A DNA stretch of 54,024 nt, taken from positions 1 to 54,024 of the IMG/VR virus record IMGVR_UViG_3300027741_000087. One strand, given 5' to 3'. The stretch is from a virus. This document shows, piece by piece, positions 1 to 54,024 of the stretch (its first letter is position 1; each line of letters begins with the position of its first letter). A model generated the notes under the pieces. It saw nothing but the letters and a program-made list of their open reading frames with translations. It was not told the origin of the DNA and ran no database searches. The translations under genes were made by a program, and so were the position numbers.

Positions 1-348
1 CCCCCTGTTGGGCTTGCCCTGGAGAGATTACAACAATGCTTTCTTGAAGGAATCAATAAAGAGGTTCTTTATATAAGAGCAGAAGACTTAACCAGTTATC
101 CAGACAGAGAAATGAATAAAGTTTATGAATATCTAGGACTCAATCCTTATAAGCATGACTTTGATAATGTTGAACAGAGTATTAAAGAGGATGATTCTGT
201 CTATGGTCTAACCAAGGACTTACACACAATTAAAAGAAAGGTTCAACCTTTGACACCTGATTATAATCAAATTTTAGGTAAACAGGTATGTGACTGGATT
301 GATAATACCTTCTCTTGGTACCAGCAAGGGTTTGGTTATACCAAGTAA
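1..348 (+). CDS. Sulfotransferase, C-terminal part (5' end outside window)
   Basis: The frame is open from base 1, so the annotated part is the last 115 codons of a longer gene. The visible protein has the C-terminal pattern of PAPS-dependent sulfotransferases: a strand plus acidic motif (VLYIRAEDL), then a proline, then a helix reading MNKVYEYLGL, and a tail ending FSWYQQGFGYTK. An internal ATG at 112 exists, but the coding signal clearly starts before it. The gene points against the neighbouring tail-fibre genes and contains almost no CpG. A copy of its last codons is found at 6081-6125. The family call rests on the C-terminal pattern only; the PAPS-binding 5' loop is not in the window. Confidence 0.72.
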   Translation, partial: PPVGLALERLQQCFLEGINKEVLYIRAEDLTSYPDREMNKVYEYLGLNPYKHDFDNVEQSIKEDDSVYGLTKDLHTIKRKVQPLTPDYNQILGKQVCDWIDNTFSWYQQGFGYTK

Positions 349-351
349 GAG

Positions 352-594
352 TTATGCAAACTGGACAGTACCAGCATCAATAAGCTCTTTAGCTCTTTGA
401 AGGGCTGATTCATTAGTCCATATTCCAGCTAAAGCATACTCTTCAGCACCTCTCCAAAGGACAATATCCCTCCAGATATTATCAATAGTAGCTGTAATGA
501 TTTTTTCAGCTGAATTATCAACAACTTGTCTAAGGGAAAAGTTATTTGTATCAATGTCGATTGTTCTTGCAGGTTCTAGAATAAGTGTTGCCAT
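352..594 (-). CDS. Small phage protein with VLW-WTNESA motif, paralogue of 23846-24085
   Basis: This encodes 80 residues with no recognised domain. It shares a distinctive C-terminal half with the gene at 23846-24085: a VLW-x-G motif, then EYA, then a WTNESA-x-x-RA-x-E motif, ending in V-x-F. The two copies lie at the edges of different structural clusters, so a virion or tail-associated role is plausible but unproven. It follows the 1720-residue fibre gene on the same strand and has its own late-type promoter box at 602-609, 7 nt before the ATG. No Shine-Dalgarno sequence is visible. What the conserved motif binds is unknown. Confidence 0.7.
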   Translation of the reverse strand: MATLILEPARTIDIDTNNFSLRQVVDNSAEKIITATIDNIWRDIVLWRGAEEYALAGIWTNESALQRAKELIDAGTVQFA

Positions 595-601
595 ATAATA
601 T

Positions 602-609
602 TATTTATT
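602..609 (-). promoter_or_regulatory. T4-type late promoter box (AATAAATA)
   Basis: On the minus strand the box reads AATAAATA and ends 7 nt before the ATG of the 80-codon gene. It overlaps the stop codon of the upstream fibre gene. This is a one-base variant of the T4 late consensus TATAAATA. Confidence 0.5.
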
Positions 610-3600
610 ACAGACTCCTTACAAACGTTCCATTAAACTGAGGACCAACGGTTGGTCCAGAATTTTCGTTTGTTACTGTACTTGATGAACCTTGGTTTAG
701 ATACAATTCAAAGTAATCAGTTGATCCATTAGCTGATACAATCTGGGATATTGTTAATCCAACACCAGCTGTGTTTAATGGCATACGACTGCCTCTCTTA
801 AATTCAGCACCATTTTTGTATATAGCAAATATTACAGATGATGTTGCAGGTGCACCTACTGATAGCTGTATAGAGCCATTCAATTGATAATAACCAGCAA
901 TAGTTGGTGTAAACCTACCACTGAAACCTGTATTAAGTGTTGTATTAAAGTTATTATTTGTATCTGTTTCTGTTGTATCAATAACTACTTTAGTCCAGAC
1001 ACTAGTTGGGAATGTGATGGCTTTAGTACCATAACCACTGAATACTGGAGGATTGCTATAGACAATACCCTGAGCACTTAAATTGTTTACATAAGTTGTA
1101 TTGATCTGGGTAGCACTTAAACCAGTACCAAGAATAAAGGTATTAGCAAAACCCTTTGTATCATTACCAGAACCTGCTGCAATGAAGGAATATCTACCTG
1201 AGTTTGTGTTTTTATAACCACCAGTAATAGATGAATAAATGCCTGATGCTGTATTACTAATACCACCAAGTATTGATGCAGCTATTGCACATGTTATAAT
1301 GTTACCATTTCCTCCTGCAATTGTACTATTACAACTAACATTAAGTATCAAATTATTAATACCACCACCAATTGTCGCATAGGTACCTGAGCAAATTTTA
1401 TTACTTATACCACCAGCAATTGTACTATAGTTACTAAGAATACCATTTGAACTTCCTCCACCAATTGTATTTAAACAGTTAGAGGCACAATTACATAAAC
1501 CACCACCAATAGTAATATGAGGTGAATTACCAACAAAATTTCTAAAGCCACCACCAATTGTACCATAACATCCTGAGTTTGTATTTAAAACACCACCTCC
1601 AATAAAGTTATTACATCCAATTAAGTTAACACATCTATCATAGACCCAAATGTTACATGCACTTAATCCAGATGATGTACAGGTACTATAATCACCATTA
1701 ATAATAATACAGTTAGCAGCATTAGTACAAATGTTAGCTGTTGTAAAGCATGCTGATGATAAAGATGAGTTGGCTGTACCTGATGTCATCCAAACAAGAG
1801 TTACAGCATTTTGTGTACCAGAATTACTAAAGCATGAACCAATACCAGTTTGAATCAGTGCTGTACGAGAGCCATTACCAGATATTGAAGCAGCTGTTGT
1901 AAGGTTTGATGGAATACATCCACCAGTATGATTAAAGGCACCACCATGAATATCAGAGTTAAATGATGGATTGTAATTAAATCTACCACCAATGAGTGTA
2001 TTGTATCTACCTGATGCTGTATTACAAATACCTGTACCAACGAGGGAATAAACACCTGATGCTGTATTACAGACACCAGAACCTACAAAGGAATATGGTG
2101 CTGCAACACTTCCACTATTACCATTAACAATAGTACTATAGCAACCTGATGCTGTATTTTTATTACCACCACCAATAAAGGAATTATTTGCTGATATTAT
2201 ATTATTACTACCACCACCAATAAAGGAATTAACAGAATTGTTTGTTGGTATACATAATGTATTGTTACTTCCACCAACAATTGTGTTATTTACTGATGAT
2301 TGATAAGACAGAATATTTACTGTTGGTGGGGGGTTTGAGGCAGATATATTAATATATGGACCTGTTATTCCACTTAAACCAGATAAACTTGACTGATATG
2401 CTTGGGCTCCTCCACTACCAAAATACCAAACACCATTACTACCACCTGTATAATATAAACCCCAAGTAGGACCAGTATATAAAGATGGATTTGAATAGGT
2501 ATATACTCCATTGAAGTTTGAACTTCCAGCATTATAAGCAGATAATTGATATATTACAGGAGCAACAATATTATTATTCTGTCCACCAAGAATGCTATTA
2601 TAATTACCAGATACTATATTGCTTCCTGTTAATGGAACAATTGATGAACCAGAAAGAGTAAAGGCTTGGGATGAAAGTTTTGAGTATAAGGAAGCTGCTG
2701 AAGCTTGGGTTAAGAATGTACCAGAATTAGTACTATAAGAAGTATATGTATTATTCCACTGACTACTATTATTGGTTGCATCATATACTAAGCCTTGTGA
2801 ACTCAGGTTATTAACATATGTAAAGTTAGCTTGGTTTGCACTTAAACCAGTACCTAAGATAAAGGTATTAGCAAATCCCTTAGTATCATTACCAGAACCT
2901 GCTGCAATGAAGGAATATCTACCTGAGTTTGTGTTTTTAAAACCACCAGTAATAGATGAATAAACACCTGATGCTGTATTACACTGACCACCAACAACTG
3001 TTGAATAGTTACCTGAAGCTGTGTGACTTCTACCACCAGCTATTACTGCTGCGATTGCATTTGATGCAATATTGTTGTTACTTCCACCTGATATAACAGA
3101 TCTTGCACCACATGCATTGTTTGCCAAACCTCCACCCACAGTTGCACATGCTGAAGCTGTATTAGAACTACCACCAGCAACAGTACTATAGTTACCTGAT
3201 GCTGTATTCTTATTACCACCAACAGCTACAGCATAGTTGCCTGTAGCACATACTCCAGACCCTGCTCCTACAAATGTTGCATAACCTGTAGCACAACTAC
3301 TGAATCCATTAACAATTGTTGAATATGTTCCAGATGCTAAATTACATTGACCTCCTAAGACTTCTGAGAATGTATTATTAGCTGTATTAGAACCAATAAG
3401 AGTTGTTGTCGAGGAGAGCGATTGATTGAGAATATGAGGATTTGTAGAAAGGGATTGGTAAGCTGTATTCCAGTTACCTGATACAGAATTAATAGCAGTA
3501 TATTGTACAAATGAGCTAGAGGCATTTTGATACACGCTCGTTGGCAATAAAGTAGCGGTAGAAGATGCTACACTTGTTTGGTAGCTACTAAAATCTGTAT

Positions 3601-5770
3601 TTTTAACTAGCTGAGATGTCAGTGTACTAACATTTGTATTAGTAGCAAATTTAGTCCCTGTAATCTTAGAATCAGCTAAAGATGTAATCCAAGAAGGATC
3701 TGAGTATGATTGATTCGTATATACACCGTTAGTAACAGTATCTGCGTTGCCTGTTACATTACCGATTAGATTAGCACTCAAGCTATCGACAACTAGGTTC
3801 TTATCATTCCAATCGATATTAGAAGCAGAAGCAGGCTCTGTCGTTAATCCAGAGAATAAAGTCCAAACACCTGGTATACCTTGTCCGGCTCTTCTCACTA
3901 AGCCTGTATGGTTGTAGCCAAGAGGTGCTTGTGTAAAGTGGGACACAAAACCTGTGTCGAGAACATTGCTACCGTAATTATCGTTGTTAAGATAGATAAG
4001 ATTATCACCAACAATAAGATTATCGGTGTTAATATACGTAGCAGAACCTGCGATGCTAAGATTGCCAATAATCGATACATCACCAGGGAATATCGCACTA
4101 CTTGGAAGACTTAATGTAACAGTAGAGCCGTTTGTAGAAGCATTAATCTGATTAGCTGTACCGTTTACATTTTGAATAAATGAACTAGAAGCGCTTTGAT
4201 AGGCTGTGGATACATTATAAGCTGAACTCCAATTACCGCTATTACCACCGACAGTTGTATAGGTTGAATTCCAATTTCCTGATACACTTAAGAAGCTTAA
4301 ATCATATCCGCTCAAATAAGCTGACGAATTTGATACTAAATTTGTATATGCCGTATTCCAGAAATTAGATGAGAGGTTTAGTGCTGTTGTTGAAGCATAA
4401 GCGCTATTCCAATTACCAGATACTGATAGGAAAGAGAGGTCAACCGGTACACTACTGAGGGAAGCTAATGATACTGTATTACCGTTAGAAATAGATAAAT
4501 TGTAGGAAGAAGGATTGTATGTTAATGTCTGACTATCTGTTTCATGGGTAATAAAAATCTGATCGAGATTTCTACCACCTGAAAGAATATTACCGCTAGT
4601 ATTAATAGAGCCGCTTACATTAAGCGTATTACTAGGCCCTGTTATATTACCCTGGTCATCTAATGTCCATGTATAGTTGTCAGCTGTCTTAAAGACAATC
4701 GTATTACTAACACTATCAAATGATATCGAATCACCGCCATTATCATACGCAATAAAACCATGCGGTGTTAAAGCAACTTGCGTATAAGCAGAGAGAGAAG
4801 CATTTTCAGACTCTAATATAATCTCCGTATCGTCAGTTGAACGAATGATATTATTAGGGAATTGCAGAGTGCCATCAGAATTGAGAATAAGAGATGAAGG
4901 ACCGGCTATTAATCGATCACCATAACCACCCCCACCGCCGCTAAAGATGCTAGATAAATCAACACCTGCAGAAAGATACTTCCCGGTAACATTTAAGCTA
5001 CCATTCATCGTACCACCGTTGGCAAACTGCTGAGCTACAGAACCACCACCTCCACCGAGATCAAGAATTCTCTTAGCATAAGCTTTAACATCATCAAGCA
5101 TTTTCGATGTCTGTAGCTCGACCTGCTGAGTGATCAAAGTCTTAATATCATTCTGCTTTGTTACCTTCTTCGGACCTTTCTTTTCTTCACCTATTGCCTT
5201 TAACTCTTTGACATATGGTTGTTCACTGTCTTCTGCTTTAACCGTGGTTTTTACCTCTACAGGCTTTTTCTCTTCTAACTCAACAGGTTGAACGACCGGC
5301 TCTTCCTTTTGTACCTCTATCTCTTTAACGTCGTTATCAATTATTGATTGAAGCTCCTTCTTACGCTCATCTTCTGGCTTTTCTTTTAATTCAGTTATAA
5401 AGCCTATTGCAGCATCTTTAATATTCTGCTCCTTTTTACTCTTAACGATTGTCTGAAGCCTGTCAATAAAGTTGTTAAATGGATCCTCTTCTGTAGCTTC
5501 AACAACGGACACAGCTTCGACCTTTTCAACTTTTACAGGCTCCTCTACAGGTTCAACCGTTTCAGTGACTGTTTGCTGTTTAATAAGATCTTGTTTTTCT
5601 TTTAGATTTTTATTAAGAGTTAATAGAAAACGAGCGAAAGGATCTGTAGGCTCTTCAACAGCTTCTACAACTACAGTAGCTTGTTCGCTAACTTGTTCAA
5701 TGGTAGATGGTTCTTCTACCGACTTAGCGTTATTCGCTTGTTTATAAAATTCAATAATATCTTCTGACAT
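608..5770 (-). CDS. Giant tail fibre/adhesin with YadA-like repeats and C1q-like tip
   Basis: This 1720-residue fibre is built of modules. Residues 1-220 are charged, Glu/Lys-rich and probably coiled-coil, with two DPF-x-x-F motifs. An anchor motif YAKRILDLG followed by glycines lies near residue 235, with an NGGTMNGSLNVTG strand after it. A module containing SATYINTDNLIVGDN and TGLVRRAG spans about 570-680 and is shared with the 617-residue protein. From about 800 to 1550 there are blocks of 14-15 residue YadA-head-like repeats (NTASG-x-YS-x-V-x-GG). The last ~130 residues resemble a C1q/TNF-like jelly roll (FTPTIAGYYQLNGSI). It is probably the distal host-recognition fibre. The repeat half is much poorer in CpG than the N-terminal half, which suggests recombination. 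Confidence 0.88.
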   Translation of the reverse strand: MSEDIIEFYKQANNAKSVEEPSTIEQVSEQATVVVEAVEEPTDPFARFLLTLNKNLKEKQDLIKQQTVTETVEPVEEPVKVEKVEAVSVVEATEEDPFNNFIDRLQTIVKSKKEQNIKDAAIGFITELKEKPEDERKKELQSIIDNDVKEIEVQKEEPVVQPVELEEKKPVEVKTTVKAEDSEQPYVKELKAIGEEKKGPKKVTKQNDIKTLITQQVELQTSKMLDDVKAYAKRILDLGGGGGSVAQQFANGGTMNGSLNVTGKYLSAGVDLSSIFSGGGGGYGDRLIAGPSSLILNSDGTLQFPNNIIRSTDDTEIILESENASLSAYTQVALTPHGFIAYDNGGDSISFDSVSNTIVFKTADNYTWTLDDQGNITGPSNTLNVSGSINTSGNILSGGRNLDQIFITHETDSQTLTYNPSSYNLSISNGNTVSLASLSSVPVDLSFLSVSGNWNSAYASTTALNLSSNFWNTAYTNLVSNSSAYLSGYDLSFLSVSGNWNSTYTTVGGNSGNWSSAYNVSTAYQSASSSFIQNVNGTANQINASTNGSTVTLSLPSSAIFPGDVSIIGNLSIAGSATYINTDNLIVGDNLIYLNNDNYGSNVLDTGFVSHFTQAPLGYNHTGLVRRAGQGIPGVWTLFSGLTTEPASASNIDWNDKNLVVDSLSANLIGNVTGNADTVTNGVYTNQSYSDPSWITSLADSKITGTKFATNTNVSTLTSQLVKNTDFSSYQTSVASSTATLLPTSVYQNASSSFVQYTAINSVSGNWNTAYQSLSTNPHILNQSLSSTTTLIGSNTANNTFSEVLGGQCNLASGTYSTIVNGFSSCATGYATFVGAGSGVCATGNYAVAVGGNKNTASGNYSTVAGGSSNTASACATVGGGLANNACGARSVISGGSNNNIASNAIAAVIAGGRSHTASGNYSTVVGGQCNTASGVYSSITGGFKNTNSGRYSFIAAGSGNDTKGFANTFILGTGLSANQANFTYVNNLSSQGLVYDATNNSSQWNNTYTSYSTNSGTFLTQASAASLYSKLSSQAFTLSGSSIVPLTGSNIVSGNYNSILGGQNNNIVAPVIYQLSAYNAGSSNFNGVYTYSNPSLYTGPTWGLYYTGGSNGVWYFGSGGAQAYQSSLSGLSGITGPYINISASNPPPTVNILSYQSSVNNTIVGGSNNTLCIPTNNSVNSFIGGGSNNIISANNSFIGGGNKNTASGCYSTIVNGNSGSVAAPYSFVGSGVCNTASGVYSLVGTGICNTASGRYNTLIGGRFNYNPSFNSDIHGGAFNHTGGCIPSNLTTAASISGNGSRTALIQTGIGSCFSNSGTQNAVTLVWMTSGTANSSLSSACFTTANICTNAANCIIINGDYSTCTSSGLSACNIWVYDRCVNLIGCNNFIGGGVLNTNSGCYGTIGGGFRNFVGNSPHITIGGGLCNCASNCLNTIGGGSSNGILSNYSTIAGGISNKICSGTYATIGGGINNLILNVSCNSTIAGGNGNIITCAIAASILGGISNTASGIYSSITGGYKNTNSGRYSFIAAGSGNDTKGFANTFILGTGLSATQINTTYVNNLSAQGIVYSNPPVFSGYGTKAITFPTSVWTKVVIDTTETDTNNNFNTTLNTGFSGRFTPTIAGYYQLNGSIQLSVGAPATSSVIFAIYKNGAEFKRGSRMPLNTAGVGLTISQIVSANGSTDYFELYLNQGSSSTVTNENSGPTVGPQFNGTFVRSL

Positions 5771-5785
5771 GTGAAAGCTTGTGAT

Positions 5786-5793
5786 TATTTATC
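5786..5793 (-). promoter_or_regulatory. Late promoter box (GATAAATA) for the giant fibre
   Basis: GATAAATA on the minus strand lies 15 nt before the ATG of the fibre gene. No ribosome binding site is visible between the box and the start codon. Confidence 0.6.
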
Positions 5794-5804
5794 ATAAGAA
5801 GCTT

Positions 5805-6005
5805 TCATGTCAATACAAATAAGAAATTCTTGCAATCTATAAAACGAGCATATAAATTTGTTAATAGTAAATTAGCTAAGGTAACAGCAAGAGGGGTAAC
5901 AGTTTCCGGGGCTTCAAGCCCTTCCATAATGGCTTTATGCTCTTTCTCAATATTAATCTTCTGGGAAAGATTAGATAGAAAGCTTAATAACGGATCTTGT
6001 TCCAC
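5805..6005 (-). CDS. 66-residue protein related to the fibre N-terminus (GTG start)
   Basis: The protein begins MEQDPLLSFLSNL and matches the DP-[FL]-x-x-F-[IL]-x-x-L motif seen twice in the N-terminal part of the adjacent giant fibre (DPFARFLLTL and DPFNNFIDRL). A hydrophobic segment (LAVTLANLLLTNLYA) follows. The GTG start is supported by a late-type box (AGTAAATA) that ends exactly 5 nt upstream. This is the same geometry seen at several other starts in this window. It could be a free-standing copy of the fibre's N-terminal docking motif, or a relic of an eroded fibre gene. Its function is unknown. Confidence 0.5.
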   Translation of the reverse strand: MEQDPLLSFLSNLSQKINIEKEHKAIMEGLEAPETVTPLAVTLANLLLTNLYARFIDCKNFLFVLT

Positions 6006-6010
6006 GCTAT

Positions 6011-6018
6011 TATTTACT
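6011..6018 (-). promoter_or_regulatory. Late-type promoter box (AGTAAATA), 5 nt before a GTG start
   Basis: AGTAAATA on the minus strand ends 5 nt before the GTG at 6005. With T4-like spacing, transcription would begin on the start codon itself. Confidence 0.4.
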
Positions 6019-6080
6019 TAAAAAGTAATGCAATTCTAGTACGCTATTACGACAATTTAGCACCTGTAACATAATAATGA

Positions 6081-6125
6081 TTTATCTTTTCTTGGTATCA
6101 GCAAGGTTTTGGTTATACTAAGTAG
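6081..6125 (+). pseudogene. Remnant of a sulfotransferase C-terminus
   Basis: Read on the plus strand, this segment encodes FSWYQQGFGYTK and a stop, the same 12 residues that end the sulfotransferase at 1-348. At the DNA level it differs by a few synonymous changes. An in-frame TGA lies just upstream, so no gene is attached. The remnant overlaps the 3' end of the minus-strand gene ending at 6118. It is best read as a scar left when a sulfotransferase gene was deleted or moved. Confidence 0.72.
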
Positions 6126-6891
6126 AAGAGACTTTATTATAAAGCTCCACATCATCAGCATAGTATTGTTGTAGTTTTGCTATTTGATCTGATGTTAAAA
6201 CAGGTTTAAGATTTAATCCTTTATTAAGAAAGGGGAGAGGGTTATCAAGATCTAATATATTTGCAATAGGTGTGAGATCTTTTGCAAAATCGTAATATGT
6301 AATATTAGATATATTTTTAACAAATAAAGTTTGTAGTCTAAAGTGCGGATCTACCCCTTCTTTATTTTGAGAAATTAACCAAGAAATAAAAGAATCAATA
6401 TCTAATTGTGGTAAACTTTTTAAATTCATAGCAAACGCGGAAATAAACCTATCAATAGGGTCTCTTATAATCGCATGACAAGTTCCTGTTGGTCTTGCAG
6501 AAAATTTTATTAAATTAAACTTTTTATTAATTGCGTCTTCAATAGAGGAAGAAGCGTTTTTTGCTATTTTACACCATGAATTACCATTATTTAAATCTAC
6601 CCAAAAAGCTTCTGGAGAGTAATTCGATGTATTCAATAAATAGCCATCAGGAATAGGGGGTATAAAAGCATCTAATTCTCTATCATATGTAAAACCAATT
6701 CCTGCATAATTACCTCGCAATGCTATACCGTTATCTGGTTGCATTGTGTCAGGAGAATAATGTAACCCGCCTAAAGTGTTATAAGAGGTTTGTATCCAAT
6801 CTTGCGCATCAGGAAGCGAAGCAATTAAATCAGCTTCAGCAACGATAACGCTATCGACTATATTGTTGGTAATATGGGCGTAATGACTCAT
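6118..6891 (-). CDS. Tail protein with C-terminal sulfotransferase-like domain (copy 2)
   Basis: This has 257 residues in two parts. Residues 1-100 match a tail-associated domain common in marine T4-like phages: an MxHYAxI start, QTSYNTLGG, RGNYAGIGFTYD and DAFIPP motifs. Residues 100-257 resemble Sulfotransfer_2-type enzymes, with a 5'-phosphosulfate-loop-like KNASSSI and a 3'-phosphate-site-like RDPIDRFISAF, then PHFRLQTLF. Both PAPS-contacting signatures look intact, so activity is possible. The start overlaps the stop of the upstream glycine-rich gene by 4 nt (ATGA), so translation is probably coupled. It is a paralogue of 7743-8570. Whether it sulfates a host glycan, or only uses the fold for binding, cannot be told from sequence. 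Confidence 0.8.
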   Translation of the reverse strand: MSHYAHITNNIVDSVIVAEADLIASLPDAQDWIQTSYNTLGGLHYSPDTMQPDNGIALRGNYAGIGFTYDRELDAFIPPIPDGYLLNTSNYSPEAFWVDLNNGNSWCKIAKNASSSIEDAINKKFNLIKFSARPTGTCHAIIRDPIDRFISAFAMNLKSLPQLDIDSFISWLISQNKEGVDPHFRLQTLFVKNISNITYYDFAKDLTPIANILDLDNPLPFLNKGLNLKPVLTSDQIAKLQQYYADDVELYNKVSST

Positions 6892-7739
6892 GCTGTATAA
6901 TAAAGAGTTGTTAAGAAAGTTATAACTGTATTAGAACCATTTATAGTTTTTGTATATTGGGTATTTATTGTTGCAGGTGTTGTTCTATCTGTAGTGATGT
7001 TATTGTCTCCTGAATAATTTGAAGTAGGTATAGAGATAATTATAACTCCGGAACCCCCATTTCCACCTTTTCCGTTATATGCACCACCACCACCGCCGCC
7101 TCCACCGGTATTCGGAGTTCCGGAGGTTGCGGTTAAACCTCTTCCAGCATTAGTTCCTTTACCACCTCCACCAGCACCTCCTGATCCACCAGTTCCTGAA
7201 ACAACTTGATTTGTACACCCACCGCCACCTCCTGCGTATGAAGTAGGTGTTCCTGTAATTGAACTTAATAATCCATCTCCACCATTAGCACCATCATTAG
7301 TTGTCGCATCGGCTCCCACAGCACCAGCACCTCCACCACCGCTTCCTCCACAATTATTAAAATCAGTACCTTGTCCACCAGCGTTTCCTTGGCCAGATGT
7401 ACCAGCAGCCGGAGTTGCTGTTCCACCGGCACCATCCCCACCGCCACTACCTCCAGTTATACCGCCGCCGAGATTGGTTCCACCTCCTCCTCCACCAACA
7501 GTTGTTATAGTTGAAAAAGATGATGTTGTACCGTTTGCCCCTACATTAGAATTATTACCAGCTCCCCCTGATCCGACGATTGCAAGATAGGAAATACCTG
7601 GAGTTAACTTGATAGATGATCCAGAGAGTAATCCTCCTGCACCACCACCACCACCGTTATTGCCTCCACCAGCGCCACCACCAGCAACAATAAGATAATT
7701 TGCAAATATCACCTGTCGAGATATAAAATGAAAAGCCAT
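6888..7739 (-). CDS. Glycine-rich tail adhesin-like protein (copy 2)
   Basis: This 283-residue protein starts with a short segment (MAFHFISRQ) and then the motif NYLIVAGGGAGGG. It continues with about 200 residues in which runs of glycine alternate with short polar stretches, including GTPNTGGGGGGGG and a closing GGSGVIIISIP. Such domains fit polyglycine-II-type folds known in T4-like phage tip adhesins of the gp38 kind. The last 50 residues are a small non-glycine domain. The gene lies 3 nt after the sulfotransferase-like gene and overlaps the next one by 4 nt. Together with its neighbour it forms a two-gene unit that occurs twice in tandem. Confidence 0.8.
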   Translation of the reverse strand: MAFHFISRQVIFANYLIVAGGGAGGGNNGGGGGAGGLLSGSSIKLTPGISYLAIVGSGGAGNNSNVGANGTTSSFSTITTVGGGGGGTNLGGGITGGSGGGDGAGGTATPAAGTSGQGNAGGQGTDFNNCGGSGGGGAGAVGADATTNDGANGGDGLLSSITGTPTSYAGGGGGCTNQVVSGTGGSGGAGGGGKGTNAGRGLTATSGTPNTGGGGGGGGAYNGKGGNGGSGVIIISIPTSNYSGDNNITTDRTTPATINTQYTKTINGSNTVITFLTTLYYTA

Positions 7740-7742
7740 ATA

Positions 7743-8570
7743 CTATTTTATTAACGAGTTATATAAATCTACATCATTAGCGTAGAACGCTTGTAGTTTA
7801 GATATTTGCTCGTTTGTTAATGCTGGTTTCGAATCTGGTGATGACAGGTTAATAGTAGGTAGCGATGAAAGACCTAAAGCTGTAGCAAGAGCGGGTAAAT
7901 CTCTATTAAAAGCAAAATAATTTACCTTCTCTACATCTTTGATAACAAGTGTTTGTGGTCTGAAGTGAAGATCGAGAGCTTGTGGATCTTGAACTATAAT
8001 CCAGTCAATTAGATCGGATAAGTTTGAATCCTGTGGTACCCCGTGTTTATTAGATGTATAAGCTGACAGAAAACGATCAATAGGATCTCTTATAACCGCG
8101 TAACAATCACCAGACGGGGTACCAGTCATTTGAAGTAATGTTCTATTCGGGTTAGAGAGACTATTTGTAGGTATACTATAAAGCTCTGTTAAGATGGTCG
8201 AACTAATAGAGCTAGATGCATTTTTATAAATCATAGCCCAATATGTTCCATTAGGTAAAGCAACCCAATTTGATTCCCAGCTATATAGAGAAGGGTTAAA
8301 AGAAGTGCCTTCCTGTTTTGGAGGGATAAAGGCATCTAGATTTGAATCATAAGTGAATCCGATTCCAGCATAATTTCCACGAAAGCCTTTTGTCCAAGTA
8401 GGTAACCTATCTTCACTAACACGCATGCCCCTTAAAGTGTTATAACTGGTTTGCTTAAGCGTATATCCATATAAAGCCGATAATTCGTCTTCTCTATTAT
8501 TCCAAGAATCATCAACAGGGAATACACCTGTAACGGTATTATTTTCATCAAGTTGTGCGAAGTTTGCCAT
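7743..8570 (-). CDS. Tail protein with C-terminal sulfotransferase-like domain (copy 1)
   Basis: This 275-residue paralogue of 6118-6891 has the same design. The N-terminal phage domain (MANFAQLDENNTVTGVFPVD, then QTSYNTLRG, RGNYAGIGFTYD, DAFIPP) fills residues 1-105. The sulfotransferase-like domain carries KNASSSI near residue 117 and RDPIDRFLSAY near residue 160. The copies are clearly homologous but well diverged, so the duplication is not recent. The gene follows the 544-residue glycine-rich gene by 1 nt and precedes the second glycine-rich gene by 3 nt. A conserved family with both nucleotide-binding signatures is more consistent with an enzyme than with a dead fold, but acceptor and role are unknown. 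Confidence 0.8.
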   Translation of the reverse strand: MANFAQLDENNTVTGVFPVDDSWNNREDELSALYGYTLKQTSYNTLRGMRVSEDRLPTWTKGFRGNYAGIGFTYDSNLDAFIPPKQEGTSFNPSLYSWESNWVALPNGTYWAMIYKNASSSISSTILTELYSIPTNSLSNPNRTLLQMTGTPSGDCYAVIRDPIDRFLSAYTSNKHGVPQDSNLSDLIDWIIVQDPQALDLHFRPQTLVIKDVEKVNYFAFNRDLPALATALGLSSLPTINLSSPDSKPALTNEQISKLQAFYANDVDLYNSLIK

Positions 8571-8571
8571 A

Positions 8572-10206
8572 TTAATTGGTAAATGTAAAAGTTATAGTTG
8601 ATCCAGCTGGAGCTGATTTAATTATTAATGTATTGTATCCAGCTATAGCTGTCGATACTGTGTATGAAACAGCACCGGCGAAAGAATATGACCCATATGT
8701 AGGTACTTGAATAATAACAATACCTGATCCACCGTTTCCTGAACTATAGACGAAGTTATTGCTGTTTGAATAATAACTCCAGTCGCCGGCACCACCTCCG
8801 TCACCGGTATTCTGTCTCCCGCTTGCACCATCCGCATTATTTTGACCACCGCCATTACCACCTATACCTAATGTAGATAACGTACCGGTAATTGTTGTGC
8901 TTATACCTATACCGCCGATACCTCCAACGGATCCACCTGGATCGTTTTGCCCGTTACCACCAGCGCCCGCACCACCTCCACCGTTACTGACGTTGTTCCC
9001 GTTGCTGTATCCGCCTGTATAACGTGCATTACTACCACCGGTGCTACCAGGTGCCTTACCACCGCCAGTAGCTGTAACAGTATGGAAAATAGAACCGGTA
9101 CCTGATGTAGCGCTATTAGCGTTACCGGGCCCGGTTCTGTTTCCGGAACCACCGCCGCCGACAGATAGTATATACGGTATACCGCTTCGAAGAGTATCAA
9201 GCGTACCGATTGTTACTATTCCTGCAGCTCCACCGCCTTGTGATGCTGTTCCACCGCCGCCACCTGCACCACCGCCAGCTACTAAATAATTAACCATAAA
9301 CGGAATGCGATTAATTAATCTAGCATTATTCGTAGTATAACCGGAAAATGTAGCTGTTGATGCTCCTGCTGTTGTAAAAGTATGTGTAAAATAACAGCTA
9401 CCAGCACTAGCAAACGAGGTTACTGTATTACCCCCGGAAAATAATTGCTTTCTAGAAGGTGATTTATATTGCATAATAACAACTCCACTTCCCCCATTAC
9501 AACTAGTACTACCACCAGCACCGCCACCTCCACCTGTATTAGGTGTACCTGCTGTAGCTGCTACATAAGATCCATTGGGAAGTAAAACAGCTCCACAGCC
9601 TCCACCTCCAAGACCACAACAGCCGCCTATAATTGGGCTAACATCTGGGTGCACTTGTGTACCACCCCCACCACCACCGATATAATATTTACCTGCTGAT
9701 AATTGACCAATTGTTGAGTTTAATATAGGGTTTTGTATACCTATACCACCAGCACCTCCAAAGGGTATAGATCCCCCCCCGCCATTAGTATTTCCGTTTA
9801 AACCAACTCCTCCTGCTCCTCCACCTCCACCATAACCAAAACATGTGTTATAACAGCCGCTACCACTACCTCCTGAAAAACCTTGACCTAGAGTACCTAA
9901 ACCACCATAAATACCACCGCCGCCGGATCCACCGTTTGAACCACTAGTGTAACCACTCGCCGTTGAGCCAACACCGCCTCCAATTGCTGTTAATGAACCA
10001 AATATAGAATTTTGCCCATTATTTGCAACCCCTCCTGCTCCTACATAAACATAGAAAGCACAGCTTGTAAGAGGAGATGCAGACAAGCTACTAGTTAATA
10101 TACCACCAGCGCCTCCGCCTCCGCCACATCCTGATCCGCCTCCACCTACTACAAGAGCACATACACTTATAGGTAGTGGGTCTCTTGTTATAAAATGAGT
10201 AGGCAT
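8572..10206 (-). CDS. Large glycine-rich tail adhesin-like protein with two repeat domains (copy 1)
   Basis: This 544-residue protein holds two glycine-rich domains in a row. The first runs from about residue 15 (CALVVGGGGSGCGGGGG) to 240 (GGSGVVIMQY). The second runs from about 285 (NYLVAGGGAGGGGG) to 510 (GGSGIVIIQVP). Each begins with a hydrophobic strand before the glycine run and ends with GGSG plus a V/I-rich strand, the same borders seen in the 283-residue protein. The link between the domains (TSFASAGSCYFTHTFTTAG) and the C-terminus are beta-rich. Internal domain duplication plus the gene duplication next door shows repeated expansion of this fold. A role at the tail tip or fibre tip in host recognition is inferred. 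Confidence 0.8.
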   Translation of the reverse strand: MPTHFITRDPLPISVCALVVGGGGSGCGGGGGAGGILTSSLSASPLTSCAFYVYVGAGGVANNGQNSIFGSLTAIGGGVGSTASGYTSGSNGGSGGGGIYGGLGTLGQGFSGGSGSGCYNTCFGYGGGGGAGGVGLNGNTNGGGGSIPFGGAGGIGIQNPILNSTIGQLSAGKYYIGGGGGGTQVHPDVSPIIGGCCGLGGGGCGAVLLPNGSYVAATAGTPNTGGGGGAGGSTSCNGGSGVVIMQYKSPSRKQLFSGGNTVTSFASAGSCYFTHTFTTAGASTATFSGYTTNNARLINRIPFMVNYLVAGGGAGGGGGTASQGGGAAGIVTIGTLDTLRSGIPYILSVGGGGSGNRTGPGNANSATSGTGSIFHTVTATGGGKAPGSTGGSNARYTGGYSNGNNVSNGGGGAGAGGNGQNDPGGSVGGIGGIGISTTITGTLSTLGIGGNGGGQNNADGASGRQNTGDGGGAGDWSYYSNSNNFVYSSGNGGSGIVIIQVPTYGSYSFAGAVSYTVSTAIAGYNTLIIKSAPAGSTITFTFTN

Positions 10207-10213
10207 ATCTTTA

Positions 10214-12067
10214 TTATGCTATTCTCGTTAGTTTAGCAAAACTACCTTGTTTTGGTGTTATTGTTGTGGAGCTTTCTGTTGTAGCAAGAAATACAGAATT
10301 ACCCAAACTACCAGCCTTTATGATATATCTAATACATGCATTATGGTTAACGCCTGTTGTTAACGATGCAGTAGCGTTTGCAAACGCTGCAACCGGACCC
10401 GTTGCACCAATTAAATATGCTTTAGTTGGTGCAGAGAAAGTTGTAACACCAGTATTGATAGTTTGTACTACTTCAGCATTAACAAAACCAAACGTATTAT
10501 TGGACGATAAACTATATAAAACAGTGCCAGCTGTGTTTTTTGTGTAATACAAATCGTATAATAATTCATACACCCCATTGGCTACTAGGTTAAATGTCGT
10601 CAATCCATAATTTGTTATCGCTGGACCTATAGCTGTACTATCATTAGTAAGATAAGAATATACTGGTACAGAATTAGCTGTGATATTAGTAGCCGTAAGA
10701 GTTTGTGTGCTTAAGGTATTGGTTGTTGTATTAGTAACAGTAATATTTGTAGCAGTAAGACTTGTAATTGTTGCCCCGGGTGTTGTTAATACACCATTAC
10801 CACCAACAAATACACCACCGGAGAAATTTAACGATAATGTATTATTACCATTTCCTAAATCATTAGTACCTAATCCATCCGATAGAACAGTTTCTGTACC
10901 TGTACCGAAAAGATAACTAGAAGAAAGAGCTGGAGCAGATAAACCACCCGTCAATGTACCACCGGAGAGTGGTAGATAATTTGATAAAGAGGTATAAGCA
11001 CTATTCCAGTTAGCACTTAATGAAGAGACCGTACCATAAGTGCTCTGCCAGTTACCTGAAAGTGAATTTAAAGTAGTATTAAGAACTAATTGACCTGTTA
11101 AAGAATTAGTAAGTGTTAAAGGAGTTAATAATGCTGATGTAGACTGAAGTAAAGTATTAGTTGCAAAAGAACTAGAAGTACTTTGATAATTTGTAGAAAT
11201 ATTATAAGCACTATTCCAGTTAGCACTATTGGAATTAACAGTTGTATAGGTACTATCCCAGTTATTTCTATTTGGTCCTGTTATTTTTGTATCAGCTAAA
11301 GATGTAATCCAAGAAGGATTAGAATAAGATCCATTTGTATAAACACCATTTGTTACAGTGTCTGCATTACCTGTTACATTACCAATTAAGTTAGCGCTTA
11401 ATGAATCAATAACAATGTTTTTATCATTCCAATCAAGATTAGCAGCTGAAATGGGTTCAGTAGTTAACCCCGAAAATAACGTCCAAATCCCTGGTACACC
11501 GCCACCAGCTCTTCTAACCAATCCTGTATGATTGTATCCAAGAGGGGCTTGGGTGAAGTGTGATACAATACCTACATCCAATACATTACTTTCGTAATTA
11601 TTATCATTAAAGTAGATAATATTATCACCTACTACAAGGTTTTTAGTATTGATGTACGTAGCCGATCCTGCTATTGTTAAATTACCAATAATGTTTACAT
11701 CTCCTGGGAATACAGCACTCTGAGGTAAGCTCAGGGTAACTGTAGATCCGGATTTAGAAGCATTAATTTGATTAGCAGTCCCAGAAACAGCTGTAATAAA
11801 TGAACCAGAAGCTGTTTGATAGGCTGTAGCAACATTATAAGCACTATTCCAGTTAGCACTTAAAGAAGAGACTGTTCCATATGTACTCTGCCAATTACCA
11901 GAAAGAGCTTTTAAATCAGATCCTTGATAGAGACCAGTAAGATTAGATCCATTACCGTAGTGAGTGCCAGAGAGAGATACAGCTGATACAGAATTAAATC
12001 TAGCAGAACTTAACCCTGTTACTGTGCTATTAAACTGAAATGACTGTGTTTCTATTTGTAAGGACAT
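10214..12067 (-). CDS. Tail fibre protein (617 residues)
   Basis: It starts MSLQIETQSFQFNSTVTGLS and contains many N-W-x-[ST]-x-Y segments typical of these fibres. A central module at about residues 125-265 (SATYINTKNLVVGDN, VSHFTQAPLGYNHTGLVRRAG, GNVTGNADTVTNGVYTN) is closely similar to residues 570-680 of the giant fibre, though codon choice differs. The C-terminal 150 residues are a separate beta-rich, threonine-rich domain. It sits between the 945-residue fibre and the glycine-rich/sulfotransferase pairs, with gaps of 6-7 nt, so all are probably on one transcript. A stem or connector role in the tail fibre is likely. Confidence 0.82.
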   Translation of the reverse strand: MSLQIETQSFQFNSTVTGLSSARFNSVSAVSLSGTHYGNGSNLTGLYQGSDLKALSGNWQSTYGTVSSLSANWNSAYNVATAYQTASGSFITAVSGTANQINASKSGSTVTLSLPQSAVFPGDVNIIGNLTIAGSATYINTKNLVVGDNIIYFNDNNYESNVLDVGIVSHFTQAPLGYNHTGLVRRAGGGVPGIWTLFSGLTTEPISAANLDWNDKNIVIDSLSANLIGNVTGNADTVTNGVYTNGSYSNPSWITSLADTKITGPNRNNWDSTYTTVNSNSANWNSAYNISTNYQSTSSSFATNTLLQSTSALLTPLTLTNSLTGQLVLNTTLNSLSGNWQSTYGTVSSLSANWNSAYTSLSNYLPLSGGTLTGGLSAPALSSSYLFGTGTETVLSDGLGTNDLGNGNNTLSLNFSGGVFVGGNGVLTTPGATITSLTATNITVTNTTTNTLSTQTLTATNITANSVPVYSYLTNDSTAIGPAITNYGLTTFNLVANGVYELLYDLYYTKNTAGTVLYSLSSNNTFGFVNAEVVQTINTGVTTFSAPTKAYLIGATGPVAAFANATASLTTGVNHNACIRYIIKAGSLGNSVFLATTESSTTITPKQGSFAKLTRIA

Positions 12068-12073
12068 ATTTTA

Positions 12074-14911
12074 TTAAGACGAGTAATCCCAGAGTTGTAT
12101 AGCTTTATTTACTCCGTTAATATTTATAATCAAAAATGAACCAGAAGCTGTTACAGGGTTTATAAATGTCGATGGCGATTTATTAATTATAATATTTGCA
12201 GCAGCTATGTTACCTTGTGAAGAGAGATTATTTACGTAGGTATAATCTGCTGAAGGTGCAACAATATCTGTTCCAAGAATAAATGTATTATTAAATCCTG
12301 AGTTATTAGCTGAACCACCTGCGACAAAGGAATTAATTCCAGATAGCGTGTTGTTTAAACCACCGACAATCGATGAAAAACAGCCGACTATAAAATTATT
12401 CTGCCCACCTACAATAGAGCTATGATGTTTGAGTACAGTATTACTGTAACCACCTCCAACGAATGAATAACCGTCGCTAGCGTAATTACTTTGACCACCG
12501 GCAATATTAGACCCATAACCATCGGCAACATTAAAACTACCACCACCTATAGAGGTATAGGTATTGCTTGCAGTATTACACAATCCACCTAAAATTGCAG
12601 AACTCGGTCCGTATGCTGCATTATATTGACCGCCTACAATAGAGGAATAACTTCCAGAAGCACTATTACCGGCACCACCAGCTACATTAGAGTAATTTGC
12701 GGTAGCAGTATTGCTCTGACCACCGAGAACAGAAGCACCATAGCCAGTACTAGAATTCTGATTACCACCAGCAACTGTAGCATACTGAGCTGATGCTGTA
12801 CTCAATCTGCCACCACCAACGAACGAAGCACCTCCTGTTGCACAATTATGGTCACCACCTGCAACGACATCATTCGCGTTTGTAGTGCAATTTGTATCAC
12901 CACCGCCAACAAACGAATTAGCTCCTATCGCACAATTGAATTTACCACCAGCTACATTAGAATAAAATCCAGAAGCTGTATTCCCTGTACCACCAAGAAC
13001 GGAAGAATAAGATCCAGAAGCTGTATTGTTGCCCCGTATAGGTTGAATAGAGCTTGTTGAATCAACAAGTGTAAAAGGCTGAGATGAAGCAGATTGATAT
13101 ACAGAATTCCAATTAGCGCTTAAAGAAGAGACCGTTCCGTAAGCACTATTCCAGTTAGCGCTACCTGCATTAACAGTTGTATAGCTATTATTCCAATTTG
13201 CACTATTTGAATGAACAAGAGAATTAACTGCAGGGTCACCAGCACTACCTGTCGCGCTTAATGCAGATAAGCTAACTGTATTTCCGTTACTAATAGAAAG
13301 GTTTGCGTTAGTAGAGTTAAAGGTAAGAGTTTGATTACCACCGCCTCCGGAAAATATACTAGCTAAATCGACACCACCGGAAAGATACTGACCGGTAACA
13401 TTAAGACTACCATTCATTGTACCACCGTTAGCGTATTGAACGGCGTTCGAGCCACCACCGGATCCAAGATCAAGAATACGGCGGGCGTAATTCATTACCT
13501 CCTCTGAAACTTGAGCTACTTTTGTATCTGTATACTTCTTAGCATCATCAACAAGAAGTTGAACATTACGCTTTTCAACGACGAGCGTTTGAATTCTCTT
13601 ATTAATATCCTTTATCGTTTCATCTAGCTTTGGGAGCTTACCTTCAATGTCAGCTGTAAATTTACTAACTGAGGTACTAACCTCGTTAATTTTTTGATCA
13701 ATTGTTGTGTTAAGATTATCGCGGTGCTCATTGATAACGAGCTTTAGAGCTGTATTGAGCTCTTTCGTTTTTTCATCAAATAGCACCGTAGCGGTTTTTG
13801 TTGATGTGTTTTTAAATTCTTCAAATAATTCTGCCTTATGCTTATCAAGCTGCTCTGTAACTGTTACATTAAATTGATCCTGTAAGATACCGGACCGATT
13901 AACGAGAAGTTGATCGACAGCTTCATTATTAAGTGTAAGCTTTTTCTCAACAAGTCCATCTATTGTTGTTGTAATATTACTAAGCTCACTCTCAACGTCA
14001 CGCCTGTGACTTTCTAATTCGGTAATAATTTTTTCTGTAAAAAGAGCTTCGAGGGTTGAAGCACGCTCGAGAAGAAGCTTATCTGTTGCAGTAGCGTTTT
14101 CCTCTAGTCTTTCAGTCAGAAGAACATTAATTTCTCCCTTAATATATTCAATCTGTTTGTCCTGGTATTCTTTGACTTCTGTAAGATTAGCTTGACTGAG
14201 AGTGTCAAGATACTTATTAACATTAATTTGCTGGCTGTCAAATTGCTCCTGAAAGGAAATGCTTAGATCGTTAACGGCCTTTTCTAATATGTTCTTTTGA
14301 TGCTCACCAATATGAAAGGATTCATCAAGTAATTCAGCTTTATAATCTTCTAACGTCTTTTGAAGTTTTCTATCAGCTTCTAATGTTTTACGTTCTTTTT
14401 CGAAAGCCTTTTTCTCTTGTTCGATTTTTTGTTGTTCGGCAATGAGCTTGGATTCTAATATTTTGACCTTTTGTATTACTTCACTGCTATCAACACTACA
14501 GGAAATATTATGTAAATCGCTAAAATCATCATTTTCTTCATCTATAGAAGGTAGTATGTACTCTTCTTCAATTAATTGAGTAGGCGTTAAAACGTCATTC
14601 GCTGACGGCGTACCGAGTGATGTAAGATTAATTGTTGATGGTGGTAGCTCTTTACCTTCCTCAATGGTAATAAGTTGAAAGCGAACATCTTTAAAAACCG
14701 TACCATCATCGAGAGCGACACTTGTTACAAGATAGTTACCTGATGATTCTTCTATATAATTATGAATAAACTCACCATCTTTTGTAGTGATTAACGAAAT
14801 ATTATTAAGACTTTCCTCTAAAGGTCTACAAAAAATCACATTCCCAGCAACCACCGTCTCTAAAAAAGACAAAGAGACACGGTTACTGAGTGTGACGTCT
14901 ATATATTGCAC
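12074..14911 (-). CDS. Tail fibre with long coiled coil and YadA-like head (945 residues)
   Basis: The start is a GTG placed 5 nt after a perfect late promoter box. The N-terminal 120 residues (MQYIDVTLSNRVSLSFLETV) look like a small beta domain, and the first residues resemble the start of the protein at 23412-23750. Residues ~145-470 are a long Glu/Lys-rich coiled coil. YARRILDLG plus glycines near 475 is the same anchor motif as in the giant fibre, followed by NGGTMNGSLNVTG. Residues ~620-870 are YadA-head-like repeats (NTASG-x-YS-x-V-x-GG). This organisation is like a trimeric autotransporter stalk and head, but in a phage fibre. It is the first gene of the minus-strand receptor-binding operon. 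Confidence 0.86.
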   Translation of the reverse strand: MQYIDVTLSNRVSLSFLETVVAGNVIFCRPLEESLNNISLITTKDGEFIHNYIEESSGNYLVTSVALDDGTVFKDVRFQLITIEEGKELPPSTINLTSLGTPSANDVLTPTQLIEEEYILPSIDEENDDFSDLHNISCSVDSSEVIQKVKILESKLIAEQQKIEQEKKAFEKERKTLEADRKLQKTLEDYKAELLDESFHIGEHQKNILEKAVNDLSISFQEQFDSQQINVNKYLDTLSQANLTEVKEYQDKQIEYIKGEINVLLTERLEENATATDKLLLERASTLEALFTEKIITELESHRRDVESELSNITTTIDGLVEKKLTLNNEAVDQLLVNRSGILQDQFNVTVTEQLDKHKAELFEEFKNTSTKTATVLFDEKTKELNTALKLVINEHRDNLNTTIDQKINEVSTSVSKFTADIEGKLPKLDETIKDINKRIQTLVVEKRNVQLLVDDAKKYTDTKVAQVSEEVMNYARRILDLGSGGGSNAVQYANGGTMNGSLNVTGQYLSGGVDLASIFSGGGGNQTLTFNSTNANLSISNGNTVSLSALSATGSAGDPAVNSLVHSNSANWNNSYTTVNAGSANWNSAYGTVSSLSANWNSVYQSASSQPFTLVDSTSSIQPIRGNNTASGSYSSVLGGTGNTASGFYSNVAGGKFNCAIGANSFVGGGDTNCTTNANDVVAGGDHNCATGGASFVGGGRLSTASAQYATVAGGNQNSSTGYGASVLGGQSNTATANYSNVAGGAGNSASGSYSSIVGGQYNAAYGPSSAILGGLCNTASNTYTSIGGGSFNVADGYGSNIAGGQSNYASDGYSFVGGGYSNTVLKHHSSIVGGQNNFIVGCFSSIVGGLNNTLSGINSFVAGGSANNSGFNNTFILGTDIVAPSADYTYVNNLSSQGNIAAANIIINKSPSTFINPVTASGSFLIININGVNKAIQLWDYSS

Positions 14912-14916
14912 ACCAT

Positions 14917-14924
14917 TATTTATA
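14917..14924 (-). promoter_or_regulatory. Late promoter box (TATAAATA), 5 nt before a GTG start
   Basis: A perfect TATAAATA on the minus strand ends exactly 5 nt before the GTG of the 945-residue fibre. With T4 spacing (box at -13 to -6) the mRNA would start at the GTG, so it would have no leader. Confidence 0.75.
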
Positions 14925-15173
14925 TGATTTTATATGTTTTCAATATCGCAATACACGGTAGTTTAACACTTATAATGTAAAATAAAGTTGATTGCGTATA
15001 AGTTAAATGTATATTTTATGTATAGCAACGTATCTGCGATCTATATTGCAGCAACAAGCATCTTATTGAATTTTATCAAATACAGCGACGGAAAGATTTA
15101 AATGAAATAGTGTCTAGGAAATACAAACAACCATCATTAGTCTCAGAGGTTCAAATTCCCTCGTCTCTTTTTT
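14925..15173. other. Intergenic region between divergent units
   Basis: No gene is recognised here. Near the right end, 15084-15168 has a tRNA-like acceptor pairing and a GGTTCAAAT T-arm-like segment. I cannot form an anticodon stem, so it is not called as a tRNA. The region separates the minus-strand fibre operon from the plus-strand block. Confidence 0.4.
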
Positions 15174-15181
15174 TATAAATA
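15174..15181 (+). promoter_or_regulatory. Late promoter box (TATAAATA)
   Basis: A perfect TATAAATA ends 7 nt before the ATG of the 55-codon gene at 15189. No ribosome binding site lies between. Confidence 0.65.
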
Positions 15182-15188
15182 TTAGTAT

Positions 15189-15356
15189 ATGAGTGATTTT
15201 CAAATAGAAAAAACACTTCTCTATCAAAAGCGCTTAGAAGAAAAAAAGCATATTGAAAACAATAAATGGTATATGTCAGAACGTGCGGGTAAAGATGTTG
15301 GTTGGGAAAAAGCGCTACTTGACTGGTTGTTAAATAAAAACAAGTATCTAAAATAA
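15189..15356 (+). CDS. Small hypothetical protein (55 residues)
   Basis: The reading frame starts MSDFQIEKTLLYQKRLEEKK and ends in a W-rich segment (WEKALLDWLLNKNKYLK). It is helical and charged, with no recognised domain. The gene call is supported by a perfect late promoter box 7 nt upstream of the ATG and by a complete frame with normal codon use. It is short and stands alone between the fibre operon and the two candidate capsid-targeted genes. A late, possibly virion-associated role is inferred only from the promoter. Confidence 0.6.
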   Translation: MSDFQIEKTLLYQKRLEEKKHIENNKWYMSERAGKDVGWEKALLDWLLNKNKYLK

Positions 15357-15404
15357 TATTAGATAATCCAAGTGTAATGATGGTAACTTGTAGGATTCAG
15401 TACC

Positions 15405-15412
15405 TATAAATA
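15405..15412 (+). promoter_or_regulatory. Late promoter box (TATAAATA), upstream of a tandem pair
   Basis: A perfect TATAAATA lies 58 nt before the ATG at 15470. A second box follows at 15458. The 30-nt repeat at 15421-15450 lies between them. Confidence 0.6.
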
Positions 15413-15420
15413 ATTTTGTT

Positions 15421-15450
15421 AGACTCGGTAGCCAACGAAGAACTATCTAG
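15421..15450 (+). repeat. 30-nt leader repeat, copy 1
   Basis: This matches the reverse complement of 30807-30836 at 27 of 30 positions. It includes the exact core GGTAGCCAACGAAGA. Both copies lie between two late promoter boxes, just upstream of a gene starting MTFK. In frame with the downstream gene it would read D-[SP]-VANE-[DE]-L-[SP]-SI. Confidence 0.75.
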
Positions 15451-15457
15451 TATATAC

Positions 15458-15465
15458 TATAAATA
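15458..15465 (+). promoter_or_regulatory. Late promoter box (TATAAATA), downstream of a tandem pair
   Basis: A perfect TATAAATA ends 4 nt before the first of two adjacent ATGs (15470 and 15473). There is no room for a ribosome binding site. Confidence 0.7.
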
Positions 15466-15469
15466 CACT

Positions 15470-16453
15470 ATGATGACGTTTAAAGATTATATTTTTGTTA
15501 ACGAAAAGACATTGCAAAAAGCTGATATAAACAAATACCCACAGCGATTACAAGCTTTTATTCAGAAGCTTGAAACAGGTACACCATTCTCACTCGCAGG
15601 AAACGCAGGTGAGGAAGTTATAGTACCAGATAAAAACTGGCTTAAAAACGTTAAATCAAAGCATACCCTCGACACACCTTTTATCTTAACGAAAGATGGA
15701 AATAAGATGTTGCTCAATAAATTGGAGAAAACAAAAGAGTTTGGTGGATTAGGCTTTCATAGAGAGCGGAAACAAGTAGCGCAAACAGAAAACTTGCAAA
15801 GTCAGATAACAGATCTCGGTCAAGGTAATCCGATTACTATTAAGGTTGGAGTCAATGTTTACGAGAATTGCGTAGGTGCGAGAAACACAACAGGAAATTT
15901 CCCGAAATCAGATATTTCGATCATTAACGCTCAAGGTCAAGAAGTCATCTTCATTTCACACAAGGATAATGCAAGAAACGGATTACCGTCACCTAAAGGT
16001 TTTCAGCGCTGGTCAGGTATCACTGACTACGTTAACGAAACATACCCTGAAGTCGGAGCATTTATAAATGATGTTAAAAAGATTCTAACTAAACAAGGTA
16101 GTAAGACGGAGAAAGGTGAATTTTTAATGATCCCCGGTACTCTTAAGCGTGATATTAAAGACGAGAACTTAAAGTTTAAAGCATGCTTTGGTAAAGATTA
16201 TGGATCCGGAACCTTTGATGTCGATAACGTCCATTGCATTATTCAAGGCACTGTTGGTTTAAAGCCATTAAGCGACGGATCATACGAATTAACAGGTGAC
16301 CGTATATGGTTGAATGGCGATGTACCGAAAGAAGATTACGACCCTGTATTGACTGTATATAAGAGCGGTGGACCGGGCCGTTTTGATCAAAAAGTTCGTA
16401 ACGCTATCTTCTGCATTTATTCAAAAGAAGGAAGAAAGGGCACATACATCTAA
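15470..16453 (+). CDS. Candidate capsid-targeted protein with nuclease-like core
   Basis: The frame extends upstream to a TTG at 15416, but the ATG pair at 15470/15473, directly after a late promoter, is the better start. The N-terminus MMTFKDYIFVNE resembles the capsid-targeting sequences of T4 internal head proteins (MKTYQEFI-x-E), which end in Glu at a prohead protease site. The body has no family I can name. A KSD-I-S-I strand followed 10-12 residues later by EVIFISHKD fits the spacing of a PD-(D/E)XK nuclease core, but this is only a pattern. C-terminal motifs include GDRIWLNGDVP. It could be an internal virion protein ejected with the DNA. Confidence 0.7.
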   Translation: MMTFKDYIFVNEKTLQKADINKYPQRLQAFIQKLETGTPFSLAGNAGEEVIVPDKNWLKNVKSKHTLDTPFILTKDGNKMLLNKLEKTKEFGGLGFHRERKQVAQTENLQSQITDLGQGNPITIKVGVNVYENCVGARNTTGNFPKSDISIINAQGQEVIFISHKDNARNGLPSPKGFQRWSGITDYVNETYPEVGAFINDVKKILTKQGSKTEKGEFLMIPGTLKRDIKDENLKFKACFGKDYGSGTFDVDNVHCIIQGTVGLKPLSDGSYELTGDRIWLNGDVPKEDYDPVLTVYKSGGPGRFDQKVRNAIFCIYSKEGRKGTYI

Positions 16454-16457
16454 TCTC

Positions 16458-17144
16458 ATGACCTTTAAGGAATTTTTACAGGAAAAAAAGAAGCATAGTA
16501 AGGCTGAAGCTGAATACGTAGCTCATCCTGTAAGAGGCGAAGCATGTAAACATTGCACAATGTGGAGAGAGCCAAATCAATGTACAGCTGTAGCGGGTTC
16601 AATCGATCCTGACGGGTGGTGTAAATGGTATAAGAGAACCCATCGAAAGAACTTAACCGAAGCTGTAACTCCTATAGATGTTCTTCAAACAGCTCTTGAT
16701 ACTATAGGGTTTGTTCCAGAAGTTGGTTCGTTTGCTAATGCAGCTAATACTATAATATCTACCCTACGAGCTGCATTAGCAAAAGAGAAAGACGAAAAAA
16801 AGAAACATATTATCAATGCAGGTATTAGTGCAGTAGGTGTTATACCGTTTGCTGGTCTTATTAATCTATTAAAATTAAGAAAAGTAAAGCCTGTAGCAAA
16901 AATTACCGTGCAGGGAGCTCGAGCTTTAAAAGCGTACGGTAAAACACAGCAAGCAATAGGAAATCGTTTTAATTCAGTAACAGAGAAATCTATTCACGAT
17001 CCCGTCCACCCTGGCATTCTTAAGCGACAGATAAAGGGTAAAGTAACCTGTGCGAAAGCTAGAGCATTAAAAGCACGTCAGAAGAATAAAGGCAATGCAA
17101 CTGCAAAAGCCGCGAATCGTTTTCAAAACTATCATTGCCAATAA
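16458..17144 (+). CDS. Candidate capsid-targeted protein with 4-Cys motif and pre-toxin-like segment
   Basis: The ATG at 16458 is chosen because it gives MTFKEFLQEKK, a T4-like capsid-targeting N-terminus, 4 nt after the previous stop. Residues 30-60 hold four cysteines (C30, C33, C42, C55) in a C-x-x-C...C...GWC-x-W-Y pattern like high-potential iron-sulfur proteins. Residues 75-140 contain two hydrophobic stretches (LDTIGFVPEVGSFANAANT and AGISAVGVIPFAGLINLL) like the linker placed before toxin domains in polymorphic toxins. The C-terminal 70 residues are strongly basic. I infer a protein packaged in the head and delivered with DNA; toxin activity is speculative. There is no named relative. 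Confidence 0.7.
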   Translation: MTFKEFLQEKKKHSKAEAEYVAHPVRGEACKHCTMWREPNQCTAVAGSIDPDGWCKWYKRTHRKNLTEAVTPIDVLQTALDTIGFVPEVGSFANAANTIISTLRAALAKEKDEKKKHIINAGISAVGVIPFAGLINLLKLRKVKPVAKITVQGARALKAYGKTQQAIGNRFNSVTEKSIHDPVHPGILKRQIKGKVTCAKARALKARQKNKGNATAKAANRFQNYHCQ

Positions 17145-17175
17145 AAGAGGTTCCTATATAATATATAAATTATAC

Positions 17176-17264
17176 GGAAGTTGCCCGGTAGGTCGAGGAC
17201 ACGCTCTTGAAAAGCGCTGGGGCCTAAAAAGCCCTCGAGAGTTCGAATCTCTCAGCTTCCGCCA
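17176..17264 (+). tRNA. tRNA-Ser (anticodon TGA)
   Basis: The acceptor GGAAGTT pairs with AGCTTCC, followed by discriminator G and an encoded CCA. The anticodon loop CTTGAAA sits in a CGCT/AGCG stem and gives TGA. There is a long class II variable arm and a canonical T-loop TTCGAAT. Confidence 0.92.
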
Positions 17265-17275
17265 TTTTTTTATAT

Positions 17276-17350
17276 CCCTGGTGAGACAGCAAGTGAAGTT
17301 CGTAGTCTGCAAAACTACTATGCTCGGAGCGTTACCGAGACCGGGGTCCA
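17276..17350 (+). tRNA. tRNA-Cys (anticodon GCA), variant T-loop
   Basis: The acceptor CCCTGGT pairs with ACCGGGG, followed by T and an encoded CCA. The anticodon stem GTAGT/ACTAC carries loop CTGCAAA, giving GCA. The T-stem CTCGG/CCGAG is perfect, but its loop reads AGCGTTA instead of TTCRANY. It lies 11 nt after tRNA-Ser. Confidence 0.82.
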
Positions 17351-17371
17351 TTTTTAAAGTAGTCCTCTGAA

Positions 17372-17379
17372 CATAAATA
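17372..17379 (+). promoter_or_regulatory. Late promoter box (CATAAATA), 5 nt before ATG
   Basis: CATAAATA ends exactly 5 nt before the ATG at 17385, so the predicted mRNA would be leaderless. Confidence 0.65.
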
Positions 17380-17384
17380 ATCAT

Positions 17385-17528
17385 ATGACAACGCCTGATG
17401 AAGGTGCTTTCCTTGGTTTAACGTTGATTCCCTTCGTTACCGTATGTCTTCTCTGCTACATAGCTTGCGGAATATATAAATTCATCAAGTGGTTACATAA
17501 GCAATTCAAAAAAAATTCCGGAATTTAA
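17385..17528 (+). CDS. Small single-span membrane protein (47 residues)
   Basis: The protein reads MTTPDEGAFLGLTLIPFVTV followed by CLLCYIACGIYKFIKWLHKQ and a short basic tail. One membrane span covers roughly residues 9-31, with a positive C-terminus, which suggests N-out/C-in topology. The ATG lies 5 nt after a CATAAATA box, in the arrangement seen for several other late genes here. Its stop overlaps the left arm of the inverted repeat at 17519-17558. There is no recognised family. Late expression plus one span would fit a role in lysis or envelope modification, but nothing specific shows this. Confidence 0.6.
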   Translation: MTTPDEGAFLGLTLIPFVTVCLLCYIACGIYKFIKWLHKQFKKNSGI

Positions 17529-17558
17529 TTTTTTTCCTGGATATTGAATTAAATTCCG
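17519..17558 (+). promoter_or_regulatory. 12-bp inverted repeat before the DUF932-like gene
   Basis: The arms CGGAATTTAATT and AATTAAATTCCG are perfectly complementary and separated by 16 nt. The repeat lies between a stop codon and the RBS (AAAGGGG) of the gene at 17575. It could be an operator, an mRNA hairpin or a weak terminator. Confidence 0.5.
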
Positions 17559-17574
17559 CCATAATAAAGGGGTC

Positions 17575-18678
17575 ATGAGTAACACAACTACAATAGAAAA
17601 GTTCGTAAGCAAGCGTTCGGAAGTTCAATCACGAGTCGATGACCTTCGTCTCGTACCGTTGAACCTTCGAAACATTCACAAGAACGGTAATAAGTTCTAT
17701 AATAACGACACAGAGATGGAGTCTTCTTCCCTGAAGTCTCTCCTTGGTGTTCTCGGCGTTAAGGAAAACCTTGTTAACGAAATTAAGGATGACCGCACCC
17801 AGTGGGAACCTCTTCATGAGGCTCTTGCTAACATTAAGCAGGATAAGGTTATTACCGCGGTCTACGATCGTAAGAACAACAATATCACACAAGTCTTAAA
17901 CCGTAGTATAAAAGAGGAGAAGCCAATTGATCTTTCAAGTGGTCTTCGTTTTACAGAAGAATTTCTGAAAAATACCGATACTAGTCTTGATCTTCAAGAT
18001 TTTAACTTTGATGCGCAGAACATTTGCATCAATATTAATTTCAAGAACCCAGATGCTGATATCGACGTATTCAGTGACGGTAAGGATATGTGGAAGGCAG
18101 GATTTAGTCTTCAGTTCCATTTGAATAAGTTCGTCTCTTCACCTTATCTCCTTCGTCTAGTTTGCTCTAACGGAATGGTTGCTGCTCATCGTATGTCTCA
18201 GCGCTTCATTAATTCCGATGAGTTTAATCAGCGTACATTCGATCGTCAGGTTCAGAAGTATGTTGGACCTACATCGCAGGTTGATGAGGTTATAACCTAT
18301 TGCAACCGCCTTAGGAACAATAACGCGTCACTTCGTGAGTACTTTGATGCGCATGATGTTGTTGCAAACTTCGATAGGGATCTTGCTAGCGAAGTGTTTC
18401 CGACTGTTGATATCTCTAGTCGTTATCGTTCAATTGGTATTGAGGCACGGAAGCAAAACGCTCGTTGGAAGGCTACAGCAAATTCTAACGTCAATAGCTA
18501 TGATGTATTCAATCGCTTGACGAACGTTGCAACACACCGTCTATCCGATCAGGATATTGCAATGAGGATGGAGATTAACCGACTTGCGTCCGGTCTCTTC
18601 TTCAACGGTCCAGACTTCCAGGCTGTAGCACCGGATCCGTTTAAGAAGGATCTCGCTTCAGCGACGCTCGATGCCTAA
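17575..18678 (+). CDS. DUF932-like phage protein (367 residues)
   Basis: The central segment LRLVCSNGMVAAHRMSQRF (near residue 195) is the signature of the DUF932 / phage-plasmid-like protein group, whose biochemical role is not established. The protein has a charged N-terminal half and a C-terminal half with conserved Arg/Asn-rich helices. The gene has a clear ribosome binding site (AAAGGGG), unlike many genes nearby, and a strong terminator 9 nt after the stop, so it is a single-gene transcript. It uses more CTT/CGT codons than its neighbours, as highly expressed genes often do. Confidence 0.75.
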   Translation: MSNTTTIEKFVSKRSEVQSRVDDLRLVPLNLRNIHKNGNKFYNNDTEMESSSLKSLLGVLGVKENLVNEIKDDRTQWEPLHEALANIKQDKVITAVYDRKNNNITQVLNRSIKEEKPIDLSSGLRFTEEFLKNTDTSLDLQDFNFDAQNICININFKNPDADIDVFSDGKDMWKAGFSLQFHLNKFVSSPYLLRLVCSNGMVAAHRMSQRFINSDEFNQRTFDRQVQKYVGPTSQVDEVITYCNRLRNNNASLREYFDAHDVVANFDRDLASEVFPTVDISSRYRSIGIEARKQNARWKATANSNVNSYDVFNRLTNVATHRLSDQDIAMRMEINRLASGLFFNGPDFQAVAPDPFKKDLASATLDA

Positions 18679-18686
18679 GTAACAAG

Positions 18687-18716
18687 AAAGATCTCGGTAT
18701 TAATACCGAGATCTTT
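18687..18716 (+). terminator. Terminator with 13-bp stem and TTAA loop
   Basis: The arms AAAGATCTCGGTA and TACCGAGATCTTT are perfect and joined by TTAA. It follows the DUF932-like gene directly. Confidence 0.85.
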
Positions 18717-18726
18717 TGCTTAGATC

Positions 18727-18802
18727 GGAGATGTAGCATAACGGCTAATGCACTTCTTTGCCAAAGAAGATACTGCCAGTTCGAATCTGGTCATCTCCTC
18801 CA
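18727..18802 (+). tRNA. tRNA-Gly (anticodon GCC)
   Basis: The acceptor GGAGATG pairs with CATCTCC, followed by T and CCA. The anticodon stem CTTCT/AGAAG has loop TTGCCAA, giving GCC. The T-loop TTCGAAT is canonical. Confidence 0.93.
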
Positions 18803-18847
18803 TTTAAAAACCATTACTTTTTCAGATTAATCATATATAATACATAC

Positions 18848-19063
18848 ATGAAAATAAAATCAGCTAGATTTAAAAAAAGTGAAATGTACACAATCTCGGT
18901 TAAGTTTCCAAACAATTGTACATATGAAGAGCGAGAGCACGTGCTTAAATGCGCAATTATTAGAGAGAACTGCAAATACGATAAGTTACCATTTCACTAT
19001 ATTATTACTGAAAAGGATATGAAATCCGCTAAGGTAAATATCTTTGTAAAAAAGAAAAAATGA
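18848..19063 (+). CDS. Small basic protein (71 residues)
   Basis: The ATG at 18848 is chosen because the longer frame would run into tRNA-Gly. The protein starts MKIKSARFKKSEMYTISVKF and is mixed alpha/beta, lysine-rich, with two cysteines. A TATAAT-like sequence lies just upstream, which may be a host-type -10 element. The stop overlaps the next start (ATGA), so the two genes are translationally coupled. No family is recognised. Confidence 0.65.
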   Translation: MKIKSARFKKSEMYTISVKFPNNCTYEEREHVLKCAIIRENCKYDKLPFHYIITEKDMKSAKVNIFVKKKK

Positions 19064-19269
19064 AATACAAATTTTTAGCTAGATTTTATTATATTATTGG
19101 AGATATCTCCTGGAGGATATTTGCAACTTTCGATAGGTGTTTTCTTCGTGTATTTATACCGTATTTTTTTTGGGAATGGTATCAAATCTGTATGCTAAGA
19201 TCAATTACATATGACAAAAAGGCAGGTTTTACTATCTGGAAAACACTAGAAGATATATATAAGAAGTAA
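19060..19269 (+). CDS. Small aromatic-rich, possibly membrane-associated protein (69 residues)
   Basis: The protein starts MKYKFLARFYYIIGDISWRI and is rich in Phe, Tyr, Trp and Ile, with a hydrophobic stretch around residues 30-45 (VFIPYFFWEWYQICML). It overlaps the preceding gene by 4 nt. It could bind the inner membrane peripherally; there is no recognised domain. Coupling to the basic protein upstream suggests they act together. Confidence 0.65.
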   Translation: MKYKFLARFYYIIGDISWRIFATFDRCFLRVFIPYFFWEWYQICMLRSITYDKKAGFTIWKTLEDIYKK

Positions 19270-19281
19270 TGTGTATTAATA

Positions 19282-19289
19282 TATAAATA
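19282..19289 (+). promoter_or_regulatory. Late promoter box (TATAAATA) for bS21
   Basis: A perfect TATAAATA lies 20 nt before the ATG of the ribosomal protein gene at 19310. No Shine-Dalgarno sequence is visible in the short leader. Confidence 0.6.
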
Positions 19290-19309
19290 AGATATACACG
19301 TTATTTTTT

Positions 19310-19492
19310 ATGCATATTGTTCACGTTTATAAAGGAGAAGCTATTGACCGTGCCTTAAAGAGACTTAAGGCTAAAATGGATATTGACGACGTATTAGAGG
19401 AAGTTAGGAGTAGAAAGGAATTTGAAACAAATGCGCAAAAGCGTAAACGTAAGCAAAAATCATTAGATAAGAAAAGAAAGCGTAACCGATAA
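19310..19492 (+). CDS. rpsU: Ribosomal protein bS21 homologue
   Basis: This 60-residue protein has the bS21 pattern: a short beta strand (MHIVHVYKGE), then E-x-IDRALKRLKAKM, then VLEEVRSRKEFET, and a highly basic tail (KRKRKQKSLDKKRKRNR). In the 30S subunit bS21 sits beside the 3' end of 16S rRNA near the anti-Shine-Dalgarno region and affects initiation. Phage-borne bS21 is known from marine phages. The gene has its own perfect late promoter box and is followed after 9 nt by a zinc-protease-like gene. I infer that it replaces host bS21 late in infection and changes which mRNAs are chosen. Assignment is by sequence pattern and size. Confidence 0.85.
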   Translation: MHIVHVYKGEAIDRALKRLKAKMDIDDVLEEVRSRKEFETNAQKRKRKQKSLDKKRKRNR

Positions 19493-19501
19493 TTATCTTG
19501 T

Positions 19502-20356
19502 ATGCAAAACTTTAGGCTTTTTACTGAAAAAAAGACCTACACACTATCGTCAAAAGACGAAAAGCAAGTAGAAAAAATTTTACAGAATTATAATGCGTTT
19601 TTTAATCCTGTAACAGTTGGAGATAATCCTGAAAAAAAGCTTTCTAAAAATAAATTATACAATAAAAAAGAAAGAACGTTCTTTCTCGGAACTATAAAAT
19701 ATCACGATCCTATTTTAAATGATGAAGGTATCGTATCTGTTGTTGTTAACTTCGAACCTAATATAAGTGCTCGAGGCGCGTATATACATGATACAAATAC
19801 AATTGAGCTCTTTTATGTGATTTTTAATAATCTATCAGAGAATTTAAAACGAAATACAATTGCTCATGAGCTTTTCCACGCCAAGCAACACTACAGAAAG
19901 ATCTCACCAGAAGCGAGAAGAGCTGTGCATAAACGTACTCTCGATGACGGTGCTGTAACTATTCGCAGTAAGCGCGGGTATTATTTTAGTCAGAATGAAT
20001 TACCCGTACAACTAGCATCAATTGTATATGAACTAGAGCGTCAATATAATCTTATCTTAAAGCATATCAAGACAGGTAAAAACGCTAAGTTCTGGGAACG
20101 TCAACGAGGAAGTTTTTTACAATTATTAGAGCGTTTTTTAAGAGAGCGTTCTATTAAAAATTTCCCCCTACCTAGCTATTTACATGATCAACAAGATTTT
20201 ATTGAAACACTTTTTCGTAATAAAAATAATCCTAAATACGCTAAAACATACAAAAACTTCAAAATAAAGTTACATTTTACATACGATAAGCTGCGTAAAT
20301 TAAAAGCACCTAATATTAATGAACCAGAAATTAAAACTAGCGTATCAAAGTCTTGA
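19502..20356 (+). CDS. HExxH zinc metalloprotease-like protein
   Basis: This 284-residue protein has an HELFH zinc-binding motif at residues 122-126 in the context TIAHELFHAKQH. A Glu about 44 residues later (QNELPVQL) could be the third ligand. The N-terminus MQNFRLFTEKK is loosely like the capsid-targeting peptides of other proteins in this window. The C-terminal half is helical and basic. The start is the first ATG, 9 nt after the bS21 stop. It overlaps the next gene by 38 nt. Substrates are unknown; a head-maturation role or a role in the host cell are both possible. Confidence 0.7.
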   Translation: MQNFRLFTEKKTYTLSSKDEKQVEKILQNYNAFFNPVTVGDNPEKKLSKNKLYNKKERTFFLGTIKYHDPILNDEGIVSVVVNFEPNISARGAYIHDTNTIELFYVIFNNLSENLKRNTIAHELFHAKQHYRKISPEARRAVHKRTLDDGAVTIRSKRGYYFSQNELPVQLASIVYELERQYNLILKHIKTGKNAKFWERQRGSFLQLLERFLRERSIKNFPLPSYLHDQQDFIETLFRNKNNPKYAKTYKNFKIKLHFTYDKLRKLKAPNINEPEIKTSVSKS

Positions 20357-20549
20357 TTGGGTCTATGAGCAGATTAGCGATTTAAACCAGCGCATTAACG
20401 ATTACATCTTCTTTTCAGGGTGCGATATTAAACTCAAATCTGCAGATGTTGTTCAGTTAAAGGCTTTTAGCATTGAATGCGATGAGTTAATGGCGCGTTA
20501 TTTAAAAGACCTTCGAACAATTGAAAAATTAGCTGGTAAAGAAGAATAA
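20319..20549 (+). CDS. Small helical protein (76 residues)
   Basis: The protein MNQKLKLAYQSLDWVYEQIS is helical throughout, with one short polar turn containing SGCDIKLKSAD, and probably forms a coiled coil. It overlaps the protease gene by 38 nt in another frame. There is no later ATG in frame, so the overlap is probably real. No family is recognised. Confidence 0.55.
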   Translation: MNQKLKLAYQSLDWVYEQISDLNQRINDYIFFSGCDIKLKSADVVQLKAFSIECDELMARYLKDLRTIEKLAGKEE

Positions 20550-20568
20550 GTGTATCTATTATATAGAG

Positions 20569-20964
20569 ATGCACGGTCAAGAACAGCTGCTCAAATATAA
20601 AAACATTAAAGTGTATCTTGCGCGTTTTATTAATAAAATAACGAGGGAGAGGTTTTTTAAATTTGGTGTCACAGGTAAATATGACGCAGCTAAGCGTTTT
20701 ACAGATAAGGAATACGATCTATGGGACATTAAGATAATGGCAACTGCCTATGGTCCAACCCTTGAAGTACTTGAGCTTGAGCAAGAGCTACTACACCAGT
20801 ATCCGAAGAATTTTTATCTTCCGGAAAAAATAAAAGGAGTTAGAGAGATTTTTAAAATTGAAGCAGAGCTAGAACATGCAACAGTGAATAAAATTATTAC
20901 CTTTATGAAAGAAAGAGGCAATATCTGGTATGATCAGCGAAAAATCCTTGCCTCACATATATAA
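20569..20964 (+). CDS. GIY-YIG/T5orf172-like protein
   Basis: Residues 14-75 fit the core of GIY-YIG-related T5orf172/Mug113-type domains: a first strand (KVYLARF), then FFKFGVTGKYDAAKRF, and a later acidic helix (LELEQELLHQYP) that could supply the metal-binding Glu. In phages such proteins include free-standing homing endonucleases and DNA-processing nucleases. At 131 residues the protein is a minimal domain without an obvious separate DNA-binding region. It lies just before tRNA-Ile. The active-site tyrosines are not clearly the canonical GIY and YIG, so the assignment is moderate. Confidence 0.6.
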   Translation: MHGQEQLLKYKNIKVYLARFINKITRERFFKFGVTGKYDAAKRFTDKEYDLWDIKIMATAYGPTLEVLELEQELLHQYPKNFYLPEKIKGVREIFKIEAELEHATVNKIITFMKERGNIWYDQRKILASHI

Positions 20965-20987
20965 GCCAGTATAATCAGCTTTAATAA

Positions 20988-21079
20988 GCTCCCGTAGTTT
21001 AACAGTAAAACACTAGTCTTATACACTAGAAGTCCTAGATGAGGGCGTGATCCCGGGGCAGAACCGGGCGGGAGTACCA
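20988..21079 (+). tRNA. tRNA-Ile-like (anticodon TAT), long variable region and variant T-loop
   Basis: The acceptor GCTCCCG pairs with CGGGAGT, followed by A and an encoded CCA. The anticodon stem CTAGT/ACTAG has loop CTTATAC, giving TAT. The variable region is about 22 nt, unusual for isoleucine. The T-stem CCCGG/CCGGG has loop GGCAGAA instead of TTCRANY. The fold is convincing, but the identity is less sure. Confidence 0.68.
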
Positions 21080-21091
21080 ATTTCTAAATTA

Positions 21092-21214
21092 GTGAATAAA
21101 AACAATCTCTACCGTGTTTGGACAAATGTATGGAATGGTGAGAGAGTTATAATTATTGCAATTATTTGCTGTATTATTATTTTTATTCTTGAGTGCCTGT
21201 ATCTAAGCTATTAA
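21092..21214 (+). CDS. Tiny membrane protein (40 residues, GTG start)
   Basis: The frame MNKNNLYRVWTNVWNGERVI continues into a strongly hydrophobic stretch (IIAIICCIIIFILECL) and ends after 40 residues. One membrane span is likely, with a polar N-terminus. It starts 13 nt after the tRNA and ends 13 nt before the next gene. There is no homology I recognise, and the GTG start and small size keep confidence moderate. Confidence 0.45.
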   Translation: MNKNNLYRVWTNVWNGERVIIIAIICCIIIFILECLYLSY

Positions 21215-21226
21215 TATAATAGAAGC

Positions 21227-21553
21227 ATGGCAAAACAATATATCCTAAAAGATATCGACGCTAAGGCTAAAGTCTTACAGAAGTCATTTACAAAAGCTCA
21301 CAAAATTATTGAACGTGCTCAAAAACGTGTTTCGCGAACAGGTAAGGATAAGTCTCTTCTTAAAGCAGCCTGTGAACTTGGATATATTTGTAATAACGCT
21401 CCTATTACCAAAGATGGTAACCGCTATGTCAATCCTATGACATCTGGTGATAAGCTATTTCTAGAAGAGATGGGCACGTATAAGTGTATAGAATTTAAAC
21501 AAAATGAATTTTTTGATTGCACTGGCATGCCAGTCTATCTAAAATGGTATTAA
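21227..21553 (+). CDS. Hypothetical protein (108 residues)
   Basis: The protein starts MAKQYILKDIDAKAKVLQKS. It has a basic helical N-terminal half and a C-terminal half with three cysteines and YVNPMTSGDKLFLEEMGTY. No family is recognised. A TATAAT-like sequence lies about 10 nt before the ATG, so a host-type early promoter may sit there, although it would give a very short leader. The gene is followed 14 nt later by tRNA-Leu. Confidence 0.65.
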   Translation: MAKQYILKDIDAKAKVLQKSFTKAHKIIERAQKRVSRTGKDKSLLKAACELGYICNNAPITKDGNRYVNPMTSGDKLFLEEMGTYKCIEFKQNEFFDCTGMPVYLKWY

Positions 21554-21566
21554 CAAATTTAGCTAT

Positions 21567-21642
21567 GGCTGCGTACGCTAACTGGCATCGCGACCTTACT
21601 TAAAATGAGGTGTTTTTGTGGGTTCGACTCCCACCGCAGCTA
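21567..21642 (+). tRNA. tRNA-Leu-like (anticodon TAA) without long variable arm
   Basis: The acceptor GGCTGCG pairs with CGCAGCT, followed by A; no CCA is encoded. The anticodon stem CCTTA/TGAGG has loop CTTAAAA, giving TAA. The T-stem GTGGG/CCCAC and loop TTCGACT are canonical. Only about 7 nt separate the anticodon and T stems, whereas bacterial tRNA-Leu normally has a long variable arm. Confidence 0.72.
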
Positions 21643-21692
21643 GCTAATTACTTAAAACGTGATTAATATTACGGGTTCAGAACAAATAATCT

Positions 21693-21848
21693 ATGACAAC
21701 AAAAAACAACATCGTAAAAGTCTGGGGTGCTACTACTTCAAAAAGTAGTTTTGCTGCCAGAGAACAAAAAGAAACTGCAGCTCGTCGTCGTATGTTCGGT
21801 CAGAAGAGTCGTGCCCAGCGTTCAGACGCTGGAAAGAAGAGGAAATAA
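21693..21848 (+). CDS. Small basic protein A with AQRSDAGKKRK tail
   Basis: This encodes 51 residues, MTTKNNIVKVWGATTSKSSF..., with an Arg/Lys-rich second half ending RAQRSDAGKKRK. The next gene, 1 nt downstream, encodes a second small basic protein with almost the same tail, so this is a tandem pair of diverged paralogues. The charge suggests binding of nucleic acid or of the ribosome. A weak late-like box (AACAAATA) ends 4 nt before the ATG. No family is recognised. Confidence 0.65.
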   Translation: MTTKNNIVKVWGATTSKSSFAAREQKETAARRRMFGQKSRAQRSDAGKKRK

Positions 21849-21849
21849 T

Positions 21850-21987
21850 ATGCCAAAAGGAACTAAAAACGTAATCGTTAAACATTCCAGTAATTCTGGT
21901 AATAAGAGCTTTGCTTCACGTTCGCGTAAGATTGGATTCCATTCCGTTCGCGCGCAACGTAGTGATGCAGGTAAGAAGCGTAAATGA
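21850..21987 (+). CDS. Small basic protein B with AQRSDAGKKRK tail
   Basis: This encodes 45 residues, MPKGTKNVIVKHSSNSGNKS..., ending VRAQRSDAGKKRK. It shares the C-terminal motif and the FA-[AS]-R region with the protein encoded just upstream. Its stop overlaps the ATG of the membrane protein gene at 21984 (ATGA). Retention of the tail in both copies while the N-termini differ suggests that the tail carries the function. Confidence 0.65.
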   Translation: MPKGTKNVIVKHSSNSGNKSFASRSRKIGFHSVRAQRSDAGKKRK

Positions 21988-22160
21988 AGTTAGAACAAAA
22001 CCAAGAGCTGACTTTGTTCCAAGCACTCAAAATGTATCTTGTAATAGGTTGTTTTACTATTATATTACTTGCATTATCGGTGGGTGTCATCTATACACCT
22101 ATAAGAAACTTTATTCGCAATTATAAACCTACTCCGACATCCCAGCTTCATCATACTTAA
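21984..22160 (+). CDS. Single-span membrane protein (58 residues)
   Basis: The protein starts MKLEQNQELTLFQALKMYLV. A membrane span covers about residues 17-39, followed by a basic segment (RNFIRNYKPT) and a polar tail. It overlaps the upstream and downstream genes by 4 nt and 1 nt, so four small genes form one coupled unit (21693-22372). No family is recognised. Confidence 0.65.
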   Translation: MKLEQNQELTLFQALKMYLVIGCFTIILLALSVGVIYTPIRNFIRNYKPTPTSQLHHT

Positions 22161-22372
22161 TGAAAACACATAACCAATATTCCTTTACTATTATGTATAG
22201 TGGAATGGAGTTTAATTGTGAATTAAATGGGTTACAGTTAACCGTGCAATCACGAGGCTTTTTTGAGGAACGAGCCTATAAGAGTCTTAAAAAGTATCTT
22301 GAAGATGAAGGTTTTATTAAAGAATTAGATGAGCAAAAAGGTATTTCTGATAGATATAAAAAATTACTATAA
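22160..22372 (+). CDS. Small protein (70 residues), resembles 29998-30201
   Basis: The protein MKTHNQYSFTIMYSGMEFNC has beta strands in its first half and a helical second half ending YLEDEGFIKELDEQ. The layout and the YL-x-x-EGFI motif resemble the 67-residue protein at 29998-30201, which suggests distant paralogues. The ATG overlaps the previous stop (TAATG). Its function is unknown. Confidence 0.62.
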   Translation: MKTHNQYSFTIMYSGMEFNCELNGLQLTVQSRGFFEERAYKSLKKYLEDEGFIKELDEQKGISDRYKKLL

Positions 22373-22379
22373 AGTCTTT

Positions 22380-22451
22380 GCATCATCCGGCGGATTCCGG
22401 GCAGGAAACTTCTAATTTCTTAAGCCGAAAGTTCGACTCTTTCATGATGCA
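22380..22451 (+). tRNA. tRNA-Arg (anticodon TCT)
   Basis: The acceptor GCATCAT pairs with ATGATGC, followed by A; no CCA is encoded. The anticodon stem GGAAA/TTTCT has loop CTTCTAA, giving TCT. The T-stem GAAAG/CTTTC has loop TTCGACT. Confidence 0.88.
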
Positions 22452-22460
22452 CTATTTTAA

Positions 22461-22543
22461 GCTCGGGTGGTGAAATTGGCAACCACACAGGTTTTAGAGT
22501 CCTGCGCCGAAAAGGCTTGGAGGTTCGAGTCCTCTCCCGAGCA
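22461..22543 (+). tRNA. tRNA-Leu (anticodon TAG)
   Basis: The acceptor GCTCGGG pairs with CCCGAGC, followed by A; no CCA is encoded. The anticodon loop TTTAGAG gives TAG, with one T-T mismatch at the base of the loop. A long class II variable arm and T-loop TTCGAGT are present. Confidence 0.88.
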
Positions 22544-22545
22544 CT

Positions 22546-22962
22546 TTATTTGTGAAGATGTTTGTGTATATCTTGTAAAATAGCTTTTATTTCTGCTCTC
22601 TCGGCAGAAGCTATTTTAAGTTCTTCTAATGCAGATTTATCAAGACGAATATCTTCAACTAATTTTTTAATAACAATATTTGTCTCCTCATCTAAAGCAA
22701 CATCTTTAATAAGGTGTTCTCTATCGCGTTCGGATTGTCGATTAGAGGACATTAGAATAAGAGGGGTAGCATAAGCTGCTTCAAAGGATAGAAACAAATT
22801 AAGAAGAATAAAAGGATAAGGATCAAAATTTACAATCTTATCAACATTAATAAAAATCCATATTAATAAAATAGATGATTGAATGATAATAAATTTCCAA
22901 GAACCGAGAAATGAGGCAATGTTATCTGCTAGATTTATACTAAAGTTCTTAAGCTGTTTCAC
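22546..22962 (-). CDS. DUF1003-family membrane protein
   Basis: This 138-residue protein matches the DUF1003 pattern: LGSWKFIIIQSSILLIWIFIN, then NFDPYPFILLNLFLS, then a second hydrophobic stretch ending PLILMSSNRQSERDR. Two membrane spans cover about residues 20-42 and 48-72, with a charged helical C-terminal region in the cytoplasm. DUF1003 proteins are widespread in bacteria, and their function is not established. It is the only minus-strand gene within a plus-strand tRNA-rich block and may be an acquired host gene. Confidence 0.82.
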   Translation of the reverse strand: MKQLKNFSINLADNIASFLGSWKFIIIQSSILLIWIFINVDKIVNFDPYPFILLNLFLSFEAAYATPLILMSSNRQSERDREHLIKDVALDEETNIVIKKLVEDIRLDKSALEELKIASAERAEIKAILQDIHKHLHK

Positions 22963-23022
22963 TATATATATTTAATTTTATACTTGCTCTCTTCTTTATT
23001 AGCCTATATATTTTAAGAACAG

Positions 23023-23097
23023 GCACGGATAGCTCAGCGGTAGAGTCCTCGGTTTACATCCGAGTTGTCGTGGGTTCGAATCCCTCTCCGTGTACCA
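23023..23097 (+). tRNA. tRNA-Val (anticodon TAC)
   Basis: The acceptor GCACGGA pairs with TCCGTGT, followed by A and an encoded CCA. The anticodon stem CTCGG/CCGAG has loop TTTACAT, giving TAC. The T-loop TTCGAAT is canonical; the T-stem has one mismatch. Confidence 0.92.
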
Positions 23098-23398
23098 TTT
23101 TTAGGGAATATAACTTATCGGTCACGACAGCTATTAGCTCAACGCTTGCTTTGTACTTTTCAAAAACAAGTACTATTGGATGCTTTATTTAAAGCTCTTT
23201 AAAGTAGAGCTATTGTGATGGTAGCGCTTTGGTACGTATACACCACGACCTTCAGCAATTATCTGCGTACGTGTCTTGTAGATAGGGTATTGGACTGCGT
23301 TAATAGTTTTTTTATTAAAGAAGTTTGCGAAAGCGTTTTTTATAAATTCAACCATACCCGGGTTAAAAATATTTATAGTCTATTTGTTCTTTATTTTC
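23098..23398 (+). other. Non-coding stretch with small hairpins
   Basis: No convincing gene is seen. Two short hairpins lie close together: GTACTT/AAGTAC at 23153-23173, and AGCTCT/AGAGCT around 23195-23215. A frame at 23215-23403 is open but has no supporting features. A small RNA between tRNA-Val and the next late gene is possible but unproven. Confidence 0.3.
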
Positions 23399-23406
23399 AA
23401 TAAATA
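23399..23406 (+). promoter_or_regulatory. Late promoter box (AATAAATA), 5 nt before a GTG start
   Basis: AATAAATA ends exactly 5 nt before the GTG at 23412. The sequence around box and start (TAAATAAT, then TGTGCA) nearly matches that of the 945-residue fibre gene. Confidence 0.6.
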
Positions 23407-23411
23407 ATTAT

Positions 23412-23750
23412 GTGCAGTATATTTCTTTAACATATCCACAAACCGCATCACTCCTATTGCAAGGATACAGATATGATAGTCTTTTTAAGGTGTATCTGAG
23501 CTCAGGAAGCATAGTATTTCCGGGTCTAACAGCTATTAATTTCTTTTCTAACAACCATACAGTTTCTGCTGCTTATCCTCCGTTTTCCGGATATGAATAC
23601 CCGTCAAAATACTATAACGTTTTAGATAAGAATAATCTTCAAGTAACGTTAACAAGCTTCAACGCTATAGATCAATTATATGATATAATTATATTCAATT
23701 ACGCAGGATATACAAAATTATCAGATCATGGATTTTTAATAAAAAATTAG
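23412..23750 (+). CDS. Probable structural protein (112 residues, GTG start)
   Basis: The protein MQYISLTYPQTASLLLQGYR is rich in beta strands, Tyr and Ser, like virion proteins. Its first residues and its promoter-to-start layout resemble those of the 945-residue fibre (MQYIDVTLSNRVSLSFLETV), so the two may share an N-terminal module. The GTG start is preferred because it sits 5 nt after a late box; the overlapping ATG at 23410 leads to a stop after six codons. No named family is recognised. Confidence 0.62.
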   Translation: MQYISLTYPQTASLLLQGYRYDSLFKVYLSSGSIVFPGLTAINFFSNNHTVSAAYPPFSGYEYPSKYYNVLDKNNLQVTLTSFNAIDQLYDIIIFNYAGYTKLSDHGFLIKN

Positions 23751-23830
23751 CTGTTAGTTATTTAAAACGCTATAAACCTAATCAACGATAGTTAAATCTT
23801 GTACGAGTATAAAATTTTCAATAGGCTGTG

Positions 23831-23838
23831 AATAAATA
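23831..23838 (+). promoter_or_regulatory. Late promoter box (AATAAATA)
   Basis: AATAAATA ends 7 nt before the ATG at 23846. An upstream GTG in frame at 23828 overlaps the box and is therefore unlikely to be the start. Confidence 0.5.
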
Positions 23839-23845
23839 CCTATAT

Positions 23846-24085
23846 ATGAGCTATAATATTACAGTAGGCAAACCACAGGTAGTTACTCTCGATAGCGTTG
23901 TTATTGAGGTTGTACGTGATCTCTTCACACAAGAAAAAATCGTAGCAAGAATTAAAGATCTCCCGCGTCCGGTTGTTCTTTGGAGCGGCTCCACAGAGTA
24001 TGCAGCTGCCTCGGCATGGACAAATGAGTCAGCACATGCACGTGCTATTGAAGTGCTCTCGCTTAGTGCTGTTCCTTTTGAATAA
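23846..24085 (+). CDS. Small phage protein with VLW-WTNESA motif, paralogue of 352-594
   Basis: This 79-residue protein MSYNITVGKPQVVTLDSVVI carries the motif VVLWSGSTEYA, then WTNESAHARAIEV, ending V-x-F. The same motif series is in the gene at 352-594, 23 kb away on the other strand. Both have a late box 7 nt before the start codon. A strong terminator follows 21 nt after the stop. A structural role is likely from the promoter type and the link of its paralogue to fibre genes; the exact function is unknown. Confidence 0.7.
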   Translation: MSYNITVGKPQVVTLDSVVIEVVRDLFTQEKIVARIKDLPRPVVLWSGSTEYAAASAWTNESAHARAIEVLSLSAVPFE

Positions 24086-24106
24086 AAAGCAGTTGATTTA
24101 AAATAA

Positions 24107-24138
24107 AAAAAAGCGCATACTTAAGTATGCGCTTTTTT
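24107..24138. terminator. Terminator with 14-bp stem and TTAA loop, overlapping a start codon
   Basis: The arms AAAAAAGCGCATAC and GTATGCGCTTTTTT are perfect and joined by TTAA. The ATG of the next gene (24127) lies inside the right arm. The sequence is symmetric, so it could act on both strands. Confidence 0.85.
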
Positions 24139-24384
24139 ATTTGCTTAATTACTCTTATTTTGTCAGGTTGCGTCACCATACCCCCACAAGACACCATTGT
24201 TACTACTAGCAGCTGTTTACCACGAACGCCTACCAGTATAACACCGTTCCAAAAGCCAATGTCTTATATAACAGAAACACATCGACCTCAACAAATTACG
24301 GACCAATATCATTATGTCTGGAGCTGTATGGTGAATTATGGCTGGGGAAGAGGGTGGGTTGATAAACAGAATTTTAATAATTGA
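24127..24384 (+). CDS. Predicted lipoprotein (85 residues)
   Basis: The N-terminus MRFFICLITLILSGC is a bacterial lipoprotein signal with lipobox LSGC, so lipidation at Cys15 is predicted. The mature part is short, Thr/Pro-rich, with three further cysteines. Phage lipoproteins of this size are often outer-membrane spanins or superinfection-exclusion factors, and no partner inner-membrane spanin is obvious next door. The ATG lies inside the right arm of a strong terminator, so a transcript that reads through would have the start codon locked in a hairpin. The gene may be real with attenuated expression, or a chance frame. Confidence 0.5.
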   Translation: MRFFICLITLILSGCVTIPPQDTIVTTSSCLPRTPTSITPFQKPMSYITETHRPQQITDQYHYVWSCMVNYGWGRGWVDKQNFNN

Positions 24385-24465
24385 AAAAGCGATTATTTAA
24401 TCTATAATCTGTTTATATTTTACCACAAAAGTTTTTTATGAAATCCACACGCCGTGAAACCACCA

Positions 24466-24473
24466 AATAAATA
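24466..24473 (+). promoter_or_regulatory. Late-type promoter box (AATAAATA) before nrdB
   Basis: AATAAATA ends 9 nt before the ATG of nrdB. A TATAAT sequence also lies about 80 nt upstream of the ATG, so a host-type promoter may be the main one for this early function. Confidence 0.35.
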
Positions 24474-24482
24474 TAATAGATT

Positions 24483-25457
24483 ATGAAGATATTCGACGAA
24501 CAAATTAGCCGCAAGCCAAACAATTATAAGTGGACAGATGAATTTATTGAATCAATGCACAATGGATTCTGGACAGATAAGGAATTTAGTTTTAAATCCG
24601 ATGTTCAGCAATTTAAGGTTAATTTGACCGATCAGGAGAGAGAGATTATTATTCGAGTGTTATCAGCTATCGGACAAATAGAAATTGCTGTAAAAACATT
24701 TTGGGCTAAGTTAGGTGAGAATCTACCTCAGCCCTGCTTTCAAGATCTTGGCTATGTAATGGCAAATACCGAAGTTATTCACAATAATGCCTATGAACGG
24801 TTAATTTCTATTCTAGGGCTTGAAAATGTATTTGAAGAAAACCTAAAGCTTGAATGGATTGAAGGTCGAGTAAAATATCTTCGTAAGTATACTCATAAGT
24901 TTTATAAGGACTCGAAGAAGCAATATCTGTATGCTATTATTCTTTTTACTCTCTTTGTTGAGAATGTATCTTTGTTTAGTCAATTCTACGTTATTAATTG
25001 GTTTGCGCGGTTCAAAAATGTTCTCAAGGATACCGATCAGCAGGTAAAGTATACCCGTAATGAAGAGAATATTCATGGTATTGTCGGTACAAAGATTATC
25101 AATACAATTAGAGAGGAATATCCAGAACTCTTTGATAAGGAGCTTGAAGATCGTGTTCTCCACGAAGCTCAAGAAGCTTATAAATCTGAAGCTAAGATTG
25201 TTGATTGGATGGTTAATGGAATCAAAGAAGAAGGGCTTTCAGCTCCTATTCTTAAGGAATTTATTAAAGAAAGAATTAATGAATCTCTTAAGGGAATTGG
25301 CTTCCCTACAGCCTTTGAAACTGACAAGGACCTTCTTAAAAAGACGATATGGTTTTCCGAAGAGTTACTAGGTAATAATCTCTCAGATTTTTTTCATAGT
25401 AAGCCCACCAGCTATGCTAAAAAGAACCAATCTTTTTCTGAAGACGACTTATTCTAA
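24483..25457 (+). CDS. nrdB: Ribonucleoside-diphosphate reductase, beta subunit (class Ia)
   Basis: This 324-residue protein has the class I R2 layout. Iron ligands fit E67 (GQIEIAV), E97 and H100 (NTEVIHNNAYERL) and a later E/H pair (NEENIHG). The radical tyrosine fits Y104 in AYERL. It makes the diferric tyrosyl radical that the alpha subunit uses to reduce ribonucleotides. The C-terminus ends in acidic and aromatic residues (FSEDDLF), as expected for docking to the alpha subunit. nrdA follows 35 nt downstream, so the two are co-transcribed. Length is near the family norm. The gene supplies dNTPs for phage replication. Confidence 0.93.
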   Translation: MKIFDEQISRKPNNYKWTDEFIESMHNGFWTDKEFSFKSDVQQFKVNLTDQEREIIIRVLSAIGQIEIAVKTFWAKLGENLPQPCFQDLGYVMANTEVIHNNAYERLISILGLENVFEENLKLEWIEGRVKYLRKYTHKFYKDSKKQYLYAIILFTLFVENVSLFSQFYVINWFARFKNVLKDTDQQVKYTRNEENIHGIVGTKIINTIREEYPELFDKELEDRVLHEAQEAYKSEAKIVDWMVNGIKEEGLSAPILKEFIKERINESLKGIGFPTAFETDKDLLKKTIWFSEELLGNNLSDFFHSKPTSYAKKNQSFSEDDLF

Positions 25458-25492
25458 TTGTTATTTGAATTTTTGAGATTAAAATACTACGC

Positions 25493-27142
25493 ATGAATAA
25501 GGATATCTATTGGCTTAATAAGGACTCGAGAAAGTTTCTCAGTCGTGGTTACCTTCTCGAAGATGAAACCGCCGAACAACGCATTAGAGACATAGCAGAA
25601 AAAGCTGAACATTATCTTAATCTCCCAGGCTTTGCTGATAAATTTGAAGATTATGTCTCAAAAGGCTGGTACTCACTTTCTAGCCCTATATGGAGCAATT
25701 TCGGTAGAGTTAGAGGTTTACCTATTAGTTGCTTTAACTCTCATGTATCAGACGATATGAACGCAATTCTATACAAGATGGCGGAAGTTGGATATATGTC
25801 AAAAGTCGGTGGCGGTACATCTGGTTATTTTGGAGATATTAGACCAAGAGGAACAGCTATTTCCTCAGGCGGTGAAGCGACCGGTGTCCATCATCAGCTT
25901 ACAGTATTTGAATCATTAACGAATTATATTTCCCAGGGTAATGTTCGCCGTGGCTCGTTTGCAGCTTATCTACCTATCGATCATGGAGACATTGAAGAGT
26001 TTTTGAAGATCCGAGGAGAAGGTGACGATATTCAAAACCTTTCAATCGGTGTTTGTATATCGGATAAATGGATGAAGTCCATGCTTGAGGGGGATAAGGA
26101 AAAACGTCGCATTTGGGGACTTGTTATTAAAAAGCGTTTTGAGTCTGGTTACCCTTATCTTTTCTTTACCGATAACGCTAACAATAACAAGCCTCAAGTT
26201 TATAAGGATAAGAATTATAAGATTAATGCGAGTAATCTTTGCAGTGAAATCTTTCTTCCTTCTAAGGACGATGAATCGTTTGTATGTGATCTTTCTTCAA
26301 TGAATTTGCTTCACTGGGATGAGTGGAAAGATACAGATGCTGTTGAGACGCTTGTATATTTTCTTGATGCGGTCATGACAGAGTTTATTAATAAGACAGA
26401 AGGAATTGAGTTTATTAAGCATGCTCGAAATTTCGCAATCAATCATAGAGCATTAGGTGTAGGTGTTCTTGGATGGCATTCTCTTCTTCAATCAAAGATG
26501 ATCGGGTTTGAGTCAATGCAAGCTAAAATGCTCAATACCCAGATTTGGAAAACAGTTCGTGAACAAGCAGATAGAGCTACAGAAAAGCTTGCTACAGAAT
26601 ACGGTGAACCGTCTGTTCTTAAGGGATACAAGCGTAGAAATACTACAACCCTCGCTGTAGCACCAACCACATCGTCTTCGTTTATTCTTGGACAGGTATC
26701 TCCATCTATTGAACCGCTTGAATCAAATTATTATATCAAAGATTTGGCGAAGGGTAAGTTTACTTATAAAAACCCTTATCTCAAGGAGTTACTCAAATCC
26801 AAGGATAAGAACGACGATGAAACCTGGATGTCTATTCTTAAGCATGGTGGATCGGTTCAGCATTTAAAGTTTCTTTCACAGGAAGAAAAAGATGTCTTTA
26901 AGACATTTGGAGAGATTTCACAAAAGGAAATTATTATTCAGGCTGCCGGTCGTCAAAAATTTATTGATCAAGGTCAATCATTGAATGTGATGATTCCTCA
27001 CGATGTAAAGGCTAAAGATGTAAATGAACTCATTATCTTTGCCTGGGAACAAGGTATTAAGAGTCTTTACTATCAGCGTAGTACCAACCCTGCACAAATG
27101 CTTGTTCGTTCAATCCTTACATGCTCATCTTGCGAGGCATAA
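25493..27142 (+). CDS. nrdA: Ribonucleoside-diphosphate reductase, alpha subunit (class Ia), no ATP cone
   Basis: This 549-residue catalytic subunit carries the redox Cys in LPISCFNS (C80), the N-x-C-x-E active-site motif (SNLCSEI, with C250 and E252), the radical-transfer pair Y526-Y527 (SLYYQRS) and a C-terminal CSSCEA pair for re-reduction. It is about 200 residues shorter than E. coli NrdA because the N-terminal ATP-cone region is missing, so dATP feedback inhibition should be absent. That is common in phage enzymes and fits unlimited dNTP supply. It follows nrdB directly. A late box and the next gene begin at its 3' end. Confidence 0.93.
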   Translation: MNKDIYWLNKDSRKFLSRGYLLEDETAEQRIRDIAEKAEHYLNLPGFADKFEDYVSKGWYSLSSPIWSNFGRVRGLPISCFNSHVSDDMNAILYKMAEVGYMSKVGGGTSGYFGDIRPRGTAISSGGEATGVHHQLTVFESLTNYISQGNVRRGSFAAYLPIDHGDIEEFLKIRGEGDDIQNLSIGVCISDKWMKSMLEGDKEKRRIWGLVIKKRFESGYPYLFFTDNANNNKPQVYKDKNYKINASNLCSEIFLPSKDDESFVCDLSSMNLLHWDEWKDTDAVETLVYFLDAVMTEFINKTEGIEFIKHARNFAINHRALGVGVLGWHSLLQSKMIGFESMQAKMLNTQIWKTVREQADRATEKLATEYGEPSVLKGYKRRNTTTLAVAPTTSSSFILGQVSPSIEPLESNYYIKDLAKGKFTYKNPYLKELLKSKDKNDDETWMSILKHGGSVQHLKFLSQEEKDVFKTFGEISQKEIIIQAAGRQKFIDQGQSLNVMIPHDVKAKDVNELIIFAWEQGIKSLYYQRSTNPAQMLVRSILTCSSCEA

Positions 27143-27145
27143 ATA
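27138..27145 (+). promoter_or_regulatory. Late promoter box (CATAAATA), 5 nt before ATG
   Basis: CATAAATA overlaps the nrdA stop codon and ends exactly 5 nt before the ATG at 27151. This gives a predicted leaderless mRNA. Confidence 0.6.
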
Positions 27146-27150
27146 ATTCT

Positions 27151-27519
27151 ATGAGATTAGAAGCTTTAATGGAAGCTGTAAAATCAGCATTGAATACAAC
27201 AGAATCCTTTCTTGAGTTTCTCCATAAGCGTTTAGCTGGTGCTATTAAGATTGAAAAGATGACTAGAGAGAAAGGAGGCTATAGCCTTCTTACAGCTATT
27301 CACTATAAAGCCAAGCTTAAACCTTATAAGGATGCTATCAAACATGCTGATAAGGAGGATAAGGATAAGCATTACAAGATGATGGCTGATGAAACTTATA
27401 AGAAGCTTAAGGATTGGGATAAGATGTCCCAGCGTGAATTCCAAGCTGCTATGGGTATTCTAGAGGTATACGGCGAGGTATACATTCGCTCTACAAAACC
27501 CGAAAGCATTCGGTTGTAA
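27151..27519 (+). CDS. Hypothetical helical protein (122 residues)
   Basis: The ATG at 27151 is preferred over an upstream in-frame ATG inside nrdA, because a CATAAATA box ends 5 nt before it. The protein MRLEALMEAVKSALNTTESF is almost all helix and lysine-rich in its middle (KDAIKHADKEDKDKHYKMMA). No family is recognised. Late expression and charge might fit an internal head protein. Confidence 0.65.
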   Translation: MRLEALMEAVKSALNTTESFLEFLHKRLAGAIKIEKMTREKGGYSLLTAIHYKAKLKPYKDAIKHADKEDKDKHYKMMADETYKKLKDWDKMSQREFQAAMGILEVYGEVYIRSTKPESIRL

Positions 27520-27520
27520 T

Positions 27521-27679
27521 ATGTTTAAAGAAGAGAAGCTAGAAAAAGTTGTTCTTTCAAGAGAAGAATTTAATTATTATCAACAACTTCGAAAGCAGGC
27601 TCGTGTGTATGATGCTCCTAATTACGGTGTAAAACCATTTAGAGCCAATAAAAACAGGCATTACAAAAAGAGGTATTGA
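27521..27679 (+). CDS. Small basic protein (52 residues)
   Basis: The protein MFKEEKLEKVVLSREEFNYY continues into a basic C-terminus (RANKNRHYKKRY). It starts 1 nt after the previous stop and ends 2 nt before the next start, so it fits the compact operon. No family is recognised; high Tyr and Arg/Lys content suggests nucleic acid binding. Confidence 0.6.
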   Translation: MFKEEKLEKVVLSREEFNYYQQLRKQARVYDAPNYGVKPFRANKNRHYKKRY

Positions 27680-27681
27680 TT

Positions 27682-27915
27682 ATGTTCAAATGGCTAGCTA
27701 TAACTATTATTCTTACAGTTACGAGTTTAGCCGAAACAAATACACCAACAAAATCGATCTTACATGATCGGATTGATCTTATAAATGTTGACATGCAGAC
27801 AAGTTATCGCTTACTGTTAAAAGCTGATAAAACATTCCTTTTAACTGGATATACAATTCAAGACAATTATACTAAGCTCATTCACACGTATTCCGTGCTC
27901 CATATAGATCTTTAA
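27682..27915 (+). CDS. Small exported protein (77 residues)
   Basis: The N-terminus MFKWLAITIILTVTSLAETN looks like a signal peptide with a cleavage site after SLA. The mature protein is about 60 residues, polar and mixed alpha/beta (LHDRIDLINVDMQTSYRLLL). A periplasmic location is predicted. There is no homologue I recognise. It sits between small cytoplasmic-type proteins and an HNH gene. Confidence 0.6.
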   Translation: MFKWLAITIILTVTSLAETNTPTKSILHDRIDLINVDMQTSYRLLLKADKTFLLTGYTIQDNYTKLIHTYSVLHIDL

Positions 27916-27919
27916 ATTT

Positions 27920-28495
27920 ATGATACGAGATAGAGAAATTGTTTTAGTATTAAATCGCTGTTGGCAGGCTATTGCAACCAAGACCCCTGCAGAAGCGCTT
28001 TCTATGATGTACGCTGATGCTGCTACAGGGTTAGATGTTCGTGGTACAGAGACTATGATACCTTGCAAATGGAGTAATTGGATTACCTTACCGTACGATA
28101 ATAGTTCTTCGTATATTAACACTGTTCGCGGACAAATAAAAATACCAAAAATTATTATTCTCAGTAAATTTGACCGCGTACCGAAGAAGCGTCCAAAATT
28201 CTCCACACGCGCTATTTGGGTGCGTGATGGTGGTGTTTGTCAATATACAAATAGAAAACTAACCCCAAAAGAAGCTAATATCGACCATATTGTCCCCCGT
28301 TCACGGGGTGGTAGGACGGATTGGTTAAATTGCGTAATAACAGATAAGAAAATCAATGCATATAAAGCTAATAGAACACCTGAAGAAGCGAATCTAAAAC
28401 TTATTAGACCTCCTAAGGAACCAGCTGAAATCCCCGTTACTCTTTATATTAAAAATAATCACGGAATTCCGGAATGGGATTTGTTTCTTAAATGA
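27920..28495 (+). CDS. HNH endonuclease-like protein
   Basis: This 191-residue protein has an N-terminal region (VLVLNRCWQAIATKTPAEAL) common to HNH proteins of the McrA-like group. The catalytic core follows: CQYTNRKL, then NIDHIVPRSRGG with D122-H123, then WLNCV and a KKINAYKANRTPEEA helix. One cysteine of the usual zinc knuckle pair is Thr here (CQYT instead of C-x-x-C). It overlaps the dCMP deaminase gene by 4 nt. In phages such proteins may be homing or DNA-processing nucleases; no intron is seen nearby. Confidence 0.8.
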   Translation: MIRDREIVLVLNRCWQAIATKTPAEALSMMYADAATGLDVRGTETMIPCKWSNWITLPYDNSSSYINTVRGQIKIPKIIILSKFDRVPKKRPKFSTRAIWVRDGGVCQYTNRKLTPKEANIDHIVPRSRGGRTDWLNCVITDKKINAYKANRTPEEANLKLIRPPKEPAEIPVTLYIKNNHGIPEWDLFLK

Positions 28496-28905
28496 AAAAG
28501 GAACGAATATCATGGGAGCAATATGCCTTAGAGCTTGCTAGGGTAGCGTCGCTTCGATCCGAAGACCCGCGAACAAAGGTAGGTTGCTGTTTATTACGTC
28601 ATGACCATACAGTCGCTAGTCTCGGTTACAACGGTGCACCTGCAGGCGTAGAGATTAATTGGGATAATCGAGAAGAAAAACATAAACGTGTTATCCATGC
28701 GGAGATTAATGCTTTGAGAATGGTTAAACCAGGTGAGATTTACTTAGCTGCTGTCACTCACGCCTGTTGCAATGATTGCTTAAAGTCCTTAGCTGCTTAC
28801 GGTGTTAAAAAAATCGTATATGCTTGTGATTATATATTTAAATCTGACTATTCCTTTAAAGATATAGCATCAGAGTTTGGTATAGAAGTTATTCAAATTA
28901 TATAG
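28492..28905 (+). CDS. dCMP deaminase-like protein
   Basis: This 137-residue zinc deaminase has H69-A-E71 (VIHAEINAL) and a C93-x-x-C96 pair (ACCNDC) in place of the more usual PCxxC. The N-terminus (SWEQYALELARVASLRSEDP) and YNGAP motif match deoxycytidylate deaminases. It would convert dCMP to dUMP for dTMP synthesis. The protein is shorter than the ~190-residue T4 enzyme and lacks its allosteric insertions. It is coupled to the HNH gene by a 4-nt overlap and sits downstream of the reductase genes, in keeping with nucleotide metabolism. Confidence 0.85.
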   Translation: MKKERISWEQYALELARVASLRSEDPRTKVGCCLLRHDHTVASLGYNGAPAGVEINWDNREEKHKRVIHAEINALRMVKPGEIYLAAVTHACCNDCLKSLAAYGVKKIVYACDYIFKSDYSFKDIASEFGIEVIQII

Positions 28906-28942
28906 TTGCTATTTCTAGTAACACTCTTTATTCTTTATATAA

Positions 28943-29470
28943 ATGAGCACACTAACAACATTTGAAGCAAAAATAGCAAAATCCATACACGACAAATTTA
29001 CTTCTGTAATTTCAAGGCTTTCGTCTAGCTCTCCCTTTGCCGGTGTAAACCTTAATGAGAGTCTTTTGGTTAAAGCTATTGAGAGACGATTAAGCATTGC
29101 TTATCGTGCAGTTTTGGACGAGAAAAACCTTATTGAAGAACCATACAGTGTTTATGGTAGTGTAGATAGCGTGGAGAACGCTCTGCTCGCTATTAAAGAT
29201 TTGATCACTGGAGGGTATTGCGGTAACCGCAATTATTTGTTCAAGCGACTTGATTTTCTCACAACTTCAGCTCTTAATGATCTCAAGGAGCGAAATCATA
29301 CAGAGTGGATACAACGCATCAATCAAGAATTTTGCGCTACTAGCGATCTTACAAAGAGCGCTCAGGTTATTCGCGCAAGAAAACGTAAGCGCAATGTACA
29401 AACACGTCTTCGTGATAAAAGCGGTCGGTTTATTAAAAATAAAAAGAAGACCAACCGCTTGCGTAAATAA
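28943..29470 (+). CDS. Hypothetical protein with basic C-terminus (175 residues)
   Basis: The protein starts MSTLTTFEAKIAKSIHDKFT, is helical for about 130 residues, and ends in a strongly basic tail (RARKRKRNVQ and KNKKKTNRLRK). The tail suggests nucleic acid binding. The start is the first ATG; a TATAAATG sequence overlaps it but cannot serve as its promoter. No family is recognised. Confidence 0.65.
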   Translation: MSTLTTFEAKIAKSIHDKFTSVISRLSSSSPFAGVNLNESLLVKAIERRLSIAYRAVLDEKNLIEEPYSVYGSVDSVENALLAIKDLITGGYCGNRNYLFKRLDFLTTSALNDLKERNHTEWIQRINQEFCATSDLTKSAQVIRARKRKRNVQTRLRDKSGRFIKNKKKTNRLRK

Positions 29471-29473
29471 ATA
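29466..29473 (+). promoter_or_regulatory. Late promoter box (AATAAATA), 5 nt before a GTG start
   Basis: AATAAATA ends exactly 5 nt before the GTG at 29479 and overlaps the stop of the preceding gene. Confidence 0.55.
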
Positions 29474-29478
29474 TTTAC

Positions 29479-29736
29479 GTGACTGTAAATTTTAAAGAAT
29501 TTTTTGAGAAAACTAACTTAAAGCCAAATGAATTAAAGACCGGCGATAGGGTAGAAAACTGTAACTCTGACTGTAAGCATCATAAATCTACAGGTACTGT
29601 TACAAGGGTAATAAAACTCAAGGACGGTAAAGATATAGCAGGAAATGAAATTGAATACGAGTGCGATAACAACGGCAGTACTTGGAGAAAAGGTCAAAAG
29701 CTAAAAAAAACCAAATTCCAACTTAAAAAGATATAA
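29479..29736 (+). CDS. Small protein with capsid-targeting-like N-terminus (85 residues)
   Basis: The GTG start follows a late box by 5 nt. The N-terminus MTVNFKEFFEKTNLKPNEL resembles the FKEF-type capsid-targeting peptides of this phage. The body (KTGDRVENCNSDCKHHKSTG, then a strand, then STWRKGQKLKKT) is a small beta domain similar to short proteins I associate with marine T4-like phages; the two cysteines and histidines could bind metal. A head-associated role is inferred from the N-terminus and promoter. Confidence 0.65.
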   Translation: MTVNFKEFFEKTNLKPNELKTGDRVENCNSDCKHHKSTGTVTRVIKLKDGKDIAGNEIEYECDNNGSTWRKGQKLKKTKFQLKKI

Positions 29737-29780
29737 ACCTTACTTGCATTTAATATAGTTTGTAGCTATATTTTTTTATT

Positions 29781-29996
29781 ATGATTGAAGATATCCTTAA
29801 AAAGAATTTGCAGACGTTAGCGGAAGCGCAATTTGCATTTGAAATTAACGGCTGGGAAAGAATTGATTCTATACAAAAGGATAGGCAGAGTAACTCCACA
29901 GCTTGGGGTATTCTTTATACAAAGAACGGAAAAAAATTTTATCTTAATATCGATTCTGCAGCAACAGCGCTGCAGGTCGCTAAACGCATTCCTTAA
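29781..29996 (+). CDS. Small hypothetical protein (71 residues)
   Basis: The protein MIEDILKKNLQTLAEAQFAF continues into a beta-rich part (WGILYTKNGKKFYLNIDSAA) and ends AKRIP. It looks like a compact alpha/beta domain. The next gene starts at a GTG 2 nt after its stop. No family or promoter box is seen. Confidence 0.55.
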   Translation: MIEDILKKNLQTLAEAQFAFEINGWERIDSIQKDRQSNSTAWGILYTKNGKKFYLNIDSAATALQVAKRIP

Positions 29997-29997
29997 C

Positions 29998-30201
29998 GTG
30001 AGTTCGTTTAATTGCTTTGAAATTACGTTTCAGGGCATTAGATACAGCATTGACGTTGTAGTGCAAAAAGGCGACACGTCGGTATTTGTTGAACACGTTG
30101 ATAGCGACGATGATGTAGAGGAATCAACATTACTAAAATTAATACCTTACCTTATTGGAGAAGGTTTTATTGATAACCCAGAACGAGATATTATAATATA
30201 A
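29998..30201 (+). CDS. Small acidic protein (67 residues, GTG start), resembles 22160-22372
   Basis: The protein MSSFNCFEITFQGIRYSIDV has a beta-strand first half and an acidic turn (DSDDDVEEST), then a helix ending YLIGEGFIDN. This layout is like the 70-residue protein at 22160-22372. The GTG start lies 2 nt after the previous stop and is the best start in frame. Its function is unknown. Confidence 0.5.
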   Translation: MSSFNCFEITFQGIRYSIDVVVQKGDTSVFVEHVDSDDDVEESTLLKLIPYLIGEGFIDNPERDIII

Positions 30202-30205
30202 TTAT

Positions 30206-30328
30206 ATGTCAAATAATAATCAATCAAATTACTCTATTATTCTCGGTGCATTTATTCTTCTTGGTCGCATTGCTATTAAGATTGTAGCTCTATACGTAAT
30301 TATTCACTTTATTGTAAAGTTCTGGTAA
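30206..30328 (+). CDS. Tiny single-span membrane protein (40 residues)
   Basis: The protein starts MSNNNQSNYSIILGAFILLG; one long hydrophobic region covers about residues 10-38. It starts 4 nt after the previous stop and is followed at once by a terminator, so it is the last gene of the plus-strand operon. Confidence 0.55.
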   Translation: MSNNNQSNYSIILGAFILLGRIAIKIVALYVIIHFIVKFW

Positions 30329-30331
30329 CAA

Positions 30332-30359
30332 AAAACCCCTACCTTAAGGTAGGGGTTTT
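30332..30359. terminator. Bidirectional terminator with 12-bp stem and TTAA loop
   Basis: The arms AAAACCCCTACC and GGTAGGGGTTTT are perfect. The hairpin lies between two convergent genes and has A-runs and T-runs on both sides, so it can end both transcripts. Confidence 0.88.
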
Positions 30360-30381
30360 AATGTATTAATTAATTTATAAA

Positions 30382-30582
30382 TTAGCTCTTTGATTTAGCG
30401 GGCTTCCGTGCGTTCTTCGTCTCTTGAATATTTTTTCTTTCAGCACGACTATACTTAATGACCTCTTGAAGAAGCTTACGTGCACGTGCACCAGCTGCAT
30501 TATTACCATTATAAAACTTTTCTGCTTCAACAGCAAAAGAAGTGGTTAGTTCGGTTAGTGTTGTTGATGTGTTTGTAGACAT
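30382..30582 (-). CDS. Histone H1-like (Hc1-type) small basic protein
   Basis: This 66-residue protein contains AEKFYNGNNAAGARARKLLQ followed by EVIKYSRAERKNIQ and a Lys-rich tail (KNARKPAKSKS). The pattern of GN-x-AA-x-R-x-R, a helix, and R-K-x-I resembles the N-terminal region of bacterial histone H1-like Hc1 proteins, which bind and compact DNA. In a phage it could coat its own DNA or disturb the host nucleoid. It is convergent with the plus-strand operon, with a shared terminator. The assignment is by motif, not by alignment. Confidence 0.65.
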   Translation of the reverse strand: MSTNTSTTLTELTTSFAVEAEKFYNGNNAAGARARKLLQEVIKYSRAERKNIQETKNARKPAKSKS

Positions 30583-30613
30583 ATACAGATATATACTATT
30601 TAACCGATTAAAA

Positions 30614-30793
30614 TCAACTTATAGAAGGTTGATTACCGCTTGTCTGCGCTGGGAGAACCGTTGGAGACGACATATTGCTGGTATCCATATGATTTGATTG
30701 AGTACACTGAGGTAGTTCGTTTCTTTTGCGCTTTATAAGGCGTTGAATCTTTCTCTTGTTTTTCGGATTACGAATATATTCTTTAAAAGTCAT
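30614..30793 (-). CDS. Small capsid-targeting-like protein (59 residues)
   Basis: The protein starts MTFKEYIRNPKNKRKIQRLI. The first seven residues nearly equal those of the proteins at 15470 (MTFKDYI) and 16458 (MTFKEFL), and are like T4 capsid-targeting sequences. A very basic segment (KRKRNEL) and a polar Ser/Thr/Pro/Gln-rich tail follow. The ATG lies 5 nt after CATAAATG, and the 30-nt repeat shared with the 15470 gene lies just upstream. A small DNA-binding internal head protein is a reasonable inference. Confidence 0.68.
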   Translation of the reverse strand: MTFKEYIRNPKNKRKIQRLIKRKRNELPQCTQSNHMDTSNMSSPTVLPAQTSGNQPSIS

Positions 30794-30798
30794 AGGAA

Positions 30799-30806
30799 CA
30801 TTTATG
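30799..30806 (-). promoter_or_regulatory. Late-type promoter box (CATAAATG), 5 nt before ATG
   Basis: CATAAATG on the minus strand ends exactly 5 nt before the ATG at 30793. The last base departs from the consensus, but the position matches other leaderless-type starts. Confidence 0.45.
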
Positions 30807-30836
30807 CTAGGTAGGTCTTCGTTGGCTACCGGGTCT
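30807..30836 (-). repeat. 30-nt leader repeat, copy 2
   Basis: The minus strand matches 15421-15450 at 27 of 30 positions, including GGTAGCCAACGAAGA. As in copy 1, it lies between two late-type boxes and in front of an MTFK start. The in-frame peptide would be DPVANEDLPSI, but no start codon precedes it. Confidence 0.75.
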
Positions 30837-30894
30837 TTAACCCGCTGGTCGAAGAAGCGCTAATTACTCTCTGCCTAATCGAGTCTAGCCAAAG

Positions 30895-30902
30895 TATTTA
30901 TG
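30895..30902 (-). promoter_or_regulatory. Late-type promoter box (CATAAATA), upstream of a tandem pair
   Basis: CATAAATA on the minus strand overlaps the encoded CCA of tRNA-Ser and lies upstream of the 30-nt repeat, mirroring the arrangement at 15405. Confidence 0.45.
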
Positions 30903-30992
30903 GTAGAGCGTGAGGGATTCGAACCCCCGGTACCTTTAAAGGGTACGATTGTTTAGTAAACAATTTCTTTAAACCAACTCAGACAACGCTCC
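30901..30992 (-). tRNA. tRNA-Ser (anticodon ACT)
   Basis: The acceptor GGAGCGT pairs with ACGCTCT, followed by A and an encoded CCA. The anticodon stem ATTGT/ACAAT has loop TTACTAA, giving ACT. The class II variable arm forms a GTACC/GGTAC stem, and the T-loop TTCGAAT is canonical. An ACT anticodon is unusual; serine AGY codons are normally read by GCT. Confidence 0.85.
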
Positions 30993-31055
30993 TTAAATCG
31001 GTATTTCGTGTATTATAAGTGCCCCAGGTGCTCAATCCAGAGATTTTAGTAAACT

Positions 31056-31541
31056 TTATTTAACCTCGATACTAATATTGTGTACCTCCGGTTTCACAGT
31101 TGGGACCTTAACTCGCAAAAGCCCGTCTGTGTATGTTGATGAAATGTTCTTAACGTCCGTATTATCATTAAGAGTGAAGGACAACTGTCCCTTTCTCTTG
31201 CTGATACCCTTACGATGGAAGACAACTGTCTCATCATGTTCGACCTCTTCCTTATCAACCGCGATCACGAGCTTACCCTCCTTGACCGATACGTTGATAT
31301 TATCCTTCCCAACACCAGCCAATGCTACTTCGATGTAGTAGGTGACTGGATTACCGTCTGGGTCGGTTTCAGATACGATGTTATAAGGATAGACAGCATT
31401 TGGTACGTCAAATGCTTTGTCGAAGTCCTTAAAGACATCACTTAGCCATGTTTCGTTAAACAGTGCCGGGAGATGGCTAAATCCCAAGCCCTGGGCAGGA
31501 ACAAGCCTGCCGACTGTGTATGGTGTTATTTGTGTTGTCAT
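31056..31541 (-). CDS. Hsp20/alpha-crystallin small heat-shock protein
   Basis: This 161-residue protein has an alpha-crystallin domain from about residue 55 to 150: YNIVSETD, then YYIEVALAGVGKDNINVSVK, then GKLVIAVDKEE, and a closing GLLRVKVP with a short I-x-I-like tail (ISIEV). The N-terminal arm contains LFNETWLSDVFKDFDKAFDV, typical of bacterial IbpA types. Hsp20 genes are common in marine T4-like phages and may help assembly or host proteostasis. The leader is about 68 nt long after a perfect late box and has a good Shine-Dalgarno (AAGGAG at 31549-31554), unlike the leaderless-type genes. Confidence 0.92.
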   Translation of the reverse strand: MTTQITPYTVGRLVPAQGLGFSHLPALFNETWLSDVFKDFDKAFDVPNAVYPYNIVSETDPDGNPVTYYIEVALAGVGKDNINVSVKEGKLVIAVDKEEVEHDETVVFHRKGISKRKGQLSFTLNDNTDVKNISSTYTDGLLRVKVPTVKPEVHNISIEVK

Positions 31542-31609
31542 ATGTGTTCTCCTTTATTAAGCGAGTTAATATGTTTGCTTTAGTCTCGGTTTGAGCACCT
31601 GAGCAATAT

Positions 31610-31617
31610 TATTTATA
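31610..31617 (-). promoter_or_regulatory. Late promoter box (TATAAATA) for hsp20
   Basis: A perfect TATAAATA on the minus strand lies 68 nt before the hsp20 ATG. The leader carries an AAGGAG ribosome binding site 7 nt before the ATG. Confidence 0.65.
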
Positions 31618-31628
31618 GCAGCTATTTT

Positions 31629-32315
31629 TTAAAAATCAATATCCTTTTTATATTTTTTAAAAAATGCTTTTAATAAAATCGTTACATCGGTTACACTACA
31701 GAGCTCTGTTTTATTGAATTTAGCTTCAGAGTGTATTGTATCAGCTCCCGTTGTTAAATATGCTTGAATTTCATCCTTAAGTGTTTGCTTACAATATCCA
31801 AGATCGAGTAATACTTTTGATATTTTTTTATAAGCTGTAGGCTTGATTTTATTAATAATATGATTTACCCCATCTCTGTATGTTTTATCTAAACAATATA
31901 GCCCATGACATACTTCATGGTAGATAGTGCTTTTTTCAGCACCACCGCATGCAATTAGATAATAGAGCTCGTTTGTCTTTTCAGATATTGTATCATTAAT
32001 ATCCATGATCGTAAGATCATATTCGTTTATATCCATTAGACGATGTTTATCACTGTAATAAAGATTCTTAATAATATTTCCAGGTATATTAAAACCACAC
32101 CAATGCTCTGGGTATAAAAAACTCTCTTCTTTTCTCTTTTTAACGTAAGTTTTCATTAGATCAAGAAGCCTAAAATGCTTTCCTCGAATTTCCTTATAAG
32201 GAGACTCGTAGAATTCTTGAACTCTACAAAACGTCATTGCTAGGTCATATCTATCTTTTATAGTACATAGATATATTCCAGGGTATATCTTTTTAAGTTT
32301 GTATTTGATATTCAT
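31629..32315 (-). CDS. HExxH metalloprotease-like protein (228 residues)
   Basis: The ATG at 32315 is used; the longer frame would cross the tRNA-Glu gene. A zinc-binding HEVCH motif lies at residues 133-137 (STIYHEVCHGLYCL). An acidic residue about 60 residues later (KDEIQAYLTT) could be the third ligand. The N-terminal 110 residues are Lys/Tyr-rich without a known domain. It is the second HExxH protein in the window, unrelated in sequence to the one at 19502. Substrates are unknown. Confidence 0.68.
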   Translation of the reverse strand: MNIKYKLKKIYPGIYLCTIKDRYDLAMTFCRVQEFYESPYKEIRGKHFRLLDLMKTYVKKRKEESFLYPEHWCGFNIPGNIIKNLYYSDKHRLMDINEYDLTIMDINDTISEKTNELYYLIACGGAEKSTIYHEVCHGLYCLDKTYRDGVNHIINKIKPTAYKKISKVLLDLGYCKQTLKDEIQAYLTTGADTIHSEAKFNKTELCSVTDVTILLKAFFKKYKKDIDF

Positions 32316-32326
32316 TTTAAAAACAG

Positions 32327-32398
32327 CGACCCTATGCAGAATTGAACTGCAGTTCTGCGGATGAAAACCGCATGTCTTAACCACTAGACGATAGGGCC
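32327..32398 (-). tRNA. tRNA-Glu (anticodon TTC)
   Basis: The acceptor GGCCCTA pairs with TAGGGTC, followed by G; no CCA is encoded. The anticodon stem TGCGG/CCGCA has loop TTTTCAT, giving TTC. The T-loop TTCAATT is canonical. Confidence 0.92.
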
Positions 32399-32452
32399 AT
32401 TTAACACTCTGTATCATTACAATATATAGGCTATTTAATTCTATGCAAGAAA

Positions 32453-32480
32453 AAAGGCTCTATCTTAAGATAGAGCCTTT
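32453..32480. terminator. Terminator with 12-bp stem and TTAA loop
   Basis: The arms AAAGGCTCTATC and GATAGAGCCTTT are perfect. It lies 24 nt after the stop of the minus-strand outer-membrane barrel gene. Confidence 0.86.
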
Positions 32481-32504
32481 TCTATTTTTATGTACGTCTC
32501 AGAA

Positions 32505-33152
32505 TTAAAATATCTTCTCAAGAACCATCTCTACACCATTTCCTTGATAGTTCTCACCAAAAGCTGTTATGTAACGCGCTCCAAGTTCAACACCCTTAAC
32601 AATCTCGTAGTTGAGAGCAAACTTAAAGGTATTAACGTATGTATTACCGTAGCTTGCATTGAATGCACTACCGCCATCATAGCGAACCCATGTACTCAAC
32701 TTATCGTTAATCTTATACTTCAAGCGAAGCTGTGACAACCAATACGGAACGTTCAGTGCGGTGGGATCGGTATAGCTATAGCCGTCACCAATACCACCGC
32801 GAACACCAAGTTCCCAGTTTTTCCAGAGCTGCCAGGAATAACGAAGCTTGAACTCAGTATATCCACCGGTCTGTTGATCTGGACCTGTAGTACGAGAAAC
32901 ACCTTGTTCAGCCTCAATATCCCAACCGTTCTTAAAGTCAGTCCCTACAGAAAGAGCCTCGGTATTATTCCACTGATAAGCACTCCATTGTCCGTCAGAC
33001 TTTGATCGCTGATACATACCAGTCCAATGAGGCTCGATTGAGAATTCAATTGGCTCGTTAGTTGTTGTGAGGACTACGTTCTTCGTATCACCGGCGTAAG
33101 CGGTGACAGTAATTAGCATTGTGATAATTGGTATGATGTATTTGTTTTTCAT
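32505..33152 (-). CDS. Outer-membrane beta-barrel (porin-like) protein
   Basis: This 215-residue protein begins with a signal peptide (MKNKYIIPIITMLITVTAYA, cleavage after AYA). The rest alternates amphipathic strands rich in Trp/Tyr/Gly (FKLRYSWQLWKNWELGVRGG, LRLKYKINDKLSTWVRYDGG), with about ten to twelve strands. It ends in EKIF, a C-terminal aromatic residue as needed for BAM-mediated insertion. The size suits small porins or Lom/Ail-like proteins; general layout also recalls KdgM-type porins, but no family is certain. It starts 1 nt after the permease gene stop, so the two form an operon. It could serve transport or surface exclusion. Confidence 0.8.
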   Translation of the reverse strand: MKNKYIIPIITMLITVTAYAGDTKNVVLTTTNEPIEFSIEPHWTGMYQRSKSDGQWSAYQWNNTEALSVGTDFKNGWDIEAEQGVSRTTGPDQQTGGYTEFKLRYSWQLWKNWELGVRGGIGDGYSYTDPTALNVPYWLSQLRLKYKINDKLSTWVRYDGGSAFNASYGNTYVNTFKFALNYEIVKGVELGARYITAFGENYQGNGVEMVLEKIF

Positions 33153-33153
33153 A

Positions 33154-34251
33154 TTATTTGATTAAAAAAGTAAAGATAGCTGCTGTTGAGAGTAAAAGCA
33201 AGACCCAAGTACATAGCGTTGAATAATACGTCCAGAGGCTTGTACCAAAGTACCGCTTACCAATAAGAACACACTCATGGAGGGGTGAAATAAGATAACC
33301 GGCATAATCAAGAGCAAAGAACCAGAGAAGATACTCCTTACCGAAAATTGTACTCATAAGAACGGTAAGGGCGGCGAACTTACCATCCGAACCCATACTA
33401 TAGGATGCAATAAACGTGATAATACTAATAACAATGAACCCGACTGATGTATGCATTGATACACCGAGATTCTTTACTGAGGATTCAATCCATTCATGAT
33501 GCTCTTGCATGTAATCTGATAAAAAGAATACAATACCGATAATCCAAATTGTATTCCAATTAATATAACTATTAAGCTTCTTAAGGTTGAAGTTCTTGGT
33601 AAGAACGAGATAATAAGACATAAGCGCTCCAAAAACTGTAAAAACAGCTAATGGTCCTTCACCGCCTAGAAGGATATACCCAACAATAGCTAAAAGAAAA
33701 GGAACGACATTCTTAAAGAAGCCACCGAGATTAAACTTAGGCTTCTCGACAATTTCAACTTCCTCTTCTTTAACGTTGAACCAAATATAATAACCAATGA
33801 AAAGAGCTGAAACAGCGATTAACGGCCAGATCATTCTAAGCCATGCTGTATAACCAATACTGAAAGCGGCCATCGGTAGAATAACGGGCTTCTCTAACGG
33901 CGACCACATATAGAAGTGATGAGCGGTTAAGAAGTCTACAATACCAAGCTTTTTTCTACTATCGGAATTTTCTTCTTCATGATCAATACAGTTACAGTTT
34001 GATGTCGCCGTATCGAGAATACCGGCAGAAACGGTTGCTCTTCCTTCAATTGGAAGGATACCACTGACAAAGGAAAGCAAAGAAATAACCACGCGGTTAC
34101 TCTTAAACTTTGATTTAAGATAGCCGTAGATATCCTGGAAGATACCGTGTTCCTTAATAGTTCCGGATACAATCATGATTGCAATGAGTACGAACAGATA
34201 TATCTCGTCTTCTAGATATGACCAGTTGACCCAGTCCAGTATATGTTGCAT
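33154..34251 (-). CDS. DUF401-like inner-membrane permease
   Basis: The ATG at 34251 is used because the longer frame would enter tRNA-Trp. The 365-residue protein has about nine or ten membrane spans. Two motifs match DUF401/ion-transporter (IT) superfamily proteins: SGILPIEGRATVSAGILDT near residue 63, and ISPLHECVLIGKRYF near residue 325. A cytoplasmic loop with NCNC, a DHEEE acidic stretch and HHFYMWSP follows the first motif and could bind metal. The substrate is unknown; relatives are annotated as anion or proton-coupled transporters. It lies directly upstream of the outer-membrane barrel gene. A phage-borne transporter pair is unusual. Confidence 0.72.
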   Translation of the reverse strand: MQHILDWVNWSYLEDEIYLFVLIAIMIVSGTIKEHGIFQDIYGYLKSKFKSNRVVISLLSFVSGILPIEGRATVSAGILDTATSNCNCIDHEEENSDSRKKLGIVDFLTAHHFYMWSPLEKPVILPMAAFSIGYTAWLRMIWPLIAVSALFIGYYIWFNVKEEEVEIVEKPKFNLGGFFKNVVPFLLAIVGYILLGGEGPLAVFTVFGALMSYYLVLTKNFNLKKLNSYINWNTIWIIGIVFFLSDYMQEHHEWIESSVKNLGVSMHTSVGFIVISIITFIASYSMGSDGKFAALTVLMSTIFGKEYLLWFFALDYAGYLISPLHECVLIGKRYFGTSLWTYYSTLCTWVLLLLSTAAIFTFLIK

Positions 34252-34298
34252 AAGATTATATTTTATATGCTCAAAAAAAAAAAATCCAACTAGAAAAA

Positions 34299-34373
34299 TG
34301 GCACGCCGGGTAAGAATCGAACTTACTTGGGGCAGTTTTGGAGACTGCTGCACAGCCATTGTACCACCGACGT
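34299..34373 (-). tRNA. tRNA-Trp (anticodon CCA)
   Basis: The acceptor ACGTCGG pairs with CCGGCGT, followed by G and an encoded CCA. The anticodon stem GCAGT/ACTGC has loop CTCCAAA, giving CCA. The T-loop TTCGATT is canonical. Confidence 0.93.
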
Positions 34374-34378
34374 AAAAT

Positions 34379-34452
34379 TGGAGCCCAGTAAGAGAATCGA
34401 ACTCTTGTTTGATGATTACAAATCAACCGTTTTACCATTAAACTAACCGGGC
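34379..34452 (-). tRNA. tRNA-Thr (anticodon TGT)
   Basis: The acceptor GCCCGGT pairs with ACTGGGC, followed by T and an encoded CCA. The anticodon loop TTTGTAA gives TGT; the stem has one mismatch. The T-stem GAGAG-type pairing has loop TTCGATT. It lies 5 nt from tRNA-Trp. Confidence 0.9.
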
Positions 34453-34463
34453 GTTCTAATATT

Positions 34464-34679
34464 TTATATCAAACCAAGACTTTTTCTACCGTTTCCTTTG
34501 TTACGGCCTTTATAATGGTCTGATTGTGAATCACAATTATGGCATATAAGTCTGAGGTTATCAAGCTTATTATTATCGGCACGACCGTTTTTATGATCGA
34601 GCTCCCGTGCCTTGCGGTAATAGATCCTAACTCTATCGTAGCTGCCAATTACACCACACGAGCATGAATTATAAGGCAT
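34464..34679 (-). CDS. Small HNH endonuclease (71 residues)
   Basis: The ATG at 34679 gives MPYNSCSCGVIGSYDRVRIY, so a C-x-C pair starts the zinc knuckle. The core RELDHKNGRADNNKLDNLRL with D-H and N residues, then ICHNCDSQ with C-x-x-C, is a typical compact HNH nuclease of the homing type. The frame is open further upstream, but the longer version adds no domain. It lies 11 nt from tRNA-Thr and next to the two carbonic-anhydrase-like genes, so it may have driven the spread of this cassette. Confidence 0.8.
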   Translation of the reverse strand: MPYNSCSCGVIGSYDRVRIYYRKARELDHKNGRADNNKLDNLRLICHNCDSQSDHYKGRNKGNGRKSLGLI

Positions 34680-34725
34680 GTACAAGCTAAAAGTTAAAAA
34701 AAACAATAGATTATCACTTCTAGGA

Positions 34726-34733
34726 TATAAATA
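34726..34733 (+). promoter_or_regulatory. Late promoter box (TATAAATA) for the LCIB-like pair
   Basis: A perfect TATAAATA lies 22 nt before the ATG at 34756. It is the only promoter-like box seen for the two tandem genes. Confidence 0.65.
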
Positions 34734-34755
34734 CTTAGAGTATTCCTTTAATATA

Positions 34756-35835
34756 ATGAGTGGCAATAGACAAAACTACCTTAGCGATTTGCAACGACAA
34801 GATTTCTCTCGTTCCTCTCGCTTTCCACAGCCCCTACCGTATTACGGACCATATAGCGGTATGAGCTTTAACGAACGCCGCAATAAGCTCGTCCATGAAG
34901 CTATGGTACAATCAGAGATCGAGATGCGATTAATGATGGAGGCTGAAGAGCGTGCGCTTAATGAGCACAGTCAAAGTAGCTTGAGTACAGATGGCGGCGC
35001 GCCACCGGAACAGCAAATCTATTTGAGTGTTGTACGTAATACGTATCCTACAGCTCTTTTATCAGAAACTTTTGGTACAAAGACATTAAACTTTATTCAA
35101 TCAACTTTCGGTTATACACCTTCAAACGTATTAGTAGCTGAGTCAATTTGCTCTGATGACATCAATGCACCTGTTTTTAGTGGTAACCTCGGACAATTCC
35201 CAGATTCAATGACTTTAGCTCTTAATCCGTTCATGGCCGGTGGTATTGGCGGTTACCCTCATACAGGTGTTACAGGGTTAGCGGCTTGGATAAGTCACGT
35301 AACATCAGGTGGTGCGTTATTCCTCTTTAGTGCCCCTCACATCGGTGTATCAACTGACGGTACAATTGGTGCTGTAAAGAGAAGAGGTCAAAACGGTAGA
35401 TTGAATACCTCTTGCGGTGCTGTTAGAGCTGCTATTGATACTGTCTTAGGTGGTTGGACACCAAGCTTGAGCGGTACTTCACCAATCTTCACCGGTGCTT
35501 CTGTATATAATGATTACCAGCAAAATACTTTAACAGGTATTTTATATAATAATCGCGCCACTCTTTCCACCACACCTACCGACAAACAAATGACCGTTGC
35601 GACAGAAATGATTCGTGTTGCTTCTTACAATTGGATTAATGCAAACCTCTCTACAGCATATGCTGCAGTCTCAGGCGGTGTCGGTACACCGGATGTCTAT
35701 TTTGTTACAGGTACAATGATTAATGTCGATGATGGTTACAGTGGATTAACACAAGTAAATACCTTCCAGAAGTTCAGCGCTAACACCGGCTGGACGGACT
35801 ACACTAATAATTACCTCGCAGCTATAACACCATAA
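34756..35835 (+). CDS. LCIB/C-type beta-carbonic-anhydrase-like protein, copy 1
   Basis: The ATG at 34756 follows a late box. Residues 1-85 are a polar, Arg/Gln/Glu-rich extension without known domain. Residues 90-359 match the limiting-CO2-inducible B/C family: NVLVAESICSDDIN (Cys132, Asp134), GGYPHTGVTGLAAWISHV (His181), FSAPHIGVSTDGTIGAVKRR (Arg209/210) and NTSCGAV (Cys220). Cys-His-Cys would bind zinc and an Asp-Arg pair would gate it, as in beta-carbonic anhydrases. All five are present, so activity is plausible. The next gene is a diverged tandem copy. Placement under a late promoter suggests a late or virion-linked role. I know this family from algae and some bacteria. Confidence 0.75.
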   Translation: MSGNRQNYLSDLQRQDFSRSSRFPQPLPYYGPYSGMSFNERRNKLVHEAMVQSEIEMRLMMEAEERALNEHSQSSLSTDGGAPPEQQIYLSVVRNTYPTALLSETFGTKTLNFIQSTFGYTPSNVLVAESICSDDINAPVFSGNLGQFPDSMTLALNPFMAGGIGGYPHTGVTGLAAWISHVTSGGALFLFSAPHIGVSTDGTIGAVKRRGQNGRLNTSCGAVRAAIDTVLGGWTPSLSGTSPIFTGASVYNDYQQNTLTGILYNNRATLSTTPTDKQMTVATEMIRVASYNWINANLSTAYAAVSGGVGTPDVYFVTGTMINVDDGYSGLTQVNTFQKFSANTGWTDYTNNYLAAITP

Positions 35836-35839
35836 TTTT

Positions 35840-36733
35840 ATGCCTATCTCGCAATCTACATATACATCTTTAGTAACAGCTAAGAGCGCTAGCTGGAGTT
35901 CGAATTTTTATAGTCTCTCTACAGCTAAACTTGCAAGTACCTTCGCTAACTACACAGTGAACTTTATTCAAACCCTTTCCGGTTTTTCAGCTTCTAATGT
36001 GCTTATGGCAACATCGATTTGCGCTGATGATGTCTGTGCTCTTTCAGCTTCAGGTAATATAGGTCAATTTCCTCGCGAAGCAATGAAATTTCTCGGGCCC
36101 TTTAGTTCGTCAGGGCTAGCGGGGTATCCGCATTATGGTATTACAGGTGTTTTTGCTTGGGCTACGCATATTACTGATGGTGGCGCGCTCTTTATTCTTG
36201 TTGCTCCTCACATTGGTGTAGCTTCAACTGGAGCTGTAGGTCAGATATATCGCAGAGGCCAAACAGCTCCTTCTAGTACATGCGGTGCTGTCAGTGTGGC
36301 TGTATCAGCTGTAGTAGCTGCAGCGACCCTTCCTCTCTCTAGTTCAAATAATAATAGCTGGTCTGGTGCTAGTTGGCATCCTAACGATTTCCAGCAATGG
36401 ACCTTAACAAAGGAGTTATATCCCTTACGTACTACGTTGTCGAGCGCCACTACAGCAAATCAAATGCTTATTGCCACGAAGACAATTCTCGATGCAGCAT
36501 CAGCTGTAGTTACAAATGTAGTAGTACCGTCTGCTTATAACGCTTATTTCACTGGCGGTTCTACAGTTACAAGTAGAACTACTCCAATCTTCACTTGCTT
36601 TGGTACATTCGTTAATGTTGATGATGGATACCAGGCTTATATAGCTCCCATCGCGTTCAAGAGATATGATGGAGTAACAGGTTGGGTTGATTATACCGCT
36701 AGCTACTTGAGCGGTTTGAATAGCTTAACCTAG
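35840..36733 (+). CDS. LCIB/C-type beta-carbonic-anhydrase-like protein, copy 2
   Basis: This 297-residue tandem paralogue of the previous gene starts 4 nt after its stop. The same motifs occur: NVLMATSICADDVC (Cys61, Asp63), AGYPHYGITGVFAWATHI (His110), LVAPHIGVASTGAVGQIYRR (Arg138/139) and SSTCGAV (Cys148). The N-terminal extension is shorter and replaced by a fibre-like Ser/Ala segment (SLVTAKSASWSSNFYSLSTA), which recalls the tail-fibre repeats of this phage. The stop codon lies at the broken edge of a tRNA-Asp gene, so this end is a recombination junction. Both copies keep the predicted metal ligands, which argues against pseudogenes. Confidence 0.74.
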   Translation: MPISQSTYTSLVTAKSASWSSNFYSLSTAKLASTFANYTVNFIQTLSGFSASNVLMATSICADDVCALSASGNIGQFPREAMKFLGPFSSSGLAGYPHYGITGVFAWATHITDGGALFILVAPHIGVASTGAVGQIYRRGQTAPSSTCGAVSVAVSAVVAAATLPLSSSNNNSWSGASWHPNDFQQWTLTKELYPLRTTLSSATTANQMLIATKTILDAASAVVTNVVVPSAYNAYFTGGSTVTSRTTPIFTCFGTFVNVDDGYQAYIAPIAFKRYDGVTGWVDYTASYLSGLNSLT

Positions 36734-36773
36734 AGTGACAATGCGGTGCTCTAACCAACTGAGCTACAATCCC
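36734..36773 (-). pseudogene. 5' half of a tRNA-Asp (anticodon GTC)
   Basis: The minus strand reads GGGATTGTAGCTCAGTTGG then TTAGAGCACCGCATTGTCAC. This is an acceptor 5' strand, a complete D-arm and an anticodon stem-loop up to anticodon GTC. The 3' half is missing, and the stop codon of the second LCIB-like gene lies directly at the break. Confidence 0.8.
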
Positions 36774-36778
36774 TAAAA

Positions 36779-37222
36779 TGGTGGAGGTGTCGGCATACGA
36801 TAGCCGAGTCCACATCTTTTTCAACTTACACAATCTACATGTTTTGGTAAATTTGAGATTTGATTGACTACAGGCTCTCATGGCTTACCAACCTATCTTT
36901 TTTAGTCTACCTGACATGGTGAAGAGTCCATGCCCACCCTCTACGTTTATTTTACGAGTGTCGTAGATACCACTCTAACCTATTGCGATTCACCGAAAGA
37001 GTTAATAGGATTACTTTCGGTTCTTATGCTGCGAGAAGGTACTCTTCCTCAACACCACCGAGAAACTCGGCAGCATTGTTGAAGATGTATTCAGCTTCAG
37101 CTAAGATAGCATCAGTATTATCTTCTGCATTTATCTTTTAGTCTATTTTTAAAGTGTACCGTCTTAGACCAACCACTACATGCAGTGTAGTATCCAACTA
37201 TGTGTCGAATCCTTTCACCCCC
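36779..37222 (-). ncRNA. ssrA: Phage tmRNA (ssrA) with long tag
   Basis: The 5' end GGGGGTGAAAGGATTCGAC has the conserved tmRNA start, and GGGGGTG pairs with CACCTCC before A-CCA at the 3' end. Internally, a resume codon GCA opens a frame of 34 codons that starts AEDNTDAI and ends EEEYLLAA, then TAA (37128 down to 37024). The LAA end is the usual protease signal. The T-arm-like stem TCGGC/GCCGA closes an 8-nt loop that lacks the canonical TTC. tmRNA rescues stalled ribosomes and tags the products for degradation. A GATAAATA box ends 6 nt before the 5' end, so it is probably a late transcript. The tag is far longer than the common ~10 residues. Confidence 0.9.
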
Positions 37223-37228
37223 AAAAAT

Positions 37229-37236
37229 TATTTATC
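37229..37236 (-). promoter_or_regulatory. Late promoter box (GATAAATA) for tmRNA
   Basis: GATAAATA on the minus strand ends 6 nt before the predicted 5' end of the tmRNA, almost exactly the spacing expected for a T4-type late start site. Confidence 0.65.
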
Positions 37237-37357
37237 AAAGATCAATACATGTTTTTAACACTCTCGTAAGCGGTAGTTTACATTTAGTAATTATTGCATT
37301 GAGCGTTCTTATGTATGTTTGTATATATTAAATGATATTACGAACAATTCAACTTCT

Positions 37358-37996
37358 TTATTTGTTATCTATAATAGTTGATGGTGTATGTATGGGGATT
37401 TGTTCAGCTTCTGTTGTATAATTTATATTAATAGCAACTCTTCTCGGTACAAGTGTTGGTGTGTACCCGCTGTGATATCGTAAACCTTCGAAGATTAGCA
37501 TTCGATTAGCTCTTGGCGAGACTGTTTCACATATTGTTAGCTTAGGTGGTGTGGCCTGAGTTATATATTTATCCCTTTCAACCATAGCAAGAGAGGGCAC
37601 GTAACGTTCATTATAGAGAACGGTATCACCGTCGGAATCATTTAAATAGATGAGAGCTGTACGATGTGGTACGGTGTGGTCTACGTGATAGCCAAAGTCG
37701 TAATTATTATCCGCTACTGTATTCATTATACAGCGCACACGTAGTATAGATGTAATTTTTTCACCAGCATAGTGTAACGCCATTCGAACAGAGCGCTCTA
37801 TAATACCATGTGGGTCATATATAAGAGCACCATCAAGAATAACCGGTTTTACAAAAGCAAATTGATGCAAATTAACTACCGTCTCTGATTCTTTAGCAAC
37901 GCGTCCGTAATGCCATGGAAAATCAAACTGCATGATTTCATCGTGTAAATTCTTAAATTCCTGCGCTGGTAAAATATTATCAAGTACCTTAATCAT
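37358..37996 (-). CDS. 2-oxoglutarate/Fe(II)-dependent oxygenase
   Basis: This 212-residue protein has the double-stranded beta-helix motifs: H104-x-D106 in FGYHVDHTVPHRTALIYLND, a distal H175 in LRYHSGYTP, and R185/R186 (VPRRVAIN) to bind 2-oxoglutarate. Such oxygenases are frequent in marine T4-like phages; substrates range from proteins to nucleic acids and are not predictable here. The start is the ATG at 37996. No partner gene is obvious; the intergenic stretch downstream holds the tmRNA promoter. Confidence 0.82.
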   Translation of the reverse strand: MIKVLDNILPAQEFKNLHDEIMQFDFPWHYGRVAKESETVVNLHQFAFVKPVILDGALIYDPHGIIERSVRMALHYAGEKITSILRVRCIMNTVADNNYDFGYHVDHTVPHRTALIYLNDSDGDTVLYNERYVPSLAMVERDKYITQATPPKLTICETVSPRANRMLIFEGLRYHSGYTPTLVPRRVAININYTTEAEQIPIHTPSTIIDNK

Positions 37997-38025
37997 CTAT
38001 AAGATATATTATAGTACCTTTATGT

Positions 38026-38673
38026 TTAAATCAAGTCAGCTAGTAGTTTACTTACAAGACTGTCAAAGGACTCAGCTTGTATTGAATGCTTGTTAATAAA
38101 CTCATTAAGTTGTATTTTTGCTTGTTCAAGCTTAGGTGTGAGATATGTGTATATGTCTTTAACACTATCAGTTCTCATCTCAATAGATATACCACCTGCA
38201 TCTCTCCAAGCCTGTATGTATGGTGGGAAATCGTCAATTAAAATGTTCGGTGTACTGTTATCACCGACAGCGTAGATGGATTTTTTCTTTGGAAAAAACA
38301 TTTCATTTGGTTGGATATTTAAATGTTTTTTAAGCCAAATTATTTTGCCTGCTTCCGACGCTCTCCAGTCAATACTCGCAGGGTGGGAGCAGATATAAAA
38401 CCCTTCTTCAAACACATCATTATTGTTCTTTGTAAAATCTACAACAAGCTTTACTATATCGTTCGTTTTACTGAACGGTTCGAGATTAGCAAAAAACTCC
38501 TTTACTTCACCAAACCGTTTTTTAAATTCATTAACATCTACCCAGATTATTTTCGCTTCCCGCTTCTCTTCGGCTGTTAATACCTTATATTCCTTGTTGT
38601 ACAGCTTGTGGCTGATTGTGTTGAATAAATCAGCTAACAAACCATCCATATCTAGAAATATCTTACTCTTCAT
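38026..38673 (-). CDS. HAD-family 5'(3')-deoxyribonucleotidase-like protein
   Basis: The N-terminus MKSKIFLDMDGLLADLFNTI contains the catalytic D8-x-D10 of HAD phosphatases. A later ICSHPASIDW, a lysine (KKKSIYAVGDNSTPN) and DDFPPYIQAW match the 5'-nucleotidase C (NT5C) group. It would dephosphorylate deoxyribonucleotides and help balance pools alongside the reductase and deaminase. The length of 215 residues is normal. Its start overlaps the end of the upstream gene by 11 nt. Confidence 0.8.
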   Translation of the reverse strand: MKSKIFLDMDGLLADLFNTISHKLYNKEYKVLTAEEKREAKIIWVDVNEFKKRFGEVKEFFANLEPFSKTNDIVKLVVDFTKNNNDVFEEGFYICSHPASIDWRASEAGKIIWLKKHLNIQPNEMFFPKKKSIYAVGDNSTPNILIDDFPPYIQAWRDAGGISIEMRTDSVKDIYTYLTPKLEQAKIQLNEFINKHSIQAESFDSLVSKLLADLI

Positions 38674-38923
38674 GTTTTATAGGTTTTTCACAAAGTATGA
38701 CTGTAAATCTGTATAGAAAATATCCCTTAAAATGACGGTTTATAAAAAATAGCATCGATTGTACGACGAGCTTGTCTTCGATTTCAATAATTCTCGCTGT
38801 CTGTTCTTTTAAATGATCTTCAGCTTGTTTAGATGTAGCAAAATAACCGCTCCACTTAATGATATTATTGTTATATGTTGGCACTAAACCAGTAGGCTCT
38901 AGGTGAGTGTTAATAAGTGTCAT
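38663..38923 (-). CDS. Small hypothetical protein (86 residues)
   Basis: The protein starts MTLINTHLEPTGLVPTYNNN and ends in an aromatic segment (FFINRHFKGYFLYRFTVILC) and an acidic tail. It has a perfect late box 6 nt before the ATG and overlaps the nucleotidase gene by 11 nt. No family is recognised. The promoter geometry supports it as a real gene. Confidence 0.6.
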   Translation of the reverse strand: MTLINTHLEPTGLVPTYNNNIIKWSGYFATSKQAEDHLKEQTARIIEIEDKLVVQSMLFFINRHFKGYFLYRFTVILCEKPIKHEE

Positions 38924-38929
38924 GTATAT

Positions 38930-38937
38930 TATTTATA
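38930..38937 (-). promoter_or_regulatory. Late promoter box (TATAAATA), 6 nt before ATG
   Basis: A perfect TATAAATA on the minus strand ends 6 nt before the ATG at 38923. No ribosome binding site fits between. Upstream, TAGACAAA and TTTGTCTA (about 38988-39028) form a loose inverted repeat. Confidence 0.65.
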
Positions 38938-39043
38938 CTTTATTTGCAGCTTTTGAGTCTATGGCTTGTGTTGATATTATAGACAAACGAAGATTACCCT
39001 ATCGATACCCCATTTGTCTACTTCAGTTACTATTCGTTAAAAT

Positions 39044-39691
39044 TTAACTCCAAAAGAAATGCCGATATTTTATCAGTTGAGTTAAGATTTCTGTATCTTT
39101 ATCCTGAATAAGTTGCTCAAGACGATTAACCTCACCATATTTTTCCTCGTATGTTTTACCGTCGTCTACCATCTTTAGCATTTTTACCTTTCCTCTTTCA
39201 TCTGTTTCACACGGTACAAACATCTCATTAAGAGGACGGAGTGGTGGGTAGGCGTTATCCATGTCTTTTTCAAGCTGTGGACGTTCAATAGTAATATAGT
39301 CGTAAGCTGACTCTAGCCAACGAGCAAACTCTACAGCATGCTCTCCTGTTCCCTCCCAATCTGTATGCCCGTGAAGATATTCTCCTTCATAGAACCCTTT
39401 AATAAATTCAAAATTTACTGTCTCAATAAGAGAAGAAACATCAGACCATGTTTTAGGAATAATTTTACGATAACGTACGTTCTGTGGGCAGAAAATAGGT
39501 TTAATTTTTTCGTAGTAATAAACATCAGCCCAACGAGGAACAAAAGGAATTAACTGCCAGACCTTTCTTACACCAAACTTATCGTACAAAAAGTCATTAA
39601 ACTTACAGCGAAATGATTTTTTATAAGCCTCCATATCAGCAAAATCACAGCGAAGCTTGTGATTCCGTGCTTCAAATTTCTCAGGTATCAT
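39044..39691 (-). CDS. Hypothetical phage protein (215 residues)
   Basis: The protein MIPEKFEARNHKLRCDFADM is rich in aromatic residues and charged helices (KFGVRKVWQLIPFVPRWADV, FYEGEYLHGHTDWEGTGEHA). I recognise no enzymatic motif, although the H-x-H pair near residue 110 could bind a metal. It starts 1 nt after the stop of the 41-codon gene upstream and lies in the same minus-strand unit as the ATPase gene. Its function is unknown. Confidence 0.65.
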   Translation of the reverse strand: MIPEKFEARNHKLRCDFADMEAYKKSFRCKFNDFLYDKFGVRKVWQLIPFVPRWADVYYYEKIKPIFCPQNVRYRKIIPKTWSDVSSLIETVNFEFIKGFYEGEYLHGHTDWEGTGEHAVEFARWLESAYDYITIERPQLEKDMDNAYPPLRPLNEMFVPCETDERGKVKMLKMVDDGKTYEEKYGEVNRLEQLIQDKDTEILTQLIKYRHFFWS

Positions 39692-39692
39692 A

Positions 39693-39818
39693 CTAGTACT
39701 TCTTTACAAGCTTTCCCTTAACCTTAGCAAATCCTTCCACTTTACCAGTTGTCTTAGGAAAGTTTGCTTGGTATTGTTTAATGTTTTGTACGCGTGATTT
39801 GTCGCCCTTGCCAGCCAT
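39693..39818 (-). CDS. Tiny basic protein (41 residues)
   Basis: The protein MAGKGDKSRVQNIKQYQANF ends AKVKGKLVKKY. It is complete, highly lysine-rich, and fits tightly between the ATPase gene (18 nt) and the next gene (1 nt). Small basic MAGKGD-type proteins occur in phages, but I know no function. DNA or RNA binding is inferred from charge. Confidence 0.6.
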   Translation of the reverse strand: MAGKGDKSRVQNIKQYQANFPKTTGKVEGFAKVKGKLVKKY

Positions 39819-39836
39819 ATTGTTTTCTTGTTATAA

Positions 39837-40748
39837 TTAATGTATAGTGATAATAGCTTCTACCTTATTCACTTTCCACTTAGATTTAGATCCACGTAGT
39901 TTATTTTTCAACAATCTACCTTCGACAGTAAGCTCACGAAGAAGATAACTAGCGCGGGTAGCATCGATATTAAGTTTTGCGCAAACATCTGCTACTGTAA
40001 ACCGACCTTCCATGGAAAGGATCTGCTCACGAGCTGCGTCTTTCTTTTCAGCCTTTTTAGACTTCTTTTCTTCGTCATTATTTGAAGTATCGACAGACGT
40101 AAAGTCATAACCACCACCGGTAAAAGAGCAGGTGTAGTCGATGCCCGGGCCAAATCGGTTTTTACTAAAAGAAATTCGGCGATGGGTTGGCATTTCACCA
40201 ATCTCTACGTTCATATTAACGTCAACAGCGTAGGTGAGAAGGTTTGTCCCACGCATTACGCCTCCCTTTGTTAGGTGGCAGATGATGATAACAGCGCATT
40301 CTGTTGCTTTTGCATGCTGTACAAGAATTTCTATAGCTCTCTTCTCGTCAAGGTTGCCTTTATCGACGGCTTGGAAGGAATCAATAACAATCATCTCCAT
40401 ACCATTCATAATTTGAAGAATGTTCTTGAATTTACTCTCGTTACAGATACCAACATCCTCAATACCGAGTCGACGACATGCAAACGCGATCTGGTGGATA
40501 GATTCTTCAGCGCTTATATATCCAACTCGACGTCCATTCTTTACCATTCCGTTAAGAATCTGAAGAGCCATCGTAGACTTACCCACACCGGCCTTAGAGG
40601 ATAAGGTAATTGTGGAACCAGGGAGAACACCGCCTCCAAACATCTCATCGACTTCAGAGATAGAAGATTTGACCCTCCTGTTGTAAATATCGGGGATTGT
40701 AATATCTTTAACTGCTATGAATTCGGTGGTAGTAATATTAAGTTTCAT
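39837..40748 (-). CDS. RadA/RecA-like ATPase with C-terminal winged helix
   Basis: This 303-residue protein has a RadA/Sms-like core. SSISEVDEMFGGGVLPGSTI leads into a Walker A at about residues 51-59 (SKAGVGKST), then a Walker B (MIVIDSF, Asp123), and ICHLTKGGVMRGTN like sensor or L2 regions. It lacks the zinc finger and Lon-like domain of RadA. Residues ~230-300 carry a Lys/Glu linker and a winged-helix-like domain (FTVADVCAKLNIDATRASYL). It likely acts in phage recombination or repair as an annealing or helicase-type ATPase. No partner single-strand binding protein is in the window. Confidence 0.8.
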   Translation of the reverse strand: MKLNITTTEFIAVKDITIPDIYNRRVKSSISEVDEMFGGGVLPGSTITLSSKAGVGKSTMALQILNGMVKNGRRVGYISAEESIHQIAFACRRLGIEDVGICNESKFKNILQIMNGMEMIVIDSFQAVDKGNLDEKRAIEILVQHAKATECAVIIICHLTKGGVMRGTNLLTYAVDVNMNVEIGEMPTHRRISFSKNRFGPGIDYTCSFTGGGYDFTSVDTSNNDEEKKSKKAEKKDAAREQILSMEGRFTVADVCAKLNIDATRASYLLRELTVEGRLLKNKLRGSKSKWKVNKVEAIITIH

Positions 40749-40800
40749 TGGTGTTGTTATTATTTTTTTATAATAAAGGAACGAGAAAAGGAATACAAGC

Positions 40801-41103
40801 TTATTTCCCGTTTATTTCTAAAGCGCGTTTGAGGAAATCAAAACCAAGTTCAATAGTAATTCCGTGAATACCAAGTTCTTTTCGAACTTCGGCGACAGTT
40901 TTTCCTTTCTTTAGCAAAGTTAGTGCATCTCGACAAATATAGTGCTTAAGGAATTCTTCCTTTGAACCAGCTTTTTTTGCCTTTTCTTCAAGATATTCAC
41001 TGTTTGTCGGTCGTTCTTTACCTGTAACAATGCATACAAGAGTATTTGGATCTCTTGCGATGCTTTTTTTAAATCTTTTATTAATTTCGTCTGCGTTAAG
41101 CAT
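40801..41103 (-). CDS. Small protein with C-x-VTG motif (100 residues)
   Basis: The ATG at 41103 (MLNADEINKRFKKSIARDPN) is preferred over a longer frame that begins in the intergenic region. The motif LVCIVTGKERP, then EEFLKHYICRDALTLLKKGK and EVRKEL, parallels the protein at 42055-42639 (CTVTGIEKR, FMENYVSNEAKRLLKQ, EEVQRQL). The two are distant paralogues of a phage family without known function; a helix-turn-helix-like C-terminal region is possible. A terminator-like hairpin lies upstream of it. Confidence 0.65.
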   Translation of the reverse strand: MLNADEINKRFKKSIARDPNTLVCIVTGKERPTNSEYLEEKAKKAGSKEEFLKHYICRDALTLLKKGKTVAEVRKELGIHGITIELGFDFLKRALEINGK

Positions 41104-41184
41104 GTTTTTATAGTATAGAAAAAAATACGGAACTGCAAGTCTCAAACCGTTTGAGCTCTTTAAATATAAAAAGTTGAACAAAGA

Positions 41185-41221
41185 AAACCGGTAATTAAAT
41201 TATTGAAATAATTACCGGTTT
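41185..41221 (-). terminator. Terminator-like hairpin with 12-bp stem
   Basis: The arms AAACCGGTAATT and AATTACCGGTTT are perfect with a 13-nt AT-rich loop. On the minus strand it follows the 64-codon gene and is followed by a short T-rich run. Confidence 0.75.
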
Positions 41222-41243
41222 AGCTTTGGTGTTATTATCTGTA

Positions 41244-41438
41244 TTACGCAACAGTAATATTGTTTGTAATTAGTGCCTGGCGAAGATCCCTGGCATCGAT
41301 ACGCTTAACCGTACGGCGGTACTGGTTGGCGCGATTGAGAACGCGAGCCTTCTTGACGGTAAAGGAACCGTCGCGATTGCGGAGCATCTCAACAAAAAAC
41401 GTCTTAGGACGAAGATTCTTGTTATTGTAGTTGATCAT
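41244..41438 (-). CDS. Small basic protein (64 residues) with strong RBS
   Basis: The protein MINYNNKNLRPKTFFVEMLR is Arg/Lys-rich with a central KKARVLNRANQYRRTVKRI segment. A near-perfect Shine-Dalgarno (AAGGAGGTG) precedes the ATG, and a terminator follows, so it is a single well-translated unit. Codon use is more GC-rich than in neighbours. No family is recognised; nucleic acid binding is likely from charge. Confidence 0.68.
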   Translation of the reverse strand: MINYNNKNLRPKTFFVEMLRNRDGSFTVKKARVLNRANQYRRTVKRIDARDLRQALITNNITVA

Positions 41439-41446
41439 TGTTATTT

Positions 41447-41455
41447 CACCTCCTT
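41447..41455 (-). promoter_or_regulatory. Strong Shine-Dalgarno (AAGGAGGTG)
   Basis: AAGGAGGTG lies 8 nt before the ATG at 41438. It shows that the phage and host use canonical Shine-Dalgarno initiation for some genes, in contrast with the leaderless-type late genes. Confidence 0.85.
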
Positions 41456-41495
41456 TCGTTTGTATTTCAAAATAATGAATGCTTTAAAAAAGTAA

Positions 41496-41699
41496 TCAAG
41501 CATTAACTTTAAAATTTTCCGGAAGCTCAATCTCTTCAGGAGCAGGGAGGGTAAGAACGTCGGTCTTTGCTTTACGGCTTGTAGACTTACGACGGTACCC
41601 TACAAGATAGTGTTTACCGTCGTTCGTACTCTTAATAACAGGTACAAGGCGACCTTGTTTAATCAGTTTCTCGATGGTTTTTGGTGATATCTTGCTCAT
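41496..41699 (-). CDS. Small hypothetical protein (67 residues)
   Basis: The protein MSKISPKTIEKLIKQGRLVP has an N-terminal helical part like a short helix-turn-helix (SPKTIEKLIKQGRLVPVIKS), a strand pair (GKHYLVGYRRKS) and an acidic tail. It may be a small DNA-binding regulator of the MerR/excisionase type, but the match is weak. It follows the 83-codon gene by 17 nt. Confidence 0.6.
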   Translation of the reverse strand: MSKISPKTIEKLIKQGRLVPVIKSTNDGKHYLVGYRRKSTSRKAKTDVLTLPAPEEIELPENFKVNA

Positions 41700-41716
41700 A
41701 GATTTATTAAATGATA

Positions 41717-41968
41717 TTATAAGTCGCCGTTTTCGGCAATCTTTTTTTCTTCGTACGGTGCAACTTGCTTTCGATAAAATTCAAGCTTACAACTTTCGAG
41801 AGCACCAATGATATCGTTGAGTGTTTGATAACATTTTCCGTTATCATCCATATAGTCGTTACAAATCATCGTGAGGGTATAGTTGAGTTCCCCGGCTGTA
41901 TTAATTTCTGGAATGTTGCAGAACATATCCGTAAACTTTGATCTATCTTCTTGTTTAATATAAGGCAT
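41717..41968 (-). CDS. DUF6899-like phage protein (83 residues)
   Basis: The protein begins MPYIKQEDRSKFTDMFCNIP and continues with TAGELNYTLTMICNDYM, then DIIGALESCKLEFYRKQVAP and a final NGDL. This pattern (MPYIKQEDR...GELNY...ALE-x-x-KLEFYR) is widespread in tailed phages and is catalogued as a DUF (DUF6899, from memory). Function is unknown. It is the first gene of a short minus-strand unit with 41496-41699. Confidence 0.75.
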   Translation of the reverse strand: MPYIKQEDRSKFTDMFCNIPEINTAGELNYTLTMICNDYMDDNGKCYQTLNDIIGALESCKLEFYRKQVAPYEEKKIAENGDL

Positions 41969-42054
41969 TTTTCAAACGTAGAGTTATTTTTTTATAAAAT
42001 CAAGAAAAAAATAATATTTGCATTACTTTTAAGCATACATAATATAATAGATTG

Positions 42055-42639
42055 ATGAAACGCAAAGTTAAAAAAACAAGCTCCAAGCCTCAAGCTAGTG
42101 GTTCATCTAAGCGCAAGCCTAAGGAGATTGCTTCAAGAGGTGATAGTATTACTATTAAAAGCAGGCTACTATCATGTACTGTTACAGGTATTGAAAAGCG
42201 TGTATCCAAGGGCGGTATAGTAAAAGGTATAAAGAAGTTTGGCGATTTAGCGACCTTCATGGAGAACTATGTATCGAATGAGGCTAAGCGATTACTTAAA
42301 CAGCGAATCTCTCCTGAGGAAGTACAAAGACAACTGCGTCCAACGCATCTCAAACCGTTTGAAATCAATCACAAATCACTGCTCAGGCAAAAACTTCTTA
42401 AAAAACCACGTCATAAAAAACTGTCAGAAGAAGAAGCCACAGCGACGGTTAAGGCCTGGAAGCCGGCGGAGCGTAGATCGTATTCTACTACAGCGGAATT
42501 TGTTTCTGATAATACAAGGAACGGTTCCTGCATTGCACCAGCTCTGTACCTTGATTCCGGTCGCGTGTGTGATACGTGCCCGTATACAAAATGGTGTCAG
42601 TCAACAGCTAAGCAATTTTCTAAGCAGTATAAGGGTTAA
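42055..42639 (+). CDS. Basic protein with C-x-VTG motif and C-terminal cysteine cluster (194 residues)
   Basis: The protein starts MKRKVKKTSSKPQASGSSKR, a basic leader. The middle (SCTVTGIEKRVSKGGIVKGI, NYVSNEAKRLLKQ, EEVQRQL) resembles the protein at 40801-41103. The C-terminus holds GSCIAPALYLDSGRVCDTCP and WCQSTAK, so four or five cysteines that could bind zinc or an iron-sulfur cluster. A TAATATAAT-like promoter lies just upstream. It is convergent with, and overlaps by 4 nt, the next gene. Confidence 0.65.
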   Translation: MKRKVKKTSSKPQASGSSKRKPKEIASRGDSITIKSRLLSCTVTGIEKRVSKGGIVKGIKKFGDLATFMENYVSNEAKRLLKQRISPEEVQRQLRPTHLKPFEINHKSLLRQKLLKKPRHKKLSEEEATATVKAWKPAERRSYSTTAEFVSDNTRNGSCIAPALYLDSGRVCDTCPYTKWCQSTAKQFSKQYKG

Positions 42640-43799
42640 TATCCTTCGTAGGTCTTTGAATATTTTACACGACGTAGGTGGTCTTCCTGATCACAAAGAA
42701 GTGGTTTAGTTTCTATTTTTTCCCATCGCATTGAAAACACAATAATAATATCGCCAATTTCCATTAAAAATGCTAAGAGAAAGCAAACAAGAGCCGTTAT
42801 ATCAGCATTAATTAGAGCGGTAAACGAAACCTTGATAATATTATCAGTACCAAGAATCTTAACAGGGATAAATTTTGTATTGAGATTGGAGGCGATAGAT
42901 GAAATAAGACTGTTAGCTTCTATAACAGAGGAATCGAGTTCTTTAAAATTGTTAACAGTATTGATACTCTTTTTACATAAAATAATTTTATCACCGAGCA
43001 AACTATTTGATTTTTCTAATGCTTGTAGTTTTTGTTGCGTTTCTATATCTATAGCGTCGGCTTGTTTTTTAAATTCTGCTTTAGCACTTTGCATTTCTAT
43101 GTCGGATTGCGCTTGAAGTCTGCGTGCTTGGGACTGGAGTTCTTTCGTTCGAGGACCTTCACCTGCCTTTCCTTTAACACCTTGTCGCTCATCTATAACT
43201 TCCTGATTTGCATCTTCAATTTGTTTTTTAAGATCTATAGTTTTCGATAGCAAAGTCTTTTCAACAGCAGCTTTTTGTTCTTGTGATTGTTTGTTAATGT
43301 CTAGTGATTGCAGCTGTACAGCTTTTTTTGACTCTGCTTCAAAATATGACAAAGTTTCAGTTATTTGTATTTTGCTATTTTTGAGACTATCTTGTACGCC
43401 TGTCTCGGAGTATAAGCCTGCAAAGTCAAAAATAGTTGGTAGTAGGCTTAAAAATAAGCTCAACAGCGCTGCTTTAAGCGGATACTCTTTCCGACCGAAT
43501 AGTATTATTTTAACGCAATAAGGTAAGCCTACTACAGCAAAGCTTGCTAGAGTAACTAATAGCCAGTGCCATGTCAGGAGAATAGCGTTTAATGCGTGAA
43601 ATGCAAAACAATATGCAACAAAAATAATAAACCAATACACTATATCAATGCCACAGGCTGCAATCTTGCTATTGGTATTAAATCCGAAAATAGTATGGTA
43701 TTGTAGCTGTACCGTATCATCAGATATGGCATTTCGCTGGAATAATTTTGTAATAACCTTCACCCTATTATTTAATAGAGCACAAGAACGCGCGTACAT
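42636..43799 (-). CDS. Membrane protein with central coiled coil (387 residues)
   Basis: The N-terminal 130 residues hold about three membrane spans (DIVYWFIIFVAYCFAFHALN, WHWLLVTLASFAVVGLPYCV, AALLSLFLSLLPTIFDFAGL). Residues ~135-310 form a long Gln/Glu/Lys-rich coiled coil, predicted outside or in the cytoplasm. A last span (ITALVCFLLAFLMEIGDIII) precedes a charged C-terminal tail. This layout resembles DUF4407-like phage and bacterial membrane proteins but is not certain. A role at the envelope, such as exclusion or lysis control, is possible. A late box lies 86 nt upstream. Confidence 0.68.
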   Translation of the reverse strand: MYARSCALLNNRVKVITKLFQRNAISDDTVQLQYHTIFGFNTNSKIAACGIDIVYWFIIFVAYCFAFHALNAILLTWHWLLVTLASFAVVGLPYCVKIILFGRKEYPLKAALLSLFLSLLPTIFDFAGLYSETGVQDSLKNSKIQITETLSYFEAESKKAVQLQSLDINKQSQEQKAAVEKTLLSKTIDLKKQIEDANQEVIDERQGVKGKAGEGPRTKELQSQARRLQAQSDIEMQSAKAEFKKQADAIDIETQQKLQALEKSNSLLGDKIILCKKSINTVNNFKELDSSVIEANSLISSIASNLNTKFIPVKILGTDNIIKVSFTALINADITALVCFLLAFLMEIGDIIIVFSMRWEKIETKPLLCDQEDHLRRVKYSKTYEGY

Positions 43800-43885
43800 C
43801 TTCTCTTAACCCTGGTAGGGTTCTATCAACTATGTATGCTATAACCGCTAAAAGCAGCTTCATATTCGTATCATTGACACATTAA

Positions 43886-43893
43886 TATTTATA
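43886..43893 (-). promoter_or_regulatory. Late promoter box (TATAAATA)
   Basis: A perfect TATAAATA on the minus strand, 86 nt before the membrane coiled-coil gene. A small hairpin (AACCCT/AGGGTT) lies in the leader near 43808-43822. Confidence 0.5.
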
Positions 43894-43950
43894 GCTATAA
43901 AAATACAAAGTCTAGATATTAAATTATCCCTATTAATCTTAATTCACCAA

Positions 43951-43958
43951 CATAAATA
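43951..43958 (+). promoter_or_regulatory. Late promoter box (CATAAATA) for the right fibre locus
   Basis: CATAAATA ends 12 nt before the ATG at 43971. No ribosome binding site is visible in the gap. Confidence 0.6.
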
Positions 43959-43970
43959 ATCACATAAGCT

Positions 43971-46676
43971 ATGTCTGATAACGCACGCTTTCATAATAAG
44001 CTCCACAGAAGAAACCACCATACTAAAGCAACGGATGGTTTTCCTGATTCAGCTACTGATCCAATCGCTTCTTATACGGAGCCGTTTCAAGGTGATTTCG
44101 TTGTTAATGGTAATCTTAGTGCGTCAGGTAGTATTTTTAGCGTCTACTACACATTATCAAATATTAATATTGCTTCACCTATTCTGTCAGCGAATGTTGG
44201 CTTTAAGCCTACAAATTCTCTTATTGTAGTACTTTCAGGTATTAGTTACGCGATTCCGCTTACATACGTTGGTAGTTCAACATTTAATAATGGTGCATCA
44301 GGTGTGAGCTCGCTCTCGTCCTACGTAACGTACCTTGGACCTGTAAGTGTTGTTGGAGCGATTTCAGGTAGAGATGCCAATAATTGGAATAGTGTCTATT
44401 CTGTTGTTACCGCTAATAGTGCTTTTTGGAGTAACGCATACAGTCAGTTAACTGGCGGTATTACTACTAATTGGAATACTGCGTATACGCAAGGAACCGC
44501 ATACGCTAACACCTCATCAACGTTTATACCTTATGTATCAGCGAATACACTCTACGCACCGCTTTCCTCAAAAGCATATACGATAAATTTAAGCGGTAAT
44601 ATCGTACCGGTTTCAGGTAATAATGTAAGTCTCTCTGGTTATTATGCCGTAGTAGCAGGGGGTAGCTTTAACAGTATTGTTAGTAGTAGTTATTCAAATA
44701 TTAACGGCGGCTTTGTTAATTCTTTAACCGGGAATTATACAAGTATTGTCGGTGGTAGTGGTAACTGTGTTAATGGTAACTATTCTGTAGTCGCAGGCGG
44801 TGTTGGTAATTACGCCTCTTGTAGATATTCTAATATAGGTGGTGGTTATTATAACGTAGCTTTAGGCAATTATTCAAGTATTAACGGTGGTTTTTGTAAC
44901 AACGTTACCGGGGATTATTCAAATATAGTAGGTGGTTGTACTAATGCCGTATCAAATGACTATTCTTATGTAGTAGGTGGTAGTGGTAACGTCGTGCAGA
45001 GTAGAAAATCTGGAATTATTAACGGGTTTGATAATACATTGTCCGCGACTAACTCCCTTATTGCCGGCTGTAATAACACTGCTGTTAATTTAAATAACGT
45101 ATTTGTATTTGGCTCAAATATTACAGCAACAACAAGCGATTACACGTACGTAAATAATATTTCTGCTCAAAGCTTTATAAGATCATCTAGTGCGTATCTT
45201 GATTTTATTGATGTGAGCCCGGGCAATATCGGCACAACTCTTCCAAACACCCGTGGCCAGTTCTTTTCTAATGTTAACTCGTATTCGCAAGTTAATCATC
45301 AAAACATTAATAGCGGTACAGGTGCCACGACGGATTTTATTGCTACAAACGACGCCGGTAGTGATGTTTCTGGTTATATAGATGTCGGTATTAATAGTAG
45401 TACATATAATATGTCAGCATTTTCTGTGACAGGACCGAATGATGCGTATCTCTATACCGCCGGTGCCGGTAATTTAGTTGTTGGTACATCTGGTATCGGT
45501 AATATTGTGTTCTTTACAAGTAACACTTTATCAGCTAACGAGGTAGTAAGAATTACAAACAGTGGTAATGTTGGCATAGGTATTTCACGACCCGGTAGTA
45601 AGCTCACAGTTACTGGTGATATATCTGCAAGTGGTGCGCTCTACGGTAATAACGCTGTTTATATACGTAGCGTTAATCAAAGTATTGCACCAGTAAGAGG
45701 CAATAACACGGCATCCGGTGTTTATTCTTCTATAGGTGGCGGCTGTGGTAACAGTGTTGTCGGTAATTACTCCGGTATTTCAAGTGGTAATAGTAATGTA
45801 GCCACGGTAAGTGGTGTGTTTATTGGCGGTGGTGTGTTAAATACCGGGTCCGGTGTTTATAGTACAATTACTGGTGGTTGTCTTAATAACGCATCTTGTG
45901 CTTATAGTAATATTGTCGGTGGTGTATCTAACTGTACACAACAAATATATGCGTTTATCGGTGGTGGAAACACGAACACTGCGTCTAATTCCGGATCTGT
46001 AGTTACTGGTGGCTCGTACAACTCAGCATCAGGTGTATATAACGTAATAGGTGGCGGTACGAATAATAATAACTGTGGTGATTATTCAATAATAGTAGGT
46101 GGTAAAAATAATACTATATACCCGTCTGCATCGAGCTCTGTTATATTAGGATCTGATATATCTGCAAATTTACCAAATACCACATACGTATGTAATCTTG
46201 TTTCCTGCGGTGATGTTTGTGGTAGTATGCTATACGGTGACGGCTCAAATCTATCTAATATTGTACAAGTATGCCAATTACCGTATTACGTATATCACCA
46301 CATACCGAGTGCGATATACCCGGTTAGTGGTTCGAATTTAATGGCAAATAACGGTTGTTATTCGACGATCGCGGGTGGTGCGAATAATTCGCTATCTGGT
46401 AGCTTTTCATTTATCGCCGCCGGGTCAGGTAATAATACAAACTCCTTCAATAATACGTTTATTTTAGGATCTAACCTACAAGCTTCTCGTGCAAACTATA
46501 CATATGTTAACAATATTAGTTCCAAGGGTACAGTAGCTGGTAGTGTAGTTGCTGCACAAACTTTCTATATTAGTAATTCAATTGAAGCTACAGTTTCCGG
46601 CCCTGTAACGAAGAAATTCCCAGTATATGATCAAAACGGTAACTTACTGGGCTACATACCGATTTACGCATCGTAG
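43971..46676 (+). CDS. Tail fibre with YadA-like repeats (901 residues)
   Basis: The N-terminus MSDNARFHNKLHRRNHHTKA, then DGFPDSATDPIASYTEPFQG, is an attachment region I know from T4-like marine phage fibres. Three blocks of YadA-like repeats follow (about residues 225-400, 575-735 and 785-845). Between them lies an intramolecular beta region with PGNIGTTLPNTRG and SGNVGIGISRPGS. The protein ends FPVYDQNGNLLGYIPIY, a C-terminal motif shared with the 1569-residue fibre. Several repeats carry cysteines (GGGCGNSV, GGCLNNASC). It is the first gene of the right-hand fibre locus and is probably trimeric. Confidence 0.86.
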   Translation: MSDNARFHNKLHRRNHHTKATDGFPDSATDPIASYTEPFQGDFVVNGNLSASGSIFSVYYTLSNINIASPILSANVGFKPTNSLIVVLSGISYAIPLTYVGSSTFNNGASGVSSLSSYVTYLGPVSVVGAISGRDANNWNSVYSVVTANSAFWSNAYSQLTGGITTNWNTAYTQGTAYANTSSTFIPYVSANTLYAPLSSKAYTINLSGNIVPVSGNNVSLSGYYAVVAGGSFNSIVSSSYSNINGGFVNSLTGNYTSIVGGSGNCVNGNYSVVAGGVGNYASCRYSNIGGGYYNVALGNYSSINGGFCNNVTGDYSNIVGGCTNAVSNDYSYVVGGSGNVVQSRKSGIINGFDNTLSATNSLIAGCNNTAVNLNNVFVFGSNITATTSDYTYVNNISAQSFIRSSSAYLDFIDVSPGNIGTTLPNTRGQFFSNVNSYSQVNHQNINSGTGATTDFIATNDAGSDVSGYIDVGINSSTYNMSAFSVTGPNDAYLYTAGAGNLVVGTSGIGNIVFFTSNTLSANEVVRITNSGNVGIGISRPGSKLTVTGDISASGALYGNNAVYIRSVNQSIAPVRGNNTASGVYSSIGGGCGNSVVGNYSGISSGNSNVATVSGVFIGGGVLNTGSGVYSTITGGCLNNASCAYSNIVGGVSNCTQQIYAFIGGGNTNTASNSGSVVTGGSYNSASGVYNVIGGGTNNNNCGDYSIIVGGKNNTIYPSASSSVILGSDISANLPNTTYVCNLVSCGDVCGSMLYGDGSNLSNIVQVCQLPYYVYHHIPSAIYPVSGSNLMANNGCYSTIAGGANNSLSGSFSFIAAGSGNNTNSFNNTFILGSNLQASRANYTYVNNISSKGTVAGSVVAAQTFYISNSIEATVSGPVTKKFPVYDQNGNLLGYIPIYAS

Positions 46677-46682
46677 TGCTCT

Positions 46683-46690
46683 TATAAGTA
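46683..46690 (+). promoter_or_regulatory. Late-type promoter variant (TATAAGTA)
   Basis: TATAAGTA ends 6 nt before the ATG at 46697. The same variant with the same spacing occurs before the gene at 52531. Confidence 0.45.
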
Positions 46691-46696
46691 TATTAT

Positions 46697-47662
46697 ATGT
46701 ATACTTTACCTTCCGATACTGTAGCTAGTACAGTTTACTTTACAAAGTATCTTGATCCATCGAAAGATATTGTTATCACGTTTGACTTTGCATGTTATGG
46801 TCCAGTTAGCATGGGGTCAGAGGGGTTTTGCGTATTTTTATCTGATACATCGTTTAACTCGATACGCTACGGTGGTCCGGGCCCGGGCTTAGGGTATTCA
46901 AGTGTTTCAGGTGTCAAGGCCAATACACGAATTAATTTTCCTGGGTTGTTAGGAGGGGTTATAGGTGTAGGTTTTGATATTACCGGTAATTTTAGTAGCA
47001 ATAAATACAGCCGTACAGGGCTTTCAATAACTAACAAAAATTCTATTACTATTAGAGGTTCACATACTTCGTATATCCCTAAACTTTCCGGTTATCCGTA
47101 TTTAACATCGACAAATAACTTATATTACTACAATCCACTCTCACCGTTTAATATCTACGAGCAAATAACCGATAATAGATTACCTGCATTTAAAACAGCA
47201 CGTGTACGGTTATCTGATTTTGGCATGCGACTGCTTGTAGATTTGAAAAACCCACAAGACGAGGTATATACAAATTATCTAGATTATAACTTAAGTGGGA
47301 GCGTGGTGTGGCCTGAATCAATACGAATCGGATTAGCATTTTCTACCGGTCTTCAAACAAATACAATTTTTAAAATTAAAAATTTTAATCTTAATGGCGT
47401 GTTTACAGACGTAATTAGCCCAGATTATAATATCTATAGTTATAATATTGATCCTGTTACGCTCCAGGGTTCAACCATATCGTACGTGAAGGCAATTAGT
47501 GCTCTACTACCGGGTGACCTTTTAAGTGTAACAAATGTCGGTACATATAACGCAGCTTACAGTGGTAGTAGTAATCCTCTTATGTATGTTGACCCACAAT
47601 ACGGGCCTGAGGGTGCACCTTATCTGGTTGATGATGATTTTGTTAAAATAACACCGATTTAG
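46697..47662 (+). CDS. Lectin-like tail protein (321 residues)
   Basis: The protein starts MYTLPSDTVASTVYFTKYLD. Residues ~30-180 fit an L-type (legume-like) lectin fold: ITFDFACYG, EGFCVFLSDTSF, GGPGPGLGYSSVSG, GGVIGVGFDITGNF, then ITIRGS and later IRIGLAFSTG. L-type lectins bind sugars through loops carrying Asp and Gly, and D-x-T after VGF is in the right place. The C-terminal 80 residues form a separate domain. It lies between the two repeat fibres, so binding to host surface glycans is likely. Confidence 0.75.
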   Translation: MYTLPSDTVASTVYFTKYLDPSKDIVITFDFACYGPVSMGSEGFCVFLSDTSFNSIRYGGPGPGLGYSSVSGVKANTRINFPGLLGGVIGVGFDITGNFSSNKYSRTGLSITNKNSITIRGSHTSYIPKLSGYPYLTSTNNLYYYNPLSPFNIYEQITDNRLPAFKTARVRLSDFGMRLLVDLKNPQDEVYTNYLDYNLSGSVVWPESIRIGLAFSTGLQTNTIFKIKNFNLNGVFTDVISPDYNIYSYNIDPVTLQGSTISYVKAISALLPGDLLSVTNVGTYNAAYSGSSNPLMYVDPQYGPEGAPYLVDDDFVKITPI

Positions 47663-47663
47663 T

Positions 47664-47671
47664 AATAAATA
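47664..47671 (+). promoter_or_regulatory. Late promoter box (AATAAATA)
   Basis: AATAAATA ends 10 nt before the ATG at 47682, just after the stop of the lectin-like gene. Confidence 0.5.
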
Positions 47672-47681
47672 CTCTTGTTAT

Positions 47682-50600
47682 ATGGCCAATAATATTGCAG
47701 CAACACTCTCACTCAACGTATCGGCTATTTCAGCTATTTGTACCGGGCCTCGAGGCTCAATAATATTTACCGGCTACGGTGTACCAACAACAGCCGGTGT
47801 AAATAACGATTATTATATTGATTTAAATACCACAATTCTTTATAACAAAATTAATTTTGCCTGGCGACCACTTTTTACATTAACTCGATCGATAACAAGC
47901 GCTGGTTTTACAGTTTTTAATAGTATTTCTACAAATGTTAGTATAGTACCGTCATACGGTAGCTCTAATACGCTAAGTGGACCAAACCTCGTTATTTTAG
48001 GCGGTAATAACAATAGCTTATCTGGTGGTAATTCTTTTATTATAGGTACGAATATAACAGCTGCTGCGTCGGGTTTTGTATTTACGAATAATCTATCAAG
48101 TACAGGCGTAATATACAGTAGTAGTGGTAATAGTAATGTATGGAGCGGTGTATATACTACTACTAATACATCATCGGCTAATTGGAATAATGCTTATACA
48201 GCTACTAGTACGTTTTCTGGTGACTGGAACAATGCTTATACAGCATTAACAGCATCATCTGCTAACTGGAATAATGCTTATACAGCATTAACAAGTACAT
48301 CTGCTAACTGGAACAATGCTTATACAGCTACTAGTACGTTTTCTGGTGACTGGAACAATGCTTATACAGCATTAACAGCATCATCTGCTAACTGGAATAA
48401 TGCTTATACAGCTACCAGTACGTTTTCCGGTGACTGGAACAATGCTTATACAGCATTAACAGCATCATCTGCTAACTGGAATAATGCCTATACAGCTACC
48501 AGTACGTTTTCCGGTGACTGGAACAGTTCCTATACAGCATTAACAAGTACTTCTGCTAATTGGAACAGTGCTTATACTACTCTGACCGCTACATCGGCAA
48601 AGTGGAATAATGCTTATACGCTATCAACAGGATTATCCTCTTTAAGCTCTAATTGGCAATCTGTATACACGACAACAAATACATCTTCCGCTAACTGGAC
48701 TAGTGCATATACAACACTAACTGCAACAAGTGCTTCTTGGATTACCAAACCTACCGCAGATACACTTTACGCACCTCTCTCAACTCGTGCTTATATCCAG
48801 ATTACAAGCACGAAATCTATTATCCCGGTAGCGGGATCTAATACAGCATCAGGTGTGTATTCTGTTGTTGGTGGTGGTACGAATAATCAGGTAACAGACG
48901 CATGCGCAGCTGTATTTGGTGGTAGTAATAATAAAGCTCTGAGCGGCTATACTATTGTCGGCGGTGGTAGCTACAACTGCGCAACATCGGGATATGCATC
49001 TATCGTCGGTGGTTGCTTTAACAAAGCATTATCGGTGGGAGCGAGTGTTGTGGGCGGAGGAAGCAATACAGCATCTGGATACTATTCATTTATAGGTGGT
49101 GGTAAGAACAACACCGCCTCGGGTAATTTTGCATCTATTCTTGGCGGTACAAACAATGCTACTAACGGATTATCGAGTGTGTTTATTCTCGGCTCTAATA
49201 TTACCGCAACCGCGCCTAATTACACATATGTTAATAACATAACATCGCTCGGAGGCGTCTACGACGCTGGCGGTAACTCTACTAATTGGAACAGCGTATA
49301 TACTACTACTAATACATCATCTGCTAATTGGAATAACGCTTATACATCACTTACTGCATCATCGGCTAATTGGAACAGCGTATATACTACTACTAAAACC
49401 TTATCTACTAATTGGAATAACGCTTATACGGCATTAACAAGCACGTCAGCTAACTGGAATAACGCTTATACAGCTACTAATACATCATCTGCTAATTGGA
49501 ACAGTGCCTATACAGCATTGACAAGTACATCGGCTAATTGGAACAGTGCCTATACGGCATTGACAAGTACATCGGCTAATTGGAATAACGCTTATACAGC
49601 TACTAATACATCATCTGCTAATTGGAACAGTGCCTATACGGCATTAACAAGCACATCGGCTAATTGGAATAATGCTTATACAGCTACTAATACATCATCA
49701 GCTAACTGGAATAACGCTTATACAGCATTGACAAGTACATCGGCTAACTGGAATAATGCTTATACAGCATTGACAAGTACATCGGCTAATTGGAACAGCG
49801 TATATACTACTACTAAAACCTTATCTACTAATTGGAACAGTGCCTATACGGCATTGACAAGTACATCGGCTAACTGGAACAATGCTTATACAGCTACTAA
49901 TACATCATCTGCTAATTGGAATAACGCTTATACATCACTTACTGCATCATCAGCTAACTGGAACAATGCTTATACCACACTTACGGCATCATCGGCTAGT
50001 TGGAAAGGTACATACACCGTCGTAAGTGCAAATAGCGCTATTTGGGGCACGGGAGGAACTCCTGTTAATATATCTTTAGTAGCAGCTACTAGTGGTAGCT
50101 GGAACAGCACTTATACAACAGTTAATTCAAATAGCGCTAGTTGGGGTGCTGGTGGTTCCCCTTATTGTTCTACAGGATTTCATTCAATTCAACCAATTAT
50201 AGGTTGCAATACTGCTTCAGGAAATTATTCAGCTATTGTAAATGGCTCAGCTACAATACCAGCTGGTACAAACTCTTGTTACTATATAGGATATCAAGGT
50301 GCTGATGGGTGTCTGTATAGTGATAATACATGTTCAAGTTATATTGGTCAAAATTATCCAGGAATAAACGAAGGTGCTCTGTATTGCTGTCAGTCGTTTA
50401 CATATAATGTCGATATCCAAGGTAATAAAGCCTGTGGATCAAATAGCTTTATAGGTAATGGACAGAGTGCTTGTGGTACAAATAGCTGCTATTATTGTGT
50501 TGTAAACAACAATACAGCGAGTGCTTATTGTCAAGGCGGTGGATGTGTTGGTACATGGGGTTCAGTAAATGTTGTTACTGGATGTTTTTCGAGTATATTA

Positions 50601-52391
50601 AATGGTACAGGAAATACAGCTTCTGGAGGTTATTCTACTGTAGCTGGTGGTAGTCATAATACGGCTTCTGGGTATATTTCTAATGTAGCTGGCGGTTGTT
50701 GCAATATAGCTTACGGATCATATTCCCACGTAGGTGGGGGGTGTCTAAATTGTGCTTGTGATAGCGCTTCTGTTGTTGGTGGCCTCTGTAATTGTGCCTT
50801 TGGTGCAACCAGCTTTATAGGTGGTGGAGCAGGTAATTGTATATTTTGTGATTTTGATTCTTCTATTGTATCTGGATGTCAAAATAACGTCTATGGATGT
50901 AGAAGTATAGTTGGTGCAGGTGTTGGAAACCTAGTATGTGGAAACTGCTCTGGTATATTTTCTGGTCAAGTTAATTCAGCTTCTGGAGGTTTTTCAAATG
51001 TAGCTGGTGGTTGGTGTAACATAGCTTCTGGAGGTTATTCTACTGTAGCTGGCGGTCAGGGCAATATAGCTTCTGGGTATGTTTCAAATGTAGCTGGTGG
51101 TCATGGTAATATAGCTTGCGGGAATTGTTCTACAGTAGCTGGTGGTCAGGGTAATACAGCTTCTGGAGCCTTTTCTAATGTAGCTGGTGGTGCTATTAAT
51201 ATAGCTTCTGGCTTCCAATCAAATATAGCTGGTGGTAATGACCATACAGCTTCTGGTATCCGATCCAATGTAGCTGGTGGTTGGTGTAACACAGCTTCTG
51301 GATATTATTCAAATATAGCTGGTGGTAAATTTAATTCTGCTAGCGGATACGCTTCGAATGTAGCCGGCGGTGGTGGTAATACAGCTTCCGGAGTGGCTTC
51401 AAATGTAGCTGGTGGAGGAACCAATACAGCTTCTGGAAATTATTCAGCAATTCTCGGTGGTCATGATAATAATACAAACAACCGATGCAATACCTTTATC
51501 TTGGGCTCTAATATAACAGCTTTAAGTGCAAATTATACCTATGCAAATAATTTAAGTTCTCAGTGTAATATACGTGCAATGCGTTTTTACGGTGATGGGT
51601 CTAATTTAACTAACGTAGTAGCAGTTTCTACTATAAATATCCTCTATAGTACTGGTTTTCCGTATTCAAGTGGTTCGGTTGTATATTCTATTAAACCTAC
51701 TCTAGGAGGCAATACAGCTTCTTGCCTTTTTTCTAATGTAGCTGGTGGTTACGGTAATACAGCTTCAGGAAATTATGCAACCATAGCTGGTGGTTACGGT
51801 AATACAGCTTTAGGAGATTATGCAACCATAGCTGGTGGTTGGTATAATACAGTTTGCGGAATGGCTTCAAATGTAGCTGGTGGTGCTCATCAGCTAGTTT
51901 CTGGAAATGACTCCAATATAGCTGGTGGTGTTTGTAATACAGCTTCTGGATGGAGTTCTGCTATAGCTGGGGGTTGGTATAATACAGCTTCTGGGGATAG
52001 ATCAAATGTAGCTGGTGGTTACGGTAATACAGCTTCAGGAAATTATGCAACCATAGCTGGTGGTAGAAGTAATAATGCTTCTAATACCTATGCTAATGTA
52101 GCCGGTGGTTACGGTAATACAGCTTCGGGAAATTATTCAGCAATTCTCGGTGGTCATAATAATAATACAAACAACCGATGCAATACCTTTATCTTAGGCT
52201 CTAATATAACAGCTTTAAGTGCAAATTATACCTATGCAAATAATTTAAGTTCTCAGTGTAATATAACTAGTCAATGCTATTCGTTTGCTGGTAGTACTGG
52301 AGCTGCTGGTTCACTAGGAACATTTAGCTGCAGGGTTTCAGCTTATGATGGATTAGGTAACTATATTGGATATATTCCTTTGTACAAATAA
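47682..52391 (+). CDS. Giant repeat fibre with cysteine-rich YadA-like region (1569 residues)
   Basis: Residues ~1-155 are a beta-rich N-terminus. Residues ~160-385 and ~530-770 are tandem 14-residue repeats of the type ANWNNAYTALTSTS. YadA-like repeats lie at ~385-505. From ~835 to 1525 there is a long run of 15-residue YadA-like repeats (NTASG-x-YSNVAGG) with many cysteines (GNCSTVAGG, CNCAFG). The end, VSAYDGLGNYIGYIPLYK, matches the C-terminus of the 901-residue fibre. Codon use changes sharply near 50160: upstream is richer in CpG, downstream is poor. This suggests that the distal part was swapped in. It is probably a long trimeric host-recognition fibre. Confidence 0.87.
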   Translation: MANNIAATLSLNVSAISAICTGPRGSIIFTGYGVPTTAGVNNDYYIDLNTTILYNKINFAWRPLFTLTRSITSAGFTVFNSISTNVSIVPSYGSSNTLSGPNLVILGGNNNSLSGGNSFIIGTNITAAASGFVFTNNLSSTGVIYSSSGNSNVWSGVYTTTNTSSANWNNAYTATSTFSGDWNNAYTALTASSANWNNAYTALTSTSANWNNAYTATSTFSGDWNNAYTALTASSANWNNAYTATSTFSGDWNNAYTALTASSANWNNAYTATSTFSGDWNSSYTALTSTSANWNSAYTTLTATSAKWNNAYTLSTGLSSLSSNWQSVYTTTNTSSANWTSAYTTLTATSASWITKPTADTLYAPLSTRAYIQITSTKSIIPVAGSNTASGVYSVVGGGTNNQVTDACAAVFGGSNNKALSGYTIVGGGSYNCATSGYASIVGGCFNKALSVGASVVGGGSNTASGYYSFIGGGKNNTASGNFASILGGTNNATNGLSSVFILGSNITATAPNYTYVNNITSLGGVYDAGGNSTNWNSVYTTTNTSSANWNNAYTSLTASSANWNSVYTTTKTLSTNWNNAYTALTSTSANWNNAYTATNTSSANWNSAYTALTSTSANWNSAYTALTSTSANWNNAYTATNTSSANWNSAYTALTSTSANWNNAYTATNTSSANWNNAYTALTSTSANWNNAYTALTSTSANWNSVYTTTKTLSTNWNSAYTALTSTSANWNNAYTATNTSSANWNNAYTSLTASSANWNNAYTTLTASSASWKGTYTVVSANSAIWGTGGTPVNISLVAATSGSWNSTYTTVNSNSASWGAGGSPYCSTGFHSIQPIIGCNTASGNYSAIVNGSATIPAGTNSCYYIGYQGADGCLYSDNTCSSYIGQNYPGINEGALYCCQSFTYNVDIQGNKACGSNSFIGNGQSACGTNSCYYCVVNNNTASAYCQGGGCVGTWGSVNVVTGCFSSILNGTGNTASGGYSTVAGGSHNTASGYISNVAGGCCNIAYGSYSHVGGGCLNCACDSASVVGGLCNCAFGATSFIGGGAGNCIFCDFDSSIVSGCQNNVYGCRSIVGAGVGNLVCGNCSGIFSGQVNSASGGFSNVAGGWCNIASGGYSTVAGGQGNIASGYVSNVAGGHGNIACGNCSTVAGGQGNTASGAFSNVAGGAINIASGFQSNIAGGNDHTASGIRSNVAGGWCNTASGYYSNIAGGKFNSASGYASNVAGGGGNTASGVASNVAGGGTNTASGNYSAILGGHDNNTNNRCNTFILGSNITALSANYTYANNLSSQCNIRAMRFYGDGSNLTNVVAVSTINILYSTGFPYSSGSVVYSIKPTLGGNTASCLFSNVAGGYGNTASGNYATIAGGYGNTALGDYATIAGGWYNTVCGMASNVAGGAHQLVSGNDSNIAGGVCNTASGWSSAIAGGWYNTASGDRSNVAGGYGNTASGNYATIAGGRSNNASNTYANVAGGYGNTASGNYSAILGGHNNNTNNRCNTFILGSNITALSANYTYANNLSSQCNITSQCYSFAGSTGAAGSLGTFSCRVSAYDGLGNYIGYIPLYK
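48160..50000 (+). repeat. Tandem 42-bp repeats (14 residues, NWNNAYTA type)
   Basis: The unit encodes A-N-W-N-[NS]-A-Y-T followed by six Ser/Thr/Ala-rich residues. Copies run through two blocks (about 48160-48740 and 49280-50000), separated by a YadA-like block. Many units are nearly identical in DNA, so the region should be prone to unit gain and loss. Confidence 0.85.
50620..52150 (+). repeat. 45-bp YadA-like repeats (15 residues)
   Basis: The unit is N-T-A-S-G-x-x-S-N-V-A-G-G-x-x with some gaps. The first run ends near 51480 and a second begins near 51720 after a spacer with YTYANNLSSQC. The same spacer recurs near 52220. Confidence 0.85.
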
Positions 52392-52516
52392 GTTCTAACC
52401 TACATATACATTATTCTTATTAGGTAAATTACACTGCTTTATACAGGTAATCTATATAAATAGATGCTATTTGGTAACGTTAATCTTTGGTACCAGCTTG
52501 TAATTTTTACTTTTTT

Positions 52517-52524
52517 TATAAGTA
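52517..52524 (+). promoter_or_regulatory. Late-type promoter variant (TATAAGTA), 6 nt before a GTG start
   Basis: TATAAGTA ends 6 nt before the GTG at 52531. A separate TATAAATA lies further upstream near 52455. Confidence 0.45.
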
Positions 52525-52530
52525 ATTACT

Positions 52531-54018
52531 GTGAGATCTCGTACTGTAACGCTATCTAATAATCAGTTTAATGTTCTTCCACAGACGCTTGACGGTAATA
52601 CTTTTTTTTCTGTTGGTGATGGTGGTCGGCCAAATTCTAATTTTGTATACCCACTAACAGCTGATAGTAGTGTTTTTACCGCTACTACGGGTACATTTAT
52701 TTACCCAGTTACAGCTGATGATACATTTTTTACACCGTGGACGTATAAAGGTAGAGTTGAAGAAATAATTGTTGGTCAAACCCTTGATCCTATTAAAGGA
52801 CCGTGTACAATTTTATTTTCACCATCCGGCTTACAAGCGACGTACTCTTCTATTTCAAAAATTATATACGATTTTGGTGACGGTACATCACAGGTTGTTT
52901 CGCGAATTATTAATCCAAAATATACTATCGGTAGTCCTACCTCAGCAGGAGATCCGAATACTATTAACGTCACACACGATTATTTTCCCATTAGCTCTAC
53001 AAGCGTAACAGTCTTTAATCCAACTGTTACAGTTTTTTATTCCAATCTTGTTAAAAGTGTTATAACTTTAACAATTTCCGCCACACCGCTTTCAATTTAT
53101 GATCTTGAAGATGTTCATTTAATTAATACTGTACAAGAAACAAATAAAACAACGACGCAAAATATTCTCGAAATTGCAGCTCCTAATTATCTTACAGTAG
53201 GGCGTATTATTAGCGCAGTTGATACATCATATAACCGCGTATCTTCCTTTAACCCAAATACTGCTTTATCAGGTTATAAGCATAATTTAATTTTATGGCT
53301 TGATGCTGCTGACGGACCAACACTACAAAAAAATAGTAGTAATAATGTGCTTAAATGGCAAGATAAAAGCTCGTATGCAACAGACTTCTATTCCGGAAAT
53401 TTTTCGCCCTTATATCAAACCGAGCGTGAAACAAAATCAGGAAGACGTGCTGTTTATATAAAAAATAACGCCACTCTTTATGCACCGGCGTGCTCGGCGT
53501 TTGACTCTATTTTTACCGGTCCTAATACATCTACCCAATCGTACGGTTATTCGGTGTTTTTTGTTGGCCATCTCAATAAAGTATCGGGTACAGTGTTTTC
53601 TTATGATATAAATGATGGCGCTGCAGCATATATACCAAATCTTAATATTTCTTTTGATACCACGCAATCATTAACAGTCGAGCAGGGTCATGTTCCTGGT
53701 GATGTACAGAGTATTTACCAGCCTACGACTATTAGTGGTATTTCCTACAACCTATCTGGCTATAGTTTGTATTCTGTAACGCTGAGTAGTGATAACAACT
53801 CTTGGCAGAACGGTATGAACGACACCGGCGCACTTAGCGCTTATGCAATCATACAAGCTGATACACTCTTAGTCCGGAGAAAGCAACAAAACTATAAATT
53901 TAATATTGATCAAAATTATGCATCTAATAGTTTAAAATCAATTATACAAATCGGAGCAAGTAATGCGTATCCGGGTAGAAATCTCGTTAATATGGAAATT
54001 TCAAATCCTTGTGTTTAA
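52531..54018 (+). CDS. PKD/lectin-like tail protein (495 residues, GTG start)
   Basis: The start is the GTG at 52531, 6 nt after a promoter-like box. Residues ~80-200 resemble a PKD/Ig-like domain (IIYDFGDGTSQ, then NVTHDYF). Residues ~245-495 fit a concanavalin-like (LamG-type) lectin domain: LILWLDAADGPTL, VLKWQDKSS, RRAVYIKNNATLY and later IIQIGASNAYPGRN. It probably binds host surface sugars. The stop is at 54016-54018, so the gene is complete. It is the fourth gene of the right-hand receptor-binding locus. Confidence 0.78.
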   Translation: MRSRTVTLSNNQFNVLPQTLDGNTFFSVGDGGRPNSNFVYPLTADSSVFTATTGTFIYPVTADDTFFTPWTYKGRVEEIIVGQTLDPIKGPCTILFSPSGLQATYSSISKIIYDFGDGTSQVVSRIINPKYTIGSPTSAGDPNTINVTHDYFPISSTSVTVFNPTVTVFYSNLVKSVITLTISATPLSIYDLEDVHLINTVQETNKTTTQNILEIAAPNYLTVGRIISAVDTSYNRVSSFNPNTALSGYKHNLILWLDAADGPTLQKNSSNNVLKWQDKSSYATDFYSGNFSPLYQTERETKSGRRAVYIKNNATLYAPACSAFDSIFTGPNTSTQSYGYSVFFVGHLNKVSGTVFSYDINDGAAAYIPNLNISFDTTQSLTVEQGHVPGDVQSIYQPTTISGISYNLSGYSLYSVTLSSDNNSWQNGMNDTGALSAYAIIQADTLLVRRKQQNYKFNIDQNYASNSLKSIIQIGASNAYPGRNLVNMEISNPCV

Positions 54019-54024
54019 TACCCC

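Follow-up and report, generated by a model that had tools for sequence, protein, structure and literature searches.

Does a phage that encodes the ribosomal protein bS21, a tmRNA and a series of tRNAs, and whose late-type promoter boxes lie close to start codons, use its bS21 to turn host ribosomes towards its own messages, as a preliminary description of this locus had proposed, or do these elements belong together in some other way? The stretch of DNA analysed, hereafter the window, is the IMG/VR record IMGVR_UViG_3300027741_000087, positions 1–54,024 (54,024 nt), and by its sequence relationships it belongs to a lineage of uncultured T4-like phages. The fragment carries fibre, RNR, Hsp20 and tRNA genes and the core block lies outside it; homologues of the T4 core proteins gp55, gp17, gp18, gp20, gp21, gp23, gp25 and gp43, with terminase, portal, capsid, sheath, polymerase and late sigma factor among them, are present in the relatives G004, G036 and G034. 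The family of relatives was recovered through an Hsp20 search, two other protein scans for relatives returning none, and searches of isolated phages with near-DNA comparison, bS21, the tmRNA tag and the tmRNA gave no useful match. As the relatives are mostly fragments, absences of bS21 and of SmpB among them are soft.

The reading that we favour, with a probability of roughly 0.7, is that of a T4-like lineage with leaderless late genes and its own long-tag tmRNA, in which bS21 would be accessory. Box spacing, the absence of Shine-Dalgarno (SD) motifs, tmRNA integrity, tag conservation and gene neighbourhoods are read from the sequence, and from them we infer the actual transcription starts, leaderless initiation, the function of the tag and the target of a putative peptidase encoded behind bS21.

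The position of the boxes comes first. Nine starts in the window have a NATAAATA box 4–7 nt upstream, as had been noticed in the preliminary description:

602–609, − strand: AATAAATA box, spacer of 7 nt to ATG 594
14917–14924, − strand: TATAAATA box, spacer of 5 nt to GTG 14911
15174–15181, + strand: TATAAATA box, spacer of 7 nt to ATG 15189
15458–15465, + strand: TATAAATA box, spacer of 4 nt to ATG 15470
17372–17379, + strand: CATAAATA box, spacer of 5 nt to ATG 17385
23399–23406, + strand: AATAAATA box, spacer of 5 nt to GTG 23412
23831–23838, + strand: AATAAATA box, spacer of 7 nt to ATG 23846
27138–27145, + strand: CATAAATA box overlapping the end of the RNR gene, spacer of 5 nt to the conserved ATG 27151
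38930–38937, − strand: TATAAATA box, spacer of 6 nt to ATG 38923

The arrangement is family-wide: of 151 NATAAATA boxes in a set of 1,015 gene starts with comparative support, drawn from the window and from T4-like relatives, 82 have their end 3–8 nt upstream of the start codon (binomial p 2e-43 for this peak). The leading 7-mer in front of starts is ATAAATA, observed 93 times against 7.3 expected. An annotation-free test, making no use of homology for start calling, placed 60 of 114 boxes at 3–8 nt in three large relatives; the same caller gave none of 17 for T4, whose annotated starts have spacers of 12–35 nt and an SD at 35 of 59. In the 227 kb relative G034, where no bS21 was found, 16 of 28 boxes lie at 3–8 nt in the annotation-free test, with only 2 of 6 in the comparative set. 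At the counterpart of ATG 27151 the nearest relative, G001, has the same spacing as the window, so that CATAAATA/GATAAATA-ATTCT-ATG is kept in both where a protein of 94% identity begins. Enrichment of TATAAATA over the whole window had to be rejected (14 seen, 12 expected) and thus only the position of the boxes counts, which is non-random, also across the family. About half of the boxes fall outside the 3–8 nt range, and a NATAAATA box is missing at the majority of gene starts; those genes may sit in operons or use other promoters.

T4 late transcription, with its gp55 sigma and TATAAATA promoters, uses the same box and begins about one helical turn downstream of it (PMC2988020), and homologues of gp55 and other T4 proteins are found in the large relatives. 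A further hint, which would point independently to the transcription start site, is that at tmRNA genes with a close box only 4–6 nt separate the end of the box from the mature 5' terminus. Taken with SD motifs at background level, and set against T4 spacers of 12–35 nt with an SD, boxes 3–8 nt from the start codon lead to the prediction that the late mRNAs are leaderless. Nor is the trait confined to this lineage, since a subset of late-type starts in the Pelagibacter phage HTVC008M, also T4-like and with bS21 and Hsp20, has the same layout (8 of 20 boxes at 5–8 nt). The other box-driven genes of HTVC008M differ in having long leaders, mostly with an SD, and over all its starts SD motifs are common (26 of 61 and 29 of 58), whereas they are at background here.

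The same type of box precedes the tmRNA gene:

36779–37222, − strand: complete one-piece tmRNA of 444 nt with encoded 3' CCA and the G3-U70 alanine identity pair (RF00023)
37229–37236, − strand: GATAAATA box, ending 6 nt before the mature tmRNA 5' G
37024–37128, − strand: tag frame AEDNTDAILAEAEYIFNNAAEFLGGVEEEYLLAA plus stop, 34 aa, from translation, conservation in relatives and selection
about 36730–36772, − strand: truncated tRNA-Asp

The full-length RF00023 match (positions 1–374) scores 86.4 bits against a gathering score of 47 (E 3e-32). Both the complete gene and its late box, claimed from inspection alone, are borne out. Full matches over the cut-off occur in 15 of 44 relatives, and the box–tmRNA layout recurs in L109, L111, L113, L114, L116 and others. 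The tRNA-like end, in which 5' GGGGGUG pairs with CACCUCC followed by ACCA, is of the alanine-chargeable type, and the molecule retains what ribosome rescue requires, in keeping with the suggested clearing of stalled ribosomes. No SmpB was found in 26 records, and host SmpB is therefore assumed to serve the phage tmRNA. An element G[AT]TCTTTGA also occurs before tmRNA genes; a possible reading of it as a −7 box of Bacteroidota type found no −33 partner, and one tmRNA directly follows a tRNA. Complete ssrA genes are known in other phages (mycobacteriophages and phage G, PMC4131195; the two-piece gene of Melnitz, PMC9004378), from which the present lineage differs in the combination of a one-piece molecule and a conserved tag of 32–35 aa.

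The tag, absent from the preliminary description, is the most unusual part of the locus. Tags related to it are encoded in at least 99 viral contigs, and the 78 that could be read complete are 32–35 aa long (33–35 aa in the Rfam-found tmRNAs of relatives), nearly all ending in LAA, MAA or similar. That of the window ends in LLAA, a hydrophobic degron end of the expected kind on a frame of atypical length. Purifying selection acts on the tag frame (pN/pS 0.195), and in eight tags found without tag bias pN/pS is 0.31 in this frame, against 1.1 and 2.8 in the alternative frames. AF2 predicts a helix at residues 5–17 (pLDDT about 90). Across 84,980 genomes of bacteria and archaea a pattern for the core of the tag matched 24 times, each time within an ordinary protein frame; in two phyla it was found in none of 395 and none of 398 genomes, with a good positive control. 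An origin of the tag by capture from a bacterial tmRNA was accordingly rejected for the genomes sampled, the tag not being seen in the bacterial tmRNAs searched. In a database of 97,179 sequences the commonest tmRNA tag length is 10 aa (PMC11915505). A tmRNA-encoded tag of such length, 34 aa here with the frame deduced by comparison, is a new observation of this analysis.

SD motifs stay at background level across all gene starts, apart from a few exceptions. Across the family, 58 of 1,020 starts have an SD, compared with 60 and 61 at control offsets, and this absence is confined neither to late genes nor to genes after bS21; the earlier observation of SD-free late starts therefore holds for those starts, and loses its late-specific character. 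Exceptions in the window are strong, conserved SDs at Hsp20 (31541, − strand) and a 64-aa ORF (41438, − strand), and a weaker AAGGGG-type SD at 17575 (+ strand). The two strong ones suggest that SD–anti-SD pairing still works in the infected cell. RNAalifold found no covarying pairs in the alignment of the Hsp20 leader.

The bS21 gene and its neighbour are arranged as follows:

19282–19289, + strand: perfect TATAAATA late-type box, ending 20 nt before the bS21 ATG
19310–19492, + strand: ribosomal protein bS21, 60 aa (PF01165, E 1.9e-12; TIGR00030)
19502–20356, + strand: putative zinc metallopeptidase (HELFH, conserved NE downstream), directly after bS21

Both the gene (PF01165, 47.1 bits against a cut-off of 27; TIGR00030, 45.3 against 28.95) and the exact box are as first described. 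At 20 nt from its box bS21 is itself not of the leaderless type, its leader has no SD either, and conservation of the box is lacking: bS21 of G001 comes after another gene and has no box. Aligned with bacterial bS21, the protein lacks an aromatic residue where Bacteroidia have Tyr54, and the bS21 of the lineage forms its own clade apart from 11 sampled Bacteroidota sequences, nearer to Alphaproteobacteria-type ones in a tree of few columns with an arbitrary midpoint root. A scan of bacterial genomes for bS21 gave none.

The tRNA genes are the following:

17176–23097, + strand: tRNA genes Ser 17176, Gly 18727, an unnamed one at 20988, Leu 21566, Arg 22380, Leu 22461 and Val 23023 (ARAGORN, Rfam)
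30901–34452, − strand: tRNA genes Ser 30901, Glu 32326, Trp 34299 and Thr 34379 (ARAGORN, Rfam)

Twelve had been counted; at least 11 are confirmed (10 by ARAGORN, and 20988–21076 by Rfam), and the twelfth candidate, at about 17279–17351, was missed by both programs and has no tRNA fold.

The best surviving alternative, possible if somewhat unlikely, is that the SD-free starts mirror a host that itself makes little use of SD, as Bacteroidota do, and that phage bS21 mimics the host protein with nothing redirected. The genome-wide background level of SD would fit, as would the best PDB match of the protein, 9i5v, which resembles a Bacteroidota-type bS21. Published bS21 phages do infect Bacteroidetes and resemble this lineage in being large, of myovirus type and rich in tRNAs (PMC9723584), but their bS21, encoded among structural genes, keeps the aromatic residue of position 54, whereas that of the window lacks the residue, lies among tRNA genes and has a putative peptidase behind it. 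The separate clade and the apparently usable SDs also speak against a mirrored host, whose disregard of SD alone would not put promoters on start codons.

More ambitious, and rather improbable, is the idea that the lineage has rebuilt translation, with leaderless late messages, the 34-aa helical tag as a phage-specific functional peptide (a handle recognised by a particular protease or adaptor, for instance, or a decoy) and a bS21–peptidase pair exchanging host bS21 for that of the phage, a pair seen in some members only. The putative peptidase gene, which the preliminary description did not include, lies immediately 3' of bS21 in six distinct relatives, window included, with HExxH in all six and the downstream NE conserved in the four aligned. 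It matches Pfam DUF6782 at 22.4 bits, below the cut-off of 27, and its AF2 model (pLDDT 60) was too weak to use and gave no fold match. What such an enzyme might remove is bS21 of the host or some other target on the ribosome; a phage protease directed at the host protein has been raised as speculation only (McNutt 2023, PMC9976891).

The proposal from which the question arose, that phage bS21 replaces the host protein and shifts ribosomes to SD-free or leaderless phage mRNAs while the tmRNA clears collateral stalls, has precedents for the replacement and redirection (Mizuno 2019, PMC6375957; Chen 2022, PMC9723584), and is here judged decidedly unlikely. The gene is real and present in 15 of 63 relatives' records (12 of 44 and 3 of a further 19), phage bS21 can enter E. 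coli ribosomes, with translation of the GFP reporter used dropping to about 5% (PMC6375957), and HTVC008M combines bS21 with leaderless-type starts. Flavobacterium johnsoniae ribosomes without bS21 have an altered SD preference, but it is strong-SD messages that they favour, the opposite direction (PMC9976891); proximity of bS21 to the anti-SD is common to both systems, the Flavobacterium one being known for bS21 autoregulation and anti-SD sequestration. The layout persists in relatives without a found bS21, such as G034, SD absence is general, and bS21's own box is distant and unconserved, so that bS21 is not supported as the cause of the switch; it would rather be accessory, carried by some members of the lineage, and dispensable for the leaderless layout.

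It is very unlikely that the boxes are AT-rich unstructured initiation regions instead of promoters, or that start codons were miscalled: upstream regions are indeed AT-rich and many genes have no box, but a specific 8-mer with a sharp spacing unlike that of T4, conserved between the window and G001 and repeated at tmRNA 5' ends in a lineage with gp55, argues for promoters. Ordinary tags usually stop at the helix-5 region of the tmRNA model, which the 34-aa frame crosses, and yet its being a by-product of RNA structure, with a shorter true tag or one in another frame, is highly improbable given the narrow length range, the degron-like ends and purifying selection in this frame only.

In the favoured reading of leaderless late genes and a long-tag tmRNA, a gp55-type sigma would read T4-type late promoters (NATAAATA) lying 3–8 nt, mostly 5–7 nt, before the start codon, the late mRNA would begin on that codon or no more than about 2 nt from it, and the message would be translated as leaderless, without SD pairing. 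The chargeable one-piece tmRNA would use host SmpB to rescue stalled ribosomes, adding a tag of about 34 residues with a conserved, predicted helical segment and then an -LAA-type degradation end, and bS21 would be accompanied in six genomes by a putative metallopeptidase whose substrate might be bS21 of the host or a different ribosomal target. Conserved at the peptide level, a tag this long is unexpected beside the usual one of about 10 aa and raises the question of the role of the extra 24 residues in ribosome rescue. The bS21–peptidase pair provides a concrete candidate for the protease speculated on in McNutt 2023 (PMC9976891), and a late-promoter class apparently fused to start codons in many phages makes leaderless initiation during infection testable genome-wide.

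The 54-kb virus record that makes up the window is probably a fragment. Independent programs support its bS21 gene, its tmRNA and 11 tRNA genes; the twelfth tRNA of the preliminary description found no such support. The parts that concern translation are the following:

19310-19492, plus strand: bS21 gene
19282: late promoter box TATAAATA, upstream of bS21 and 20 nt away from it
36779-37222, minus strand: full-length tmRNA

Leaving bS21 aside, a NATAAATA box is found 4-7 nt ahead of nine further starts in the window. Because the box frequency in the window alone is not above expectation, relatives were gathered via the Hsp20 gene, and only starts with homologue support were counted. A first set of 423 such starts gave a box peak at 3-7 nt, and in 1,015 non-redundant starts, upstream of which ATAAATA is the top 7-mer, 82 of the 151 boxes end 3-8 nt ahead of the start codon (p 2e-43), so that the close spacing initially noticed in the window holds family-wide. 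With an annotation-free caller, boxes at 3-8 nt accounted for 21/45 in G004, 23/41 in G036 and 16/28 in G034 (three large relatives), and for 0/17 in T4, the annotated starts of which, by contrast, lie 12-35 nt after their boxes, commonly with a Shine-Dalgarno (SD) sequence. The frequency of SD sequences at starts of the lineage equals that at control offsets. Genes for the T4 structural block and for the late sigma factor gp55 occur in the large relatives. In T4, late transcription begins approximately one helical turn downstream of the box (PMC2988020), and on this basis the late messages of the window's lineage are predicted to be leaderless. The pattern of box spacing and SD absence, as read from the sequences, is strong; leaderless initiation is what we infer from it.

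Among other phages used as controls, P-HM1 and P-SSM2 have few boxes, with one at 5 nt in each. Pelagibacter phage HTVC008M (L311, L313) is bimodal, with 8 of its 20 boxes at 5-8 nt and the remainder at 18-61 nt, mostly with an SD sequence. This mixed spacing indicates that the layout is not unique to the window's lineage, which differs, however, in having lost the SD sequence almost everywhere, whereas the longer-spacer starts of HTVC008M mostly retain it.

Least well supported in the preliminary description is the model in which phage bS21 acts as the switch that turns host ribosomes to leaderless or SD-free messages. The same layout is present in G034, a 227-kb relative, but bS21 was not found there, so that the protein would seem unnecessary for the layout, a point limited by the fragmentary nature of the records. 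Overall, bS21 was found in 12 of 44 records and in 3 of 19 further ones. In a tree, the phage sequences group together as a single clade to which none of the 11 Bacteroidota sequences belongs, and the window protein lacks an aromatic residue at the position that corresponds to Tyr54. The replacement of host bS21 by the phage protein has already been proposed (PMC6375957, PMC9723584). The gene next after bS21 encodes an HExxH protein in six distinct members of the family, counting the window; a phage protease acting on host bS21 has been a matter of speculation in print (PMC9976891), and the putative peptidase might act on host bS21 or on another ribosomal target.

The tag frame of the window tmRNA opens with the resume codon GCA and runs for 34 codons (AEDNTDAILAEAEYIFNNAAEFLGGVEEEYLLAA) to a stop. 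The tmRNAs of relatives found by Rfam alone encode tags of 33-35 residues that fall into three sequence types, and a scan for the first type showed that at least 99 viral contigs encode relatives of the tag, 78 of which read complete, with 32-35 residues. For the tag frame, the pN/pS ratio is 0.195 in a sequence set for which peptide patterns had served as the selection criterion. Eight sequences obtained free of this bias gave 0.31, as against 1.1 and 2.8 for their other two frames. The core tag peptide was found in no tmRNA of the bacterial genomes searched, with a control run alongside. An AF2 model predicts a helix at residues 5-17. The tag is presumed to be functional. With a G3-U70 pair in the acceptor stem and an encoded CCA, the tmRNA should be charged with alanine, and, as no SmpB gene was found in the phage records searched, its partner is presumed to be the host SmpB. 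Almost every phage tmRNA, whether or not it has a late box, carries a conserved G[AT]TCTTTGA-type element just before the mature 5' end (loci L105-L119, L194-L273).

Other genes were noticed in the window:

34678-36733, plus strand: pair of neighbouring genes for LCIB/C-type beta carbonic anhydrases (PF18599, E 6e-34 and 8e-33)
36730-36772, minus strand: 5' half of a tRNA-Asp (GUC), directly behind the tmRNA
33154-34359, minus strand: DUF401/CitMHS-type membrane protein
27920-28495, plus strand: small protein with a match to the HNH nuclease region of Cas9d/IscB

The carbonic anhydrase pair is unexpected for a phage, and no counterpart was seen among the orthologues of G001, a related phage that shares with the window a DUF401/CitMHS-type protein at 95% identity, higher than most other proteins common to both. 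The tRNA-Asp half breaks off at the end of the second carbonic anhydrase gene, and may be an insertion scar.

Two places in the window keep a strong SD sequence:

31542-31617, minus strand: conserved Hsp20 leader, with a late box approximately 68 nt upstream
41244-41438, minus strand: 64-aa ORF with the extended SD AGGAGGTGA

The SD before Hsp20 is kept in 28 of 37 relatives. Two segments of the leader, CTCGCTT and CATAT, could base-pair with the SD AAGGAG and the start codon, respectively, and the predicted fold, in which SD and AUG are each paired, is stable (z -3.3). The resemblance to an RNA thermometer is offered as a suggestion only, because RNAalifold gave no consensus structure and no Rfam family matched the leader. 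Ahead of Hsp20, more distant relatives (loci L045, L049, L050, L051 and L053) carry another conserved element as the leader, GTCCTAGTGCACAATTACGTGGCTAGCACA, which lacks an SD. The extended SD of the 64-aa ORF is conserved in G001. Thus, the strong SD sequences at Hsp20 and at the 64-aa ORF argue that, in a lineage with late messages predicted to be leaderless, SD pairing would still be possible.
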